The translations under genes and the position numbers were made by a program. The notes beneath the pieces were generated by a model. That model saw nothing but the letters and a program-made list of their open reading frames with translations, searched no databases and had not been told where the DNA came from. A stretch of DNA of 64,000 nt from Morinoia aosen (lineage: Eukaryota; Arthropoda; Malacostraca; Amphipoda; Talitridae): the NCBI GenBank assembly GCA_030386875.1, contig CM059563.1, forward strand, positions 45,228,102 through 45,292,101, written 5' to 3'. Shown here piece after piece: positions 1 to 64,000 of the stretch (the first letter of the stretch is position 1; each line of letters begins with the position of its first letter).

Positions 1-430
1 CATATGTGTACGTGAATATTATAAGCAATGTGCCAGTACATCATTTCCTTTATTTAAATTGTTTAATTTGACGGCTACCGTAGTGTGCAAAAAAGTTGAC
101 CTGCGCTTTATTCTCTGTCGTCTCAGAGACAGTTATGAGAAACTGAATTCGTCGGGCACTCAAAAGCCCTTAGAAATTAAAACACAGATTAGTTGAAGAA
201 TCATATGATTTGAATGCACATATATAGGATTGAAAATAATAAAAACGTTCGACAGAAGCTGCAAAGATGGGTGGCTATTGACTATCGATATTATGCTCCT
301 TCTTTGAAGTGAACAAAATACTTTCGTCGATTCATATTTGAAAACGAGATTTTTGTTAAATTTTTTAAACTGAGAGACTATTTATGATTTCTAAATTCAA
401 ATATTTGTAAGCATCGATATTATTCGACAG
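1..430. other. Unique AT-rich intergenic DNA
   Basis: AT-rich sequence with no open frame of useful length, no recognised repeat and no RNA gene. It leads directly into the 21-bp array, whose first degenerate copies appear near 426-440. Confidence 0.6.
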
Positions 431-1706
431 TAGCGTTATTTGATACGACTCCGGCATCATTCGAAACGACTCCGGTATTATTCGATATGACCCCAGCATC
501 ATTCGATACGACTCAGATATTATTTGGTACGACTCCAGTATTATTTGATGCGACTCCGGTATTATTTGATACGATTCCAGTATTATTCGATACGACTCTG
601 GTATTATTTGATACGATTCCAGTAGTATTTGATACGATTCCAGTAGTATTTGATACGACTCCGGTATTATTTGATACGATTCCAGTATTATTCGATACGA
701 CTCCGGTATTATTTTATACGATTCTAATATTATTTGATACGACTCCGGTATTATTTAATATGATTCCAGTATTATTCGATACGACTCCGGTATTATTCGA
801 TACGACTTCGGTATTATTCGATACGACTCCGGTATTATTCGATACGACTCCGGTATTATTCGATACGACTCCGGTATTATTCGATGCGACTCCGGTATTA
901 TTCGATGCGACTCCGGTATTATTTGATACGACTCCGGTATTGTTTGATACGATTCCAGTATTATTTGATACGATTCCAGTATTATTTGATGCGACTCCGG
1001 TATTATTTGATACGATTCCAGTATTATTTGATACGATTCCAGTATTATTTGATACGATTCCAGTATTATTTGATACGATTCCAGTATTATTTGATGCGAC
1101 TCCGGTATTATTTGATACGATTCCAGTATTATTTGATTCGATTCCAGTATTATTTGATACGATTCCAGTATTATTTGATACGATTCCAGTATTATTTGAT
1201 GCGACTCTGGTATTATTTGATACGACTCTGGTATTATTTGATACGATTCCAGTATTATTTGATACGATTCCAGTATTATTTGATACGATTCCAGTATTAT
1301 TTGATACGATTCCAGTATTATTTGATGCGACTCCGGTATTATTTGATACGATTCCAGTATTATTTGATTCGATTCCAGTATTATTTGATACGATTCCAGT
1401 ATTATTTGATTCGATTCCAGTATTATCCGATACGACTCCGGTATTATTTGATACGATTCCAGTATTATCCGATACGACTCCGGTATTATTTGATACGGTT
1501 CCAGTATTATTTGATGCGACTCCGGTATTATTTGATACGATTCCAGTATTATTTGATTCGATTCCAGTATTATCCGATACGACTCCGGTATTATTTGATA
1601 CGATTCCAGTATTATCCGATACGACTCCGGTATTATTTGATACGATTCCAGTATTATCCGATACGACTCCGGTATTATTCGATACGACTGCGGTATTATT
1701 CGAGCA
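431..1706. repeat. 21-bp minisatellite array (about 60 copies)
   Basis: Tandem 21-bp unit with core GATACGA(C/T)TCC(A/G)GTATTATT. Because 21 is a multiple of three and the unit has no stop in one plus frame, the array reads as a 407-codon string of VLFDTTP/VLFDTIP heptads; two other frames are also open over most of the array. The heptad frame simply follows the array and has no unique domain, so I read it as non-coding. Two main monomer types (ACTCCGG and ATTCCAG) are scattered at first. From about 1400 to 1680 they alternate as 42-bp dimers, with TTATCC marking one member. The first copies (430-560) are the most diverged. Confidence 0.95.
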
Positions 1707-2318
1707 TTAAACATTGAGAGGCGTCTTGTAGAAGAAACAATAAAAGTAGACTGAAATAAACATATTCATTTTGATCTCCATTGGTGTTTAAGTAAAATTT
1801 AAAACTGAACAACGCAGTTCTCAATCGGTGACCAGGCCAGTCTGCGGCGACGGCAGCTGCTCCGAAGACACCTCGAGGCACAGGAGCAGACCGGAGGCAG
1901 ACCACGGTAGAGGAAACAAGGTAGGTTCAAACCAGTCTTTTTTTCGTTGACGGTGTGGTTATGCTGACGTCACGGCAACAAGCCAACAGCAGCGCTCATA
2001 TTGCATCTGGTAGCACTGCTGCCTCCAAGTCTGGCGCCACTACTGGCCTAACGACATGGCGTTTTGGTGACGCCATAAAGTTTGTCTGAAATAAAGCCTT
2101 TCTATTGGCTAGCCGTACAAGAGGAGGTGTAATTTCTCCTATAGAAATGACCCTACCTTGTTTCCTCTGCAGAGCCCTCGGCCGTGTGCCACAAAATGAG
2201 GCCTTGCTGTGAGGATTTGAAATTCAGGAGCAGACCGCCACGCAGCGACGAGGGGCGCTCTCAACTTTGCCTGCCAATCTGCATGCGAAACTGGTAAAGT
2301 GGCATGACACGCCACGGG
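1707..2318. other. Unique spacer between two arrays
   Basis: About 600 bp of mixed sequence, with a GC-richer part at 1830-2050, separating the 21-bp and 19-bp arrays. It holds a 17-bp inverted repeat (annotated separately) and a 13-bp direct repeat CAGGAGCAGACCG at 1881-1893 and 2225-2237. Short frames across it run into the arrays and show no domain. Confidence 0.6.
1909..2168. repeat. 17-bp perfect inverted repeat pair
   Basis: AGAGGAAACAAGGTAGG at 1909-1925 is matched by its exact reverse complement at 2152-2168, about 226 bp apart. The direct repeat CAGGAGCAGACCG lies just outside both arms. This could be the end structure of a small decayed mobile element or an inversion footprint. No target-site duplication was identified. 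Confidence 0.6.
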
Positions 2319-5300
2319 GGTGTGTGGCGTGTGGGAGGTGTTGTGGCGTGTGGGGGGTGTTGTGGCGTGTGGGAGGTGTTGGGGCGTGTGGCAGGTGTTG
2401 TGGCGTGTGGGGGGGTGTTGTGGCTTGTGGGAGGTGTTGTGGCGTGTGAGAGGTGTTGTGGCGTGTGAGAGGTGTTGTGGCGCGTGAAGTGTGGCAGGTG
2501 CTTTGACGTGTGGGAGGTGCTGTGGCATATGGCAGGTGCTGTGGCGTGTGGGAGGTGTTGTGGCGCGTGGAGTGTGGCAGGTGTTTTGACGTGTGGGAGG
2601 TATTGTGGAGTGTGGGAGGTGTTGTGGCGTGTGGCAGGTGTTGTGGCGTGTGGGAGGTGTTGTGGCGTGTGGCAGGTGTTGTGGCGTGTGGAGGGTGTTG
2701 TGCCGTGTGGGAGGTGTTGGGGCGTGGGGGGGGTGTTGTGGCGTGTGGGGGGGTGTTGTGGCGTGTGGGGGGGTGTTGTGGCGTGTGGGGGGTGTTGTGG
2801 TGTGTGGGAGGTGTTTTGGCGTGTGGAAGGTGTTGTGGCGTGTGGGAGGTGTTGTGGGGTGTGGGAGGTGTTGTGGAGTGTGGAAGGTGCTGTGGCGTGT
2901 GGGAGGTGCTGTGGCGTGTGGGAGGTGTTGTGGCGTGTGGGAGGTGTTGTGGCGTGTGAGAAGTGTTGAGGCGCGTGAAGTGTGGCAGGTGCTTTGACGT
3001 GTGGGAGGTGCTGTGGCGTGTGGCAGGTGCTGTGGCGTGTGGGAGGTGTTGTGGCGTGTGGGAGGTGTTGTGGCGTGTGGGAGGGGTTGTGGCGTGTGGG
3101 AGGGGTTGTGGCGTGTGGGAGGTGTTGTGGCATGTGAGAGGTGTTGTGGCGCGTGGAGTGTGGCAGGTTTTTTGACGTGTGGGAGGTGTTGTGGCGTGTG
3201 GGAGGTGTTGTGGTTTGTGGGAGGTGTTGTGGCGTGTGGCAGGTGTTGTGGCGTGTGGGAGGTGTTATGGCTTGTGGTTGGTGTTGTGGCGTGTGAGAGG
3301 TGTTGTGGCGTGTGGGAGGTGTTGTGGCGTGTGGGAGGTGTTGTGGCCTGTGGGAGGTGTTGTGGCGAGTGGGAGGTGTTGTGACGTGTGGGAGGTGTTG
3401 TGGCGTGTGAGAGGTGTTATGGCGCGTGGAGTGTGGCAGGTTTTTTGACGTGTGGGAGGTGTTGTGGCGTGTGGGAGGTGTTGTGGCGTGTGAGAGGTGT
3501 TGTGGCGTGTGAGAGGTGTTGTGGCGTGTGGGAGGTGTTGTGGCGTGTGGGAGGTGTTGTGGCGTGTGGGAGGTGTTGTGGCTTGTGGGAGGTGTTGAAG
3601 CGTGTGAGAGGTGTTGTAGCGTGTGAGAGTTGCTGTGGCGTGGGGGAGGTGTTGTGGCGTGGGGGAGGTGTTGTGGCGTGTGGGAGGTGTTGTGGCGTGT
3701 GGGAGGTGTTGTGGCGTGTGGGAGGGGTTGTAACGTGTGGGAGGTGTGGTGGCGTGTGGGAAGTGATGTGGCGTGTGGGTGGTGTTGTGGCGTGTGGGAG
3801 GTGTTGTGGCGTGTGGGAGGTGTTGTGGCGTGTGGGAGGTGTTGTGGCGTGTGGGAGGGGTTGTGGCGTGTGGGAAGGGTTGTGGCGTATGGGAGGTATT
3901 GTGGCGTGTAGGAGGTGTTGTGGCGTGTGGGAGGTGTTCTGGAGTGTGGGAGGTGTTGTGGCATGTGGGAGGTGTTGTGGCGTGTGGGAGGTGTTGTGGC
4001 GTGGGGAAGGTGTTGTGGCGTGTTGGAGGTGTTGCGGCTTGTGTGTTGTGGCGTGTGGGAGGTGTTGTGGCGTGTGGGAGGTGTTGTGGCGTGTGGAAGG
4101 GGTTTTAACGTGTGGGAGGTGTAGTGGCGTGTGGGAAGTGATGTGGCGTGTGGGAGGTGATGTGGCGTGTGGGTGGTGTTGTGGCTTGTGGGAGGTGTTA
4201 TGGCGTGTGGGAGGTGTTGTGGCGTATGGGAGGTGTTGTGGCGTGTGGGAGGGGTTGTAACGTGTGGGAGGTGTAGTGGCGTGTGGGAGGTGTAGTGGCG
4301 TGTGGGAAGTGAAGTGGCGTGTGGGAGGTGATGTGGCATGTGGGAGGTGTTGTGGCGTGTGGGAGGTGTTGTGGCGTGTGGGAGATGTTGTGGCGTGTGG
4401 GAGGGGTTGTAACGTGTGGGAGGTGTTGTGGCGTGTGGGAGGTGTTCTGGCGTGTGGGAGGTGTTGTGGCATGTGGGAGGTGTTGTGGCTTGTGGGAGTT
4501 GTTGAAGCGTGTGAGAGGTGTAGTAGCGTGTGAGAGTTGTTGTGGCGTGGGGGAGGTGTTGTGGCGTGTGGGAGGTGTTGTGGCGTGTGGGAGGTGTTGT
4601 GGCGTGTGGGAGGGGTTGTAACGTGTGGGAGGTGTGGTGGCGTGTGGGAAGTGATGTGGCGTGTGGGTGGTGTTGTGGCGTGTGGGAGGTGTTGTGGCGT
4701 GTGGGAGGTGTTGTTGCGTGTGGGAGGTGTTGTGGCGTGTGGGAGGGGTTGTGGCGTGTGGGAAGGGTTGTGGCGTATGGGAGGTGTTGTGGCGTGTAGG
4801 AGGTGTTGTGGCGTGTGGGAGGTGTTCTGGAGTGTGGGAGGTGTTGTGGCATGTGGGAGGTGTTGTGGCGTGTGGGAGGTGTTGTGGCGTGTGGGAGATG
4901 TTGTGGCGTGTGGGAGGGGTTGTAACGTGTGGGAGGTGTTGTGGCGTGTGGGAGGTGTTCTGGCGTGTGGGAGGTGTTTTGGCATGTGGGAGGTGTTGTG
5001 GCGTGTGGGAGGTGTTGTGGCGTGTGGGAGGTGTTGTGGCGTGTGGGATGTGTTGTGGCGTGTGGGATGTGTTGTGGCGTGTGGGAGGTGTCTGGGCGTG
5101 TGGGAGGTGTTGTGGCGTGTGGAAGGTGTCTTGCGTGTGGGAGGTGTTGTGGCGTGTGGGAGGTGTTGTGGCGTGTGGGATGTGTTGTGGCGTGTGGGAG
5201 GTGTCTTGCGTGTGGGAGGTGTTGTGGCGTGTGCGAGGTGTTGTAGCGTGTGCGAGGTGTTGTGGCGTGTGCGAGGTGTTGTGGCGTGTGCGAGGTGTTG

Positions 5301-6931
5301 TGGCGTGTGCGAGGTGTTGTGGCGTGTGCGAGGTGTTGTGGCGTGTGCGAGGTGTTTTGGCGTGTGCGAGGTGTTGTGGCGTGTGCGAGGTGTTGTGGCG
5401 TGTGGGAGGTGTTGTGGCGTGTGGGAGGTGTTGTGGCGTGTGGGAGGTGTTGTGGCGTGTGGGAGGTGTCTGGGCGTGTGGGAGGTGTTGTGGCGTGTGG
5501 AAGGTGTCTTGCGTGTGGGAGGTGTCTTGCGTGTGGGAGGTGTTGTGGCGTGTGGGAGGTGTTGTGGCGTGTGGGAGGTGTTGTGGCGTGTGGGAGGTGT
5601 TGTGGCGTGTGGGAGGTGTTCTGGCGTGTGGGAGGTGTTCTGGCGTGTGGGAGGTGTTGTGGCATGTGGGAGGTGTTGTGGCGTGTGGGAGGTGTTGTGG
5701 CGTGTGAGAGGTGTTGTGGCGTGGTGGAGGTGTTGTGGCGTGTGGGAGGTGTTGCGGCTTGTGGGAGGTGTTGTGGCGTGTGGGAGGTGTTGTGGCGTGT
5801 GGGAGGTGTTGTGGCGTGTGGGAGGGGTTGTAACGTGTGGTAGGTGTAGTGGCGTGTGGGTGGTGTTGTGGCGTGTGGGAGGTGTTGTGGCGTGTGGGAG
5901 GTGTTGTGGCGTGTGGGAGGTGTTGTGGCGTGTGGGAGGTGTTGTGGCGTGTGGGAGGTGTTGTGGCGTGTGGGAGGTGTTGTGGCGTGTGGGAGGTGTT
6001 CTGGCGTGTGGGAGGTGTTGTGGCATGTGGGAGGTGTTGTGGCGTGTGGGAGGTGTTATGGCGTGTGGGAGGTGTTGTGGCGTGTGGGAGGTGTTGTGGC
6101 GTGTGGGAGGTGTTGTGGCGTGTGGGAGGTGTTGTGGCGTGTGGGAGGTGTCTGGGCGTGTGGGAGGTGTTGTGGCGTGTGGAAGGTGTCTTGCGTGTGG
6201 GAGGTGTTGTGGCGTGTGTGAGGTGCTGTGGCGTGTGGGAGGTGTTGTGGCGTGTGGGAGGTGTTGTGGCGTATGGGAGGTGTTGTGGCTTGTGGGAGGT
6301 GTTGTAGCGTGTGGGAGGTGTTGGGGCGTGTGGGAGGTGTTGGGGCGTGTGGGAGATGTTGGGGCGTGTGGGAGGTGTTGTGGCGTGCGGGAGGTGTTGT
6401 GGCGAGTGGGAGGTGATGTGGCGTGCGGGAGGTGTTGTGGCGTGTGGGAGGTGTTGTGGCGTGTGGGAGGTGTTGTGGCGTGTGGGAGGTGTTGTGGCGT
6501 GTGCGAGGTGTTGTGGCGTGTGCGAGGTGTTGTGGCGTGTGGGAGGTGTTGTGGCGTGTGGGAGGTGTTGTGGCGTGTGGGAGGTGTTGTGGCGTGTGGG
6601 AGGTGTTGTGGCGTGTGGGAGGTGTTGTGGCGTGTGGGAGGTGTTGTGGCGTGTGGGAGGTGTTGTGGCGTGTGCGAGGTGTTGTGGCGTGTGGGAGGTG
6701 TTGTGGCGTGTGGAGGTGTTGTGGCGTGTGGGAGGTGTTGTGGCGTGTGGGAGGTGTTGTGGCGTGTGGGAGGTGTTGTGGCGTGTGGGAGGTGTTGTGG
6801 CGTGTGCGAGGTGTTGTGGCGTGTGGGAGGTGTTGTGGCGTGTGGAGGTGTTGTGGCGTGTGGGAGGTGTTGTGGCGTGTGGGAGGTGTTGTGGCGTGTG
6901 GGAGGTGTTGTGGCGTGTGGGAGGTGTTGTG
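2319..6931. repeat. 19-bp minisatellite array (about 240 copies)
   Basis: The largest array: unit GTGTTGTGGCGTGTGGGAG, G/T-rich on the plus strand, with point variants (GTGCGAG, TGTAACG, CTTG, GTGATG). The unit has no stop triplet on either strand, and 19 is not a multiple of three, so all six frames tend to stay open with a 19-residue period. Examples are VLWRVGGVVACGRCCGVWE on plus and HNTSHTPQHLPHATTPPTR on minus. Frames of up to about 1,175 codons arise this way and are not proteins. Larger duplicated blocks are visible: variants near 3620-3900 recur near 4520-4800 at an offset of about 888 bp, and an 18-bp unit recurs 132 bp apart at 6709 and 6841. The final kilobase is the most uniform. 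Confidence 0.97.
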
Positions 6932-7741
6932 ATAGATGCGACATCCTGCTGGCATGAATTACGAATAGATTTTTCCTTATTAAGCCATATTAAAAATACC
7001 GCTTGTGATGAAGAGACCATATCAACTTGACTTGAGATAAGGTGTTTTCAGTCTTGAAAAGTGATAAAAAAAAATTTGCAACATTACTCTTAAAAATAAG
7101 AACGGCAACACAATTCTAACACCGTCGCTGCATCACTTCAAACACTGGAAGCTCACTATAACGGGTGTATGAGTGAGAGAAAAATATTTCGGTAAAAAAG
7201 TTTGGAAAAAACAATTCGTAAGGCGGTTCGAAGTGAATGACAGAAGGGAAACTATTTTACCTTAATAATTTTTTCAAGGTTATTTAAAACATAATTTTTT
7301 CGTAGGACAACTCAATGAACGCAGTTTTAACTGAATCCCGTCATGTATAGTCCTAATAAGGGAATTGTTGTTAAAAAACTTTAGGAAACAATTTTTACTC
7401 GAACATCTTCAAGTAAGGAAATTTGGGTGATCTTCATGAATTCAAATTTACAAAGTGACCAAGCAAACGCAATTTTCGTATTTAAGCAAATGATATTTCC
7501 AACCGTGGCATACATTTACAAAAACGCCACACTCCGCAGCACGTTCAAAATTTCTATAAAGGTATATCTTTTGCTCAACAATACAACGTTTCGGTACCGC
7601 TGAAACGATTTGACTCAACAATTATACATAGTCTGGAGATCTAAACTTTCACTACCGAGGTGCAGGAATTGCATTTCATTTAATTCGACAGGCAATCACT
7701 CAGAAGTTTTGAGCGTCGCTGTAGTGTTTGTTGTACCTCCT
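6932..7741. other. Unique AT-rich spacer
   Basis: About 800 bp of AT-rich unique sequence between the 19-bp and the G-rich array. I see no gene, inverted repeat or promoter that can be supported. Confidence 0.6.
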
Positions 7742-8699
7742 GAGTGGGGGCAGGGTGAGGGGGCAGGGTGAGGGGGCAGGGTGAGGGGGCAGGGTGAGGG
7801 GGCAGGGTGAGGGGGCAGGGTGAGGGGGCAGGGTGAGGGGGCAGGGTGAGGGGCAGGGTGAGGGGCAGGGTGAGGGGCAGGATGAGGGGGCAGGGTGAGG
7901 GGGCAGGGTGAGGGGGCAGGGTGAGGGGCAGGGTGAGGGGGGCAGGATGAGGGGGCAGGGTGAGGGGGCAGGGTGAGGGGGCAGGGTGAGGGGGCAGGGT
8001 GAGGGGGCAGGGTGAGGGGGCAGGGTGAGGGGGCAGGGTGAGGGGGCAGGGTGAGGGGCAGGGTGAGGGGCAGGGTGAGGGGCAGGATGAGGGGGCAGGG
8101 TGAGGGGGCAGGGTGAGGGGGCAGGGTGAGGGGCAGGGTGAGGGGGCAGGGTGAGGGGGCAGGGTGAGGGGGCAGGGTGAGGGGGCAGGGTGAGGGGGCA
8201 GGGTGAGGGGGCAGGGTGAGGGGGCAGGGTGAGGGGCAGGGTGAGGGGCAGGGTGAGGGGCAGGATGAGGGGCAGGGTGAGGAGGAGGGTGAGGGGCAGG
8301 GTGAGGAGCAGGGTGAGGAGCAGGGTGAAGGGCAGGGTGAGGGGGCAGGGTGAGGGGCAGGGTGAGGGGGCAGGGTGAGGGGGCAGGGTGAGGGGGCAAG
8401 GTGAGGGGCAGGGTGAGGGGCAGGGTGAGGGGCAGGGTGAGGGGCAGGGTGAGGGGCAGGGTGAGGGGCAGGGTGAGGGGCAGGGTGAGGGGCAGGGTGA
8501 GGGGCAGGGTGAGGGGCAGGGTGAGGGGCAGGGTGAGGGGCAGGGTGAGGGGGCAGGGTGAGGGGCAGGGTGAGGGGGCAGGGTGAGGGGCAGGGTGAGG
8601 GGGCAGGGTGAGGAGGCAGGGTGAGGGGAAGGACAAAGGGCAGGATGAGAGTGCAGGATGAGGGGGCAAGACGAGGGGGCAAGACGAGGGGGCAAGATG
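7742..8699. repeat. G-rich 12/13-bp minisatellite
   Basis: Tandem AGGGGGCAGGGTG (13 bp) and AGGGGCAGGGTG (12 bp), about 75 copies. The two lengths occur in blocks; an uninterrupted run of 12-mers spans about 8400-8545. Each unit carries two G-runs of 3-5 bases, so every pair of units meets a simple G-quadruplex pattern on plus, with a matching C-rich strand on minus. Minus-strand frames reading as proline, leucine and histidine strings are products of the repeat. The ends (8270-8340, 8620-8699) are more diverged, with GGAGGAG, AAGACGAG and AAGATG variants. Confidence 0.95.
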
Positions 8700-8817
8700 G
8701 AGATGCACAGGCTGCCGCGGGTTGATTTTAAAAATATTGAGCCCGTGAGAAGGTGTAGATCTATGATGCTAAACAAAAACGGATTTCATTTAGATCCTTT
8801 TAGCATTCAAAATATAC

Positions 8818-9030
8818 TTGTGATGTTGTATAATTAACAATCTAATAAAATGAACAAGCGAGTGTTTCATGGAAAGTCAACTTTGAGCCAACATGCGAGT
8901 TACAGCTAAAAATTTGCGACTTCATATAATTATCTCACGTTGTTGAACAAATTTTTCATACAGGTGCATTACTTTACGAACCGAGCATTGCACTTCTAAA
9001 ATAAGTGACCGGATCTTACAGTTTATTACC
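8818..9030. repeat. Dispersed repeat, copy 1 (matches 14812-15010)
   Basis: Sequence including AACTTTGAGCCAACATGCG and TTTACGAACCGAGCATT aligns collinearly with 14812-15010 (AACTTTGAGCCAACTTGCG; TTTACGAACCGGACATT) over roughly 200 bp. The two copies are diverged. No coding potential or clear terminal repeats were found. The flanking stretches 8700-8817 and 9031-9186 show nothing further. Confidence 0.65.
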
Positions 9031-9186
9031 ACAAGTTTGCTCACTTTTTGTTTTGTTCGTACGCGTCCTACGAGTAGAGCAGAGCCCCTTTACATCGTGT
9101 GCAAAGTCATTGAAGGATAATAGATGTATTACTAAGTATTTATGAAAGGAAGTATTTTGATCGGTTTAACCTTGCTTCCGTTATAC

Positions 9187-11342
9187 AATGCGCTATATTT
9201 TAGTCTATCGCGTCATACAACACTCTATTTTAGTCTATCGTGTCATATAACTCTCTATTTTAGTCTATCGCGTCATACAACACTCTATTTTAGTCTATCG
9301 TGTCATATAACACTCTATTTTAGTCTATCGTGTCATATAACTCTCTATTTTAGTCTATCGCGTCATACAACACTCTATTTTAGTCTATCGTGTCATATAA
9401 CTCTCTATTTTAGTCTATCGTGTCATATAACTCTCTATTTTAGTCTATCGCGTCATACAACACTCTATTTTAGTCTATCGCGTCATACAACACTCCATTT
9501 TAGTCTATCGTGTCATATAACTCTCTACTTTAGTCTATCGTGTCATATAACTCTCTATTTTAGTCTATCGTGTCATATAACTCTCTATTTTAGTCTATCG
9601 TGTCACACTACTCTATTTTAGTATATCGTGTCACACAACTCTATTTTAGTCTATCGTGTCGCACAACTCTATTTTAGTCTATCGTGTCACACAACTCTAT
9701 TTTAGTCTATCGTGTCGCACAACTCTATTTTAGTATATCGTGTCACACAACTTTATTTTAGTCTATCGTGTCGCACAACTCTATTTTAGTCTATCGTGTC
9801 GCACAACTCTATTTTAGTATATCGTGTCACACAACTCTATTTTAGTCTATCGTGTCGCACAACTCTATTTTAGTCTATCGTGTCACACAACTCTATTTTA
9901 GTCTATCGTGTCGCACAACTCTATTTTAGTATATCGTGTCACACAACTTTATTTTAGTCTATCGTGTCGCACAACTCTATTTTAGTCTATCGTGTCGCAC
10001 AACTCTATTTTAGTCTATCGTGTCACACTACTCTATTTTAGTATATCGTGTCACACAACTCTATTTTAGTCTATCGTGTCGCACAACTCTATTTTAGTCT
10101 ATCGTGTCACACAACTCTATTTTAGTCTATCGTGTCGCACAACTCTATTTTAGTATATCGTGTCACACAACTTTATTTTAGTCTATCGTGTCACACTACT
10201 CTATTTTAGTATATCGTGTCACACAACTCTATTTTAGTCTATCGTGTCGCACAACTCTATTTTAGTCTATCGTGTCACACAACTCTATTTTAGTCTATCG
10301 TGTCACACAACTCTATTTTAGTCTATCGTGTCACACAACTCTATTTTAGTATATCGTGTCACACAACTTTATTTTAGTCTATCGTGTCGCACAACTCTAT
10401 TTTAGTCTATCGTGTCACACAACTCTATTTTAGTCTATCGTGTCACACAACTCTATTTTAGTCTATCGTGTCACACAACTCTATTTTAGTCTATCGTGTC
10501 ACACAACTCTATTTTAGTCTATCGTGTCACACAACTCTATTTTAGTCTATCGTGTCACACAACTCTATTTTAGTCTATCGTGTCACACAATTCTATTTTA
10601 GTCTATCGTGTCATACAACACTGTATTTTAGTCTGTCGTGTCACACAACTCTATTTTAGTCTATCGTGTCACACAACTCTATTTTAGTCTATCGTGTCAC
10701 ACAACTCTATTTTAGTCTATCGTGTCACACAACACTCTATTTTAGTCTATCGTGTCATACAACACTGTATTTTAGTCTGTCATGTCATTCAACACTGTAT
10801 TTTAGTCTATCGTGTCCTACAACACTGTATTTTAGACTATCGTGTCATGCAACACTGTATTTCAGTCTATCGTGTCATACAACACTGTATTTTAGTCTAT
10901 CGTGTCATACAACACTGTATTTTAGTCTGTCGTGTCATACAACACTGTATTTTAGTCTATCGTGTCATACAACACTGTATTTCAGTCTATCGTGTCATAC
11001 AACACTGTATTTTAGCCTATCGTGTCACACAACTCTATTTTAGTCTATCGTGTCACACAACTCTATTTTAGTCTATCGTGTCACACAACTCTATTTTAGT
11101 CTATCGTGTCACACAACTCTATTTTAGTCTGTCGTGTCACGCAACACTATTTTAGTCTGTCGTGTCTTACAACTCTCTATTTTAGTCTGTCGTGTCATAC
11201 AACTCTCTATTTTAGTCTGTCGTGTCCTACAACTCTCTATTTTAGTCTGTCGAGTCATACAACTCTCTTTTTTAGTCTGTCGTGTCATGCAACACAATTT
11301 TAGTCTGTCGTGTCTTACAACACTCTATTTTAGTCTGTCGTG
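9187..11342. repeat. 28/30-bp minisatellite with length switching
   Basis: Tandem unit with core TATTTTAGTCTATCGTGTCA followed by CACAACTC (28 bp) or by a TATAACTCTC or TACAACACTC/TACAACACTG tail (30 bp). Blocks run 30 bp (9187-about 9608), 28 bp (to about 10600), mixed, 30 bp (about 10725-11020), 28 bp (to about 11130), then 27/30 bp. The 30-bp parts keep one frame open and the 28-bp parts close it: the frame starting at 9142 stops at 9621, where the unit changes. A six-unit (168-bp) block marked by CACTACTC and GTATATCG recurs at 9601, 10021 and, in altered form, about 10189. Confidence 0.95.
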
Positions 11343-11640
11343 GAGGACGGTCTTACGCAGCTAATTTTAACCCCTCATATTAGTTTTAAATTAACAATTG
11401 TAATCTTACTGCTAATTATTTTTGTGTCGTGTGTTAGAGTTTTCACCGCATGACAAAGCTAGCGCTTGTAAAAGTATGAGAGCGTTAGAAAATATATTAA
11501 TATCTCTTATAATCTAAACTCAGGGTGTCTTTTGAAATGAACTCACTCTTCGACTGTCTAGTACTCATGTATTGTGTTTCAAGGTAGGTATTTAACGACA
11601 TAGATACCATACAGTGACTTGAATATAAAATCACATTCAA

Positions 11641-11879
11641 TTTAACATGTTTTCTGTGAAGGGACCCACCGATGGTCACTGACGGGATTTGCGAAATGAT
11701 GCTGACCAACCTGCAGTAAATTTTTCAATTAGTTTTAATACCTAATGAAAATTAATAGAAGGTAACATCTATTTAATATTCGTTATTGCAAAATTGACCT
11801 CTGAAATTAACTCTAATTTGAATTTGATGTAGAACTTTAGTTTAACCCGCCCTGTTTAAAACGCAGTTAACGTGTTTAA
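11641..11879 (+). mobile_element. MITE-like element, group B copy 1
   Basis: Begins TTTAACATGTTTTCTGTGAA and ends GCAGTTAACGTGTTTAAA, an imperfect terminal inverted repeat around TTTAACAYGTT. A subterminal GGGACCCACCGATGGTCACT matches the CCACCGGTG block of copies at 22556, 25598, 35188, 43287 and 56675. The interior shares AATTTGAATTTGA- and AACTTTAGTTT-like segments with them. There is no open frame, so it is non-autonomous. A TTAA-type (piggyBac-like) origin is inferred from the termini only. Confidence 0.7.
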
Positions 11880-14811
11880 ATGGTGAAATATAAAAAAGAT
11901 AAGTTGTACCTCCAACACAAACAAAAAATTCTTGAGAAATTGTCAGTCCAAAGATGAGAACATTTTTTGACGGATCGTGTATTTTCATAAAGCAGATAAG
12001 ACGACTTTAAAACGGACGGAATTTATTTAAATCATCATCACTAGGCCACCTCTACTGTACTTTGAGTTCCAAAAAAATAACAAAAAAAATTAGTTTTGCG
12101 CTCAAGAGCCTGTACCTCTTAACATGGACGGGAAATATACATAGATCCATTTACATAGTCTTTTTGCAGTACGTTCTACATCCAGTGCGTGAGAAAGAAA
12201 TGTACCTGATCTATGAAGCCCAAATCTTACGTGAACTAACCTGCACTTCGTTTCATCATCTCACTTGCAATATTTTCGGCCTTCAGAAATTTCTGTGGAT
12301 TTGATTCCCTTTCGTATTTCCAAGACAGGAGTTGGAAATGATGCGTGCTGCACCCGAGGGAATTCACTGCTTCTTTTCGACCCTCAAAAAATCTGAAGAA
12401 AATAAAACCGCGACTCCAGCGTAGATCGCTTCGTTCAGTTTTAAAGCACTCACAATTAAGTGGAAAAATTCTGAGGAAATTGTTAATGCTCGAAAAATAG
12501 ATCAGAGGAACATATTTTCTTCTCAGAGAACTGACAGCGGCAGAGAAAAGAAAAGGGTTCTATTAGGAGCAAATTTCCTGAATAAAAAAGTATCTCCAGG
12601 ATGAGCGCAAGTGATTTTGTTCATCAGAACGTCCTGAAACTTTTGCTTGTTCTGCCAGCGCGCTTGAACAGAACTGTGAAATAATACGCGAACTAAAATA
12701 AAGGATGTCTAACATAATATTTTTTTTATATTTCACTTTTCAAATGCAGAGTCATTCATAAACTACACTATTTTCAAGTTTTATTTTACACAAAAGAAAT
12801 TTAATTTCTCACAAGCGGAAAACAAAATCACAGTTACGAAAAGTTAATTTCACATGTATCACAGTTGGAACTTCTGCGAATATATCACCGTTTCAAAAAA
12901 GATTTATTGTCCTCTATTGCTTTGAAGATTTTATCACATGCAGAAAACCCCGTAATGAAGTATAACAAGATATCCGTAAACGATAAAAAGAAGAATTTGC
13001 GAAGCCTTCAATGAAGAAAAAATTGAAGAGAAATTGATAAAAACTTGGGGATTAATGCTTGCACAGGTTATGATTGGAAACGAAATGAGCAACCTGAGAC
13101 GACGAAAAAGGGAGGATCAAACACCAATAGAACAGAAGAAACCACATCGTCGGTCATACTGAGAAATATGCATACGCTAGTAACTCATGTGGAAGTCGCC
13201 ACAATAATAATGAGTGGATTCAGTTTACCTGCATGTGTTGCCACAATCAAGAACTGGTAGGATAGTCAACTGATTTCCTTGAAAATCTGCGTCCAATGAT
13301 TAACAAAGCCAACGCTCTCGATAACAGAAATAAAAGAGCACAACGCGTGAGAAATTTATTTCTACCTCAAGCAAATGAAATAACATTAATTTGAATAATT
13401 AAGTGAAAAGGAGAGAACTAAAAATACCGTATAAAACATTTACTCGAATTTGAAATTGCGAGTGAAACAGTAAAATTAAACGTCTCGAGCATTCGCTTCA
13501 GCAAATGAAATTTACCTGAAAAGATATGGCATAAATTTGAAAGATGATGAACTGAAATAACTAATTTTAAAGCGATCTGTTAACTATGGACAACGGAAAT
13601 AAACTAAGTTGGTTGTTTAAATTGGCTTATTTCTTAAAATGAATAAAGACTTTAAATTTCTGATATCGATAAAAATTTTGATCTAGTTAGAACTTTAAAA
13701 TTACTAATGTTAAACGGGCCATTACACTGCTCAGAATGATCCCTGATAGCTGAATATGAAGGGCTGGATAAAATATTTCCTGTGTGGTAACTCCTACCTC
13801 GATGCACAGCCACCCTACAGCCTAGAGTACGTGAAGTCATTGCGACGTACTCAGATGCACATCGCGCACAACAAAATCTGTAAATTAGGGAGGCCTGCAT
13901 CGTGGTAGGTAGGTAAGAAGCATGTTTTTGAAACGGGAAAATTACCCTATGTTAAAACCATTAACTAAAACTACCATAAAATTTATTCCTGGAAAGTATT
14001 CGTTAAACAGTGCTGAAATATCTTTCATTTCTTCCGACTGAGACCCAAAGTACAAAAACGAAACAAATCGAACGTCCTCAAAGATTGGTTCACCACAAGG
14101 GAGTTTCAATTTCTTTTCTAAAAATTAACCAATTTGAGGCTCGATTAAACGTGTAGAAAAACCATGCTAACGGAAATTTTTTTCAAGAAGGTGAAATAAA
14201 AAGGTGAAATAATTTAAATGATGATATGAATTTCAAGCTGTATTGTCGTCGTTAAAACAGAAAATCTAAAATCTAACAAGAAAATTGGAGCAAGATTAAC
14301 AGTAGTGCTACCTACCAGCAAAGCCGAAAATCTGCACTGTACAGGAGCAATGACTGACGTAAGAACGCTTCATTTCACAACACGACGAGGAACCTTCAAA
14401 TATGAAAATTTAATGAATTGATCGAAGAACTCATCAAGATATGAACTATTCATGGGATAGAGAAGCCAACATTATTCATTGACAGTGCTCCGTGTCGTAC
14501 ACTCGTGGAGTCAGGTGCAGAAGACCCCAGAAATGTGCAATTGCTTTGCCTTGGTCTGTATTCGTTCCTTTCAAATCCAATTGAACTTGGTTGCTGCACT
14601 CTTCGTTAAAATAATATTCCCACAATTTGTTGCTTGCTTAGTGCGTTTGCACGTTGCCCTTCAAATGGCTTCAAATTTCTGTCTTTTTCAGTTTATCTAT
14701 ATTGCCTAAAATTCATTTGAATGTAATTCTATTAACTGTAAGAAAACTTTTATTGGATAAGTGTTAACTCTGAATAAAAAAACAGGCCACCATTTTTAGC
14801 GGTGGGCATAC
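11880..14811. other. Unique AT-rich intergenic DNA
   Basis: About 2.9 kb with only short frames (at most about 82 codons) showing no domain or codon bias I can recognise. No tandem array, terminal repeats or RNA gene is visible. Real exons separated by introns cannot be excluded by eye. Confidence 0.5.
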
Positions 14812-15010
14812 TCTTACGTTGCTGTGTAATTACCAATATAATGAAATGAACTATTTTTTTTCTGAAAAATAAACTTTGAGCCAACTTGCGCGTTGCAATT
14901 TAAAAGTTTACGACGGATATCAAACGTAGGAGAACAGATTTTACACACGGGTTCATAATTTTACGAACCGGACATTCTAGTTTTAAAATTAGCCAATGAA
15001 TTTAAATATC
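14812..15010. repeat. Dispersed repeat, copy 2 (matches 8818-9030)
   Basis: Collinear, diverged match to 8818-9030. It is flanked by related hairpin-forming motifs: CCACCATTTTTAGCGGTGG upstream near 14787 and CCGCCATTTTTTTGCGG downstream near 15073, each followed within about 10 bp by a TACG-containing tract. These might mark the ends of an element, but no target-site duplication was found. Confidence 0.6.
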
Positions 15011-15392
15011 TAACATAAAGGCAAATATTTTCAATGCATGATTTGAAGAACCGACACCTTGCAGAACACAAAGTGATGCCGCCATTTTTTTGCGGCACGA
15101 GTACGTTAAGTGTGTACAAATCTGTACACAACACGAATTGTTGGCGTTCACAATTTTTCGATTTCAAGTGAAAAAGGGCACCAAAAAACGAATGTGAATT
15201 TACCCATTATTGTAATTATATGTACATGCAACACAGTACTGGTACTGTCACAGTTGATGATTGTGTTACGAGTTAGAGGTATAGTTTAGTGGAAACTGAT
15301 CTGAATTATCTCAACTACGTACTATATATGTCACTGTACTGTTTATGTAACCTATCTGTATTAATGATCTGTACTATGTTCTATGTACACTG
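15011..15392. other. Unique spacer
   Basis: AT-rich sequence with scattered GTACTGT/TGTACT words that grade into the 76-bp tandem repeat downstream. No gene seen. Confidence 0.5.
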
Positions 15393-15629
15393 TACAAGAC
15401 TATTGTACTGTGTTATTTCATTAGCAGATTTTTCCACTATATCAGTCATTATAAATAGATTATAATCCAGAAACATACAGGACTATTGTACTGTGTTCCA
15501 CAGATTTTTCCAATATTTCAGTCATTATAGATAGATTATAATCCAGAAACATACAGGACTATTGTACTGTGTTCCACAGATTTTTCCAATATTTCAGTCA
15601 TTATAAATAGATTATAATTCGGAAACATA
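15393..15629. repeat. 76-bp tandem repeat, three copies
   Basis: Three direct copies containing ACTATTGTACTGTGTT, CAGATTTTTCCA, CAGTCATTATA and AGATTATAATCC. The second and third are nearly identical; the first carries a short ATTTCATTAG variation and the last ends in AATTCGG. Confidence 0.9.
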
Positions 15630-16355
15630 AAGTTACAGTCACACTGGTATTCTGGTATTCACTTTACAGGGTGTAACCAAAAAGGGAGAGATATGAAATT
15701 AAATTAACGAACTGAGCATTGTATTGGTGGTATTATTTATGATTTGTGTTAGTATTTTATGAGCGTTAGATTTGTATGCTTCGTGTATGATATGTACAAA
15801 AATTATCCAAGTATAACATTAGTATTATATTAGCGCCAGCATAGTCCATTGGAGGATGTTCAATATCTTTTGATTGGACATTGGAGGATATTCAACTAAA
15901 GTATGTAAAATGCATAACTTAGCTTCTCTGAGGTGTACGACGAGCGTGTCTTTGGTACTGGCTGCAATGTAACTAGAATTTTTCCAGGTATTAATTCATC
16001 ACGTATGGATATCGAATAATGCCCCTGATCTTACCCCAATAATGCCCCTGATTTAAACATCATGCTTACGCTCGTGTGGTAGAGGAAGCTGAATCATGGA
16101 TCCGCTCATCGAACACTTTTGTCTGTTCCATTCGACTTTAATTTCCCTGTCTGATACTGAAAGCGTGAAGCGGTAAATACAAACCACCGAACAGAAGTAG
16201 AAATAAACACACGACGGCCAAGGTTATGTATGACACTACTGGTAATCTCTGAACATAATGCTAGTGCTTCTATGGCGTAATATAATTTCTCTGTAGGCAT
16301 CACATTTGTATTGTGAAGGTATAAAATTTGCACTCAGTGGGCATGGTGATTGTTT
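15630..16355. other. Unique spacer
   Basis: AT-rich intergenic DNA. It contains a TTTACAGGGTGTAACC motif near 15663 resembling the ACAGGGTGT ends of some insect transposons, but no matching partner end was found. Two near-direct ATAATGCCCCTGAT words sit at about 16017 and 16038. Confidence 0.5.
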
Positions 16356-16590
16356 TGTGTTAGCATAATGCCTTTATTATGTTAGCATAATACCTACATA
16401 TTGTAAGCCTAATGCCTGCTTGGATTTTGTAAGCACAATGCTTTATTCTTTAGGTATAATGCTTCTATTCTGTAGGTATAATGCTTTTATTCTGTAGGTA
16501 TAATGCTTTTATTCTGTTAGTAAAATGCTTATATTCTGTAAGCACAATGCTCGTATTATGTGTGTGTAATGCTTACATTCAGTAGGCATC
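16356..16590. repeat. 22-bp degenerate minisatellite (about 10 copies)
   Basis: Degenerate tandem unit around TAGGTATAATGCTTTTATTC with variants GCATAATGCC, GCACAATGCT and GTAAAATGC. The middle copies (16450-16510) are almost identical and the edges are diverged, consistent with expansion from the centre. Confidence 0.9.
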
Positions 16591-16599
16591 ACCACCATA

Positions 16600-16870
16600 C
16601 TGTACAAGCAACAGTGCACAGCAGAGCTAGCGTTCCCGCTACAAAGGCCAGCGCCGCTGCGGCGCTCCTAACACGCCAGCGCTCGCTCGCCTCCAGTCGT
16701 TGCCTGCCGCAGACGCGCCAAATATTCTACGGCTGCTCTTCCATTTCCGCTTCTGGCTTTTGTGCTGATAAAAAAATTGCCATTGCTTTGCCTCTGCCGC
16801 AGCAAAATTACGTAACGAGAACAAACGACTGGCAATCATAGCGGCATCTCCCTGGCAAGGGCTGGGGGTG
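16600..16870. other. Local GC/CpG-rich pocket
   Basis: About 270 bp clearly richer in GC and CpG than its surroundings, including CCAGCGCCGCTGCGGCGCTC near 16649 and GCCGCAGACGCGCC near 16707. Overlapping frames on both strands are short (at most 93 codons) with no domain. It could be a gene-associated CpG-rich segment or part of a mobile element; nothing decides between these. Confidence 0.4.
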
Positions 16871-17604
16871 CCCTGGTGCTGTGTTTCAGAACAGGAAGCT
16901 TGTGAGCAATGTTTGATTTGAAAATGACCGCCGTGTTGAGGGAAAAACTTGTGGCAGACAACCGGGCTCGAATTTCAGAGTTTCATTTCCACAGAACGAA
17001 GGAAAGAGGTTTGGGAGTGTAGAAATGTTTTAAAATGCAAAATAGGCCGAAAGATTTTGTTTTCTATTCAACACACAAGGAAATGGAATAAAGGTGGGAA
17101 TATCTTGCCTGGAAAATATGCCTTTAATTTTTAACTGGCCACCAATTTTGTTCGTGGACGGCATTTTTGAAAAAGAAACCATTTCCGTCTATTTAATGAT
17201 GTTTAAGTTGTTTAGTTGGGGAATGCTCTAATATGGAGGCCTTTAAGACAAAATGCCTTTAAAGTTGTCTGGTCTGAGTAAAAGAGGTCCATCTGAGGAA
17301 GCAATTCAAGCGGCCGTTGATTGCTTATTTATGGGTGAAGATCTGACCTTTATGGGGCCCTCATGGGAACGCAGGGATTGGAAATAAGGACAGGGTGCAG
17401 GATGGTCTGTTTTACGGAGCCATAAGGAGATGCAGAACTTGGATGCGAGAACTGCTCTTTTATGGAGCAATAGAAGCAAGCGCAGAAGTTGTGATGGAGA
17501 TCTATTATTTTAATGGGCAATCTGGAGCTCCATCTTGGTTTGATAAAAGTGCCACGCACATCTCAGGAACTGTATTAGGTTGCATAGTGTTTCAACGCCA
17601 AAAG
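16871..17604. other. Intergenic DNA with weak ~54-bp repeats
   Basis: Mostly unique. From about 17345 to 17550 a weak repeat is visible: TTTATGGGGCCCTCATGGGA, TTTACGGAGCCATAAGGAGA, TTTATGGAGCAATAGAAGCA and TTTAATGGGCAATCTGGAGC recur every 50-60 bp, each followed in part by a GCAGAAGTTG-like segment. No gene is supported. Confidence 0.45.
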
Positions 17605-17976
17605 ATTAGATTATAAGTTAGTTTCAGTCTCCCTAACTACAACAAAGGTGTTCCAAAGAGACGATGCTTGAAGGCACAATTTAGGATGGAGCTAGGGAAT
17701 GTGGAATCTACAGTATACTCAAGGTGTGTTCTCACACAAAATCCCCTGCGCTTAGAAACAACAGTTAGAGAAGGAGGGTTATGAAACAAGATAAATGTCG
17801 AAGAAGAAAGTAATAGGCGCTAAAAAACAGAACAAAAGTGAACCGAAAAATGGTTCGTTACAAAGAAACCTATTTATTTCCAAAAAAAGAAGACCAGACT
17901 AACTTTCAGTTTGGGATCACACATCTTCACCCTGAGAGCTTTAATTCCAACAGTTGCATCCCCCGAGGAAGGAAGA
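17605..17976 (-). mobile_element. SINE-like element copy 1
   Basis: Diverged member of the window's SINE-like family, read on minus. The plus-strand left side (GATTAGATTATAAGTTAGTT) is the 3' tail and the right side near 17976 (CCCCCGAGG) is the 5' head. Shared internal blocks include CTCCCTAAC near the tail, GAAGAAGAAAGTA, GTGAACCGAAAAA and AACTTTCAGTTTGGG. No clear target-site duplication is seen, consistent with age. Confidence 0.8.
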
Positions 17977-18895
17977 TCACAAGGAACAGATTCCCATAAA
18001 AGCTTGAACCGAACTTCAACACCGGTTTAAAAGCTCCGTATTTTTATGCCACACCTCAAATTCTGCCGCAATGAAAGGAGCGCTCTGGTCACTGCTTGAG
18101 AACAAAACAGGCGGCAACAACAGCGCAAATCATCGGCTGGGCAATGCAGAAAAAGTGAGCTAAGTTAGTGGAGACGAAGAGATTAGGAGATCAGTAATTA
18201 CCTTTGAAGTGGCCCTTCACTAAAAAATACAAAATGGAAGCTGCCCATATGTTCCTCCACAAACAGCAACTTTTTTCCAAGTCTACCTTACGAAACGCCG
18301 ACTGAATCGTGTCTGAAATATGCGGTTTTTGAAGAGCTGTGATGCAGCCTTGCATTTTCCCTCTAGATCTGCTGTAGATCGTTTCGAAATGTTTTCAAGT
18401 GAATCATTTCGAAAACCTTTTCGGCTGTTGAAGACTTATTGTATGGTCCATAATTTTCCCTTCATACATCACTTGAACTTTTTACCTACCCTTTCGGGGA
18501 AGATGTGAGGTCCCGAACTGGAAGTCAAGTAGACCATCCCTCTGTTGTGATGCAATAGGTGTGTTGCTTCGTCTCTGACCCCTTTTTTAAGTTCACTGCA
18601 GTCCTTTTTCAGTACTTATTACTTTCTTCTTCAACTTTTTTCTTACTTTATAAATTTATTCCAACCTCTGGCGAGTCGCGCTGGCGAGTCGCGCTGACTC
18701 AATTCACGGCTCTTGAAAAATATATGAAATAATCAATATATAATTTATATAATATACGTTAACTTGAAGTAGCTGCGGCTCTCTCAATTAAAGCATTAAC
18801 CGAAGTGGTTCGCTTGCGAAAATTAGTGATTGACACTATTTTCGATGATGCTTCTTCCTTCCTCTTTTGGGAACACTAATGTTGCTGCTCAAGAG
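17977..18895. other. Unique intergenic DNA
   Basis: Short frames only (at most 62 codons). A small local direct repeat of TGGCGAGTCGCGCTG lies near 18668-18700. No gene seen. Confidence 0.5.
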
Positions 18896-19154
18896 GCTTT
18901 ACACGTTGACTCCAATTGTGCGGTTGCAGTTTGATTAGGCTAAAAGAATTCATTTTGAAAACCCGGCTTTTCTGCTCTAATACATTTTCAACCTTTTTGA
19001 AAAGTGCAAAGAATAATGTGTTACCTTTTACTCTAAAATTGATTTCGGAAATGGTAGCAAAATAGTTGAAATGTTATTTACATATTCCGGCAGGTAAATG
19101 AGCAATTCGCCTACTGGTACACATATGTACCACTTCAGAGTCAACGTGTTAAGC
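18896..19154 (-). mobile_element. MITE-like element, group A copy 1
   Basis: Terminal inverted repeats of 17 bp with one mismatch: GCTTTACACGTTGACTC at 18896-18912 and the reverse complement of GCTTAACACGTTGACTC at 19138-19154. The right subterminal part (AGCAATTCGCCTACTGGTAC, then ACATATGTACC) matches copies at 27952-28224 and, reversed, at 62774-63051. It is about 259 bp with no open frame. Target-site duplication is unclear. Confidence 0.75.
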
Positions 19155-19815
19155 TAACTTACACTCTAGCCGAATTACTATCTTTTATTCTCCTTAGATA
19201 CCCGCTGAATTCTCGACAATTTGGAAACTACCGAGTGAAATTCAAATTTTAAAACTTTGGCGAGCGATTTTTTTTATTCCAGTTAAAGTCTTCAAAGAGT
19301 ATGGATGAAAATTAGCAATTTTCAGCCATGTTCGCCCAGAAGAAGTAAGTTTCTTATCACACCTCGGAACACTTCAGTGCGCTACCGTCACTAAAAGGAG
19401 GATTGTTATTCCAAGTTACCACCTCGTGCTAGTACAGAGCACCGAAAATTTACTTAGAGTATCGTTCACTTACAAAAAACATCATATTACAAAGCACCAA
19501 AGCACCATCCACAAATTCAGTTTTTCAGAAAGCGAATCTCCTGAAGATTACATGAGCTAGAACGTTGCTGTCGACTTAAGAAATTTTCATGAAGAGAAAA
19601 ATTACATCACATCCTTAGGGAGAACAATGATAGTTTTAACTCCTAGGAAAACAATTTCAGAATTTTCTTACACTACCCTGAATTCGTTTCCACACGAGGA
19701 GTTTCTTTATTATTTCTGATTTTGGGAGCGCAAAGGAAGCTGAAAATTGAACTTTGTTTTCGCCGCCCGCGTCTCATCCATCACACTTCTTCTTCCCTCG
19801 GAGTCAATTAACAGA
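19155..19815. other. Unique AT-rich spacer
   Basis: No gene, terminal repeats or tandem structure seen. A 214-codon minus frame that starts at 20354 and ends at 19710 crosses the 11-bp array and is a product of it. Confidence 0.55.
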
Positions 19816-20275
19816 TCTTCGTGAGGTCCTCGTGAGGTCCTCTTGAGGTCCTCTTGAGGTCCTCTTGAGGTCCTCTTGAGGTCCTCTTGAGGTCCTCTTG
19901 AGGTCCTCTTGAGGTCCTCTTGAGGTCCTCGTGAGGTCCTCGTGAGGTCCTCGTGAAGTCCTCGTGAGGTCCTCGTGAGGTCCTCGTGAGGTCCTCGTGA
20001 GGTCCTCGTGAGGTCCTCGTGAGGTCCTCGTGAGGTCCTCGTGAGGTCCTCGTGAGGCCCTCGAGAGGCCCTCGTGAGGCCCTCGTGAGGCCCTCGTGAG
20101 GCCCTCGTGAGGCCTTCGTGAGGCCCTCGTGAGGTCCCCGTGAGGTCCTCGTGAGGTCCATGTGAGGTCCTCGTGAGGTCCTCGTGAGGTCCTCTTGAGG
20201 TCCTCGTGAGGCCCTCGTGAGGCCCTCTTAAAGGTCCTCGTGAGACCTTCGTGAGGCCCTCGTGAGCTTCGGTGA
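19816..20275. repeat. 11-bp minisatellite, near-palindromic unit
   Basis: About 42 copies of GAGGTCCTCGT with variants GAGGTCCTCTT (a run at about 19840-19925) and GAGGCCCTCGT (20055-20130 and 20205-20225). GAGGTCCTC is self-complementary except at its central base, so either strand can pair with itself along the whole array. Because 11 is not a multiple of three and the minus unit lacks stops, three minus frames read as the 11-residue period GPHEDLTRTSR. These are not genes. Confidence 0.95.
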
Positions 20276-20562
20276 GGCTTAATAGACTTGTGAGGCTTAT
20301 GAGGCATATGGGACAAGTAAAAATTTTGCAAAACATTCGTAAAAAAATTTGCAAATCATTTTCGTGAGATTTTCATGGGACGCTAATGAGATTTTTTTGA
20401 GACTTTGGTGCAATTTTAAAATTCTATAGCAAGGTCTGTGTGAGGTTTACAACTTATTTTTGAGGCTAACGTGCGGTCTGTAAAGAACTTTGTAGTTGTA
20501 TGCGTGCGTGAAGGGTATTTTGAAAACGCGCAGGCTTATCGAAACGGCTTCTGTAAAGGTGA
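20276..20562. other. Decaying edge of the 11-bp array
   Basis: Past the clean array, GTGAGG/GTGAG words recur with growing divergence (GTGAGGCTTAATAG, CGTGAGATTTTC, TGAGACTTTGG, GTGTGAGGTTTAC) to about 20480. This looks like old mutated copies on one side of the array. Confidence 0.5.
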
Positions 20563-20957
20563 AGTGTAATACAAACAGATTAGATTAGATTATAAGTTAG
20601 TTTAAGCCTCCCTAACCGCTGCAAAAACAGAGCGTATCGAAGAGAGGAAGGAGGAAGGCACCATTTAGTATGGAGATAAGAAAATGAGGAATCTATGCAG
20701 AAAGGGCATAGAAACAGTAAGATGGGAAAGAAGTTCATGAAATAAGATGAAAGTTGAAGAAAAAAGTCAGAGGTGCTGAAAAACAGGACAGTAGTGAACC
20801 GAAAAAAGGTGGTCCTTAACATAACAAAAAACATTTTATTTCAACAAAAAGAAGGCCTACCTAACTCTCAGCTCGGGCCCTCACATTTTTCCCCTGGGAG
20901 CGCTAATTCCCATAGATACAATAGTTGTATCCCCCTGAGGGGAGTGTAATACAAACA
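20563..20957 (-). mobile_element. SINE-like element copy 2 with 15-bp target-site duplication
   Basis: Best-defined copy: body 20578-20942 (365 bp) between perfect duplications AGTGTAATACAAACA at 20563-20577 and 20943-20957. The plus right end is constant among copies (CCCCCTGAGGGG) and abuts the duplication; the left end is an AT-rich tail (GATTAGATTAGATTATAAG) that varies. This places the 5' end on the right and transcription on minus. The head has three successive hairpins in plus notation: CCCCTGAGGGG, GATACAATAGTTGTATC and GGGAGCGCTAATTCCC. A GGGCCCGAGCT segment on minus is only weakly B-box-like and no clear A box was found, so the head origin is unresolved. A minus frame of 84 codons inside is incidental. 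Confidence 0.9.
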
Positions 20958-21483
20958 CTTAAGATCTAGGAATAAAAATATATTTTTAATTGAACACTTC
21001 AATTCCACAAATTATGCTCTCTAATAAACTATATAAACACATTCATCGAAGATATTAAAACCAATCAAATACATGGTATCAATTTAGCAATTAATGCACG
21101 ATATTAAATAGTTTATGAAGGACAAATAGAAAACATTAACACTTCACCGAATTATTAGCCCCTTTCCTGCATGCTCTTCCTTGTATTGACAGCAAATGGA
21201 AGGCTAGAGCGCACGCCGACCCTACTGAGCACGAATTACAATTTACCTACCACACGCGCATGAGAATTTCTATCAGGTCTTTGTGAGTAATTTGTAGGTT
21301 TTTATTTGCGCTTTGTCTCTGAGTTACGTGAGCGCCATCTTAGACCTTCAATGGATTTGTGTCTAAAGAATATTACTTCTCTGATTTTCGGGGTAATTAT
21401 TGAGAAGTTCCAAAGTTCTGTGGCGTACATCTCTCGGACATGTGAGCCTTGGAAAGGCTTCACATGACAACCGTTTTCATTTA
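20958..21483. other. Unique AT-rich spacer
   Basis: Intergenic DNA between the SINE-like copy and the 27-bp repeats. No supported gene; minus frames enter the 27-bp repeat. Confidence 0.5.
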
Positions 21484-21923
21484 AAAATCTTGGCGGTATC
21501 AATAGCACATGGAACGATGGCGGTATCAATAGCACAAGAAGCGATGGCGGTATCAATAGCAAACGGAACGATAGCGGTATCAATAGCACATAGAACGATG
21601 GCGGTATCAATAGCACACGGAACGATGGCGGCATCAATTGCACTAAGAACGATGGCGGTATCAATACCACGTATAGAGTCACCGAACAGACCGCCGCACG
21701 TCACGACATCAAAGCCGCCAAATGCTGCCGTGAGCGAGGCCAATTGAGACAGCGCAGTCGGACCGCTCGCCCCATCCCATGCCGGGACGCTTGCTGGCAA
21801 CCAACCGTAATTTTTAAAGCCATATTTCGACCGGGAAATTGCTTCTAACTGACCGGCAATTTTTGCCGTTTGAGTGATCATTTCTGTGGCTGTTCGCGCT
21901 AAATACTCCTGATGAGCTTCCAT
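21484..21923 (-). other. 148-codon ORF with seven 27-bp repeats (uncertain coding)
   Basis: From 21484 to about 21675 a 27-bp unit (ATGGCGGTATCAATAGCAC plus eight bases) repeats seven times. On minus it encodes nine-residue repeats AIDTAIVPC. The minus frame continues upstream to 21923 through about 80 non-repetitive residues beginning MEAHQEYLARTATEMI, with WLPASVPAWDGASGPTALS further on. This GC-richer unique part (21680-21900) is the least array-like frame near here and could be a coding relic, but I recognise no family and no intron or neighbour supports it. The repeat part itself is a minisatellite. Confidence 0.35.
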
Positions 21924-22555
21924 TTGGGGGACTCGGCATTTAGGAATTAAACTTTAAGTTGTGATGTACCCTTGGAGAGAAAAATAGCCATGTAGATGCG
22001 TACTTTAAAATTATTAACGTTATATCGACTCTTTTTCCACAACAAAGGGGATTTTTGAGAGCGAGAAGAAGTAATCGTATAAACGGACGGTAGAAAATAA
22101 GGAATCAATATACAAAATGTGTTTCCAAGCAGGATACTTGGTGCACAGATATAACAAGGTAAAAAACAAAAGGAAAAACAAAATACAACGAAGAGGAAGT
22201 GAAGAAAGCATGAAATTTTAAAGAAGCTAAGTGGGGACGAAAGACCGACTAAAGTAAAGTTCAGGTAACTTAACAATATCTTCATCGCATAAGCTGGACC
22301 CCATTGCATAAGATAGACACATCTAACTAACCTAAACTTTTGGACATGAGCAGCGAGGGTTTCTAAGAATAAAATTGAGTTTTTCATACGCAGATTGATT
22401 TTTTCAAAATGATATTTGGCTCTAAAGCCCTCTCTGTTTGAAAAATTTCATCAGGAGAACGTCAGAATTAGGAATTTTGGGCTAAAAAATCGGCAGTCCA
22501 CCACTGTGCTCGCAGATCTCGCAGTAGACTTGATTTTAGTAGGGGTTTAACAAAT
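21924..22555. other. Unique AT-rich spacer
   Basis: A minus frame at 21947-22387 (146 codons, phenylalanine- and leucine-rich) spans AT-rich DNA and shows no recognisable domain. It may be chance. Nothing else seen. Confidence 0.45.
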
Positions 22556-22784
22556 CTAACACGTTTCCTGCGAAGGGACCCACCGGTGATCACTGAAGGG
22601 ATTTTCGTATTGGTTTTTACCGATCTGAAGTCGTTGACTCAATTTTTATAAATGTCTAACAATTGCCATTTGAAGGCACGATCCAGTTAACGTTTGCTGT
22701 ATTCAAAATTGTTTAGTACAATTAACTTTGAATTTACACTGAATATTGAACTTGCGTCTAACCTATCACAGGAAATGTGTTAAC
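22556..22784 (+). mobile_element. MITE-like element, group B copy 2
   Basis: Terminal inverted repeats TAACACGTTTCCTGCGA (left) and TTAACACATTTCCTGTGA (right, reverse complement), followed inside the left end by GGGACCCACCGGTGATCACT. The interior GATCCAGTTAACGTTTGCT is shared with copies at 35188 and 43287. About 229 bp, non-coding. Confidence 0.8.
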
Positions 22785-23672
22785 GTAGCATGTGAGTACG
22801 AGCTCTGGCATGCGCAGTGCGGGTATTGCGTCGGTGGCTGTGTCGGACGCTACATTTCAGAGCAGAGCATCCTGACAGTTTTTTAATAAATAAGCTCTTT
22901 GGCGTAAATAACATTGCGGATAAATTTTTCGATTTTAAATACAGTAGTTGATATTATTATTCGTTGTAATTTTATTCTTCAAAATTTAACATAATTATTT
23001 TATTCCAGATTACTCATCTTCTGTGATGTGAAATATAATTATATACTATCCGAAAACTTCAAAATTTGGAAAGTGTTACGATATAATTATGTCCTAACAT
23101 TAGAACTTAAATGGAATCAAACATTTTAATAACAGTTTTAGTTTAGGGTTATAGGTATTGCCGTATTGATGTAGTTTTAGGGCACAACAACACTTTTGCT
23201 CATAGTTAAAATCAAAATCTAAGTCTCAGCATTTGACACAAAAACTGTAGCTTCACCAGAAACATTCAAAATATTCTCCCTATAATTTTTACTCTGAATG
23301 AACAAAAGTAACTATAAGCGATTCAAGAATTTGAAGAATGTACTTTCAATCACAGCGAAGACTCGATACTCTAACCACTCGGAAGTAATTAACAGCGATT
23401 CTTCAGTTTGCACTTCCATCATTTTGAGCGAAGGCACCAGACTCTGAAAAATTGGAAGCAGTAATGAGAAGTTCATAAATCTGCAACACCCGCGTTTGCG
23501 TGCCTCACGAGGCGGTGTTATCAAGGACCACTAATTCCAGCAGGCAAATGACCGTCTTGTTCACAGCGGCCTAGCGACCGTTTTTTCCTGATAATTTACT
23601 GCGCCATCCTTCATCCGCCGAGCGTCGTGGCAACCGCAGTAAATCTGGCCTTCATATTTGGTGCTGTGCGCT
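22785..23672. other. Unique spacer
   Basis: AT-rich except for a short CpG-richer piece at about 22795-22860. No gene supported; a 70-codon minus frame at 23312-23524 has no domain. Confidence 0.5.
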
Positions 23673-24796
23673 GGTGCGGTGGTGTGTGAGGTGGTGCGGT
23701 GGTGTGTGAGGTGGTGCGGTGGTGTGTGAGGTGGTGCGGTGGTGTGTGAGGTGGTGCGGTGGTGTGTGAGGTGGTGCGGTGGTGTGTGAGGTGGTGCGGT
23801 GGTGTGTGAGGTGGTGCGGTGGTGTGTGAGGTGGTGCGGTGGTGTGTGAGGTGGTGCGGTGGTGTGTGAGGTGGTGCGGTGGTGTGTGATTTGGTGCGGT
23901 GGTGTGTGAGGTGGTGCGGTGGTGTGTGAGGTGGTGCGGTGGTGTGTGAGGTGGTGCGGTGGTGTGTGAGGTGGTGCGGTGGTGTGTGAGGTGGTGCGGT
24001 GGTGTGTGAGGTGGTGCGGTGGTGTGTGAGGTGGTGCGGTGGTGTGTGAGGTGGTGCGGTGGTGTGTGAGGTGGTGCGGTGGTGTGTGAGGTGGTGCGGT
24101 GGCGTGTGAGGTGGTGCGGTGGCGTGTGAGGTGGTGCGGTGGCGTGTGAGGTGGTGCGGTGGCGTGTGAGGTGGTGCGGTTATGTGTGAGGTGGTGCGGT
24201 GGTGTGTGAGGTGGTGCGGTGGTGTGTGAGGTGGTGCGGTGGTGTGTGAGGTGGTGCGGTGGCGTGTGAGGTGGTGCGGTGGCGTGTGAGGTGGTGCGGT
24301 GGTGTGTGAGGTGGTGCGGTGGTGTGTGAGGTGGTGCTGTGGTGTGTGAGGTGGTGCGGTGGCGTGTGAGGTGGTGCGGTGGTGTGTGAGGTGGTGCGGT
24401 GGCGTGTGAGGTGGTGCGGTGGCGTGTGAGGTGGTGCGGTTATGTGTGAGGTGGTGCTGTGGTGTGTGAGGTGGTGCGGTGGCGTGTGAGGTGGTGCGGT
24501 GGTGTGTGAGGTGGTGCGGTGGCGTGTGAGGTGGTGCGGTGGTGTGTGAGGTGGTGCTGTGGTGTGTGAGGTGGTGCGGTGGCGTGTGAGGTGGTGCGGT
24601 GGTGTGTGAGGTGGTGCGGTGGCGTGTGAGGTGGTGCGGTGGTGTGTGAGGTGGTGCGGTGGCGTGTGAGTTGGTGCGGTGGTGTGTGAGGTGGTGCTGT
24701 GGTGTGTGAGGGGGTGCGGTGGCGTGTGAGGTGGTGCGGTGGTGTGTGAGGTGGTGCGGTGGCGTGTGAGGTGGTGCGGTGGTGTGTGAGGTGGTG
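23673..24796. repeat. 20-bp minisatellite (about 56 copies)
   Basis: Unit GTGGTGCGGTGGTGTGTGAG, very regular. The first half is almost invariant (about 23673-24100); the second half mixes GGCGTGTGAG, TATGTGTGAG and GGTGCTGTGG variants in recurring order, for example TATGTGTGAG at 24181 and 24441, 260 bp or 13 units apart. The minus strand lacks stops, giving a 433-codon frame of 20-residue TTSHTTAPPHTPPHHLTHHR repeats whose short unique ends resemble no protein. I treat it as non-coding. Confidence 0.96.
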
Positions 24797-25597
24797 AAGC
24801 AGTATTTCATCATAAACCGTATTTTCTGCATTTTAAGTAATTTCAGCGACCCAGAAATCAATGCCAAACGGACTTTTTTCTTCAGCCTCGGCCTCTGAGC
24901 GACCGTCGCCAATCACGTCCAAACACCAGGAAATAAAGCGCCACTTATCCGAGGTGCATTTGGCTTCAATAATCTAGTTGTCCTCAAATTTTGAGAATAA
25001 TGGTCACATGGCGATTTATCTGAATGAAATGAATTGAGAAATATTATGGCAGTACTAGAATTGTTTTAGTTGAGGATTATCAGGAAGAGACATATTTTCT
25101 GGAAGTCAGCTTACAAGTAGACTTACATGGTTTAGTCCACACTTATTAGTAGTTGTCAACTCGCAAACGACAGGAAAAGTCAACTCTCATAGATGGAAGC
25201 GTTCTGTGGTCGATTTCGGACAGTTACAGTGAATTTCTCCTCAGTTTTCGCCATCCAAGAGTAATCGCATTCCTGCTCCTGACTATCTAGGGTTTCAACA
25301 AAATGGTACAACATACTTTCTTCACGAAATTCCCTCGGAATCCTGGAAGACAAACTTCCACTTCATCCTCCGGCATTACACTAGGTCAAACACCGAAAAT
25401 CTTAAATATGCTGTAATTCTCAATATCAATGTTCCACGCGATGTGATTCAAATTACTGCGACAAGCTACCGAAAGAGGCTTTAGAACTGAGTCGGTATTG
25501 GCGGTCGTAACTCGAGTGATAGAAATATTGAAGTCATCTCTTATTAAAGTTGTATTCAATGTACTTCAGAGCAATTGGTTGCCGCGTGTAATAGGGC
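24797..25597. other. Unique spacer
   Basis: About 800 bp between the 20-bp array and a MITE. No frame, repeat or RNA feature that I can support. Confidence 0.5.
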
Positions 25598-25827
25598 CTT
25601 TACACGTTAAGTGCGATGAGTGAATCTGAAGTTCAATATTCAATTCAAATTTAAAGTCAATTGTGGTAATCAACTTTGAAAATAGCAAACATTAGCTGGA
25701 TCGGGCGTATCTTTAGCTTTCAATAAGTATTAATAAAAAATGAGTTAGTGACTGCAGGTGGGTCAGCAGCACTATGAAAATCACCTAAGTGACCACCGGT
25801 GGGTCACTTCGCAGGAATTGTGTTAAA
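25598..25827 (-). mobile_element. MITE-like element, group B copy 3 (reversed)
   Basis: Reverse orientation relative to the copies at 22556 and 35188. It starts CTTTACACGTTAAGTGCGA and ends with the reverse complement of TTTAACACAATTCCTGCGA. Next to the right end is a near-perfect palindrome, GTGACCACCGGTGGGTCAC at about 25791-25809. About 230 bp, no open frame. Confidence 0.8.
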
Positions 25828-26248
25828 TTTAAATCGCTCGTATTTTTTGCGGTTCTTTTCTACTAATTGAAAAAATATTCATCAATAAATGGATACGTAT
25901 CACAAATCTCATTCACAATGCAAGCGAAAAAGTTGAATTTTGACTTTTCTAAGTGCCAAGCAAATTGAGAGCTGAACTTTACCCTATGTACTACCGACAA
26001 CAGAATATTGAATTTTGCTCTATGTTAATACTCAAAGAAAAGTGTGGACGGTGACAACCAAACAAATAACAAATAAAATTATCGGAGTTAAATAAGCATC
26101 TAAATTTATTTCAGAAAAATTTTAATGAAGTACTCCCAACAAATTAAGTCGACTGTAATTTTGATACCAGGTCTCTACATTAGAGCCACCGCACGACGAC
26201 GTTTATATTCTGCAAGCAGTTAGTGAAATTAGCCGTGCATCGGTTTGC
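25828..26248. other. Unique AT-rich spacer
   Basis: No gene or repeat recognised. Confidence 0.5.
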
Positions 26249-26643
26249 TCTGAACGCCCGACGACTAAGGTTAAGATCATAAGTTAATTTAAGCCTCCCT
26301 AACCGCTACGAAAAAGAGCGTATCGAACTGAGGAAGGATGAAGGCACCATTTAGTGTGGAGATAAGAGAATGGAGAATCTATGAAGAAGAGGCATAGAAA
26401 CAGTAAGTTAAGAAAAAAGTTCATGTAGCAAGATCTAAGTCGAAGAAGAAAGTAGTAGGTGCTGAAAAACAGGACAGCAGTGAACCGAAAAGCGGTGGCC
26501 CTTAACATAACAGAAAAGATTTTATTTCAGCAAAAAGAAGGCCTAGCTAACTCTCAGCTCGGGTCGTCTCACATTGTCCCCCTGGGAGCGCTAATTCCCA
26601 TAGATACAATAGTTGTGTCCCCCTGAGGGGTCTGAACGCCCGA
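26249..26643 (-). mobile_element. SINE-like element copy 3 with 13-bp target-site duplication
   Basis: Body 26262-26630 flanked by perfect duplications TCTGAACGCCCGA at 26249-26261 and 26631-26643. The right end is CCCCCTGAGGGG, as in the copies at 20563 and 51779; the left tail differs (AAGGTTAAGATCATAAGTT), supporting minus orientation with a variable 3' tail. Close to the copy at 20563 through the GGGAGCGCTAATTCCC and GATACAATAGTTG head hairpins. Confidence 0.9.
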
Positions 26644-27951
26644 AATCAGCTAAGCAATTTTACTTGCTTTGAAATTGAGGATGCTTCGGGACCCGTGAAA
26701 ACAAGAGTAAGTGGTTTTATGAAACAGGAAAAGAACGTTGATATCATCAATACTAAATAATGAAACGCCAGGTATCTCCTTAATTATTTAATAAATTAAT
26801 GTATATATTTTTTGTGCGCAATTTACAAGGGAATCTGCTTCCTTCAAATAATATAAAATACCTGGCATTCAATCGCTTTTGTTAACAAGTCAAAAAATAT
26901 TGTGTTAAAATTGAATCTATTGTTAAGAGAATGCAGCTTATCAATAGAAGAATTCACGGGAAATTTTCTAAAAAGCTTTTCGCCTAATTATAATCAAATT
27001 GTGATACAGAATTGCAAGTTCCTTCGATTGTGAGTGTGTCTGTCCCGTTCTTGAGGATGCTTAATGACCGTATCTGTGATACGAAATTTACCTGTGGATG
27101 AGTACAAGAATATTTTATTCGCGGGTACTATCACGATGGATATATTTGCTTGTCGTCCATAGCTTGAGTCTTGTTTAAAGAAACTATCGAATCTTGTTAT
27201 TTTTGCCGGGTCGTGTATACTGGTAGATAAGAACTTGGGTGAATTTATTTATAAGTCATACCAAATCTACATTCTTTAAGAAATTATAAATAAAACCTGA
27301 TCATCTTGGATTAATAGAATTCTTTGCTTATGAAAGTCCACAGCCTGCTCTGAGTATTACAGGAGGCAAAATTAAATTTTGCGTACGATCGGTAGCAAAC
27401 TTCAATGGCACGAATAACAGTCCCAACTGTTTCATTAATCAACAGATATTTTTGAAATCAGTCACATAAATAACCTGCCCTTTCCGGTCGTGGGCGGCCT
27501 CGTTAATAATGAATATAGTCCGCTCTCTCAGGAGCATTTTTCACTGGTTCTGAATTGCCATCCGATGAATACGCTTGCTAGCAAGTGTGAATTTTCTAAT
27601 TGTTTTGTAGAAGCTCAATAAGTGAGGAAACTTAAAAGTAACTATAATGTGGGTAAATTATTTGTAGGAGATAATTCAAGAACTCTAGCTTTTCTCGAGC
27701 GTAGGGAAGCTAGAAGTTGTTTTGCTTATTGCAGTTTGCAGAAAATAATCGCATGTTTTCGAATTTGTTTTGTTACAGGTGTCACAGAGTACGAGTGAAA
27801 GCAAAATTTTCATAAATTCTGAAGAAGTATTTCAAAAAATGGATTTCAGGTAAAATATGCTAAATGTCCTAGACATAACGAGTGTTGCAGCTGTTAATTA
27901 TACGAGAGAAATAGTTTATCCTTAACCTTTCCAGAAGCCTCGCATTACTGT
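26644..27951. other. Unique AT-rich intergenic DNA
   Basis: No open frame of note. Contains one of three copies of a 13-bp palindromic word (GTATCTGTGATAC near 27069; see findings). Confidence 0.5.
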
Positions 27952-28224
27952 ATTCAACACGTTGTCTGCGTTTTTGTGGTAGTTACGCTTGGTTAGGTTG
28001 TAATTAGCAGGATTAGAAAACCGACTTTGTTGTTCGAATACATATCTATCTTTACTAGGAAACATAAAAAACATTATTACACTATAATATTTTCCCTCGT
28101 ATAAAAACACTTATTTTTAAAAAGGTCACAAAACAGATGAAATGCTATTCATTTGTACCGGTACTTGAATAAGCAATTTACCTAGTGGTACACATACGTC
28201 CCAATACGCAATACGCAGTTAATG
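27952..28224 (-). mobile_element. MITE-like element, group A copy 2
   Basis: Starts TTCAACACGTTGTCTGCG, then GTAGTTACGCTTGGTTAGG, matching in reverse the right end of 62774-63051. Ends AGCAATTTACCTAGTGGTAC, then ACATACGTCCCAATACGC, matching in reverse its left end. About 272 bp, the same length as 62774-63051. A 62-codon minus frame is incidental. Confidence 0.8.
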
Positions 28225-30068
28225 AATGCCTGATATCCACATTACACTTTTTGGATTTTGTTACACTGAATTGCGAATTAGGCGAATTACTCATGTGAGT
28301 TGGGCGGTATTTGCTCTAAAGAATTAGGCAATATTTACTAATGCTAATTAGGTGATGTTTGTTCCTCTGCATTACGTTCCATTTCTTTTTGAGTGTCTTG
28401 GGCAAGCATTAGTCACTCCAGCTTAGGTGAGCAGAAATGTTGTTCGATGACATCTTCGGGTACGAAAAAACTTGGTGGTGTAGGAGAATCCTCTCGTATA
28501 AATTTGGTTTCAAATGCAATGAGAAAAAATTATCAGCGAGAGAAAACTCTCATATTGAAATCATGGACGATTGAATCGATTTTTGTTCGTTTCCAAGGAA
28601 CAAAAACACACTACTTTATAAGGCTAAGAAACTCACATTTGTGGTGGCCTTAATAGCCTTGTAGTCAAACGGCTATAGAACAGAAGGGTTCCGGAGGAAA
28701 TGAACCTGACAGGCTGATTTAGGGTAGCAGAGTTCAGTGAAAATGCAGACTCAGAAACAAAACAAAAAAAAAACTAGGGACCCTCACACACCTGCCGACC
28801 CACTCAAAAAATACCGAGTGGCGGATAAATAATGCATTGGAAAAATAAAAAGCACCGAGCCTAATTCTCAAGTTTTTTCGGCCCACACGAGCACAACTCC
28901 GCTAAACAGCCTATGCTTCTGAGGTTCCCATGCACGTCAAAGTTCTTATGTACATTCTCACCTATAGCACGAGGAAAGATTTTCTTCATCACCTATCACA
29001 AATTTTTAAACGTTTTGCGGATCTTAAAAGTTTAAAGCACACAGGTGTAAAAATTTTAGCCACTATAACAAGGTTGTAGCAAAACCCACAAACAAAAGAA
29101 ATACGTTTATTTTAAGACAGCTGGTTATGGCTGCTCTAAAATGTTGTTGGAAATGATATAAAATTCAAGGCGGTCGTGACTCAAAATACCCTAACTGTGC
29201 CAGGGAATTTTCATATTTCTCCCTTCAATCCTTTAACTTCAATGACTGAGTTTAGTATTTTACTGATGCGTTGTCTCAAGCTGTGAGTAGCGAGCTGGAG
29301 AATGTGTAAGCAATTTTCAAGACTTGTCCGATGCTTTTCGAATGCGTAGTCACGTGTGACTTTCCAAGGAAGATGCTTGGTGTTATTCTAGTATATTTTT
29401 GCAGACAATTAACCTGTTTAGATGTTCATAGAGGCGGTTGTCTGCATTGCAACACGACGTAGATTGACAGCAATGCAAGTCATTGAAAAGGCCTCACCTT
29501 TGGAGATTCCTTCTCGGTGCGTTATCGAAGAAAGATCAGAGCGGAGAAACTAAGAAAATTTTAATGCTATTCGAGAACTTACTTCAAATTTTAACCGCGT
29601 ATAAAAAACTGGCACTACATGTATTTGTTACCTTACAGAACGTGTACCGGAAAAATGGTTGAGAAAATGTTTTGGGAACCGGAGAACAGAGGTAAAGAGC
29701 TAAAGCGGGTCAGCAGGGCACAGCGCCTTAACCAAAAGGCTGCTCAACGTAATCTCCTGTACAAGAAAGTGGCTCAGCTTTCCTTGTAGTCGAAGCTGAA
29801 AGAAAAATTTTCCCGCTAATTCCCGAGGAGCGGCCGAAGTCTCGTTTTTCCCCCGAAGCTCGTCACCGAAATGACAGCAAATATTTTGAAGGAACAGACA
29901 TAGCCGCGAGGCTTCCAGAAAGCCGTAATTTGCAGCTCTTCGGGGCGCGCAGCTCGAATTGAGCCACAGGATCTCAAGCAAAAGTGAGGGGAAAAAGAGC
30001 CTTTTACTTTCTTCAAAGAACCAAGAAGAGAATAGCGGCAGGTCCTGAGTAAGCGTTACGATGCCACT
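28225..30068. other. Unique intergenic DNA
   Basis: About 1.8 kb. A GC-richer piece at 29700-30010 has overlapping 93- and 66-codon minus frames without recognisable domains. Simple GAATTAGGCAATAT-type words near 28280-28350 form a weak local repeat. No gene supported. Confidence 0.45.
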
Positions 30069-30091
30069 GGGGGGGGGGCGGGGGGGGGGGG
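30069..30091. repeat. Poly-G tract
   Basis: Run of G interrupted by a single C (30069-30091). Its true length may be uncertain because homopolymers are prone to sequencing error. Confidence 0.85.
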
Positions 30092-31989
30092 CGTGGTTGA
30101 TCCCTCGCCATGTATGCTTCGCTAATTTTTAGAAATTGTCTAGCCTTGTGTTCGTAAATGATTACAGCAAATCCCAGAAGGCGTAGCTAACACGCTGGCT
30201 AAGACAATTTATTCACATAACAAACATCGAAATTTTAAAATTACTTTGATCCAACTTTTCTCGGTATTTTTTGAACTTGTGTTTGGTGGACAGAACGAGT
30301 CTGAATATCATTTAATAATAATATTATAGAATATTTAAAATTCAGCAAGCCTGAAAAGGAAAGATTATTACAATTGTTTTATTACCTTTTATGAGAAATC
30401 ATGTTCGACATCAGTTTAATTGAATATTGTAGTATATTTCATATAATAAACGACAGCGAATGAATGTAAATTTTTTCCAATACAGTGAGCGCGAATAAAT
30501 ATACGAAACATACTTGCTTAAGTCTATCTGAAAAGTTAACATTTGTTGAGGCAAGGCTTGGAGTTCCTTGGTTTGGTTGCTGGCTCAGCTCGTAAAAGTT
30601 GGCATGGAAACTTAACGAGGTCTATAAAATAAGAATTTGTCCGCTATGATACCAAGAAGTCGGAAGAACGACCGCTTAACTTCTGGGCATTCACGACCTT
30701 ATCTCTGAGAGATAAGCCTTTTTTCGGGAGGGTACATTTGTTAACTCTTTGCTAAATCGTTTAAGGCTGAAGAAAAAGAGACTAACATCATCGAATAAAT
30801 TCTAGGCTTAAATAAAAGTTATGGGCTTCGATGTCAGTTGCAGAAAGAGGGAACGGAGCCGTTAAAATTCAGATGTTCGATGCAACGTTTCTTGAACAAA
30901 TGAAATTTGAAACTTAGAAACAAGAATCAAATACCCCACAGCGCTTTCTTACCGTGACGTTTTGTGCACCAGTATAACTTCAACCCCATCAATTGATTAA
31001 AAGGTTAAAGTTTTCATGAAACTTTTAAATTGAATCAGATCACCGGAACCCAAACTTATGCCCCACATGATATTTAGCGCGAAATTCTTTCCTCCTTCCC
31101 CACTCATCGATCATTCAGTTCAGTCGATCACGTAACTCATTTGATCAAAGTTCGGTGCAGATCCGTGCCCCGAGTAAAATTAGATTTAGTTTCGCTCTTC
31201 AAGTGAGGGTGAGGCAAGGCTCCCACGGGATATTTCGAGAAATTCCTCAAGTGAGAACTGAAAGTAAGTTTTGTTGCTTTAGTTTCTCATCACGAGAAAG
31301 GAGAGATCCTTTGAGTTGGGCAGGAACAAACGGGATTTTAAAATAATTTCAGCTGACAAGTACACTTGGAAAAACTTTCGCTCCAAGTTATACCGCTGTA
31401 AAGGACGCATTTTTTCAAATCTCGTCGTAAGGGTACACGGAGTGTGCGGAAATCCATATAGGTCACCTCATTAATAGGGCGACCTCTCAAAGGAATTTTA
31501 TTCATTGAGTTGATCAGTCACGATTTGTGCGTTAACTGTGAATTGTTCTGGTCAGGTGACTACGACATAGACATGTCTATATAAATCACCTGCCATGCAA
31601 CCCTCTGCAGTCTCGCCCCAGATTTCGCCTCGCACAGTTTCACTAGATCAGCTGTCCTGCAATCCTGGTCAGCGTGGCCGTCGTCAGGGCTGCGTATTGT
31701 GCGGAGCATTTTGGTTGACCGAATGAGGGCCTGTAGGTACTGCTGAAGTTTGGCGCCGGAAGACCGTGGTGGAGTGTGGAGCAGAGTTCGCCTCTTCGCC
31801 TCTTCGCCCGCTGACGTGTGACCTGACCATGGAAGCCTAACTCACCGAGGGCCGTGTTACTCCTCTCCGTCTTACTCCGAAGCACTGGATAGCACTGAGG
31901 GGTACGTGGGTTGGTTGGCCATTGTGATTTGCTGTCAACGTATCAATTTCGTGCTCTGGTCAATTAGGGTGCAACGCCACACACGCATT
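30092..31989. other. Unique intergenic DNA
   Basis: About 1.9 kb. A GC-richer stretch at 31600-31870 follows a TATATAAA word near 31579. Frames are short and without domains. No gene can be supported. Confidence 0.45.
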
Positions 31990-32170
31990 CGAATAATAAC
32001 TTATAACTGGAACTTAATAACGTATAACGTATGACGTATAACGTATAACGTATAACTTATAACGAAGTTAATAACGTATAACGTATAACGTGTAACTTAG
32101 AACGGGAACTAAATAACGTATAACGTATAACTTATAACTGGAACTTAATAACGTATAACTAGAATTGGAA
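31990..32170. repeat. 7-bp minisatellite (ACGTATA)n with larger period
   Basis: Short runs of ACGTATA are interrupted by CTTATAACTGGAACTTAATA-type segments that recur at about 32000, 32055, 32105 and 32138, giving a nested 7-bp and roughly 40-60-bp structure. Confidence 0.9.
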
Positions 32171-32599
32171 CGCAATTCCGGAGCCGATATATCAGCTGTC
32201 CGGTAGGGGTTAAAGTTGTTCGGGGTTATTTCATGTCCTTATAGGCTCAAGTCCTTTGTTTTTTCCTACAGGCCGTTGTGTCTAGGTCTTTCGAGTCAAG
32301 CGGTGGGCGCTGGCGTGCGGCAAGAGCTGCGTGATGTGCACTCGGGCCCGAGCAGTGCTACTCCTCGCCTATTGATTCGTTTGACTGTTGTTTACTGTTG
32401 TTACTAATCTTTCGTTGAGTTCAATTAAAAACTCTCAATCCGGACTTTCTTTAACTCCACCATCAGTCTTTTTGTATACGGAGAAGAAAACTCCGCATTA
32501 CATGCTAGCATTGAACTTTTATTTATTGAAATGTCTCACTCCCACCGTTGCTGTGATAGTAGCTTATAAATCGAGGGAGATTTTGTACACTAAACTCAA
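32171..32599. other. Unique spacer
   Basis: No gene or repeat identified. A 127-codon plus frame at 32388-32771 runs through unique DNA and the SINE-like fragment and is not supported as a gene. Confidence 0.45.
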
Positions 32600-32693
32600 T
32601 GTTGGTTTAAGTCTCCCCTACCCAGACAAAGGCGTTCCCAAGAGAGGAAAGAGGAAGGTACCATTTAGTATGGGACAGACACTAAAAAACAGC
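32600..32693 (-). mobile_element. SINE-like element copy 4, fragment
   Basis: Only the tail-proximal part of the family is present: TTTAAGTCTCCCCTACCC, GAGAGGAAAGAGGAAGG and ACCATTTAGTATGG, then a jump to ACTAAAAAACAG. The head is missing, as expected for a truncated insertion or internal deletion. Same orientation as the other copies. Confidence 0.75.
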
Positions 32694-32811
32694 TTTTCAA
32701 CTGCACCACAGGACTCAAAGGTTCCTGAGAACTTCTTCGTAGGCTCTCCAGAAGGCCATGGATCAGGCTAGGGGAACTGCAGTGCATCTCAGGCGCTCCA
32801 GAAAACAACTT

Positions 32812-33045
32812 CTAATCCCGAGGACTACTTTTCATCCCGAGGGCTGCTTCTCATCCCGTGGGCTACTTCTCATCCCGAGGGCTGCTTCTCATCCCGAGGG
32901 CTGCTTGTCATCCCGAGGGCTGCTTCTCATCCCGAGGGCTGCTTCTCATCCCGAGGGCTGCTTCTCATCCCGAGGGCTGCTTCTCATCCCGAGAGCTGCT
33001 TCTCATCCCGAGGGCTGCTTCTCATCCCGAGGGCTGCTTATTAGG
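32812..33045. repeat. 19-bp minisatellite (about 12 copies)
   Basis: Unit CATCCCGAGGGCTGCTTCT, highly uniform, with first-copy variants (GGACTACTTTT, GTGGGCTACTT). It gives overlapping plus frames with a 19-residue period that are not genes. It starts about 120 bp after the SINE-like fragment. Unrelated in sequence to the other 19-bp array at 2319-6931. Confidence 0.95.
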
Positions 33046-33261
33046 CCCTTTTGAGAACCGCTTCGCGAGTGCCACTTTCTATGAACGACTACGAAAATAA
33101 CGGTTATTACAACGCTCACAGGAACTGGGACAGCTACGGTTCAAAAAAGATGCACATCTCATAAGCGTGACATCTAACCTAACGTGAAGTGAGATACCTA
33201 AACCTTTGAATTAGACTTGACTGACAGAGATAAAAGACACGATAAAAATTTTTTTTAAACT

Positions 33262-33509
33262 ATTGAACACGTTCCGCGCGTATTGGGCTATATGTGCGCC
33301 AGACGATAAATTTCTCATTAACATACCGATATTAATAAATGCCATTTCATCGGCTTCGCGACCTCTTTGAGAAATAACTGTTATCATGCTAGGTGAAATG
33401 TATCGTGCAATTGTATCTGTCATATTTCTGCTACTTACAACCATTCTGCTACTTGCCATTTAACCAAACTAACCGTTTACAACAGCGGAAACGAGGTGAA
33501 CGAGTTAAG
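33262..33509 (+). mobile_element. MITE-like element, group A copy 3
   Basis: Left end TTGAACACGTTCCGCGCG then TATTGGG matches the left end of 62774-63051; the right end reads (reverse complement) CTTAACTCGTTCACC and includes CTGCTACTTAC- and CCAAACTAACCG-like blocks shared with the same copy. About 248 bp and non-coding; an 82-codon minus frame inside is incidental. Confidence 0.75.
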
Positions 33510-34095
33510 ACTTCAACTTTTTTATTAGTTTCTGAGTTTTTTTTAAGTTTTCTGGGGTATATCTTGCAGTTGACACACATTGTTTAGGTTTTTTGAAAGT
33601 GTTTCGTTGGCTTAAAATTAAGGTTCACAAGTGACGTTTCAAGTGAAAATTATTAATGTATATAAGCAAATTATCATCTAACATGCTCAAAGCAAGAAAG
33701 TTATAGAAAGCATCAATGCCAAGGAAATGGGCCCTGAAAATACACTGGTGTTTATTTAAAATACTGGAGATTTCGTGTTCCTTAACAACCCCGAGCTGTC
33801 CCAAGCATCCCAACTCCCTCAATGGCCGCCCAATGCATGCAAGGGAGCGGCTTCCTGCGCATCCCACCCAACCCAGCCCAACTGTTTCGCCGAAACATCT
33901 TTGATTTCAGCAGCCCAATGCAGAAACTACTCTTGAACGGCTAAAATCAAAGATATAATGGCGAGAAAGGTAGACTTGGAAGGTATCATAGTCGCGGCAA
34001 ACTTCCGCGAGCGCTAAAGTGTTTTTCTTGGCTGTGAAGGCGCTAATGAACGACAACAACCGTACCTACGCACAAGAAATACCGATATTTATAAT
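33510..34095. other. Unique spacer
   Basis: No supported gene. Overlapping 60-80 codon frames on both strands at 33625-33904 have no domain. Confidence 0.45.
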
Positions 34096-34290
34096 GCGTG
34101 CACTGGAAAAAACGTGAAATAATGTACGCGTCAGGAATAACGGGGAGTAACGTACGCATCGGAAATGACGTTCAGTAACGTACGCATCAGAATAACGCTC
34201 AGTAAAGTAGGAATCACAAACAACGTACAATAACGTACGTACCATAAAAATGTGCTATGACGTTAGCATAAAAAATAATGCACAGTACAG
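34096..34290. repeat. 28-bp degenerate tandem repeat (about 7 copies)
   Basis: Units of 27-28 bp starting GTACGC(A/G)TC and containing AATAACG and AGTAAC drift steadily from about 34096 to 34290. The central copies (34124-34180) are most alike. Confidence 0.75.
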
Positions 34291-35187
34291 TGCAAATAAG
34301 GAGGTAACAGGAAAAATTAGAGGTAGAAAGTTCTACTGCTTCCTTTGCTTCACTTGACAATTCTACCAAAATGGAAAAATCTGAAGCAAGCGACTCAAAA
34401 GCGCGTCTCTCGAAACATCGAGATCACACTCGTCATGACCAGTACTGGATATCATCAACTGCTATTTCAATGTTTCATTTTAACTTCAATGAAATAGAAA
34501 ACTGGTAAATTTACATTCGGAGCAAATTACTCTACTCACCAAACCTTCTTTGTCTTTAAAATAACTTGATTCTAGTCCGCGCCTGAATGAAAGCAGAGGC
34601 GAAATTATAAGCAGTAAAAGATTAATGACGGTTCCGATATCCTGTAAAAAACTAAAAACACCTCGAGAATATGTAATTAAGTGTGAGTTCCGCTGCTAGG
34701 TTGAGGGGTACCCAGCTTAGTCGTCGTAGAATTAGAAACGAGGAATAATGATGAGTTAATTGACAATTTAGTCCATTTTCATAATTTACCCACGTTCACA
34801 TGTGACAATTCTTAGATTACTGACACGGGAATACGTGTGGGCCACGTCTCTTTCCATTAAATGTTGAGAAAAGACTCGTAATATCCTCCCACCGAAGAAA
34901 TCAAATCCTCTGAACGATTTGTTTTAGCATCTCAAAAACTTGACACGACTGAATTTGCCGCACAAACTCACCAGGACTGAATGTTATAGTACGCAAAGCA
35001 AAAAATTCAAATCTTCACGTATTTGATGGAGTTGAATTGAGGCACTTGGGGTGAGCCAGTTCTATAGAATCAGAAGTGAGATCACACGACCCGGTCACGA
35101 GGTTTAATGATAGTGTAGTGTTGTATCATACAGCCGAGCTTCCCTTGCTGACCGAGCTACAAGTTGAGGAGGAAGTCGCACGCTTGA
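34291..35187. other. Unique AT-rich spacer
   Basis: Nothing recognised apart from AT-rich unique DNA. Confidence 0.5.
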
Positions 35188-35423
35188 ATTTTAACATTTT
35201 GGCTGCGGGGGTGAGCCACCGGTGATCACCGAGGGAGTGTTCATTATGCTGCTGACTGACATGTAGAGTCAAAAACTCAGTTTTGATAAGAACTTCATCA
35301 AAACTAAATGGAATAACGATCCAGTTAATGTTTGCTATTTTCAACATCGCCAAATCCAACTAACTTAAAACGTGAATTAAATATTAAACTTTAGTTTGAC
35401 TTGCCGCAGTCAAAGTGTTAAAG
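35188..35423 (+). mobile_element. MITE-like element, group B copy 4
   Basis: Terminal inverted repeats TTTTAACATTTTGGCTGCGG (left) and CTTTAACACTTTGACTGCGG (right, reverse complement). Subterminal GAGCCACCGGTGATCACCGA, interior GATCCAGTTAATGTTTGCT and ATTAAACTTTAGTTTGAC match copies at 11641 and 43287. About 236 bp, non-autonomous. Confidence 0.85.
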
Positions 35424-36432
35424 CCCCATGATTCGAAAAGATGAACATCCACACAAGTTTTTGAGGGTTTAGTCCTACAGCCTTAAATAAATATTTCAGT
35501 TTGCATGACGTTTCGGAATAACGTTCCTTTAAACAACGAAAAAGATTGAGATTTATAACAATGTTTTTTTACTTGGTGTTACCATTGCGGAACTTCAACG
35601 ATGCTTTCATAAGCTGGGGATGGACAATTGGACATTAAAAGTTCATAGAACATTTCAAATGATAAAACAGTTTATTAATTTTTTTTGTGTCGTGAACTGT
35701 TGTGATTGAACTCTATTTATAATATGTTTAAAAATTTTTGGATGATCTGTTTGGTCGCATAAGCTTCTAAATATCTTTGTGTAAAATTTACAGAGTGTGA
35801 TTGGCAGTTAACACCTATTAGGACAATATTATCGTCTGATTACATGAGACTAGCAGCTTGTAGACGAACTAAAAGCAAAGTAATTAAATGAAATAAAAGT
35901 TAGGAGCAAATAGGTGGAGTAAATATTTGTACCTTATTGGTCAAGTGACACCTTGCACATGAAGTCAGTAATACTATCCTGTAGATGAAGTAATTGCTGG
36001 CACCCTCTGCGTAGAAATACAAGTTTCTTGAGTGTGAAAAATATACTATTACTGCTAAAAAATTATTGCCAAATGTAAGTTCGACACAAATAGAGTAATA
36101 AACGAATATTTTACATTGTTTTTCCCATTTTAAACTACTTCCTTAATATAGAGTATTTATTTACAGCTCTACCAACAAAACGGAGCATCAGCGAAGTCAA
36201 GCACGCGTCTTCGAGGGATTCTCAACTTCAGCGTTTTCCCGATGGAAGGATTTTAGAACGAGATTCTGCTCGTGAAAATTTGGAGAGAAATATGTTCTCA
36301 TATTGCTAAGTTTTAGACATTTGTTTCGGCAGATAGCACAACTAAGCAAATCTTCCGCATCGCACCGCGCTGCAGCTGTTGCCGTCATAAGGCGACTCAT
36401 GGTGTAAGTTAGCAAGTAAATCTTGTGAAGAG
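35424..36432. other. Unique AT-rich spacer
   Basis: No gene supported. Short minus frames near 36197-36415 overlap the edge of the 16-bp array. Confidence 0.5.
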
Positions 36433-37123
36433 TCTTTGTAATGTTGCTCTTTGTAAATGTTGCTCTTTGTAAATGTTGCTCTTTGTAAATGTTGCTCTTT
36501 GTAAATGTTGCTCTTTGTAAATGTTGCTCTTTGTAAATGTTGCTCTTTGTAAATGTTGCTCTTTGTAAATGTTGCTCTTTGTAAATGTTGCTCTTTGTAA
36601 ATGTTGCTCTTTGTAAATGTTGCTCTTTGTAAATGTTGCTCTTTGTAAATGTTGCTCTTTGTAAATGTTGCTCTTTGTAAATGTTGCTTTTTGTAAATGT
36701 TGCTCGTTGTAAATGTTGCTCTTTGTAAATGTTGCTCTTTGTAAATGTTGCTCTTTGTAAATGTTGCTCTTTGTAAATGTTGCTCTTTGTAAATGTCGCT
36801 CTTTGTAAATGTTGCTCTTTGTAAATGTTGCTCTATGTAAATGTTGCTCTTTGTAAATGTTGCTCTTTGTAAATGTTGCTCTTTGTAAATGTTGCTCTTT
36901 GTAAATGTTGCTCTTTGTAAATGTTGCTCTTTGTAAATGTTGCTCTTTGTAAATGTTGCTCTTTGTAAATGTTGCTCTTTGTAAATGTTGCTCTTTGTAA
37001 ATGTTGCTCTTTGTAAATGTTGCTCTTTGTAAATGTTGCTTTTTGTAAATGTTGCTCTTTGTAAATGTTGCTCTTTGTAAATGTTGCTCTTTGTAAATGT
37101 TGCTCTTTGTAAATGTTGCTCTC
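36433..37123. repeat. 16-bp minisatellite (about 43 copies)
   Basis: Unit TGTTGCTCTTTGTAAA, among the most uniform arrays here: only scattered substitutions (TTTTTG, TCGTTG, GTCGCTC, TCTATG). The minus strand lacks stops, so a 279-codon frame reads as KSNIYKEQHLQRATFT repeats. It is a product of the array. High uniformity suggests recent expansion or ongoing homogenisation. Confidence 0.96.
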
Positions 37124-37537
37124 CATAGTGGAACCGGACATTGATCTCAAAATTTTCTCTCGACACTATGCGTTGAGACACGTCTTTGTAAATAGAAAAA
37201 ATAAAATAAAATTTGCGCCATTGCGCCTAAAATACGTTTGCCAGAATAGTATGTTATCATCATTCGTTGTGCAAAATTTGTACAGGGTGATAAAAAAAAG
37301 TGTGTACACTTAACACTGGCATAAAAAACATACCTGAACACATGCATAATGTAATTTTGGCGGGACCTAGACGCAATACTTTCTCAGCAGGTGGGAAGAA
37401 TCGTCGATCGAAGCGCGCAAAATGACAGACGTATGTTGACGCGGTGAAAATCAGAGACAGGTTATGAAATGAGATTGGAAATTATGAACATTGCAACGGT
37501 CTAGAGACGGTGAATATTAAGTATGGGTGTAATACAT
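37124..37537. other. Unique spacer
   Basis: Contains TACAGGGTGATAAAAAAAAG near 37284, resembling transposon ends of the ACAGGGTG type, but no partner end was found. No gene. Confidence 0.45.
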
Positions 37538-37632
37538 TTTCGAGGGGAACATTTTTCGAGGGGAACAATACATTTTCAAGGGGAACATATACATTTTCGA
37601 GGGAACAAATATATTTTCGAGGGGAACAATTA
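37538..37632. repeat. ~20-24-bp degenerate tandem repeat
   Basis: About five copies of ATTTTCGAGGGGAACA with AT-rich linkers of variable length (ATAC, ATATAC, AATAT). Confidence 0.85.
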
Positions 37633-37759
37633 TTCGATTGCGAGACAAATTCGAGGACTATGGAACAATTTGTGACGCAGATTTCACTCAGAGACTTGAC
37701 ATTACTTGACGTAGACGTTGATATGAAGGCTGGTAAATTTCGTGCTTCTACAACAACAT

Positions 37760-37903
37760 CGCTTGAAGCCGTGTGAACATTCTATCTCGTAACATTCTAC
37801 ATCGCTTGTAGCCGTGTGAACATTCTATCTCGTAACATTCTACATCGGTTGAAGCCGTGTGAACATTCTATCTCGTAACATTCTACATCGCTTGAAGCCG
37901 TGT
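37760..37903. repeat. 43-bp tandem repeat (about 3.3 copies)
   Basis: Copies of a 43-bp unit containing GAAGCCGTGTGAACATTCTA, TCTCGTAACATTC and TACATCGCTT, differing by single bases (GCTTGTAG, GGTTGAAG). Confidence 0.92.
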
Positions 37904-38439
37904 GATGTCGGCATGATCGGGCTTTATGCACATCATGCATGAATTCATTATTCTCGAATTTCAGTTAACATGGAAGTACTTAAGACACATACCCACATCT
38001 TCACTGCCTCTGAACAGCAGCAACATTCCGCCACTTGTACTGCAACTAGATAACTTGTTTCCGCTCTTCAAGACTCAAACGTACGTCCGCCATTTTACAA
38101 TGCTTGATCGACGATTGTGCGGCAAGTTAGTAAATGTTACATCAAATTTATCCAGAAATTTAATTGTCTAAACAAAGAAATAAAATATCCCACTCCACTT
38201 CAAAGTGTGAGTAACGTTTTTTGAAGCAGGCAGAACAATTTAGTATTGACCATAATATAAAATATAAATAATGTATACTATTTCGAATGAGTTGCACATT
38301 TCATTAGATATCACGCTACATAAAAAAATTTCTTATATAATGTCCATTTAAATATTTGATAATGGGGCGTAAATGATACATTCTAAAGTTCAGGCTATGT
38401 CAATGCAGAAACTCTGTGACAACAAACCAACTAGAGCTG
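37904..38439. other. Unique AT-rich spacer
   Basis: No gene or repeat recognised. Confidence 0.5.
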
Positions 38440-38715
38440 GTGAACGCAAGGCATTAAGTGAGTTTGTGCTATTGAGAACAAGATAGTATAAGCACACAGT
38501 AAGGCATTAAACGAGTTTGTTCTATTGAGCAAAGATAGTAAGCACACAAGTGCAAGTGAACGCAAGGCATTCAGCGAGTTTGTTCTATTGAGCGAAGATA
38601 GTAAGCACACAAGTGCAAGTGAACGCAAGGCATTAAGCGAGTTTCTTCTATTGAGCGCAAGATAGTAAGTACACAAGTGCAAGTGAACGCAAGGCAGTAA
38701 GCGAACCAGTGTTGG
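38440..38715. repeat. ~63-bp tandem repeat (about 4.5 copies)
   Basis: Units containing GTGAACGCAAGGCATTAAGC, GTTTGTTCTATTGAGC and AGATAGTAAGCACACAAGTG. The first copy and the last partial copy are diverged. A 120-codon minus frame is produced by the repeat. Confidence 0.92.
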
Positions 38716-40448
38716 TAAACTAAAAGAACTAAGCGAAATTTTGCTACTGAACGCTAGAAAATACGCGAGTGATTGGTGGTGAATGCAAGGCATAAACTGA
38801 CATGATCTTTGCCATTTTAAAACTCTCTTCTTAGAACTTATAGGGTTTCAACTCTTGCTCTGCCATCAATATTACCCGATTTCCCATAAGTATTTTTTTT
38901 ATTAGCACCAGAACCATAAGAAAATACACATAATGATATTTATCTTGGAACACCCCTTCTCAGAAATTGAAAACTGTCGAGCGCTATTTCTCAGCGTGAA
39001 GACCATCTCATTTCTCACAGTAAAGACTGTCTTCAACGCAATAATAAGGCAGAAATTAATGGCCAAACCTCCACAGTGTGTCATTCATCAGCTCCGAGAA
39101 ACGACCCCTGGCACTCAATAAATCAGTCGAACTTTAACCCTCCGCCGGGATGAGGAAACTAATGGGATTCGATGACCCAAACAGATAAACTAGGAATCAT
39201 TTATTGGTTTTCAAGATTCGATGAACAATTTATTGCTATTATAATGATGTTATTTGGACCATTCCATGATTCGAGGCTGGTTTCATACCTGAGGTATAGA
39301 AAATTTTTCGTCCAAACACAATTTTTCATAAAAATGAGTCATCAAAAACAACTTCTTCCCCTGATGTTGCAAGTAAATTTCTCCAGAATATTTTTTTATT
39401 GAAAAACTAACTCGTTCCAGCGGTTTGAATCTGTTACGGAATATACATACGTTAGAGGGAAAATAGACATTAGAAGTATGCATGTAAAACATTACCTAAT
39501 CTTTCGAATAAAAGCCTAAATGAAAGCCAACGACAGACTTGTTATGTTTATACACAAAAATTAGTAACGAAAACGATCCACTGCAGTTAATAATCCAAAA
39601 AAATACGCAGCTCGTATTAAACATCATCAGAGAGTTGAATTCTTCGAATGAGAGAAGCCTGGAAAAGGGCGACGATTGGGAAGAAGCGCGAGGTTATTGC
39701 TATGCCCTTGGGGAAGGAAAGGACATGAGCAAAGCCATGGTGAGGGGAGGGGTAGACTGAGGTCGGTAAGTTAGGAGAAGCATTGGGGAGAGCACCGTTA
39801 TGAATACCAAACACAGAATTCGTGGGCGTAATAAAAGTTCCAAATATGAATAATAAAAATTAAATTCTTAAATGATTGGGTGCAATATTACTGAACGATT
39901 TGGATAACGGAGACGCTCATGGAACTTCGAGATGCAATGACATGAAATAAAAAACAATGGCAAGTGAACTAACGATAGCAGCCAACCACATGCATAGATG
40001 GTGAAAACGCTGCATCACTGGTGAGAGTGAGACTCACGCAACTACAGTTTTGAAATGTGCATTCTCGAGCATTGTTAAAGATGTGAGCTTGAAGGGAAAT
40101 TACAGAAATTCTTTAAGATTCATGTTTCTGAACGGGAGTTTAAAGTGAAAGATTAAGTGAAGTGAACGCTTCGTCAGTGATATTGCCAACCTTTACTAAG
40201 AAAATCTGGTGGTAATTTGAAGGTCAGCAAGAAATATGGTGACAAATTAACATTACAATTATCGAATTAACACGTGAAATTATGTTTTTTATTGTTTTTA
40301 TGTTTGTTTTGCAGCTCATTGCTTGTGTAATGTATTCTGTTTTGTTTACATGAAAATCTGGTATTTCAATTTGAGGTTCACAACGGTTCATGATTTTACA
40401 GATTGCTTTCATATTTTCATTTGTATTCTTCTATACGTTTCTGTGTAT

Positions 40449-40449
<1 letters not shown>
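38716..40449. other. Unique intergenic DNA
   Basis: About 1.7 kb with only short frames (at most 76 codons) and no recognised domain. Confidence 0.5.

Positions 40450-40512
<63 letters not shown>
40450..40512. repeat. (CA)n microsatellite
   Basis: Uninterrupted dinucleotide repeat of about 31 units. Two short histidine/threonine frames across it are spurious. Confidence 0.98.
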
Positions 40513-40514
<2 letters not shown>

Positions 40515-41109
40515 TCAAACTGTGCTCTTGGTTCTTGAGTAACATGCTTAATATATTTTTTTATTTGTTGCATTCACGTGCACAATCAAAACACCACGCA
40601 CAACTCTCGGGATTATTTCATATAAAATGCATTCAACCTTTCAGTTTTTCATTATTGGCTTCACGTTGACCACACTTATGCGGCGTAGGACTTTCACTTC
40701 ACCTCTTACTTCCATCTTTGTGTAAATCTTCTTCCTCTAATCTCTTCTATCTAATATTCTTTCTCTCTCAAGGGTTAAAATCTCCTCTTCAACACCTGAT
40801 CCCCCTTACACTAATACGAGGATCGCCTTTCAGAGAGTGCTTCAACAAAGTCAATGCAAATATGAAACGAAGAAATGCACACGAATAATGAATCCTGGAA
40901 TTTCAGCGTCACGACGGATAATGACAAAAACGAAAGTAAAATAAAATGCTCTGTCCCTAACATTTTCATCGACCGTTCAGTCTTGTGTTTAGTTGAGACA
41001 GAAACCGAGGTAATAAAGAAGAAATTATCGACGCATTTAAATTAACAAAGCGGGTTTATAGAATTTAATGACAAATAAATTTATGCGTGGCGTTGGTTCT
41101 GCAAGTGCC
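40513..41109. other. Unique spacer
   Basis: Pyrimidine-rich part at 40680-40800; no gene. Confidence 0.5.
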
Positions 41110-41790
41110 TGACAGCATTTGACAGCGCTGATCAGGGATCAGTAGATTTTAAAAATTTTGAACACTGTTTGCTAGTGTTTAGCTGCATGTAACAATGTTT
41201 GATGATGCAAGTCAGTGAACGCCAGTGTTAAGCAATATTTAAGAGAGCTAGGTAGTGTTCGGCAGTGCTCAGGAGCACTTGGTAGCATCAGTAAGTGTTT
41301 TTCAAATATTTGGTAGTGTTCAGCTGGAAGTCCTCACTTGCGCTCGGCGATGTTTGATATTGTTTGGCAGTTCTTGACAGAGCTAGTTAGAATTTGACGT
41401 TGTTTGGGAAATCTTGGCAATGCATGTCAACGTTCGGCGGGGTTAAGTATTACTCAGTATTCTTTGGTAGTTTTTGATATTGGTTTTAGTGTTCGGAAGT
41501 GTTTAGTAGTACTAGGTAATGTTAAGAAGTAGTGTGTCAGTGGTTGGTTGTGTTTTGCAGCGCGTGGCAAAGTTTGACAGTGTTTAATAGACAACTTTTG
41601 GCAGAGTTTGGCAGTACCTGACAGAGTTTGATAGTGCTTGGCTGCGTTTGAAATTGCCTGGCAGTGTCTGGCATTGCTTGGCAGCACGCGGTAGTGTTTG
41701 CTAGTGTCTCGCAGTGTTTGGCACCACGTGAGAGTGTTTGGAAATGCTTAGCAATAAATTTCAGTGTCTTGCAGAGCTTGGCTTGTAGCA
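41110..41790. repeat. Old degenerate ~10-11-bp repeat field
   Basis: About 680 bp in which GTTTGGCAGTG-like words (TTTGACAG, CTTGGCAG, GTTTGATAG, GTTCGGCAG) recur roughly every 10-20 bp with heavy divergence, best preserved at 41570-41720. I read it as an ancient minisatellite. A minus frame of 77 codons is incidental. Confidence 0.75.
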
Positions 41791-42679
41791 GCAGTGCTTA
41801 CTAACTCAATTTATCGTCTACACTTCGCTGGCTTCAAAATGAGTTCAAAATGCCGCCACGGCTGCCGTGCCTTCAGTAATCTGCGCCCACCGTGAAACTC
41901 GGCGTCGACAGCGGCGAAGTTGCTCGAGCCATGACGCAGAAAATTTCAAAAAATGATAAATTATACGTCCAAGAAGCTGGCAATGAGAGAACACTCTGAG
42001 GGGCGAGACAAATAACCTATGAAAGAATGGCATATAATCCAAGATTAAGCAAATCGGGGGAATAAATTAACTTCAAATCAGATTACCTTCGTGGAAAACA
42101 CAAAAGCGTTTCTACAGTGTCAACTCTCGTACTTTTTCTATCGAAATGACTGTTACGTTAATAAAAGCGGGTATAGGTTTTGTTTGACATCAATAATAAA
42201 GTTATTGCACAGATTGTGTAATGGAGCAATTGCTGACATATCTTGTGAAACCATACGTTAGGATTGAAATATGAGGAAATATTTTGATAGTTACAAATAA
42301 AAGAATTGTAGGAGACCAGACCACACTTTTTCAAACAATTTTAGGAATTTTATGAAGAAAAGAATTCGTTGTAGCATTAAATGCCAGACAATTTTGTACT
42401 TGTCACATGGCATTAGAACAAGGCAAATTTTTTGTATCAGTTAAACCAGGAAAATGGTGACGTAGTGGGGGGAAGGCAGTGTATTATATTACTACGAGCT
42501 GTGGGAAGACTCCTACTCGGAGAAACACCAGGAGACTAGGTGAAAAAATATAAGGTAATAAAAATTTAATTTAACATGGAATGAACTGAATTTATTTCAC
42601 TAATAACACATGATGGCTATATATAAACAGAACATAGATATTGTAGTCATCTTATTGGTACAAAAATCGGGAATACGGA
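41791..42679. other. Unique spacer
   Basis: No gene supported. Confidence 0.5.
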
Positions 42680-42845
42680 AGCAATGCAACAATTGCACAC
42701 AGTAAGTAATGTGGTAAAAAAACCGCAGTTAATAATGCAGCAATTGCGTAGAGTTGGTAAAATGCAGTATGAACCCGCAGTTAAGTAATGCATCAATTAC
42801 ACGCAGTACGTATTGTTGTCAAAGCCAGCATTTAGTACGGCAGTT
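42680..42845. repeat. ~55-bp degenerate tandem repeat (about 3 copies)
   Basis: GCAGTTAATAATGCAGCAAT, GCAGTTAAGTAATGCATCAA and AATGCAACAATTGCACACAG mark three diverged copies. Confidence 0.65.
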
Positions 42846-43286
42846 ACAGCTGGAGGTGAACATTGCGATGTAAATGCTACATTGTTTTTTATGAAAAATT
42901 ATTTTTTAGCACATTAAATTTTCTAGCGAAGTGCACAAGAGCCTCTACATTTCAGGATGCTTATACGTTGAACAAAACACAACACATGTAGAATACAATC
43001 ATGAAAATAAAAACAGTGGATTGGCTCATGCTAGGGTTGGTACTCTAGCTTTGTGCCGTCAGACGCCAATCACGCACAGGCACGTAAGTTTGGTTTGAAA
43101 AATACTATTGATAATGTCAGAGAAAAGGATGATCAATAACGACTCACGCTTGGTAATTTTGTGTCAATCTTTTGCTCCTTAATGTTCATCTATGCGAACC
43201 AAATACACTGAGCGTAGGAGGTGAATTACCAAAATAATTAAGAGAGTACTCTTAGAGTTAAAATCTTAAGTAAGTGTGCTATTACT
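42846..43286. other. Unique spacer
   Basis: No gene or repeat recognised. Confidence 0.5.
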
Positions 43287-43520
43287 CTTTACACGTTGGT
43301 TGCGATTTAAGCCACCGGTGTATATACATGGAGGGAATTTTCATACTGCTAATGACCGACCAGTAGTCACAAACTAAATTTTCATAATTGCTTTATCAAA
43401 GCTAAATGGAAGTACGATCTAGTTAATGTTTGCTATTTTCAAAATTTGTCACTACAATTGGCTTTAAATTTGAGTTCAATATTAAATTTCTGTTTAATTA
43501 ACCCATTACGGTCGAACTTT
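43287..43520 (+). mobile_element. MITE-like element, group B copy 5
   Basis: Left end CTTTACACGTTGGTTGCGAT followed by AAGCCACCGGTGTATATACA; interior AGCTAAATGGAAGTACGATC and GTTAATGTTTGCTATTTTC match the copy at 35188. The right terminus is weakly preserved. Non-coding. Confidence 0.75.
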
Positions 43521-46101
43521 CCGAGCAGCTTCAACAAAAACTCAACACAGAGAACATTATGGATGTCTGCTCGAGCTCAAGTTGAATGATCTAATCTTCT
43601 ATCTTGTGTAATGCTTGACTTGGAAAAGCAATACTTGACTTATTTCGGAAAATATTGAAAAACTTTTTTATCTTTAAGAAATTAGACGTTAGCCGCGCTA
43701 ATGGCGCTAGCTTTCAGTAAATTAGACCGACAAAGATGTCGCTTCTCGTACCTTCGCTCATCGCTTTCTAGTCATCTTGTTTTTTCAGTTATGCGTCCTC
43801 CCTCGTTCTTTGATGCTAATTTTTTCTGAGTGGAATTTTGAAAAGAAGAATAAATAGCGTTCAACTTCAAAGTAAACGTCAACTGATACGTTAACTAATG
43901 AATGGCGTTCTTCTTTGTAATATGTCAATTGATAAATAGCACTCTTCTTCAAATACATATATCCATTAACTAATAAATTGTCTTCTGCATTGCCGTTTTC
44001 ATCGACGAATGAACCACGTTCCACCGTGATATATATTTGAACCAACGAAAAGCTTGAAATTTACGTCGACTAATAACTGGAGTTTAATGTTTAGGTATAC
44101 TTTAAGATTTATTTTACAAACACGTACCAATCCTCAGGTAATCAAGGGGAATAATATTACGTTATGCTTATTTTCTCAGCCAAAGCCAACTTCCTAGATT
44201 GCCGCAATCATTTTTCCCTTATAACTCCAAAGTTTAATAGAGTCATAAAGCCCTGAAGCATCCCAAGGTAGCGGTGCGAATCAAAGTTTGTATAAAATAT
44301 TATGATTTTTCCTCGATTTATCGCCTCGGTCTCGATTAGATCGAGTCTTTGCAGGCCGTGAAATGAAAGCTCGAGCTTGGCTGACGTATTCCAAAATCAC
44401 CAACTAGAAATCCACTCATTTTGCACCCGAGTGGAGTTCTGCACGCGCTTGCAAGTGCTGTGTAGGTTTAGCATGGCTCCCCAAGGGAAAAACTCGAATT
44501 GTACTCGATGCTTCCTTTTTACTTTCACTTTGACGTTTATTCAACCGCTCTGCCCAGAACGCTGCATCTCATTCACACCACTACTGTTCGCGCGAAACGC
44601 ATAGCCCACGAAAAGGAAAGTAAAGGCGGCTTTGAACTTGAATTTAGCGTGAAGACTTGGGGAATTTCTCATCAGAGAGGTTGTCGCGAGGAGCCGAGCG
44701 ATACATCAAAGCGATAATTCTTCAGTTCTACGGTTGTCGATATTTTCCATCGACCACGGACGGGTGCTGGGCAAGCGCTTCTTGTTCATCGTTTACCTCA
44801 ACTTTTTCTGAGTATGTTAGCGGTATCGAGCTTATGTAAATAATGTAATGATCATCTGTTTTCGTTAAGTTATAAAGGCACACAGCGTATGATGTGAAAT
44901 TGTAATAACGAGACGGTAGCTTATTTTTCATTTCTTTGGAGCTCTTTAGTCGATGAGGTTCCTCCATGATATATTCAGCCTCGAAAACATTACTCATAAT
45001 AACGAGGGTGGATGTATCATAGTACAGTAAGTAAAAAATGTAAGTAAAGTAAATAAAGTGAAGTAGGTAAGTAGAGTAAGTCTACATAGAAGGTAAGTAA
45101 AGTTAAAAAGTTAGTCAAGATGACGTACATTTAGAAGTGGTACAAATTGCGGACCATAGCTGGAGCACTGTTGCCTGCCTCAGAAGTCCAACGCTCAAGT
45201 TTGTTACTGTTCAGATTAGAAGCTGTTCATTGGCTAAGAAATAAATTTAGGCGTTTTATTAACAAAGCGAATCAGAATGTTTTTTTCACTGAACTATCTC
45301 TGTCAAAAAGGAGAATTAGTAAACAATACTTAACTCATTATGATAGATGTATTTTTCGTATACTAACATCAATTTGAAGAAAATACTTCTTGTAGAAGTG
45401 AAAAATTTAATTTCGTGATAAAATTATAACAAATTTCAAGAAGCGCAAATACTATATTTTTAAAATATTATAGCACTGTAAAAATTTTAGTCACTTTACC
45501 ATACACAAAGTTGGCTTTGCATCTCAAACTTCTACATGGTGGATGTTATTTACCATTTCGTACTTCCTCTTTCCGTTTGATACTTCAATGGGACACTCGA
45601 CAGCCGTTCCATAAATTTTTCGCAAAATATCGCAGTTTTCTGAACACTTGCCCCTGAAATTCATGAACTCTAAATTGTGCAGCAACGGTTGTAAGAATGC
45701 GATATGGGATGCAAACTCCATAAAAATACAAGTTGATTCGTAAAGACAGTCGCGCTCGGTCGAAGGGGACTCGGACCTTTCAATTTATTTAATACGTCGT
45801 TAAAAATACTTCTCTTAAAGTTAGAGTGACGCGAAGTCAATATGTTCCTTTGTTTATTGGGTATGGGGAAGGTTTTTCCTTTGAATTAGATTCTCCACGG
45901 CATTTTTGCGGTGATGGACGACCTGTGAGCACTGCTCGCTGTGGTCAGCGATCGGAAATGGACTTTTGTTTTGCGCAGACAATGTGAAGTTGTTTGCGGC
46001 CACTGGACGTGCGCTCCAATTTGAATCGTCTTCACAAAACAACGGTGATCTAAAGCTAGAAAATTTGGTTCGTTTCCTCGGAAATAACAGTTCTATGTTC
46101 T
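43521..46101. other. Unique intergenic DNA
   Basis: About 2.6 kb. A patch of AAGTA-rich simple sequence lies at 45020-45115. Overlapping short frames on both strands at 44377-44997 (up to 89 codons) lie in a somewhat GC-richer part without recognisable domains. Gene status unresolved; nothing supports one. Confidence 0.45.
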
Positions 46102-46329
46102 TTAACCCTTTAACGTCCGAATTTTTGTACTCATATTACCGTTAACACAACCACCGTCACTTAACTGGCGCTGGCATCAGGCAGTCACCGATATCAGGAT
46201 GGGATAGGAACTACCACCCGGCAGAGAACTTCAAAGAACACATTAGGAACTAATTGAACAAGAAATACAATATATTGAAGGTATTTTTGAAAGAGGTCAC
46301 TGGTGTCCTCTGGGGCGTTAAAGGGTTAA
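46102..46329 (+). mobile_element. piggyBac-like MITE, copy 1
   Basis: TTAA at 46102-46105 and 46326-46329 flank a 220-bp element whose ends are a perfect 10-bp inverted repeat, CCCTTTAACG and CGTTAAAGGG. TTAA duplication with CCYT-type termini is the known signature of the piggyBac superfamily. It is too short to encode a transposase. Internal sequence, including ATACAATATATTGAAG and AACTTCAAAGAACAC, matches 54855-55073 in reverse. Confidence 0.88.
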
Positions 46330-46451
46330 GTTTCAAAAGATTTGCCATGACATTACACTTATCGTTCATGCTTCATGACGTGGCGCTGACGAACTTCAGA
46401 ATTTTGTTAACAAATATTTACACCAGGGCTGCTCTAGGAAAGGTTGATCAC

Positions 46452-47257
46452 ACAGGGTGTTTTTTTATACGGACAAATTTCAACCATAGGTTGAAAACTC
46501 AAAATGAACCGATTTTCAGGAATGATAAACAGCCCAAAACTCCTTAGTCTTCGAGTTGTAAGGACTTAAAAGAAACTTTAAAACTTAAAGTAGGAGACTA
46601 CGTGCGCGCCAAGGTTGAAGCAAGTCTTGATAGTTCCGACCCCAGTAAAGTAGTTTTTTGCTATTTATACTATAAATTTGCGAGCATTTTACGGTTATGA
46701 AAAATATCTGCAATTTGAATGTTAGTTAGGATATTAAAACCAAGCCCTCAATGATAAACTTTAGATGTTATTTCATCAAATTAATAAAATCCTTATTTTT
46801 AACATTTGTTAGAAACTTTTCATCAGATGACATTATTAACATTAATAACAAACCATAAACTAATGCTTAACTTTTATTTAGCAAACTAGTCTTATTACAG
46901 AAGGTGTTTAAAACGGCCTCCATTAACCTTGACGCACTGAGCACATCTATTATAGAGTGAGCGCCTTTAGTACAAACATTATTATATGCTTAATAGCGTG
47001 AAACTGCAGATATTTTCCTAACCGTAAAATGCTTGCAGGTTTTATTGTAAAAATAAAAATAACCTGCGTTTAATGGGGTTGGAACTATCAAGACTAGCGC
47101 TAACATTGGTCTCCTACTCTAAGTTTTAAATTTTCTTCAAGTCCTTATCACTCGAAAACTAAGGAGTTTTGGGTTGTTTATCATTCGTGGAAATCGATTC
47201 ATTTTGAGTTTTTCTACTTATGAATAAAATTTGTCCGCATAAAAGAGACACCCTATA
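46452..47257. mobile_element. Foldback-type transposon with ~290-bp inverted arms
   Basis: The left arm begins ACAGGGTGT near 46452; the right arm ends AGACACCCTATA near 47257. The arms (about 46452-46745 and 46965-47257) are diverged inverted copies sharing, among others, CCCAAAACTCCTTAGT, TCTTGATAGTTCC and GCATTTTACGGTTA. The central part of roughly 220 bp includes a fragment on minus that reads like a transposase C-terminus (separate entry). I infer a deletion derivative of a DNA transposon with long terminal inverted repeats. The exact target-site duplication is not clear. Confidence 0.8.
46895..46963 (-). pseudogene. Transposase C-terminal remnant (mariner/IS630-like)
   Basis: The 23-codon minus segment ends CAQCVKVNGGRFKHLL and a stop. 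Many mariner-type transposases end in a similar small-GG-x-F-x-HLL motif, and its position inside a long-inverted-repeat element agrees. Upstream on minus the frame is closed by TAA immediately before AGG, so nothing more of the protein remains in this frame. Short match, hence moderate confidence. Confidence 0.6.
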
Positions 47258-47591
47258 TATCTGATGCTCATCACAACACAACGCAGTTAATACTGTTCTA
47301 GTATTCGTTTTTTCTTTGTTGCAATCGAATATATTATAATCTTCAAAAAAAGGGGCATCAAAAAATTTTTTTTTGGTTAGCATCGTTTTTAATTGCATTT
47401 TAAAAGTATTTCACACTGTAGCTGACATGTGATCCCACACTATAGCTAAGGGTTATTTTCAAAAAGCACATTTCACGCCACTTTTCTAGTGCTTTGCATT
47501 CAAACCCTCGAGAATATTTTCATTATAATTGGTATATCAAAAACACACGTTTGCAGCGCCTTTTGGGACAAGAACTTAGAGAGTGTCATTC
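47258..47591. other. Unique spacer
   Basis: AT-rich spacer between the foldback element and the 22-bp array. No gene. Confidence 0.5.
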
Positions 47592-48736
47592 TAGTTTACG
47601 TCGTTACGGCAGCTGGTTTACATCGTTACGGCAGCTGGTTTACGTCGTTACGGCAGCTGGTTTACATCGTTACGGCAGCTGGTTTACGTCGTTACGGCAG
47701 CTGGTTTACGTCGTTTCGGCAGCTGGTTTACGTCGTTACGGCAGCTGGTTTACATCGTTACGGCAGCTGGTTTACATCGTTACGGCAGCTGGTTTACGTC
47801 GTTACGGCAGCTGGTTTACATCGTTACGGCAGCTGGTTTACGTCGTTACGGCAGCTGGTTTACGTCGCTACGGCAGCTTGTTACATCGTTACAGCAGCTG
47901 GTTTACATCGTTACGGCAGCTGGTTTACGTCGTTACGGCAGCTGGTTTACGTCGTTACGGCAGCTGGTTTACATCGTTACGGCAGCTGGTTTACGTCGTT
48001 ACGGCAGCTGGTTTACATCGTAACGGCAGCTGGTTTACGTTGTTACGGCAGCTGGTTTACATCGTTACGGCAGCTGGTTTACGTCGTTACGGCAGCTGGT
48101 TTACATCGTTACGGCAGCTGGTTTACGTCGTTACGGCAGCTGGTTTACATCGTTACGGCAGCTGGTTTACGTCGTTACGGCAGCTGGTTTACGTCGCTAC
48201 GGCAGCTTGTTTACATCGTTACAGCAGCTGGTTTACATCGTTACAGCAGCTGGTTTACGTCGTTACGGCAGCTGGTTTACGTCGTTACGGCAGCTGGTTT
48301 ACGTCGTACCGGCAGCTGGTTTACGTCGTACCGGCAGCTGGTTTACGTCGTTACGGCAGCTGGTTTACGTCGTTACGGCAGCTGGTTTACGTTGTTACGG
48401 CAGCTGGTGTACGTCGTTACGGCAGCTGGTTTACGTTGCTACGGCAGCTTGTTTACATCGTCACAGCAGCTGGTTTACATCGTTACAGCAGCTGGTTTAC
48501 GTCGTTACGGCAGCTGGTTTACGTCGTTACGGCAGCTGGTTTACGTCGTTACGGCAGCTGGTTTACGTCGTTACGGCAGCTGGTTTACGTCGTTACGGCA
48601 GCTGGTTTACGTCGTTACGGCAGCTGGTTTACGTCGTTACGGCAGCTGGTTTACGTCGTTACGGCAGCTGGTTTACGTCGTTACGGCAGCTGGTGTACGT
48701 CGTTACGGCAGTTGGTTTACATCGTGACGGAAGCTG
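47592..48736. repeat. 22-bp minisatellite with E-box core (about 52 copies)
   Basis: Unit built of GTTTAC(A/G)TCGTTACGG followed by CAGCTG, with A/G alternation at one position and occasional TACC, GCTACGG and ACAGCAG variants. The motif combination GCTACGGCAGCTTGTT(T)AC plus ACAGCAG recurs near 47865, 48190 and 48435, showing block duplication. Plus frames are open (up to 646 codons, continuing into the next array) because the unit has no plus-strand stop; minus is closed by TAA. Each unit carries the palindromic hexamer CAGCTG. Confidence 0.96.
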
Positions 48737-49418
48737 GTGCTTGGTGGCGGCAGCTGGTGCTTGGTGGCGGCAGCTGGTGCTTGGTGGCGGCAGCTGGTGC
48801 TTGGTGGCGGCAGCTGGTGCTTGGTGGCGGCAGCTGGTGCTTGGTGGCGGCAGCTGTTGCTTGGTGGCGGCAGCTGTTGCTTGGTGGCGGCAGCTGGTGC
48901 TTGGTGGCGGCAGCTGGTGTTTGGTGGCGGCAGCAGTTGATGTTGGTGGCGGCAGCTGGTGCTTGGTGGCGGCAGCTGGTGCTGGGTGGCGGCAGCTGGT
49001 GTTTGGTGGCGGCAGCTGGTGCTTGGTGGCGGCAGCTGGTGTTTGGTGGCGGCAGCTGGTGTTTGGTGGCGGCAGCAGTTGATTTTGGTGGCGGCAGCTG
49101 GTGCTTGGTGGCGGCAGCTGGTGCTGGGTGGCGGCAGCTGGTGTTTGGTGGCGGCAGCTGGTGCTTGGTGGCGGCAGCTGGTGTTTGGTGGCGGCAGCAG
49201 TTGATGTTGGTGGCGGCAGCTGGTGCTGGGTGGCGGCAGCTGGTGTTTGGTGGCGGCAGCTGGTGTTTGGTGGCGGCAGCAGTTGATGTTGGTGGCGGCA
49301 GCTGGTGCTGGGTGGCGGCAGCTGGTGTTTGGTGGCGGCAGCTGGTGTTTGGTGGCGGCAGCTGGTGTTTGGTGGCGGCAGCTGGTGTTTGGTGGCGGCA
49401 GCTGGTGTTTGGGGGCGG
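48737..49418. repeat. 20-bp minisatellite fused to the 22-bp array (about 34 copies)
   Basis: Unit GTGCTTGGTGGCGGCAGCTG begins exactly where the 22-bp array ends, and the two share CGGCAGCTGGT. Variants TTTGG, CTGGG and a CAGCAGTTGATGTTGG-type unit recur in a fixed order near 48929, 49070, 49196 and 49278, indicating a multi-unit higher-order block. Open frames on both strands are products of the array. Confidence 0.96.
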
Positions 49419-49760
49419 CAGGAGGCAATCCTGAAGCACTGCCACCATCCGAGGGCGCGGCCACGCTCTCGACAGAGGGCGTTGATCGCTTAGGGACTCG
49501 ATTACTTTGTACCTTATAATTATTCTTGATGTTTAAACAATTTATTTTCTACAAGCAATTCAGCAGTAGATGGTTTCCTAAGTCTAGTAAAATGTACACA
49601 TTTGAGTATTTGTTCTCACTAGATGACATCTAAGTGGAAAAAAACAATATTGGTTTTCGAAGACAAAGGGTCGGTATGAAGAAAGAACAGCTTCTTTTAC
49701 GAGGGAGGAAAAGGCCTTGAATAGTTAAAAAAATTAAATGAAAAAGTAACTGTGGCTTAT
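49419..49760. other. Unique spacer between arrays
   Basis: Short CpG-rich start (49430-49490), then AT-rich DNA. No gene. Confidence 0.5.
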
Positions 49761-50379
49761 GTTAAGTTACGGGGTAATGTTATGTGATAAAGTTACGCGG
49801 TGAAGTTATGTGGTAAAGTTACGGGGTAAAGTTGCGGGGTAAAGTTGCGGGGTGAAGTTACGGGGTAAAGTTGCGGAGTAAAGTTGCGGAGTAAAGTTAC
49901 GGGGTAAAGTTATGTGGTAAAGTTACGGGGTAAAGTTACGGGGTGAAGTTATGTGGTAAAGTTACGGGGTAAAGTTGCGGGGTAAAGTTGCTGCGTAAAG
50001 TTACGGGGTAAAGTTATGTGGTAAAGTTACGGGGTAAAGTTATGTGGTAAAGTTACGGGGTAAAGTTACGGGGTGAAGTTATGTGGTAAAGTTACGGGAT
50101 AAAGTTGCAGGGTAAAGTTGCAGGGTAAAGTTGCAGGGTAAAGTTGCGAGGTAAAGTTACGGGGTAAAGTTATGTGGTAAAGTTACGAGGTAAAGTTACA
50201 GGGTAAAGTTATGTGGTAAAGTTGCGGTGTAAAGTTGCGGGGTAAAGTTACCGAGTAAAGTTACGGGGTAAAGTTACGGGGTAAAGTTACGTGGTAAAGT
50301 TACGGGGTAAAGTTACGGGGTAAATTTCCAAGGTAAAGTTACGGGGTAAAGTTGCGGGGTAAAGTTACGCGGTGAAATT
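49761..50379. repeat. 13-bp minisatellite (about 47 copies)
   Basis: Unit AAAGTTACGGGGT with two common variants, AAAGTTATGTGGT and AAAGTTGCGGGGT. The TATGTGGT variant recurs at irregular multiples of 13. The plus strand contains TAA and TGA words, so no long frame arises. Confidence 0.95.
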
Positions 50380-50792
50380 TCAGGCCCAACTTACTCGGAA
50401 GAAAACGCCGCCTTGCTGATGCAACAGCCTCGATCGTACCTGCAAAAAGAAAGAAAAGGAAATTTGGTCAAATGAAACCCTGTTATCTTAAAACGCGATC
50501 AATAAAAGTCCGTGAAAAGACTAACCAGCAAATGCAGTATGTCAATCGTGTCAAAAGATCAAAAAACTGGATTTTTGAAAAATTTAAGTGATCGTAACAG
50601 TACAACTCGTTGCGTAAGTCCTTCTAAGTCAACTTGGTTTCGCTCTGATATACTGGACGTGGCTTACCCAAGTCCATGCAGAGGAACACAACGTAACTAG
50701 CACCGTGACTAGCACAGCCAAATATAGAGGTGCTGCTAGTAATACAATGCCTAGTTGACTGAGAAGAACTTATGCACCGAGCCATACTTTGG
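50380..50792. other. Unique spacer
   Basis: No gene or repeat recognised. Confidence 0.5.
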
Positions 50793-50853
50793 ATATATAT
50801 ATATACACATATATATTACGGTGTCACACACACATATATATATATACATATAC

Positions 50854-50884
<31 letters not shown>

Positions 50885-50891
50885 CATATAC

Positions 50892-50937
<46 letters not shown>

Positions 50938-50938
50938 T
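50793..50938. repeat. (TA)n / (TATACA)n microsatellite
   Basis: Alternating TA with TACATA interruptions and a short CACACAC patch near 50824; the cleanest (TA)n run is about 50898-50935. Isoleucine/tyrosine frames across it are spurious. Confidence 0.97.
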
Positions 50939-51778
50939 ATTTGTATATATTGTTTGGAATTCAGTCACAGTATTACACAAAATTTCAATCCTCGTGTCTA
51001 ACGTAAAATATCAAAGAAAAAAATGTTTTGTTTCTTCCTGATTTTATATTTAAGCTATGACATAACTTCTGTCTACTTCTTATGGTTTGTCTATCAATTT
51101 AGGACATGTGATAAGAAATATTTAAAATGAAAATGGTGGCATTGCATTTTTATGTCAACTCTTCAAAAAAAAATTTCAGAAGAAAGCAGGAATTAATTAC
51201 TTCGTGAGATCATTACACGGGCAAATCTTGTAGAGTGGGCGACCTGAGCAGAATAAGGGATATACTTTGAGGTTATTCAACAAATCTTTTAGTAAATTGT
51301 TGAAATCTATAATTAGAGAGTTAGTCGAACACTGTTTTTTATAGAGCTGCAATATTTAAAAAAATATTCAAGCAATCGGGCATGCATTCGAGTAAATACA
51401 TGAATTTTATGAATTGGGTTTTGTGTATAGTACCAATTGTGTTAGCATATCGACGTCAACTTTTCCAATATTTGGAATATACAATATCATTTCATCGCAT
51501 TGGAAAATGAGACAGAGCTTAATGACAATCGATACACTTTCCTTATAATTCTACCGGGCTGCTGTTCTTTATTCGTTAATAAGCTTGAATTATTCCAAGG
51601 TTTCGTGTCGATGTGATATTATTTATTACAATTGAAACAATTGTAAAACACTATTACTGACAGGTAAGGAAAGTAAAATAATTCAAGATCGAAATTCCAA
51701 ATTTTCTGCTTCTAATGAATTACAATACTGAATGCATTGGGAACACGCAGTCAAAAGGTTTCAGTCGTGAACCACCTA
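50939..51778. other. Unique AT-rich spacer
   Basis: Nothing recognised. Confidence 0.5.
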
Positions 51779-52156
51779 AGTCTTTCCAACATTATTATTT
51801 TATAAGAAAGCTTTAGTCTCCCTTATCCACGACAAAGATGTTCTAAGAGAGAAAAGAGGAAGGCACCATTTAGTATAGAGTTGAGGGAACGCGAAATCTA
51901 TGCACAAAGTGAACAGAAAAAGTAAGCTAGGAAAGAAGTTCATGAAACAAGAAAAAAGTTGAAGAAACTAGTAGGTGCTGGAAAACAGGACAGCAGTGAA
52001 CCGAAAAAAATGCCCGTAACAAAACAAAAACCGATTTTATTAAAACAAAAAGGAAGCCTACCTGACCTTTAGCTCGGGCCCTCACATGTTTCCCCTGGGA
52101 GCGCTAATTCCCATAGATACGACAGTTGTATCCCCCTGAGGGGAGTCTTTCCAACA
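51779..52156 (-). mobile_element. SINE-like element copy 5 with 13-bp target-site duplication
   Basis: Body 51792-52143 (352 bp) between perfect duplications AGTCTTTCCAACA at 51779-51791 and 52144-52156. Right end CCCCCTGAGGGG, left tail TTATTATTTTATAAG. All family blocks are present: CTCCCTTATCC, GAGGAAGGCACCATTTAGTA, AACAGGACAGCAGTGAACCG, AGCTCGGGCCCTCACA and the three head hairpins. Confidence 0.9.
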
Positions 52157-53831
52157 ATTTCAACCAAGTGCACAAATATGATCCTTAAAATACTGCAAAC
52201 ACACGCTTACTCCAACACCGGTGTCTTCAAGGCACTCACACTGCAGCAGCAATCCTAAGCCCGATAGCAAAGTCACTGCAATTAATCAACCAATCAGTCG
52301 AGAATAAAAGTTGTACCATTGATTTGCATCTCTGCACAAACACGCAAAAAAGCACCATATCAATTACGTGAAACACATCTGGGCTCTGAGATAGAGGGCT
52401 TTGTCAGACTCCAATAGGATTTGAATTAATATAGTCATAATGCTAGAATCCTTGCAGTATTTTCTCGGGTTTTGTTTCTGAGATGAAAGCCAAATGCGTC
52501 CTGAAGCGAATTGACGGAGCTCTCGACTGCGGTGAAAAAGTAAAGGAGAAACTCGTATCACAGATACGGTGATGCAGTGAAAAGACAACGGGGACAACAG
52601 TGCTCTTGGCAGTTGCCAACAATTTTCATTACATGAAGCACCAGCAAGTGATCCTCTTGATTAAAGGCAACGTAAGTAAGTGAAGCGCCAAGCCTCGCGT
52701 TAATTGAAGATAATGTAATGAGATGAGCCACCAGAGATACAGGGCTTACATTAGACAAGCCTGCTGGGACCGTGCAGGGCAGAGCGAACATGCGACGCTC
52801 ACATGGATGCGATGGTGTAGTTATAAGCGTGACTTTAGGCTCGCAACTTTGTCATGACAATCTGCATAACGTAGCGCAGTGGCACATGCACTGCATACAA
52901 GATGTTTTCGTAGATGTAACTATTGGATGAAGGGCTAAATTTACCTTGCACATCGTGCTCCGATCTACATGAAAAGTTGTTATATGTTATTTGTGTATAC
53001 ATGTACTACTAGAAATGTGTGCCTCAAGGCACAACTGTTCGTGGATTTCACATGTAACGGATAAGAGAGAGATGAGATTTAGAAATACATGCCTATGATT
53101 TGAGTGTTTTATGACCCACCAAAATGTGTGCTCTCTAATCCTCAAAGTGTGGGTCAACTGACCCACGTTATGTGAGGTCCAGTGACCCTTAAAATGGGAT
53201 ATTATAGAAATACATATGGGGTGAGACCGAAGAGTGAAGCCGAGTCTGCAAATGTCCAATTTTGCGAGCGCGTCGTGTGTCGCGAGACATGGAAATATTT
53301 TCTAAAATTAAAAAAGAAGGTTCTTTGATTCTTAAACAAAGATAACATGCTTCGTCATATACCTATAATAGTCCATAACTTTGCAGGTTTTAGAGATTTT
53401 ATGATAGCGTAGAATGGTATAGAATGTGTAATGGATACATAATAAAAAGTTTGAAATATAAGGTTTATAATAAAAGAATCTTTCGAGACGGTGCAGAGGA
53501 TCATTTCAGGCCACAAAAGATATATCAGGAATCCATTTAGGTGAGGAAACGTTTATGTTTTACTCTATGAACGAAGTACACTCACCACCAGCCTCCGCCG
53601 CTGGAGTGTGCAGAAAACAATAATAAAAATGACCGGATGCGGTATTTTCTTGAAATGTATCTTCCAGATGTGGATGGCAAACAAATATATTCATCCTAAT
53701 AGTACCCACGAGTAAAATATTCTTGCACTTGTGCACTGGCGAAACTCATATCGTAGATAAGAGACTGACAGAGACACGGATCAACCGACCAACCAAGCAA
53801 CAACTGAGTATTATTGTTTATTTATTTATAA
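52157..53831. other. Unique intergenic DNA
   Basis: About 1.7 kb with short frames (at most 90 codons). Contains the second copy of the 13-bp palindromic word (GTATCACAGATAC near 52556). No gene supported. Confidence 0.5.
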
Positions 53832-54407
53832 TACAGCGGGGGACAGAAGTAACTGACCCTTTTAATTTGCTAATAAAAGGAAAACTACTAAAGCTAGGAA
53901 GTTTAAACTTATTTTATTTGAAAGAATAACATTTTTATAGCTTACCAACACTATGTTTATCAACAGCAATAGAAATGATGACATTGTTAGGAGAGTGATT
54001 TCCAAATCATTCGATTTTACGACTTGGTAACATCCCTTAGCCTCCTCGTTCGCCAGATTTGTCCCCATGCGACTTCTTCTTGTAGGGTTTATGTAAAAAG
54101 TTTATTCTTAAGTTTATGTAAAAATCCAACAAATTTACATGACCTGAATAACAACAATTATTGTGAAATAGCTGAAATCTAGCCTGGTGCACTAAGGAAC
54201 GTTGTGGAAACGACAAATAATAGAGCCCTAATTTGTCAAAACAGCCGCGGGAGTCATTCAAACGATATTAAATTAAAAAAATAGTGGGATGAACCACAAA
54301 AATTTTATTCTTTAAAATAAAACAAGTTTCAACTACATATCGTACATAGTTTTCCCATTATTAGCAAATTAGAAGGGTCAGTCACTTCTGGCCCTCCCCC
54401 AAGGATA
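53832..54407 (+). mobile_element. Deleted Tc1/mariner-type element with long inverted repeats
   Basis: Bounded by TA; the left end starts CAGCGGGGGACAGAAGTAAC and TGACCC, and the right end is its diverged inverted copy (reverse complement contains GGGGGAGGGCCAGAAGTGAC then TGACCC). The inverted similarity continues inward about 95 bp through TAATTTGCTAATAA and GGAAAACTA. CAG-plus-GGGGACA termini and TA targets are typical of the Tc1/mariner superfamily. The interior keeps parts of a plus-strand transposase. At about 570 bp it is a deletion derivative. Confidence 0.87.
54041..54284 (+). pseudogene. Mariner-type transposase remnant
   Basis: Plus-strand codons from 54041 read PPRSPDLSPCDFFL, matching the conserved SPDL(T/S)PCD(F/Y) block that carries the third catalytic aspartate of mariner-like transposases. 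A TAG at 54083-54085 stands where the family usually has tryptophan. After a frame change, codons resembling the C-terminus follow (NPTNLHDLNNNYCEIAEI, an in-frame stop, then RALICQNSRGSHSNDIKLKK) and end at TAG 54282-54284. The N-terminal DNA-binding part and the first catalytic residues are absent. Clearly dead. Confidence 0.85.
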
Positions 54408-54561
54408 GATTTTTGCCAAGAAGTTTTTGAAAAAAATCGTTGTCTCTTTTTCCGCGCGAGAAGTGTCATGTTCTTAAACAATAGATTCACTTTTCACCAC
54501 CGCAATATTTGATGACTTCTAAACAGAAGTGAGCGGATGCCAGGTTATCTGTATGATTTAA

Positions 54562-54766
54562 ATAGTATCTATGATACCATTCAAATAGACATGAATTATT
54601 GGGAAGGTTGCTGACGGGAGGTTTATAAATGTATGTATTAATTGAGTAAATTATTATCTTTGAAACGACGATATCTATGCTACTATTCAAATAGGTTTGA
54701 ATTGTTGGGAATGTTGCAGACATGGGTTTTATATAAAAGTATGTCTAAATTAGGCAAATTATTATA
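54562..54766. repeat. ~107-bp tandem duplication
   Basis: Two diverged direct copies offset by 107 bp, each with TATCTATG, ATTCAAATAG, GAATT(A/G)TTGGGAA, GTTGC and AAATTATTAT. The interval 54408-54561 before it shows nothing else. Confidence 0.8.
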
Positions 54767-54854
54767 GGGGGCATGAATGCACTAGTGTTTCGCCACCGTC
54801 AAAAATGTCGGAGTTTTTTACGTTAATTAAAGCTCTACTTCACTCGTGAAAACT

Positions 54855-55077
54855 GTATTTAACTTTTTCGGTGGAATGTTCGGTCTACTTTTTAAAATAG
54901 CTTCAATATATTGTATTTTTTGCTAAATTTGTTCCCCAGTGTTCTTTGAAGTTCACTTCTGAGTGACAGCTTCTTCCTCATTCTAATGTCGTGACTACCT
55001 GATGCTGGAGTAAGTCTAATGATGGTGGTTATAATAACGGTAATGTGAGTAGAATAATTCTGACGTTAAAGGGTTAA
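54855..55077 (-). mobile_element. piggyBac-like MITE, copy 2 (reversed)
   Basis: Right end CGTTAAAGGG followed by TTAA (55074-55077); left end decayed to GTATTTAAC. In reverse orientation it aligns along its length with 46106-46325 (219 versus 220 bp), including CCCTTTAACGTC, ATTACCGTTA, GCATCAGG(C/T)AGTCAC, AACTTCAAAGAACAC and ATACAATATATTGAAG. Confidence 0.85.
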
Positions 55078-56674
55078 GTTTAATATGTACATAGTTTCTT
55101 CTCCCAATGTCTCTATTTTTGTGTTAGGAGATCATCTTAAAAGAAACTAAACTCAAATGTAATAAAAAAATCCCCCCAGTATGTAGTGTTCAAGCAACCA
55201 GTTTACAACATGGGGAGTAAAAACATGATCCAAACGAGCGACAAGCAAGCAACGAACAAGCAAGTGAGCAACAAGCAAGCAAACAAGCAAGCAAGAACAG
55301 GAAAGAAACTGTTTACAACATTATTGTTAGGGAGGATTGGGAAAGTTCAAGCCGTAGTAAAATATGCGTTTTAGCATAGCGGCATTCGGCCTCTACGCTC
55401 ATTGCAAGCACTCGCTGTGAGATTTTTGTGCTAAATGGTAAATTTAAAAATCATTGGCAAAACAAAAGAGCTTCCGTGATTGTCACTCAATTGCGTAACT
55501 AGCATCAGGCTACCATAAAATATCGTATTATGCTTCGAGGTTGTTGTTTACGGCGTACTTAAAGGCTGCACGATATTCTCACACGAACGCTGATAATCAC
55601 AGCTCACTCGAGCTGGCCTGAAGCTCCCAGAGCTCTTAGCTCACACCACCATCCGCTGTGGCAGCAGGAAGTGCGAAGCGTCAACAAAGTCGTCCGTAAC
55701 TTTGCTGTGTAATGGAAGTAAGAATTTTTGGAGGGAGCTGCAATCTTGTTGCTCAGGACTTCTAACTACAAAAGCAGAATTTGAGGAGCACAAGACAGCC
55801 TCCGTGAGTCCTGGGCACAGCCTTTGTGATCTTGAACAAAGTTAGGACCCTGAGTGAACTCGCTGCGTCTAATAATCCGTCTTTTGTGAGGCTCAAGCTC
55901 ATAAGGGGAGATGAAATGTTTGCATAAGATGATGGAAGCACGAGCGCTGCATCGGGCACGTGAGGGCCAGCGGAGCAGACAGTGATGGAGGGTTCGAGTG
56001 TTTCAAAAAGCCCTCGATGATCCGCCAATATTAAGGGCCGCTTCCCAATAATGGCATCAGTCATTGCTTGTAATTCTGAGCTCAGCATTGAGCAAGACTG
56101 ATGATGCTATACTTTTGGATCCACGGTAACTATCATCATGAGATGGTCGTCGGAAGCCGTCCTACTTAAGAGCCGAAAGTCTAAAGTGAACGTAAAACTT
56201 TCCAGTTCGAATTTAGTCGTCGGTCCTTGGTTTTTCCTCGCCAGGAGACGTTCCCAAACCGATGCAAAAATTGATAGTCTGAAAGCAGGAGTCTGAAATT
56301 AAATATTTGAGGCTGTTATATTTCGATCAATAAGGTTTTTTTTGTTGCAAAAGACGAACTCAAAGCCACAAATTTCATGCAAGTAACAAGAGTTCTGGAC
56401 AAATTCTGCGAGCTTATTGGTCAATACCAAAGCTGCAACATTTAAATTGCCCTTCACAGCCAAGCTAAAAGTTCATCTGGGTTCAGCTGCACTTTCTGTT
56501 TTTCGAAAACTTTCTCATGGAAAAAACACAAATCAGATCATCCGCAGTCACGCTGCTGACTGCCCTAATTAATCAAATTTTTATGAGAGTTTTTCTTCAA
56601 AAATCAACTAGAAATTTACTTTGGTTATGGAAAACCAGAGAACACACGAAACAAATATTTAAAAAAATTGTTTG
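55078..56674. other. Unique intergenic DNA
   Basis: About 1.6 kb. An AAGC/CAAG-rich simple patch is at 55240-55295. A minus frame at 55762-56088 (108 codons, starting MLSSELQAMTDAIIGKRPLI) is in slightly GC-richer DNA and is one of the few non-repeat frames above 100 codons. I recognise no family and cannot support it as a gene. Confidence 0.45.
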
Positions 56675-57040
56675 CTAACACGTTAGCTGCCGGAATAAAA
56701 TTACAGCTCAGTACCCAACCCAAATGAAAATCAATTTGAACACTCAACTCTGGAAATGGTAAACACGGCATGGAACGTGCCCTTACTTGATTTTAATCGA
56801 GTAAACTAAAACTAACAACTGCCCACCATGGAAGGTGCGTTCACTGGATTTTAATAAAGCAAGTTAAAATGAACAAGTTACCACCATGGAAGGTGCGTTA
56901 ACTTAAATTTTAATGAAGTAAAAATAAACCAATTAGTGACCTCCATGGAAGATGCGTTCACTTGACTTAAATAAAGTAAATTAAAATCAACAAGTGACCA
57001 CTACGAGTCAGCCGTGACCACCGGTGGGTCACCCAACATT
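56675..57040 (-). mobile_element. MITE-like element, group B copy 6, with internal expansion
   Basis: Left CTAACACGTTAGCTGCCGG; right GCCGTGACCACCGGTGGGTC then ACCCAACATT, matching the reversed subterminal block of 25598-25827. Unlike the other copies (about 230-240 bp) it is about 365 bp, because the interior contains a roughly 60-bp unit repeated four times (separate entry). Confidence 0.65.
56765..57000. repeat. ~60-bp tandem repeat inside a MITE (4 copies)
   Basis: Four diverged copies each containing CCATGGAAGGTGCGTTCACT (first copy GCATGGAACGTGCCCTTACT), TTTTAATAAAG and AAGTTAAAATGAACAA-like segments, at roughly 60-bp spacing. They lie wholly between the two MITE ends. Confidence 0.85.
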
Positions 57041-58048
57041 GCCCACGTAAACCAAAGCTTGCATCATAACATAACCAAGTCACTACTTGGCTCTCTAGAC
57101 CAAACTAAAACACACAGGAGTTGCACGAAACTAACACCACTGCTTGTGATTGCATTATCCTCAGGGAGCCAAAATACCTGAACTAATACTCGAGGAAAAC
57201 CCCGTTCCCTGAGCACTGCAAGGTATTTGTATCACACTCGCGCTGCCTCGCTCTCAGTTCCACCAGCAAACTAGTAATCTTCCTAATGCGCCTGGAAATC
57301 CATTCCCTCAATTCCAATTCCATCCTGGGAGCACTGCTGGATTTGGCCAAAGAGTCAAATAGTTTGAGGGCAGAGAATGTTTCAGCGAGCGGCCGCGGCA
57401 GATTTATTTTCAGTATCCAGGCAGAGAGACGGCCGCCAGAGCCAAGGGCTTGCCTATAAATCTTATATGGCTTACATTTTCGGGCTTACTGCAGCGATTT
57501 CGAATATGAATTTAAATTGTCGATAAATCTTAGGAGTCTTCTTTCTGGGCACTGAAGTGATGCTAAGCTGAATAAATAAAATGATGGAATTTGGCTGGAT
57601 TTTCTTTGGTCTTTTTGGTTCCTGTCAGTTTTGGTACAGTTGTGGTACAGTTCTAGTAGTCCTGGTACAGTTATGGAAGTACTGTTACAGCTCTGGCAGT
57701 TATGGTACAATTCTAATAGTCTTGGAAAAGTAACAGTGGATGACGCGCTCCATCAAAATTCAACGCACATCACATCCTACGTTTACATTTAGCAAGCAGC
57801 GCGTCACGAGTATGTCAAGCACAAATGTGTCAGGATACCCACAAGTCCTGCACTGCACCCATCATTGTCACATGACACAATGTATACTGTTATGACTTGC
57901 TTCCCATTGTCATTCTTAACTCCTACCAATCATTCACTTCTAAAACGTTCAATTTCATTGTAACCTGATATTGTATTTTTCACCTTGCCCCACACTTCCC
58001 CATAATCCACACCTCGCTCACGATCTGCCCTACCCCACCGCCCGCTCG
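57041..58048. other. Intergenic DNA with a weak 22-bp repeat
   Basis: About 1 kb. GC-richer at 57230-57440 (includes GCGAGCGGCCGCGGC). Near 57620-57725 GGTACAGTT(C/A/G)T words recur every 11-22 bp (TGGTACAGTTGTGG, TGGTACAGTTCTAGTAGTCC, TGGTACAATTCTAATAGTC). No gene supported. Confidence 0.5.
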
Positions 58049-58430
58049 AAGTTAAACTAGATTAGATAAGTTAGATTATGCTTCCCTAACCACAACAAAG
58101 GTGTTCCAATGAGAGGAAAATTAAGGCATCATTTGGTATGAGTTAAGGGAGCGGAGAATCAACGCTCAAGGCGTATACCCACAGGAGATCTCCTGCGAAT
58201 GAAAACAGTAAGTAAAGAAGAAAATTAATGAAACAAAATGAAGTTGATGAGGAACGGAGCTGGTGCTGAAAAACAGGACAACAGTGAAACAGAAAAAACA
58301 GTTCATATCTAAACAAACAACATGTTCTATTTCAACAAAAAGAAGGCCGACCTAACTTTCAACTCGGGACCTCACTTTCCTTCCCCCACTACCTGGGAGT
58401 GGAATTTTCTATAGATGAAATAATTATAAA
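58049..58430 (-). mobile_element. SINE-like element copy 6, diverged
   Basis: Tail side AGATTAGATAAGTTAGATTA, then CTTCCCTAACCACAACAAAG; later GGTGCTGAAAAACAGGACA and AAAGAAGGCCGACCTAACTT. The head is degraded past GGGAGTGGAATTTTC and the terminal CCCCTGAGGGG is lost. A stretch near 58167-58200 (ACCCACAGGAGATCTCCTGC) looks like an insertion relative to other copies. No target-site duplication seen. Confidence 0.8.
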
Positions 58431-58730
58431 TAATAATTAAAGTTATCGAAAAATTATATAATTATTATACAATAAAGATTACATCCACTTGAGAAGACCT
58501 CTCCTGGGATGGAAGTCGGCCTCCTTGTGCTGCCTAGGCCCGCCATTAAATAGCACTGACAATATTTGCGAGGTAAAACGAAGCAAGAAATTCGCCTAAC
58601 TGAGCTCAGGGTGAAGTTTCTGACAAATATCTGACGAGGATAGAGCTCACCAATTACCGAGAACTGAACTGTGTGCTTGTTAATTTAGTTCACGTCTTTC
58701 GCTGTGTCTCTATCTATATATTTACCTGTA
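58431..58730. other. Unique spacer
   Basis: No gene or repeat recognised. Confidence 0.5.
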
Positions 58731-58870
58731 GTATGGTAGGCTGTATAAAAGAGAGAGATAAAGTATTGTAGGCTGGAACTAGAAAAGAGGGAGGTAAAGT
58801 ATTGTAGGCTGTATAAAAGAGGGAGGTAAGGTATTGTAGGCTGTAACTAGAAAAGAGGGAGGTAATGTAG
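58731..58870. repeat. 32/36-bp alternating tandem repeat (4 copies)
   Basis: Units GTAAAGTATTGTAGGCTG followed alternately by TATAAAAGAGGGAG (short) or by GAACTAGAAAAGAGGGAG/TAACTAGAAAAGAGGGAG (long), giving a 68-bp dimer. Confidence 0.9.
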
Positions 58871-59426
58871 CTAGATACGGGTCTACTTATAAGTTAGTCT
58901 ACTTAGTTTGTTGTATGGGTGAATAATGAAGTTAAACTGATCTATTTGCTTTCAAAATAATATTTTTGATTTACTTATCTATTGTGAGATCAATTTAGTT
59001 TCGATGATTAATTTAAAACTAATTTATTGATCACACAACACCAAATTGAATGAATAAAGTAAATTTCAATGTAATTAAATGACAGGTAAGCGACTAAGTT
59101 GGAAAGTAAACAATGCATAGCAGGTAAATAGGTCAGTAAGGGTAAGCCTCGGTGGCTGGAAAAAGTGCCACAGTAGCAGAACCACTGCTGCTGTTCTGCT
59201 TCACTGATCCATTAATTGGAGACGTTTCGAGTATCTAAGATACAAGTTCACGTAGATAAATAACAGTACGACTAATGAGCTTCAGGGCACTACTGGCAGT
59301 ATTTTGTGTCCCAAGGATACAAGCTCATTTGGGTTTATTTTTCCACTACAGGGGAGTTCTATGACAAAACCAGCAGTTTTTTGATTGTTTGCGGTACAAA
59401 CTTTCTGAGGTAAATTACCGTCAGCG
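58871..59426. other. Unique spacer
   Basis: No gene seen. A minus 71-codon frame at 59282-59497 overlaps the STPR-like ORF and is not supported. Confidence 0.5.
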
Positions 59427-59828
59427 TCAGGCACAGCCGTCAATATTATAATTACTAGTGCACACGTGCTGGTCGGCATTAATCTGAAAAATTTCATCCC
59501 TTCTTTCTTTAGTTAAACTCGCTTGTGCAAGTCGATGCTGTTCGGCATTAGTCTGAAGAATTTCAGCCCTTCTTTCTTGAATTGAATTCTCCCATGCCAC
59601 TCGATGTTGTCCAGCGCTATGCCAAAGAATTTCCTCGCTTCTTTCATGTGTTAAGCTCTCTCTAGCTACTCGTTGCTGCTCTGCATTATTCCGTAGAATT
59701 TCCAAACGCCGGTCAAGGGTCAATTTAGCTCTAGCTTCTCGTTGGCGAGCAGCATTGCTTCGTCTTGCCATTTCGCGTTGTTCATCCGAGCGTCTTCGGC
59801 GTTTTTCTCGCTGTCGAAGTCTTGCTAC
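59427..59828 (-). pseudogene. STPR-like 23-residue repeat ORF (coding relic, likely of a mobile element)
   Basis: Minus frame with a possible start at 59771 (MARRSNAARQREARAKL) and stop near 59427, 114 codons. The frame stays open upstream to 59828 with the same arginine-rich character (VARLRQREKRRRRSDEQRE), bounded by a TAA. It contains three full and one partial repeats of exactly 23 residues, for example LTLDRRLEILRNNAEQQRVA and IQERRAEILQTNAEQHRLAQ. The 23-residue arginine/glutamate/glutamine-rich period is the hallmark of the STPR (score-and-three) DNA-binding repeat, known from Bombyx FMBP-1 and from N-terminal parts of some arthropod Helitron proteins. The end is abrupt (STPR period lost after NADQH). 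I infer a fragment of a transposon-borne or host STPR protein; function in this copy is doubtful. Confidence 0.6.
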
Positions 59829-60574
59829 TTACTCTCGCGGTTGGACACATTTTTCTCTCTTTTTCCGGAATTTTATTCTGAAATATCGTCTATTATCTCT
59901 TCGAAGTTTTTCAGGAAAATCACAATTTCGAAAACAATAACTCAAGTTCCAAAATCTTGGGCCTTGTACCAAGTGGTAGCGAGGTTACTGGTCAAACGAA
60001 TTTAAAACGTTCATTTTCGCATTATCAAATAAAAATATCAAAGCGACATGATGAATTTCAACAGAGAAAGCTCCATAGAAAATTTCTATTGGTAAAAATA
60101 AGCCAATTGCCTATTCAAGATACCATAATCAAGAGGGGGTCACACCAAGGAAGTTGGATACATGGAACCGGCATCGCTATCGTTTGCCAGTCAAGCGAGT
60201 GAAGCCACTTCTGCCGTCCAAAGCCCCGCCCACCCGGCATTAGGTCCCTGTGTGGAGGTGGTGTTGCAGTGGAGGGGTAGCACCACCTCCATCATCATCG
60301 GCTGAAGACCGCGCTGTTAAATGGCAGACTTGCGCTACTCTGTGCTATACGTTTTTTCTTAGGCATATATTTCAATTGCGCCCTCGCTGAATGATAAAGA
60401 AACTCATATTGAGGAAACTCGTCCTTGACCGCAGCGTGGATAGCGGCGCCCTGTCACGCTGAGTGTCTGACACGCACTGAGCCCCATCTCCGTGTGTGTG
60501 CCCGTATACCCTACAGCTACCGAAAATTGGCTTCACTTTAGAGCGCTGATGCCGCCTCCATTCTTAAGCCTCCT
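59829..60574. other. Intergenic DNA with a 10-bp-stem hairpin
   Basis: AT-rich to about 60170, then GC-richer. A perfect inverted repeat GGAGGTGGTG (60254-60263) and CACCACCTCC (60281-60290) can form a hairpin with a 17-base loop. No CTRR end directly follows, so a Helitron terminus is not established. Confidence 0.55.
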
Positions 60575-60625
60575 TGGGTCACACAGACGGACGGACGGAC
60601 GCGGCTCCTTATATAATAGTGACTA
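60575..60625. repeat. (ACGG)n-tailed dispersed repeat, copy 1
   Basis: GGGTCACACAGACGGACGG with further ACGG units, then CGGCTCCTTATATAATAGTG. The same order, with a longer tetramer run, recurs near 60980. Such a purine tetramer run plus a TATAATA end is typical of 3' ends of some arthropod retroposons, but the family is not identified. Confidence 0.7.
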
Positions 60626-60979
60626 GTACACCCCAGTTTTTTTTAAAAGGGAGGAGGAGGTGATGTCACACTGCTGGCACTGCGAGAAGGTCGAGGTGTA
60701 GGGTTTTTTGGTGTACGCGATCCGTCTTAAATGACAGAATTACATATCGGACCAACTGAGCTTCAGCATGGCTTTCCCATGATTTCCCATGCTATTCTAT
60801 GGCTTTCCAATACTTTCCCAAGTCTCAACCGCTGATATTCTATTCAACCTAATCTAACCTATCAATACACGTGATATTCATTCCGACTCCCAATCTGCTG
60901 GGTTAAGGCACCGAAAAATGAGGAGTCGATGAAGCTTGTATCACAGATACGCTCATCTCACACTGAAGGCTGGTGGGTG

Positions 60980-61042
60980 TGACACACAGACGGACGGACG
61001 GACGGACGGATGGACGGACAGGGCTCCTTTTATAATAATGAT
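60980..61042. repeat. (ACGG)n-tailed dispersed repeat, copy 2
   Basis: GTGTGACACACAGACGGACG with about eight ACGG/ATGG units, then CAGGGCTCCTTTTATAATAA and TGATATT. Matches the copy about 405 bp upstream in the same orientation. Confidence 0.7.
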
Positions 61043-61374
61043 ATTGGATACAAGCGTACTGAGGGAAATTTTTGTTCTACTAGTCAACTTCAGGGTAGGA
61101 ATGACTGTGTTATTAGGTATCAGTTCATTGAAGCATGCAAATACTCAAATTCGTGAAACTTTTGTGCTCTTTTCATTTATTCAGCCGTCTTCGGTGCTGA
61201 GAGCAATCGTGAACCCGTGTGGCGATGGGAATAGAACATACATTTCCAGCCCCGCATTCTCTGCGGTTCGCGCATCCATCCTTGGAGAGGCCAGCTTGCC
61301 CGCAGATGCAATTGGAGGGCGACAATCTCCGGCAACTCGCTCAAGGTTCTCAAGTTGCTCGCCTTCTTCTAAGC
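61043..61374. other. Unique spacer
   Basis: GC-richer at 61190-61370 with overlapping frames on both strands (up to 157 codons from 60936). They contain no recognised domain and cross the (ACGG)n repeat, so they are not supported. Confidence 0.45.
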
Positions 61375-61640
61375 CTGGGGTTCCCAACCTGGGGTACTTG
61401 TACCCCTAGGGGGTACAAGTACAAATACCAAATTTATTTCCTAATTTTTGTGCATATAAACCACGTAATATTTGTTTCAAATGTTTTACTCCCTATTTTT
61501 ATCGAGAGTTCACAGTCTAGTAAACTCCCAGAAACAGATAATGATTCTGGTACGAGAAGCTGCTGCTCCACTTCACTCAAATGTATACAATGAATACATA
61601 CTATATCTCAAAATTTTGAAGGGGTGCAAGGTCCTCTAAA
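61375..61640 (+). mobile_element. Possible hAT-like element end
   Basis: CTGGGGTTCCCAACCTGGGG at 61375, followed by TACTTGTACCCCTAGGGGGT and TACAAG. A GGTTCYCAACCTGGGGTAC-type terminus with a GGGGTAC/GTACCCC palindrome is common at hAT element ends. A related GGGGTGCAAGG lies near 61621, but a clear inverted terminus and an 8-bp target duplication were not found. Confidence 0.4.
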
Positions 61641-61696
61641 CAAGTGAGCATTAACTCAGCAAAACCGAGCGTCTCCATTTTGTTCAGAATTTTCGA

Positions 61697-62072
61697 ATGA
61701 GGAGAGAGATTAGAATTGATGTTAGTTTAAATCTCCGTAACCGCAACAAAGGTGTTTAAAAGAGAGGAAGGAGGAAGGATATTTTGTATGGATTTAAGGG
61801 AACGCAGAATCTATGCAAAAGGGGTATAGAAACAGAAAGTTAAGAAAGAAGTTCATAAAAGAAGATAAATGTTGAAGAAGAAAGTAGTTGGCGCTGAAAA
61901 ACAAGACTTAGTGAACTGAAAAAGATAGTCCATAACAAAACAAAAATCCTATTCATGTTCGACAAAAGGAAGACTCCCGATACTTTAGCTTGGGACCTCA
62001 CATATTTTCATAAGGAGCACTAATTCCCATAGATGCAATAGTTATATTTCCCTGAGGGCCATAAGGAGAAAG
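61697..62072 (-). mobile_element. SINE-like element copy 7 with decayed target-site duplication
   Basis: Body about 61709-62060; blocks include GTTAGTTTAAATCTCCGTAA, GAGAGGAAGGAGGAAGG, GAAGAAGAAAGTAG, GCACTAATTCCCATAGATGC and the terminal CCCTGAGGGC. Flanks ATGAGGAGAGAG (61697-61708) and ATAAGGAGAAAG (62061-62072) agree at 10 of 12 positions, a plausible aged target-site duplication. Confidence 0.8.
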
Positions 62073-62773
62073 TAAATTGCGCACATGTCTCTGCGCTGCC
62101 TGATTCCTCAGCATGAGAAGAGGTTGAATTTCGCTCACTTCAATAACTCAGAGCATACACGAATTTCTGAATTGTGCCCAATCATTTACTAAGAGTTGAG
62201 AGAGAACTACAAACATTTAATAAAAAACCTTATCATGTTAAAATCTTCATTTACCATAGAGCGCACTAAACACACCGCCCGCCACAGCAGCGCTGCGGGA
62301 CGTAGCAGTGCCATGTACCCGACTCAGGACACATGCAGGACTGACATTCATTAATCGCTCCGTAAGGTCAACTCCCCTGAAATATTTCACGCTGAACATA
62401 CACTATTGATTATTGCAGGTGCTGGTGAGTAATGATACATGTTTCAAGTGAAGGTGTGATCGCAACCTTTGATTTGTTCGAGCAATTGCTTACGATACAG
62501 TACGAATTATGCATTTCTAAGCGCATTGAAATTTTGAAATTTTCATACGGGACGTCAGGACGTCAACATTTCTGAGCGAGTGCACATGAAATTAATTAAT
62601 ACTACATGTGGTGTAGTATTTTTTTATATTTGAGCTTCTCCTTGACCTCATATTACAATCGTAACGTTTCTGTAAGAGAAGTCCCTTTAAGTATGATCAA
62701 CGTTCTTATGAAATCAGTTCTTTAAAGTTCATCTTTAATGTTGGTTCATCAACTTCTAAAGGCATATTGACTA
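62073..62773. other. Unique spacer
   Basis: No gene or repeat recognised. Confidence 0.5.
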
Positions 62774-63051
62774 TTAACTTTAACACGTTCCCGGCGTATT
62801 GGGACGTATGAGTGCCGCTGGGTAAATTACTCATTTAAGTAAAAGAATAAATGAATACCATTCCATGCTTCGCCCCCTTTTTAAGAAATAAATGCAATCA
62901 TACGAGGTGAAATGTTATCATGCAGTTATTTATTTGATATTCCTTAGGAAGCATAAAAATGTATTCGAGCAGTTAAGTCAATTTCCCACTTCTGCTACTT
63001 ACAACCAAACCGAACCAATCGTAACTGCGATAACGCAGCGAAAGTGTTCAA
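62774..63051 (+). mobile_element. MITE-like element, group A copy 4
   Basis: TTAA at 62774-62777, then CTTTAACACGTTCCCGGCG and TATTGGGACGTATGAGTGCC. The right end, reverse-complemented, is TTGAACACTTTCGCTGCG. Shares its left part with 33262 and the reverse of 27952-28224, and the right part (CTGCTACTTACAACCAAACC) with both. About 272 bp, non-coding. TTAA is not preserved at the right end. Confidence 0.8.
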
Positions 63052-63339
63052 TACGTAACTCATAACTACTTGTGCAACATAAGCAATGCAAGTTGAGTGC
63101 ATGAACGAAACTAGAAGTCCTGCAAACCTCGTACTTTCATTGAACATTAACGAAAACATTCAACATTAACAAGAACACTAACATCCTTCGTTTCCTTGCA
63201 TAAATCTTCCTGAAATATTTAAAGTGAGCATTTGCTGTGCGGCGCACGCGTATCACAACTTTTGGAACGGGTGGTACATTCGCTATGTATGAAGGATTTG
63301 TACATAAATGATCCAAGAATGAGTTAATTATTATTCACT
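63052..63339. other. Unique spacer
   Basis: No gene seen; GCATAAATCTTCCTGAAATA near 63198 resembles the repeat that follows. Confidence 0.5.
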
Positions 63340-63520
63340 ACACATAATTGGGCATAAATACTCCTAGAATCTGTAAAATAGCAATCACTTTGCGTATTTG
63401 TGCGCAAACCCTTCTTGAATGTGTAAAAAAATTAACCGCTATACACATTTGTGCATAAGTTTTCCTAGAATTACAAAAGCCCAGCGTATTTGTGCATGAA
63501 TCCGTTTGGAATATTCGCAC
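63340..63520. repeat. ~50-bp degenerate tandem repeat (about 4 copies)
   Basis: CACATAATTGGGCATAAATA, CGTATTTGTGCGCAAACCCT, CACATTTGTGCATAAGTTTT and CGTATTTGTGCATGAATCCG recur about every 50 bp, each followed by a CTAGAAT/TTGAATG/TGGAAT segment. Confidence 0.75.
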
Positions 63521-64000
63521 ATTTCCGCCAGTGCCATGATCCTCACAAAACTGGAGGAAATAATTCGCTGCGACGTCAATCCGTCATGTCTGAAATTCGG
63601 GCCCAAAAATTCGCAATCGATAATCCAATATTGCTTGTCACTTTCACTGCAGATTGTCAATGGGAAAACAGATTGCCATTGATTGTTCGAACGGAATTGC
63701 CAGTCGAAAGAATAATATTTCATGTCTAACTGCACTGCAGCCTCGCATTTCCAGGCGCATTTTACTGAAGTGAGACGCCGAAATGATGTTCCGTGCAGCG
63801 TGAAATGGCGTCATCTGTGTTTCTTTTATGACTAACGTTGGCAAATTGATGGCTTTTGGTATTTTGGAGTTTTTCTCCTAGAAGCGCGCTTTACGCTTTT
63901 AAACTCTCAGTGAAATAAACAATAAGTTTGTACAATTCGCCACATACATAGATTTTGATTTTTTGCAGCGTCGTCATTAAATATATAGTTTTAAAATTAC
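63521..64000. other. Unique DNA to window end
   Basis: Overlapping frames on both strands (at most 98 codons) without recognisable domains. No gene supported. Confidence 0.45.

Follow-up and report, generated by a model that had tools for sequence, protein, structure and literature searches.

The classical hypervariable minisatellite has a GC-rich, strand-asymmetric unit. Published precedents for an abundance of short tandem units are the minisatellite-rich genomes of freshwater crayfish (PMC13130569) and the GC-rich minisatellites near human chromosome ends (PMC3486850), in the portions of those reports drawn on here. The stretch of DNA analysed, 64,000 bp long and referred to below as the window, resembles the human subtelomeric arrays HRAS1, CEB1 and CEB25 in its short tandem units, mostly GC-rich, and in the G-quadruplex (G4) potential of at least one array; it differs from what that account describes in that four of its eleven families lie below 50% GC, and it is known from one haplotype (PMC3486850). 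With the minisatellite-dominated crayfish satellitome, as far as the cited portion describes it, the window shares its many short-unit families and their wide range of GC content, although the crayfish satellite DNA (satDNA) families are those of whole genomes, whereas here each unit occupies one place in 64 kb (PMC13130569). The mo-2 regions of the mouse pseudoautosomal region likewise form minisatellite-dense segments, but in the part of that work cited here a single family is named, for which a seeding of meiotic break factors is proposed, in contrast to the eleven unit types of the window (PMC10997794). We propose, with a probability of about 0.78, that the arrays described below are independent minisatellites, each of them going back to a chance seed and enlarged where it lies, and that the DNA around them is gene-poor and holds repeat remnants.

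Tandem Repeats Finder (TRF; settings 2 5 7 80 10 50 500), run on the 64-kb window, returned ten arrays of at least 400 bp, with units of 21, 19, 13, 28, 11, 20, 16, 22, 20 and 13 bp and a total of 13,688 bp, or 21.4% of the 64,000 (Table 1). Adding the shorter G19 array, whose unit is a second 19-mer, brings the total to eleven unit types, in ten physical blocks that cover 13,919 bp (21.7%), in agreement with a preliminary description of the sequence, which had given the same counts, units and coordinates and had put the array content at 22%. All eleven families have the unit length of minisatellites, with consensus units of 11–28 bp arranged head to tail in arrays of 12–241 units. The mixtures of 12 with 13 bp and of 28 with 30 bp that the same description had read from two of the arrays are borne out by the unit counts, C13 containing 40 units of 13 bp and 34 of 12 bp, and D28 48 units of 28 bp and 23 of 30 bp. 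In J20, TRF also called a period of 142. When arrays of any length are included, 25.4% of the window falls under TRF rows with units of at least 7 bp. Thirteen further short or decayed arrays, where about ten had been estimated, were counted across the window in the TRF table, two-copy scraps and simple repeats being left out; the final 13.6 kb contains no long array by TRF. Thirty first-order Markov shuffles of the window gave 0–2 TRF rows each, and since their longest array measured 48 bp, a chance origin of the arrays is excluded.

Table 1. Tandem arrays and other repeat features, with their positions in the window
Feature	Position	Strand	Description
A21 array	436..1700		60 units of 21 bp (TRF)
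B19 array	2319..6931	+	241 units, mostly 19 bp; G-rich on +, GC skew 0.79
C13 array	7746..8694	+	75 units of 12/13 bp (GGGGGCAGGGTGA); G-quadruplex prone
D28 array	9196..11342		74 units of 28/30/32 bp
E11 array	19819..20266		40 units of ~11 bp (TCGTGAGGTCC)
F20 array	23659..24796	+	56 units of 20 bp; G-rich on +, skew 0.80
G19 array	32809..33039		12 units of second 19-mer; 231 bp
H16 array	36433..37122		43 units of 16 bp; most homogeneous
I22 array	47594..48738		52 units of 22 bp
J20 array	48724..49421	+	34 units of 20/22 bp; related to and continuous with I22
K13 array	49764..50373	+	46 units of 13 bp (AAGTTACGGGGTA); G-rich on +, skew 0.68
~360-bp dispersed repeat	17603-17958, 20582-20942, 26274-26630, 51794-52146, 58058-58428, 61707-62058		Six copies
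~360-bp repeat, fragments	32599-32673, 18496-18660 (reverse)		Two fragments
Second dispersed family	11636-11846, 22552-22783, 25591-25836, 35181-35429, 43291-43497		~200-250 bp; both orientations
Long inverted repeats	46454-46716/47001-47254		80% identical
Inverted repeats, MITE-like	53840-53936/54298-54394		97 bp each; 84% complementary; 361 bp apart
Open frame	59430-59828	-	133 aa, across a 69-bp (23-residue) repeat
Microsatellite	40450-40512		Perfect (CA)31

Do these arrays descend from one another? Local alignment of the 55 unit pairs, in all rotations and on both strands, with 300 shuffles for the seven pairs scoring at least 14, singled out the 22-mer of I22 and the 20-mer of J20 as the only pair that stands out (p = 0.003, the floor of 300 shuffles). 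The pairs E11/F20 (p = 0.010) and I22/K13 (p = 0.013) were not significant after correction for the number of pairs. The GT-rich 19-mer and 20-mer of the arrays that begin at 2319 and 23659 are alike by eye, a resemblance no stronger than composition gives (p = 0.14), and on the alignment of unit pairs against shuffles a single ancestral unit for all arrays was rejected. The earlier claim that the units are unrelated apart from the 22/20 pair stands in this shuffle-controlled comparison, with one of 55 pairs clearly related. At the junction of I22 and J20, exact 22-mers give way to two diverged 22-mers and then to the 20-mer; it is therefore probable that the edge of one array supplied the seed of the other. 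Outside its own array, none of the 11 units found an ungapped match within the window that beat the best of 20 shuffled versions, and dispersed seeds of the array units there were rejected on this ground.

The array edges were examined in 20 flanks of up to 600 bp, with neighbouring arrays masked, by wraparound alignment against 60 shuffles at a p of 0.05. In 19 of these flanks no decayed units above the level of the shuffles lie beyond the array edge; the right flank of E11 holds a possible decayed extension at 20362-20401 (p = 0.016, uncorrected). Direct or inverted repeats that might mark transposon boundaries were sought by comparing the two 150-bp flanks of each of the 10 blocks with one another; no consistent signal emerged, the smallest p values among the 20 tests being 0.030 and 0.050. 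Since nearly all flanks are free of decayed units and no consistent repeats bound the blocks, the arrays look grown in place rather than inserted. Together, the unit comparison, the lack of outside copies and the 19 clean flanks of 20 uphold the preliminary reading of unrelated segments amplified separately, with no dominant satellite spreading.

Within the arrays, similarity between neighbouring units and the course of divergence were assessed with 2000 permutations (floor p 0.0005), with the commonest unit as the reference for divergence. Adjacent units resemble each other more than randomly paired ones do in B19, C13, D28 and E11 (p = 0.0005 each), and the permutation test was not significant in the other seven of the eleven arrays. 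Divergence rises towards the left in B19 (slope r = -0.32) and towards the right in C13 (slope r = 0.50), and both edges of D28 are more diverged than its centre (r = 0.64; p = 0.0005 in each case). Weaker signals came from A21, whose edge units are more diverged (p = 0.007), from E11 (slope p = 0.016, edges p = 0.03) and from the slope of G19 (p = 0.02), and distance to the commonest unit revealed no gradient in F20 (p = 0.06), H16, I22, J20 or K13. The gradients depend on the reference, because J20 has one when compared with the TRF consensus but none when compared with its commonest unit.

Multi-unit blocks with at least three variants are repeated in eight of the eleven arrays, and in five of the eleven none of 200 shuffles of unit order reached the observed block length: an 8-unit block recurs at lag 11 in A21, an 11-unit block at lag 7 in B19, a 15-unit block at lag 16 in C13, a 7-unit block at lag 7 in D28 and a 5-unit block at lag 10 in K13. 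Of the 17 units in one stretch of B19, 15 recur unchanged at lag 47, whereas 2 to 5 do so at the adjacent lags that were tried. The block repeats are weaker in J20, I22 and F20, where 7, 8 and 18 of the 200 shuffles, respectively, matched the observed length, and E11, G19 and H16 contain no repeated variant block. Ordered variants, as looked for in minisatellites, are therefore a feature of part of the arrays, and H16 shows no such sign. The arrays seem to differ in age, H16 being homogeneous (37 of its 43 units are identical) and A21 and K13 diverged, with about a tenth of their positions off consensus.

In composition, the DNA outside the eleven arrays has a GC content of 38.6% and a CpG observed/expected ratio of 0.95, and seven of the eleven families exceed 50% GC. 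GC skew is at least 0.49 in five of the eleven (B19, C13, F20, J20 and K13), all of them G-rich on the + strand, and amounts to -0.32 in D28. The common strand of these five strongly skewed arrays, at a two-sided sign probability of 0.06, is only suggestive. G4Hunter scores are 2.03 for C13 and 1.00 for B19. The blocks are bunched at 0.4-11.3 kb and at 47.6-50.4 kb, and four of the nine gaps between blocks measure 814 bp or less, for which P is 0.024 under uniform placement with a threshold chosen after the gaps had been seen.

What surrounds the arrays looks like gene-poor, repeat-rich eukaryotic DNA, as judged from the following searches. Neither a tRNA nor, at gathering score, an Rfam family turned up in the window. 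Across six frames spanning 43.6 of the 64 kb, Pfam at E 0.05 returned nothing besides a Mucin-like match inside E11; the remaining ~20.4 kb comprise ~13.2 kb of arrays and ~7 kb outside them. The Mucin-like match, twice above the cut-off, lies on the minus strand, and its presence in all three minus frames of E11 marks it as false and compositional. Among 179 open frames of at least 60 aa, ten were chosen for comparison with Pfam and gave two matches, both below the cut-off; the long open frames were rejected as genes, as they fall mostly in arrays, whose units are without stops.

Dispersed repeats were found by a masked self-BLAST of the window. Copies of the ~360-bp repeat are 66-88% identical, lie in one orientation in seven of eight places and are SINE-like in size and in a putative tRNA-like motif. 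The MITE-like element comes from an inverted-repeat search, among 25 of its 44 pairs, and the second dispersed family from those pairs and the self-BLAST. The 133-aa frame matched nothing in Pfam, and its 23-residue repeat presumably resembles the 23-residue repeats of Helitron-linked proteins. With its CpG ratio and the likeness of one repeat peptide, the window gives a tentative impression of being arthropod-like.

Whether the density of arrays is a property of the genome or of the region bears on how the window is to be read. One explanation, which we entertain tentatively, at somewhat short of even odds, is that the genome is large, rich in repeats and home to a great number of minisatellite families, the window being a typical or mildly rich sample. 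This explanation draws support from the crayfish species, for which the cited portion of the report gives 54-622 satDNA families, mostly minisatellites and especially of units below 50 bp (PMC13130569), and from the spread of the shorter arrays over the window; against it speak the empty end of the window and far lower published densities elsewhere. For units of 11-50 bp, genome-wide values obtained by subtraction from Table 4 of PMC3152781 are ~3,930 bp/Mb (~0.39%) in Daphnia, ~10,135 bp/Mb (~1.0%) in Drosophila and ~5,100 bp/Mb (~0.5%) in the honeybee, and the figures taken from PMC5940134 for a stick insect are 44.4 Mb for minisatellites with units of 7-1000 bp and 2.6% of the assembly for tandem repeats as a whole. 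Setting against such values the ~214,000 bp/Mb that the window holds in arrays of at least 400 bp alone is an unfair comparison, between a chosen window scanned by TRF and genome means that come, for Daphnia, Drosophila and the honeybee, from Phobos. A regional origin, with the window lying in a zone of subtelomeric or pseudoautosomal-like character whose frequent breaks give rise to minisatellites and enlarge them, strikes us as possible but rather unlikely. Human chromosome ends gather GC-rich, G4-forming minisatellites, according to the part of PMC3486850 used here, and the GC-rich majority of families, the G4-prone C13 and the bunching of the blocks would fit such a zone; the families of low GC content would not, and of eight telomere-like motifs sought in the window none occurs in tandem copies except one CCCAACCCAA. 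It is improbable, in our estimation, that the window belongs to a sex chromosome without recombination, or to a heterochromatic block, in which tandem repeats of many kinds accumulate. The neo-Y of the cricket Eneoptera, which bears 39 of 45 satDNA families (PMC5527012), offers a parallel, and no gene was recognised in the Pfam-scanned frames of the window; yet many of the Eneoptera families, in the portion of that study cited, lie at multiple loci or give scattered signals, whereas each unit here has one place in the window (PMC5527012).

Two further explanations concern the nature of the arrays themselves. That they are internal tandem repeats of inserted transposons, Helitron- or MITE-like, is disfavoured and in our view very unlikely, even though transposon-like repeats are abundant between the arrays and some lie close to them: the long inverted-repeat element stops ~340 bp short of the 22-mer array, the 360-bp repeat has copies that start 316 bp beyond E11 and end 136 bp ahead of G19, and another repeat lies 294 bp after D28. 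The array units nevertheless differ from one another, the block edges are without consistent terminal repeats or target duplications, and the masked self-comparison revealed no repeat touching the edges of two blocks. Arrays inflated or wrongly joined in the assembly would account for the density in another way, and tandem arrays are prone to misassembly; nothing direct points to it here. Block duplications and gradients are what slippage or unequal exchange would be expected to leave behind, so a simple artefact of assembly is unlikely, and we give it hardly any weight: neither collapse nor inflation in its simple form predicts ordered variants, block duplications beyond those of shuffles or gradients.

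Each array instead looks like an ordinary minisatellite grown in place, and the density in the window is real and high. In our model of independent minisatellites, every array would have started when a short piece of local sequence happened to be duplicated in tandem, and would then have grown where it lay through slippage during replication, unequal exchange between sisters or the repair of breaks inside the array, processes that one haplotype does not separate. J20 may have arisen from the diverged 22-mer units at the edge of I22, which would have given rise to a 20-mer array that went on to its own expansion, or the reverse may have taken place. Those G-rich units that are difficult to replicate may be especially prone to expansion, and where genes are few, weak selection could allow arrays to persist. 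The setting is most likely poor in genes and may lie close to the end of a chromosome, within a large eukaryote genome, perhaps that of an animal, that is rich in repeats and may hold many such arrays. We consider it doubtful that some process, acting in the region or throughout the genome, multiplies arbitrary short segments in tandem at much more than the usual rate, favouring G-rich ones on one strand and producing a continuum from 2-copy to 241-copy arrays.

What the window mainly shows, for now, is that arrays can be this dense without the involvement of a dominant satellite or of a transposon. If the density is genome-wide, this would be one more genome dominated by minisatellites. If it is regional, the window would offer a natural series for studies of minisatellite birth and growth, because arrays of different apparent age share one background side by side.
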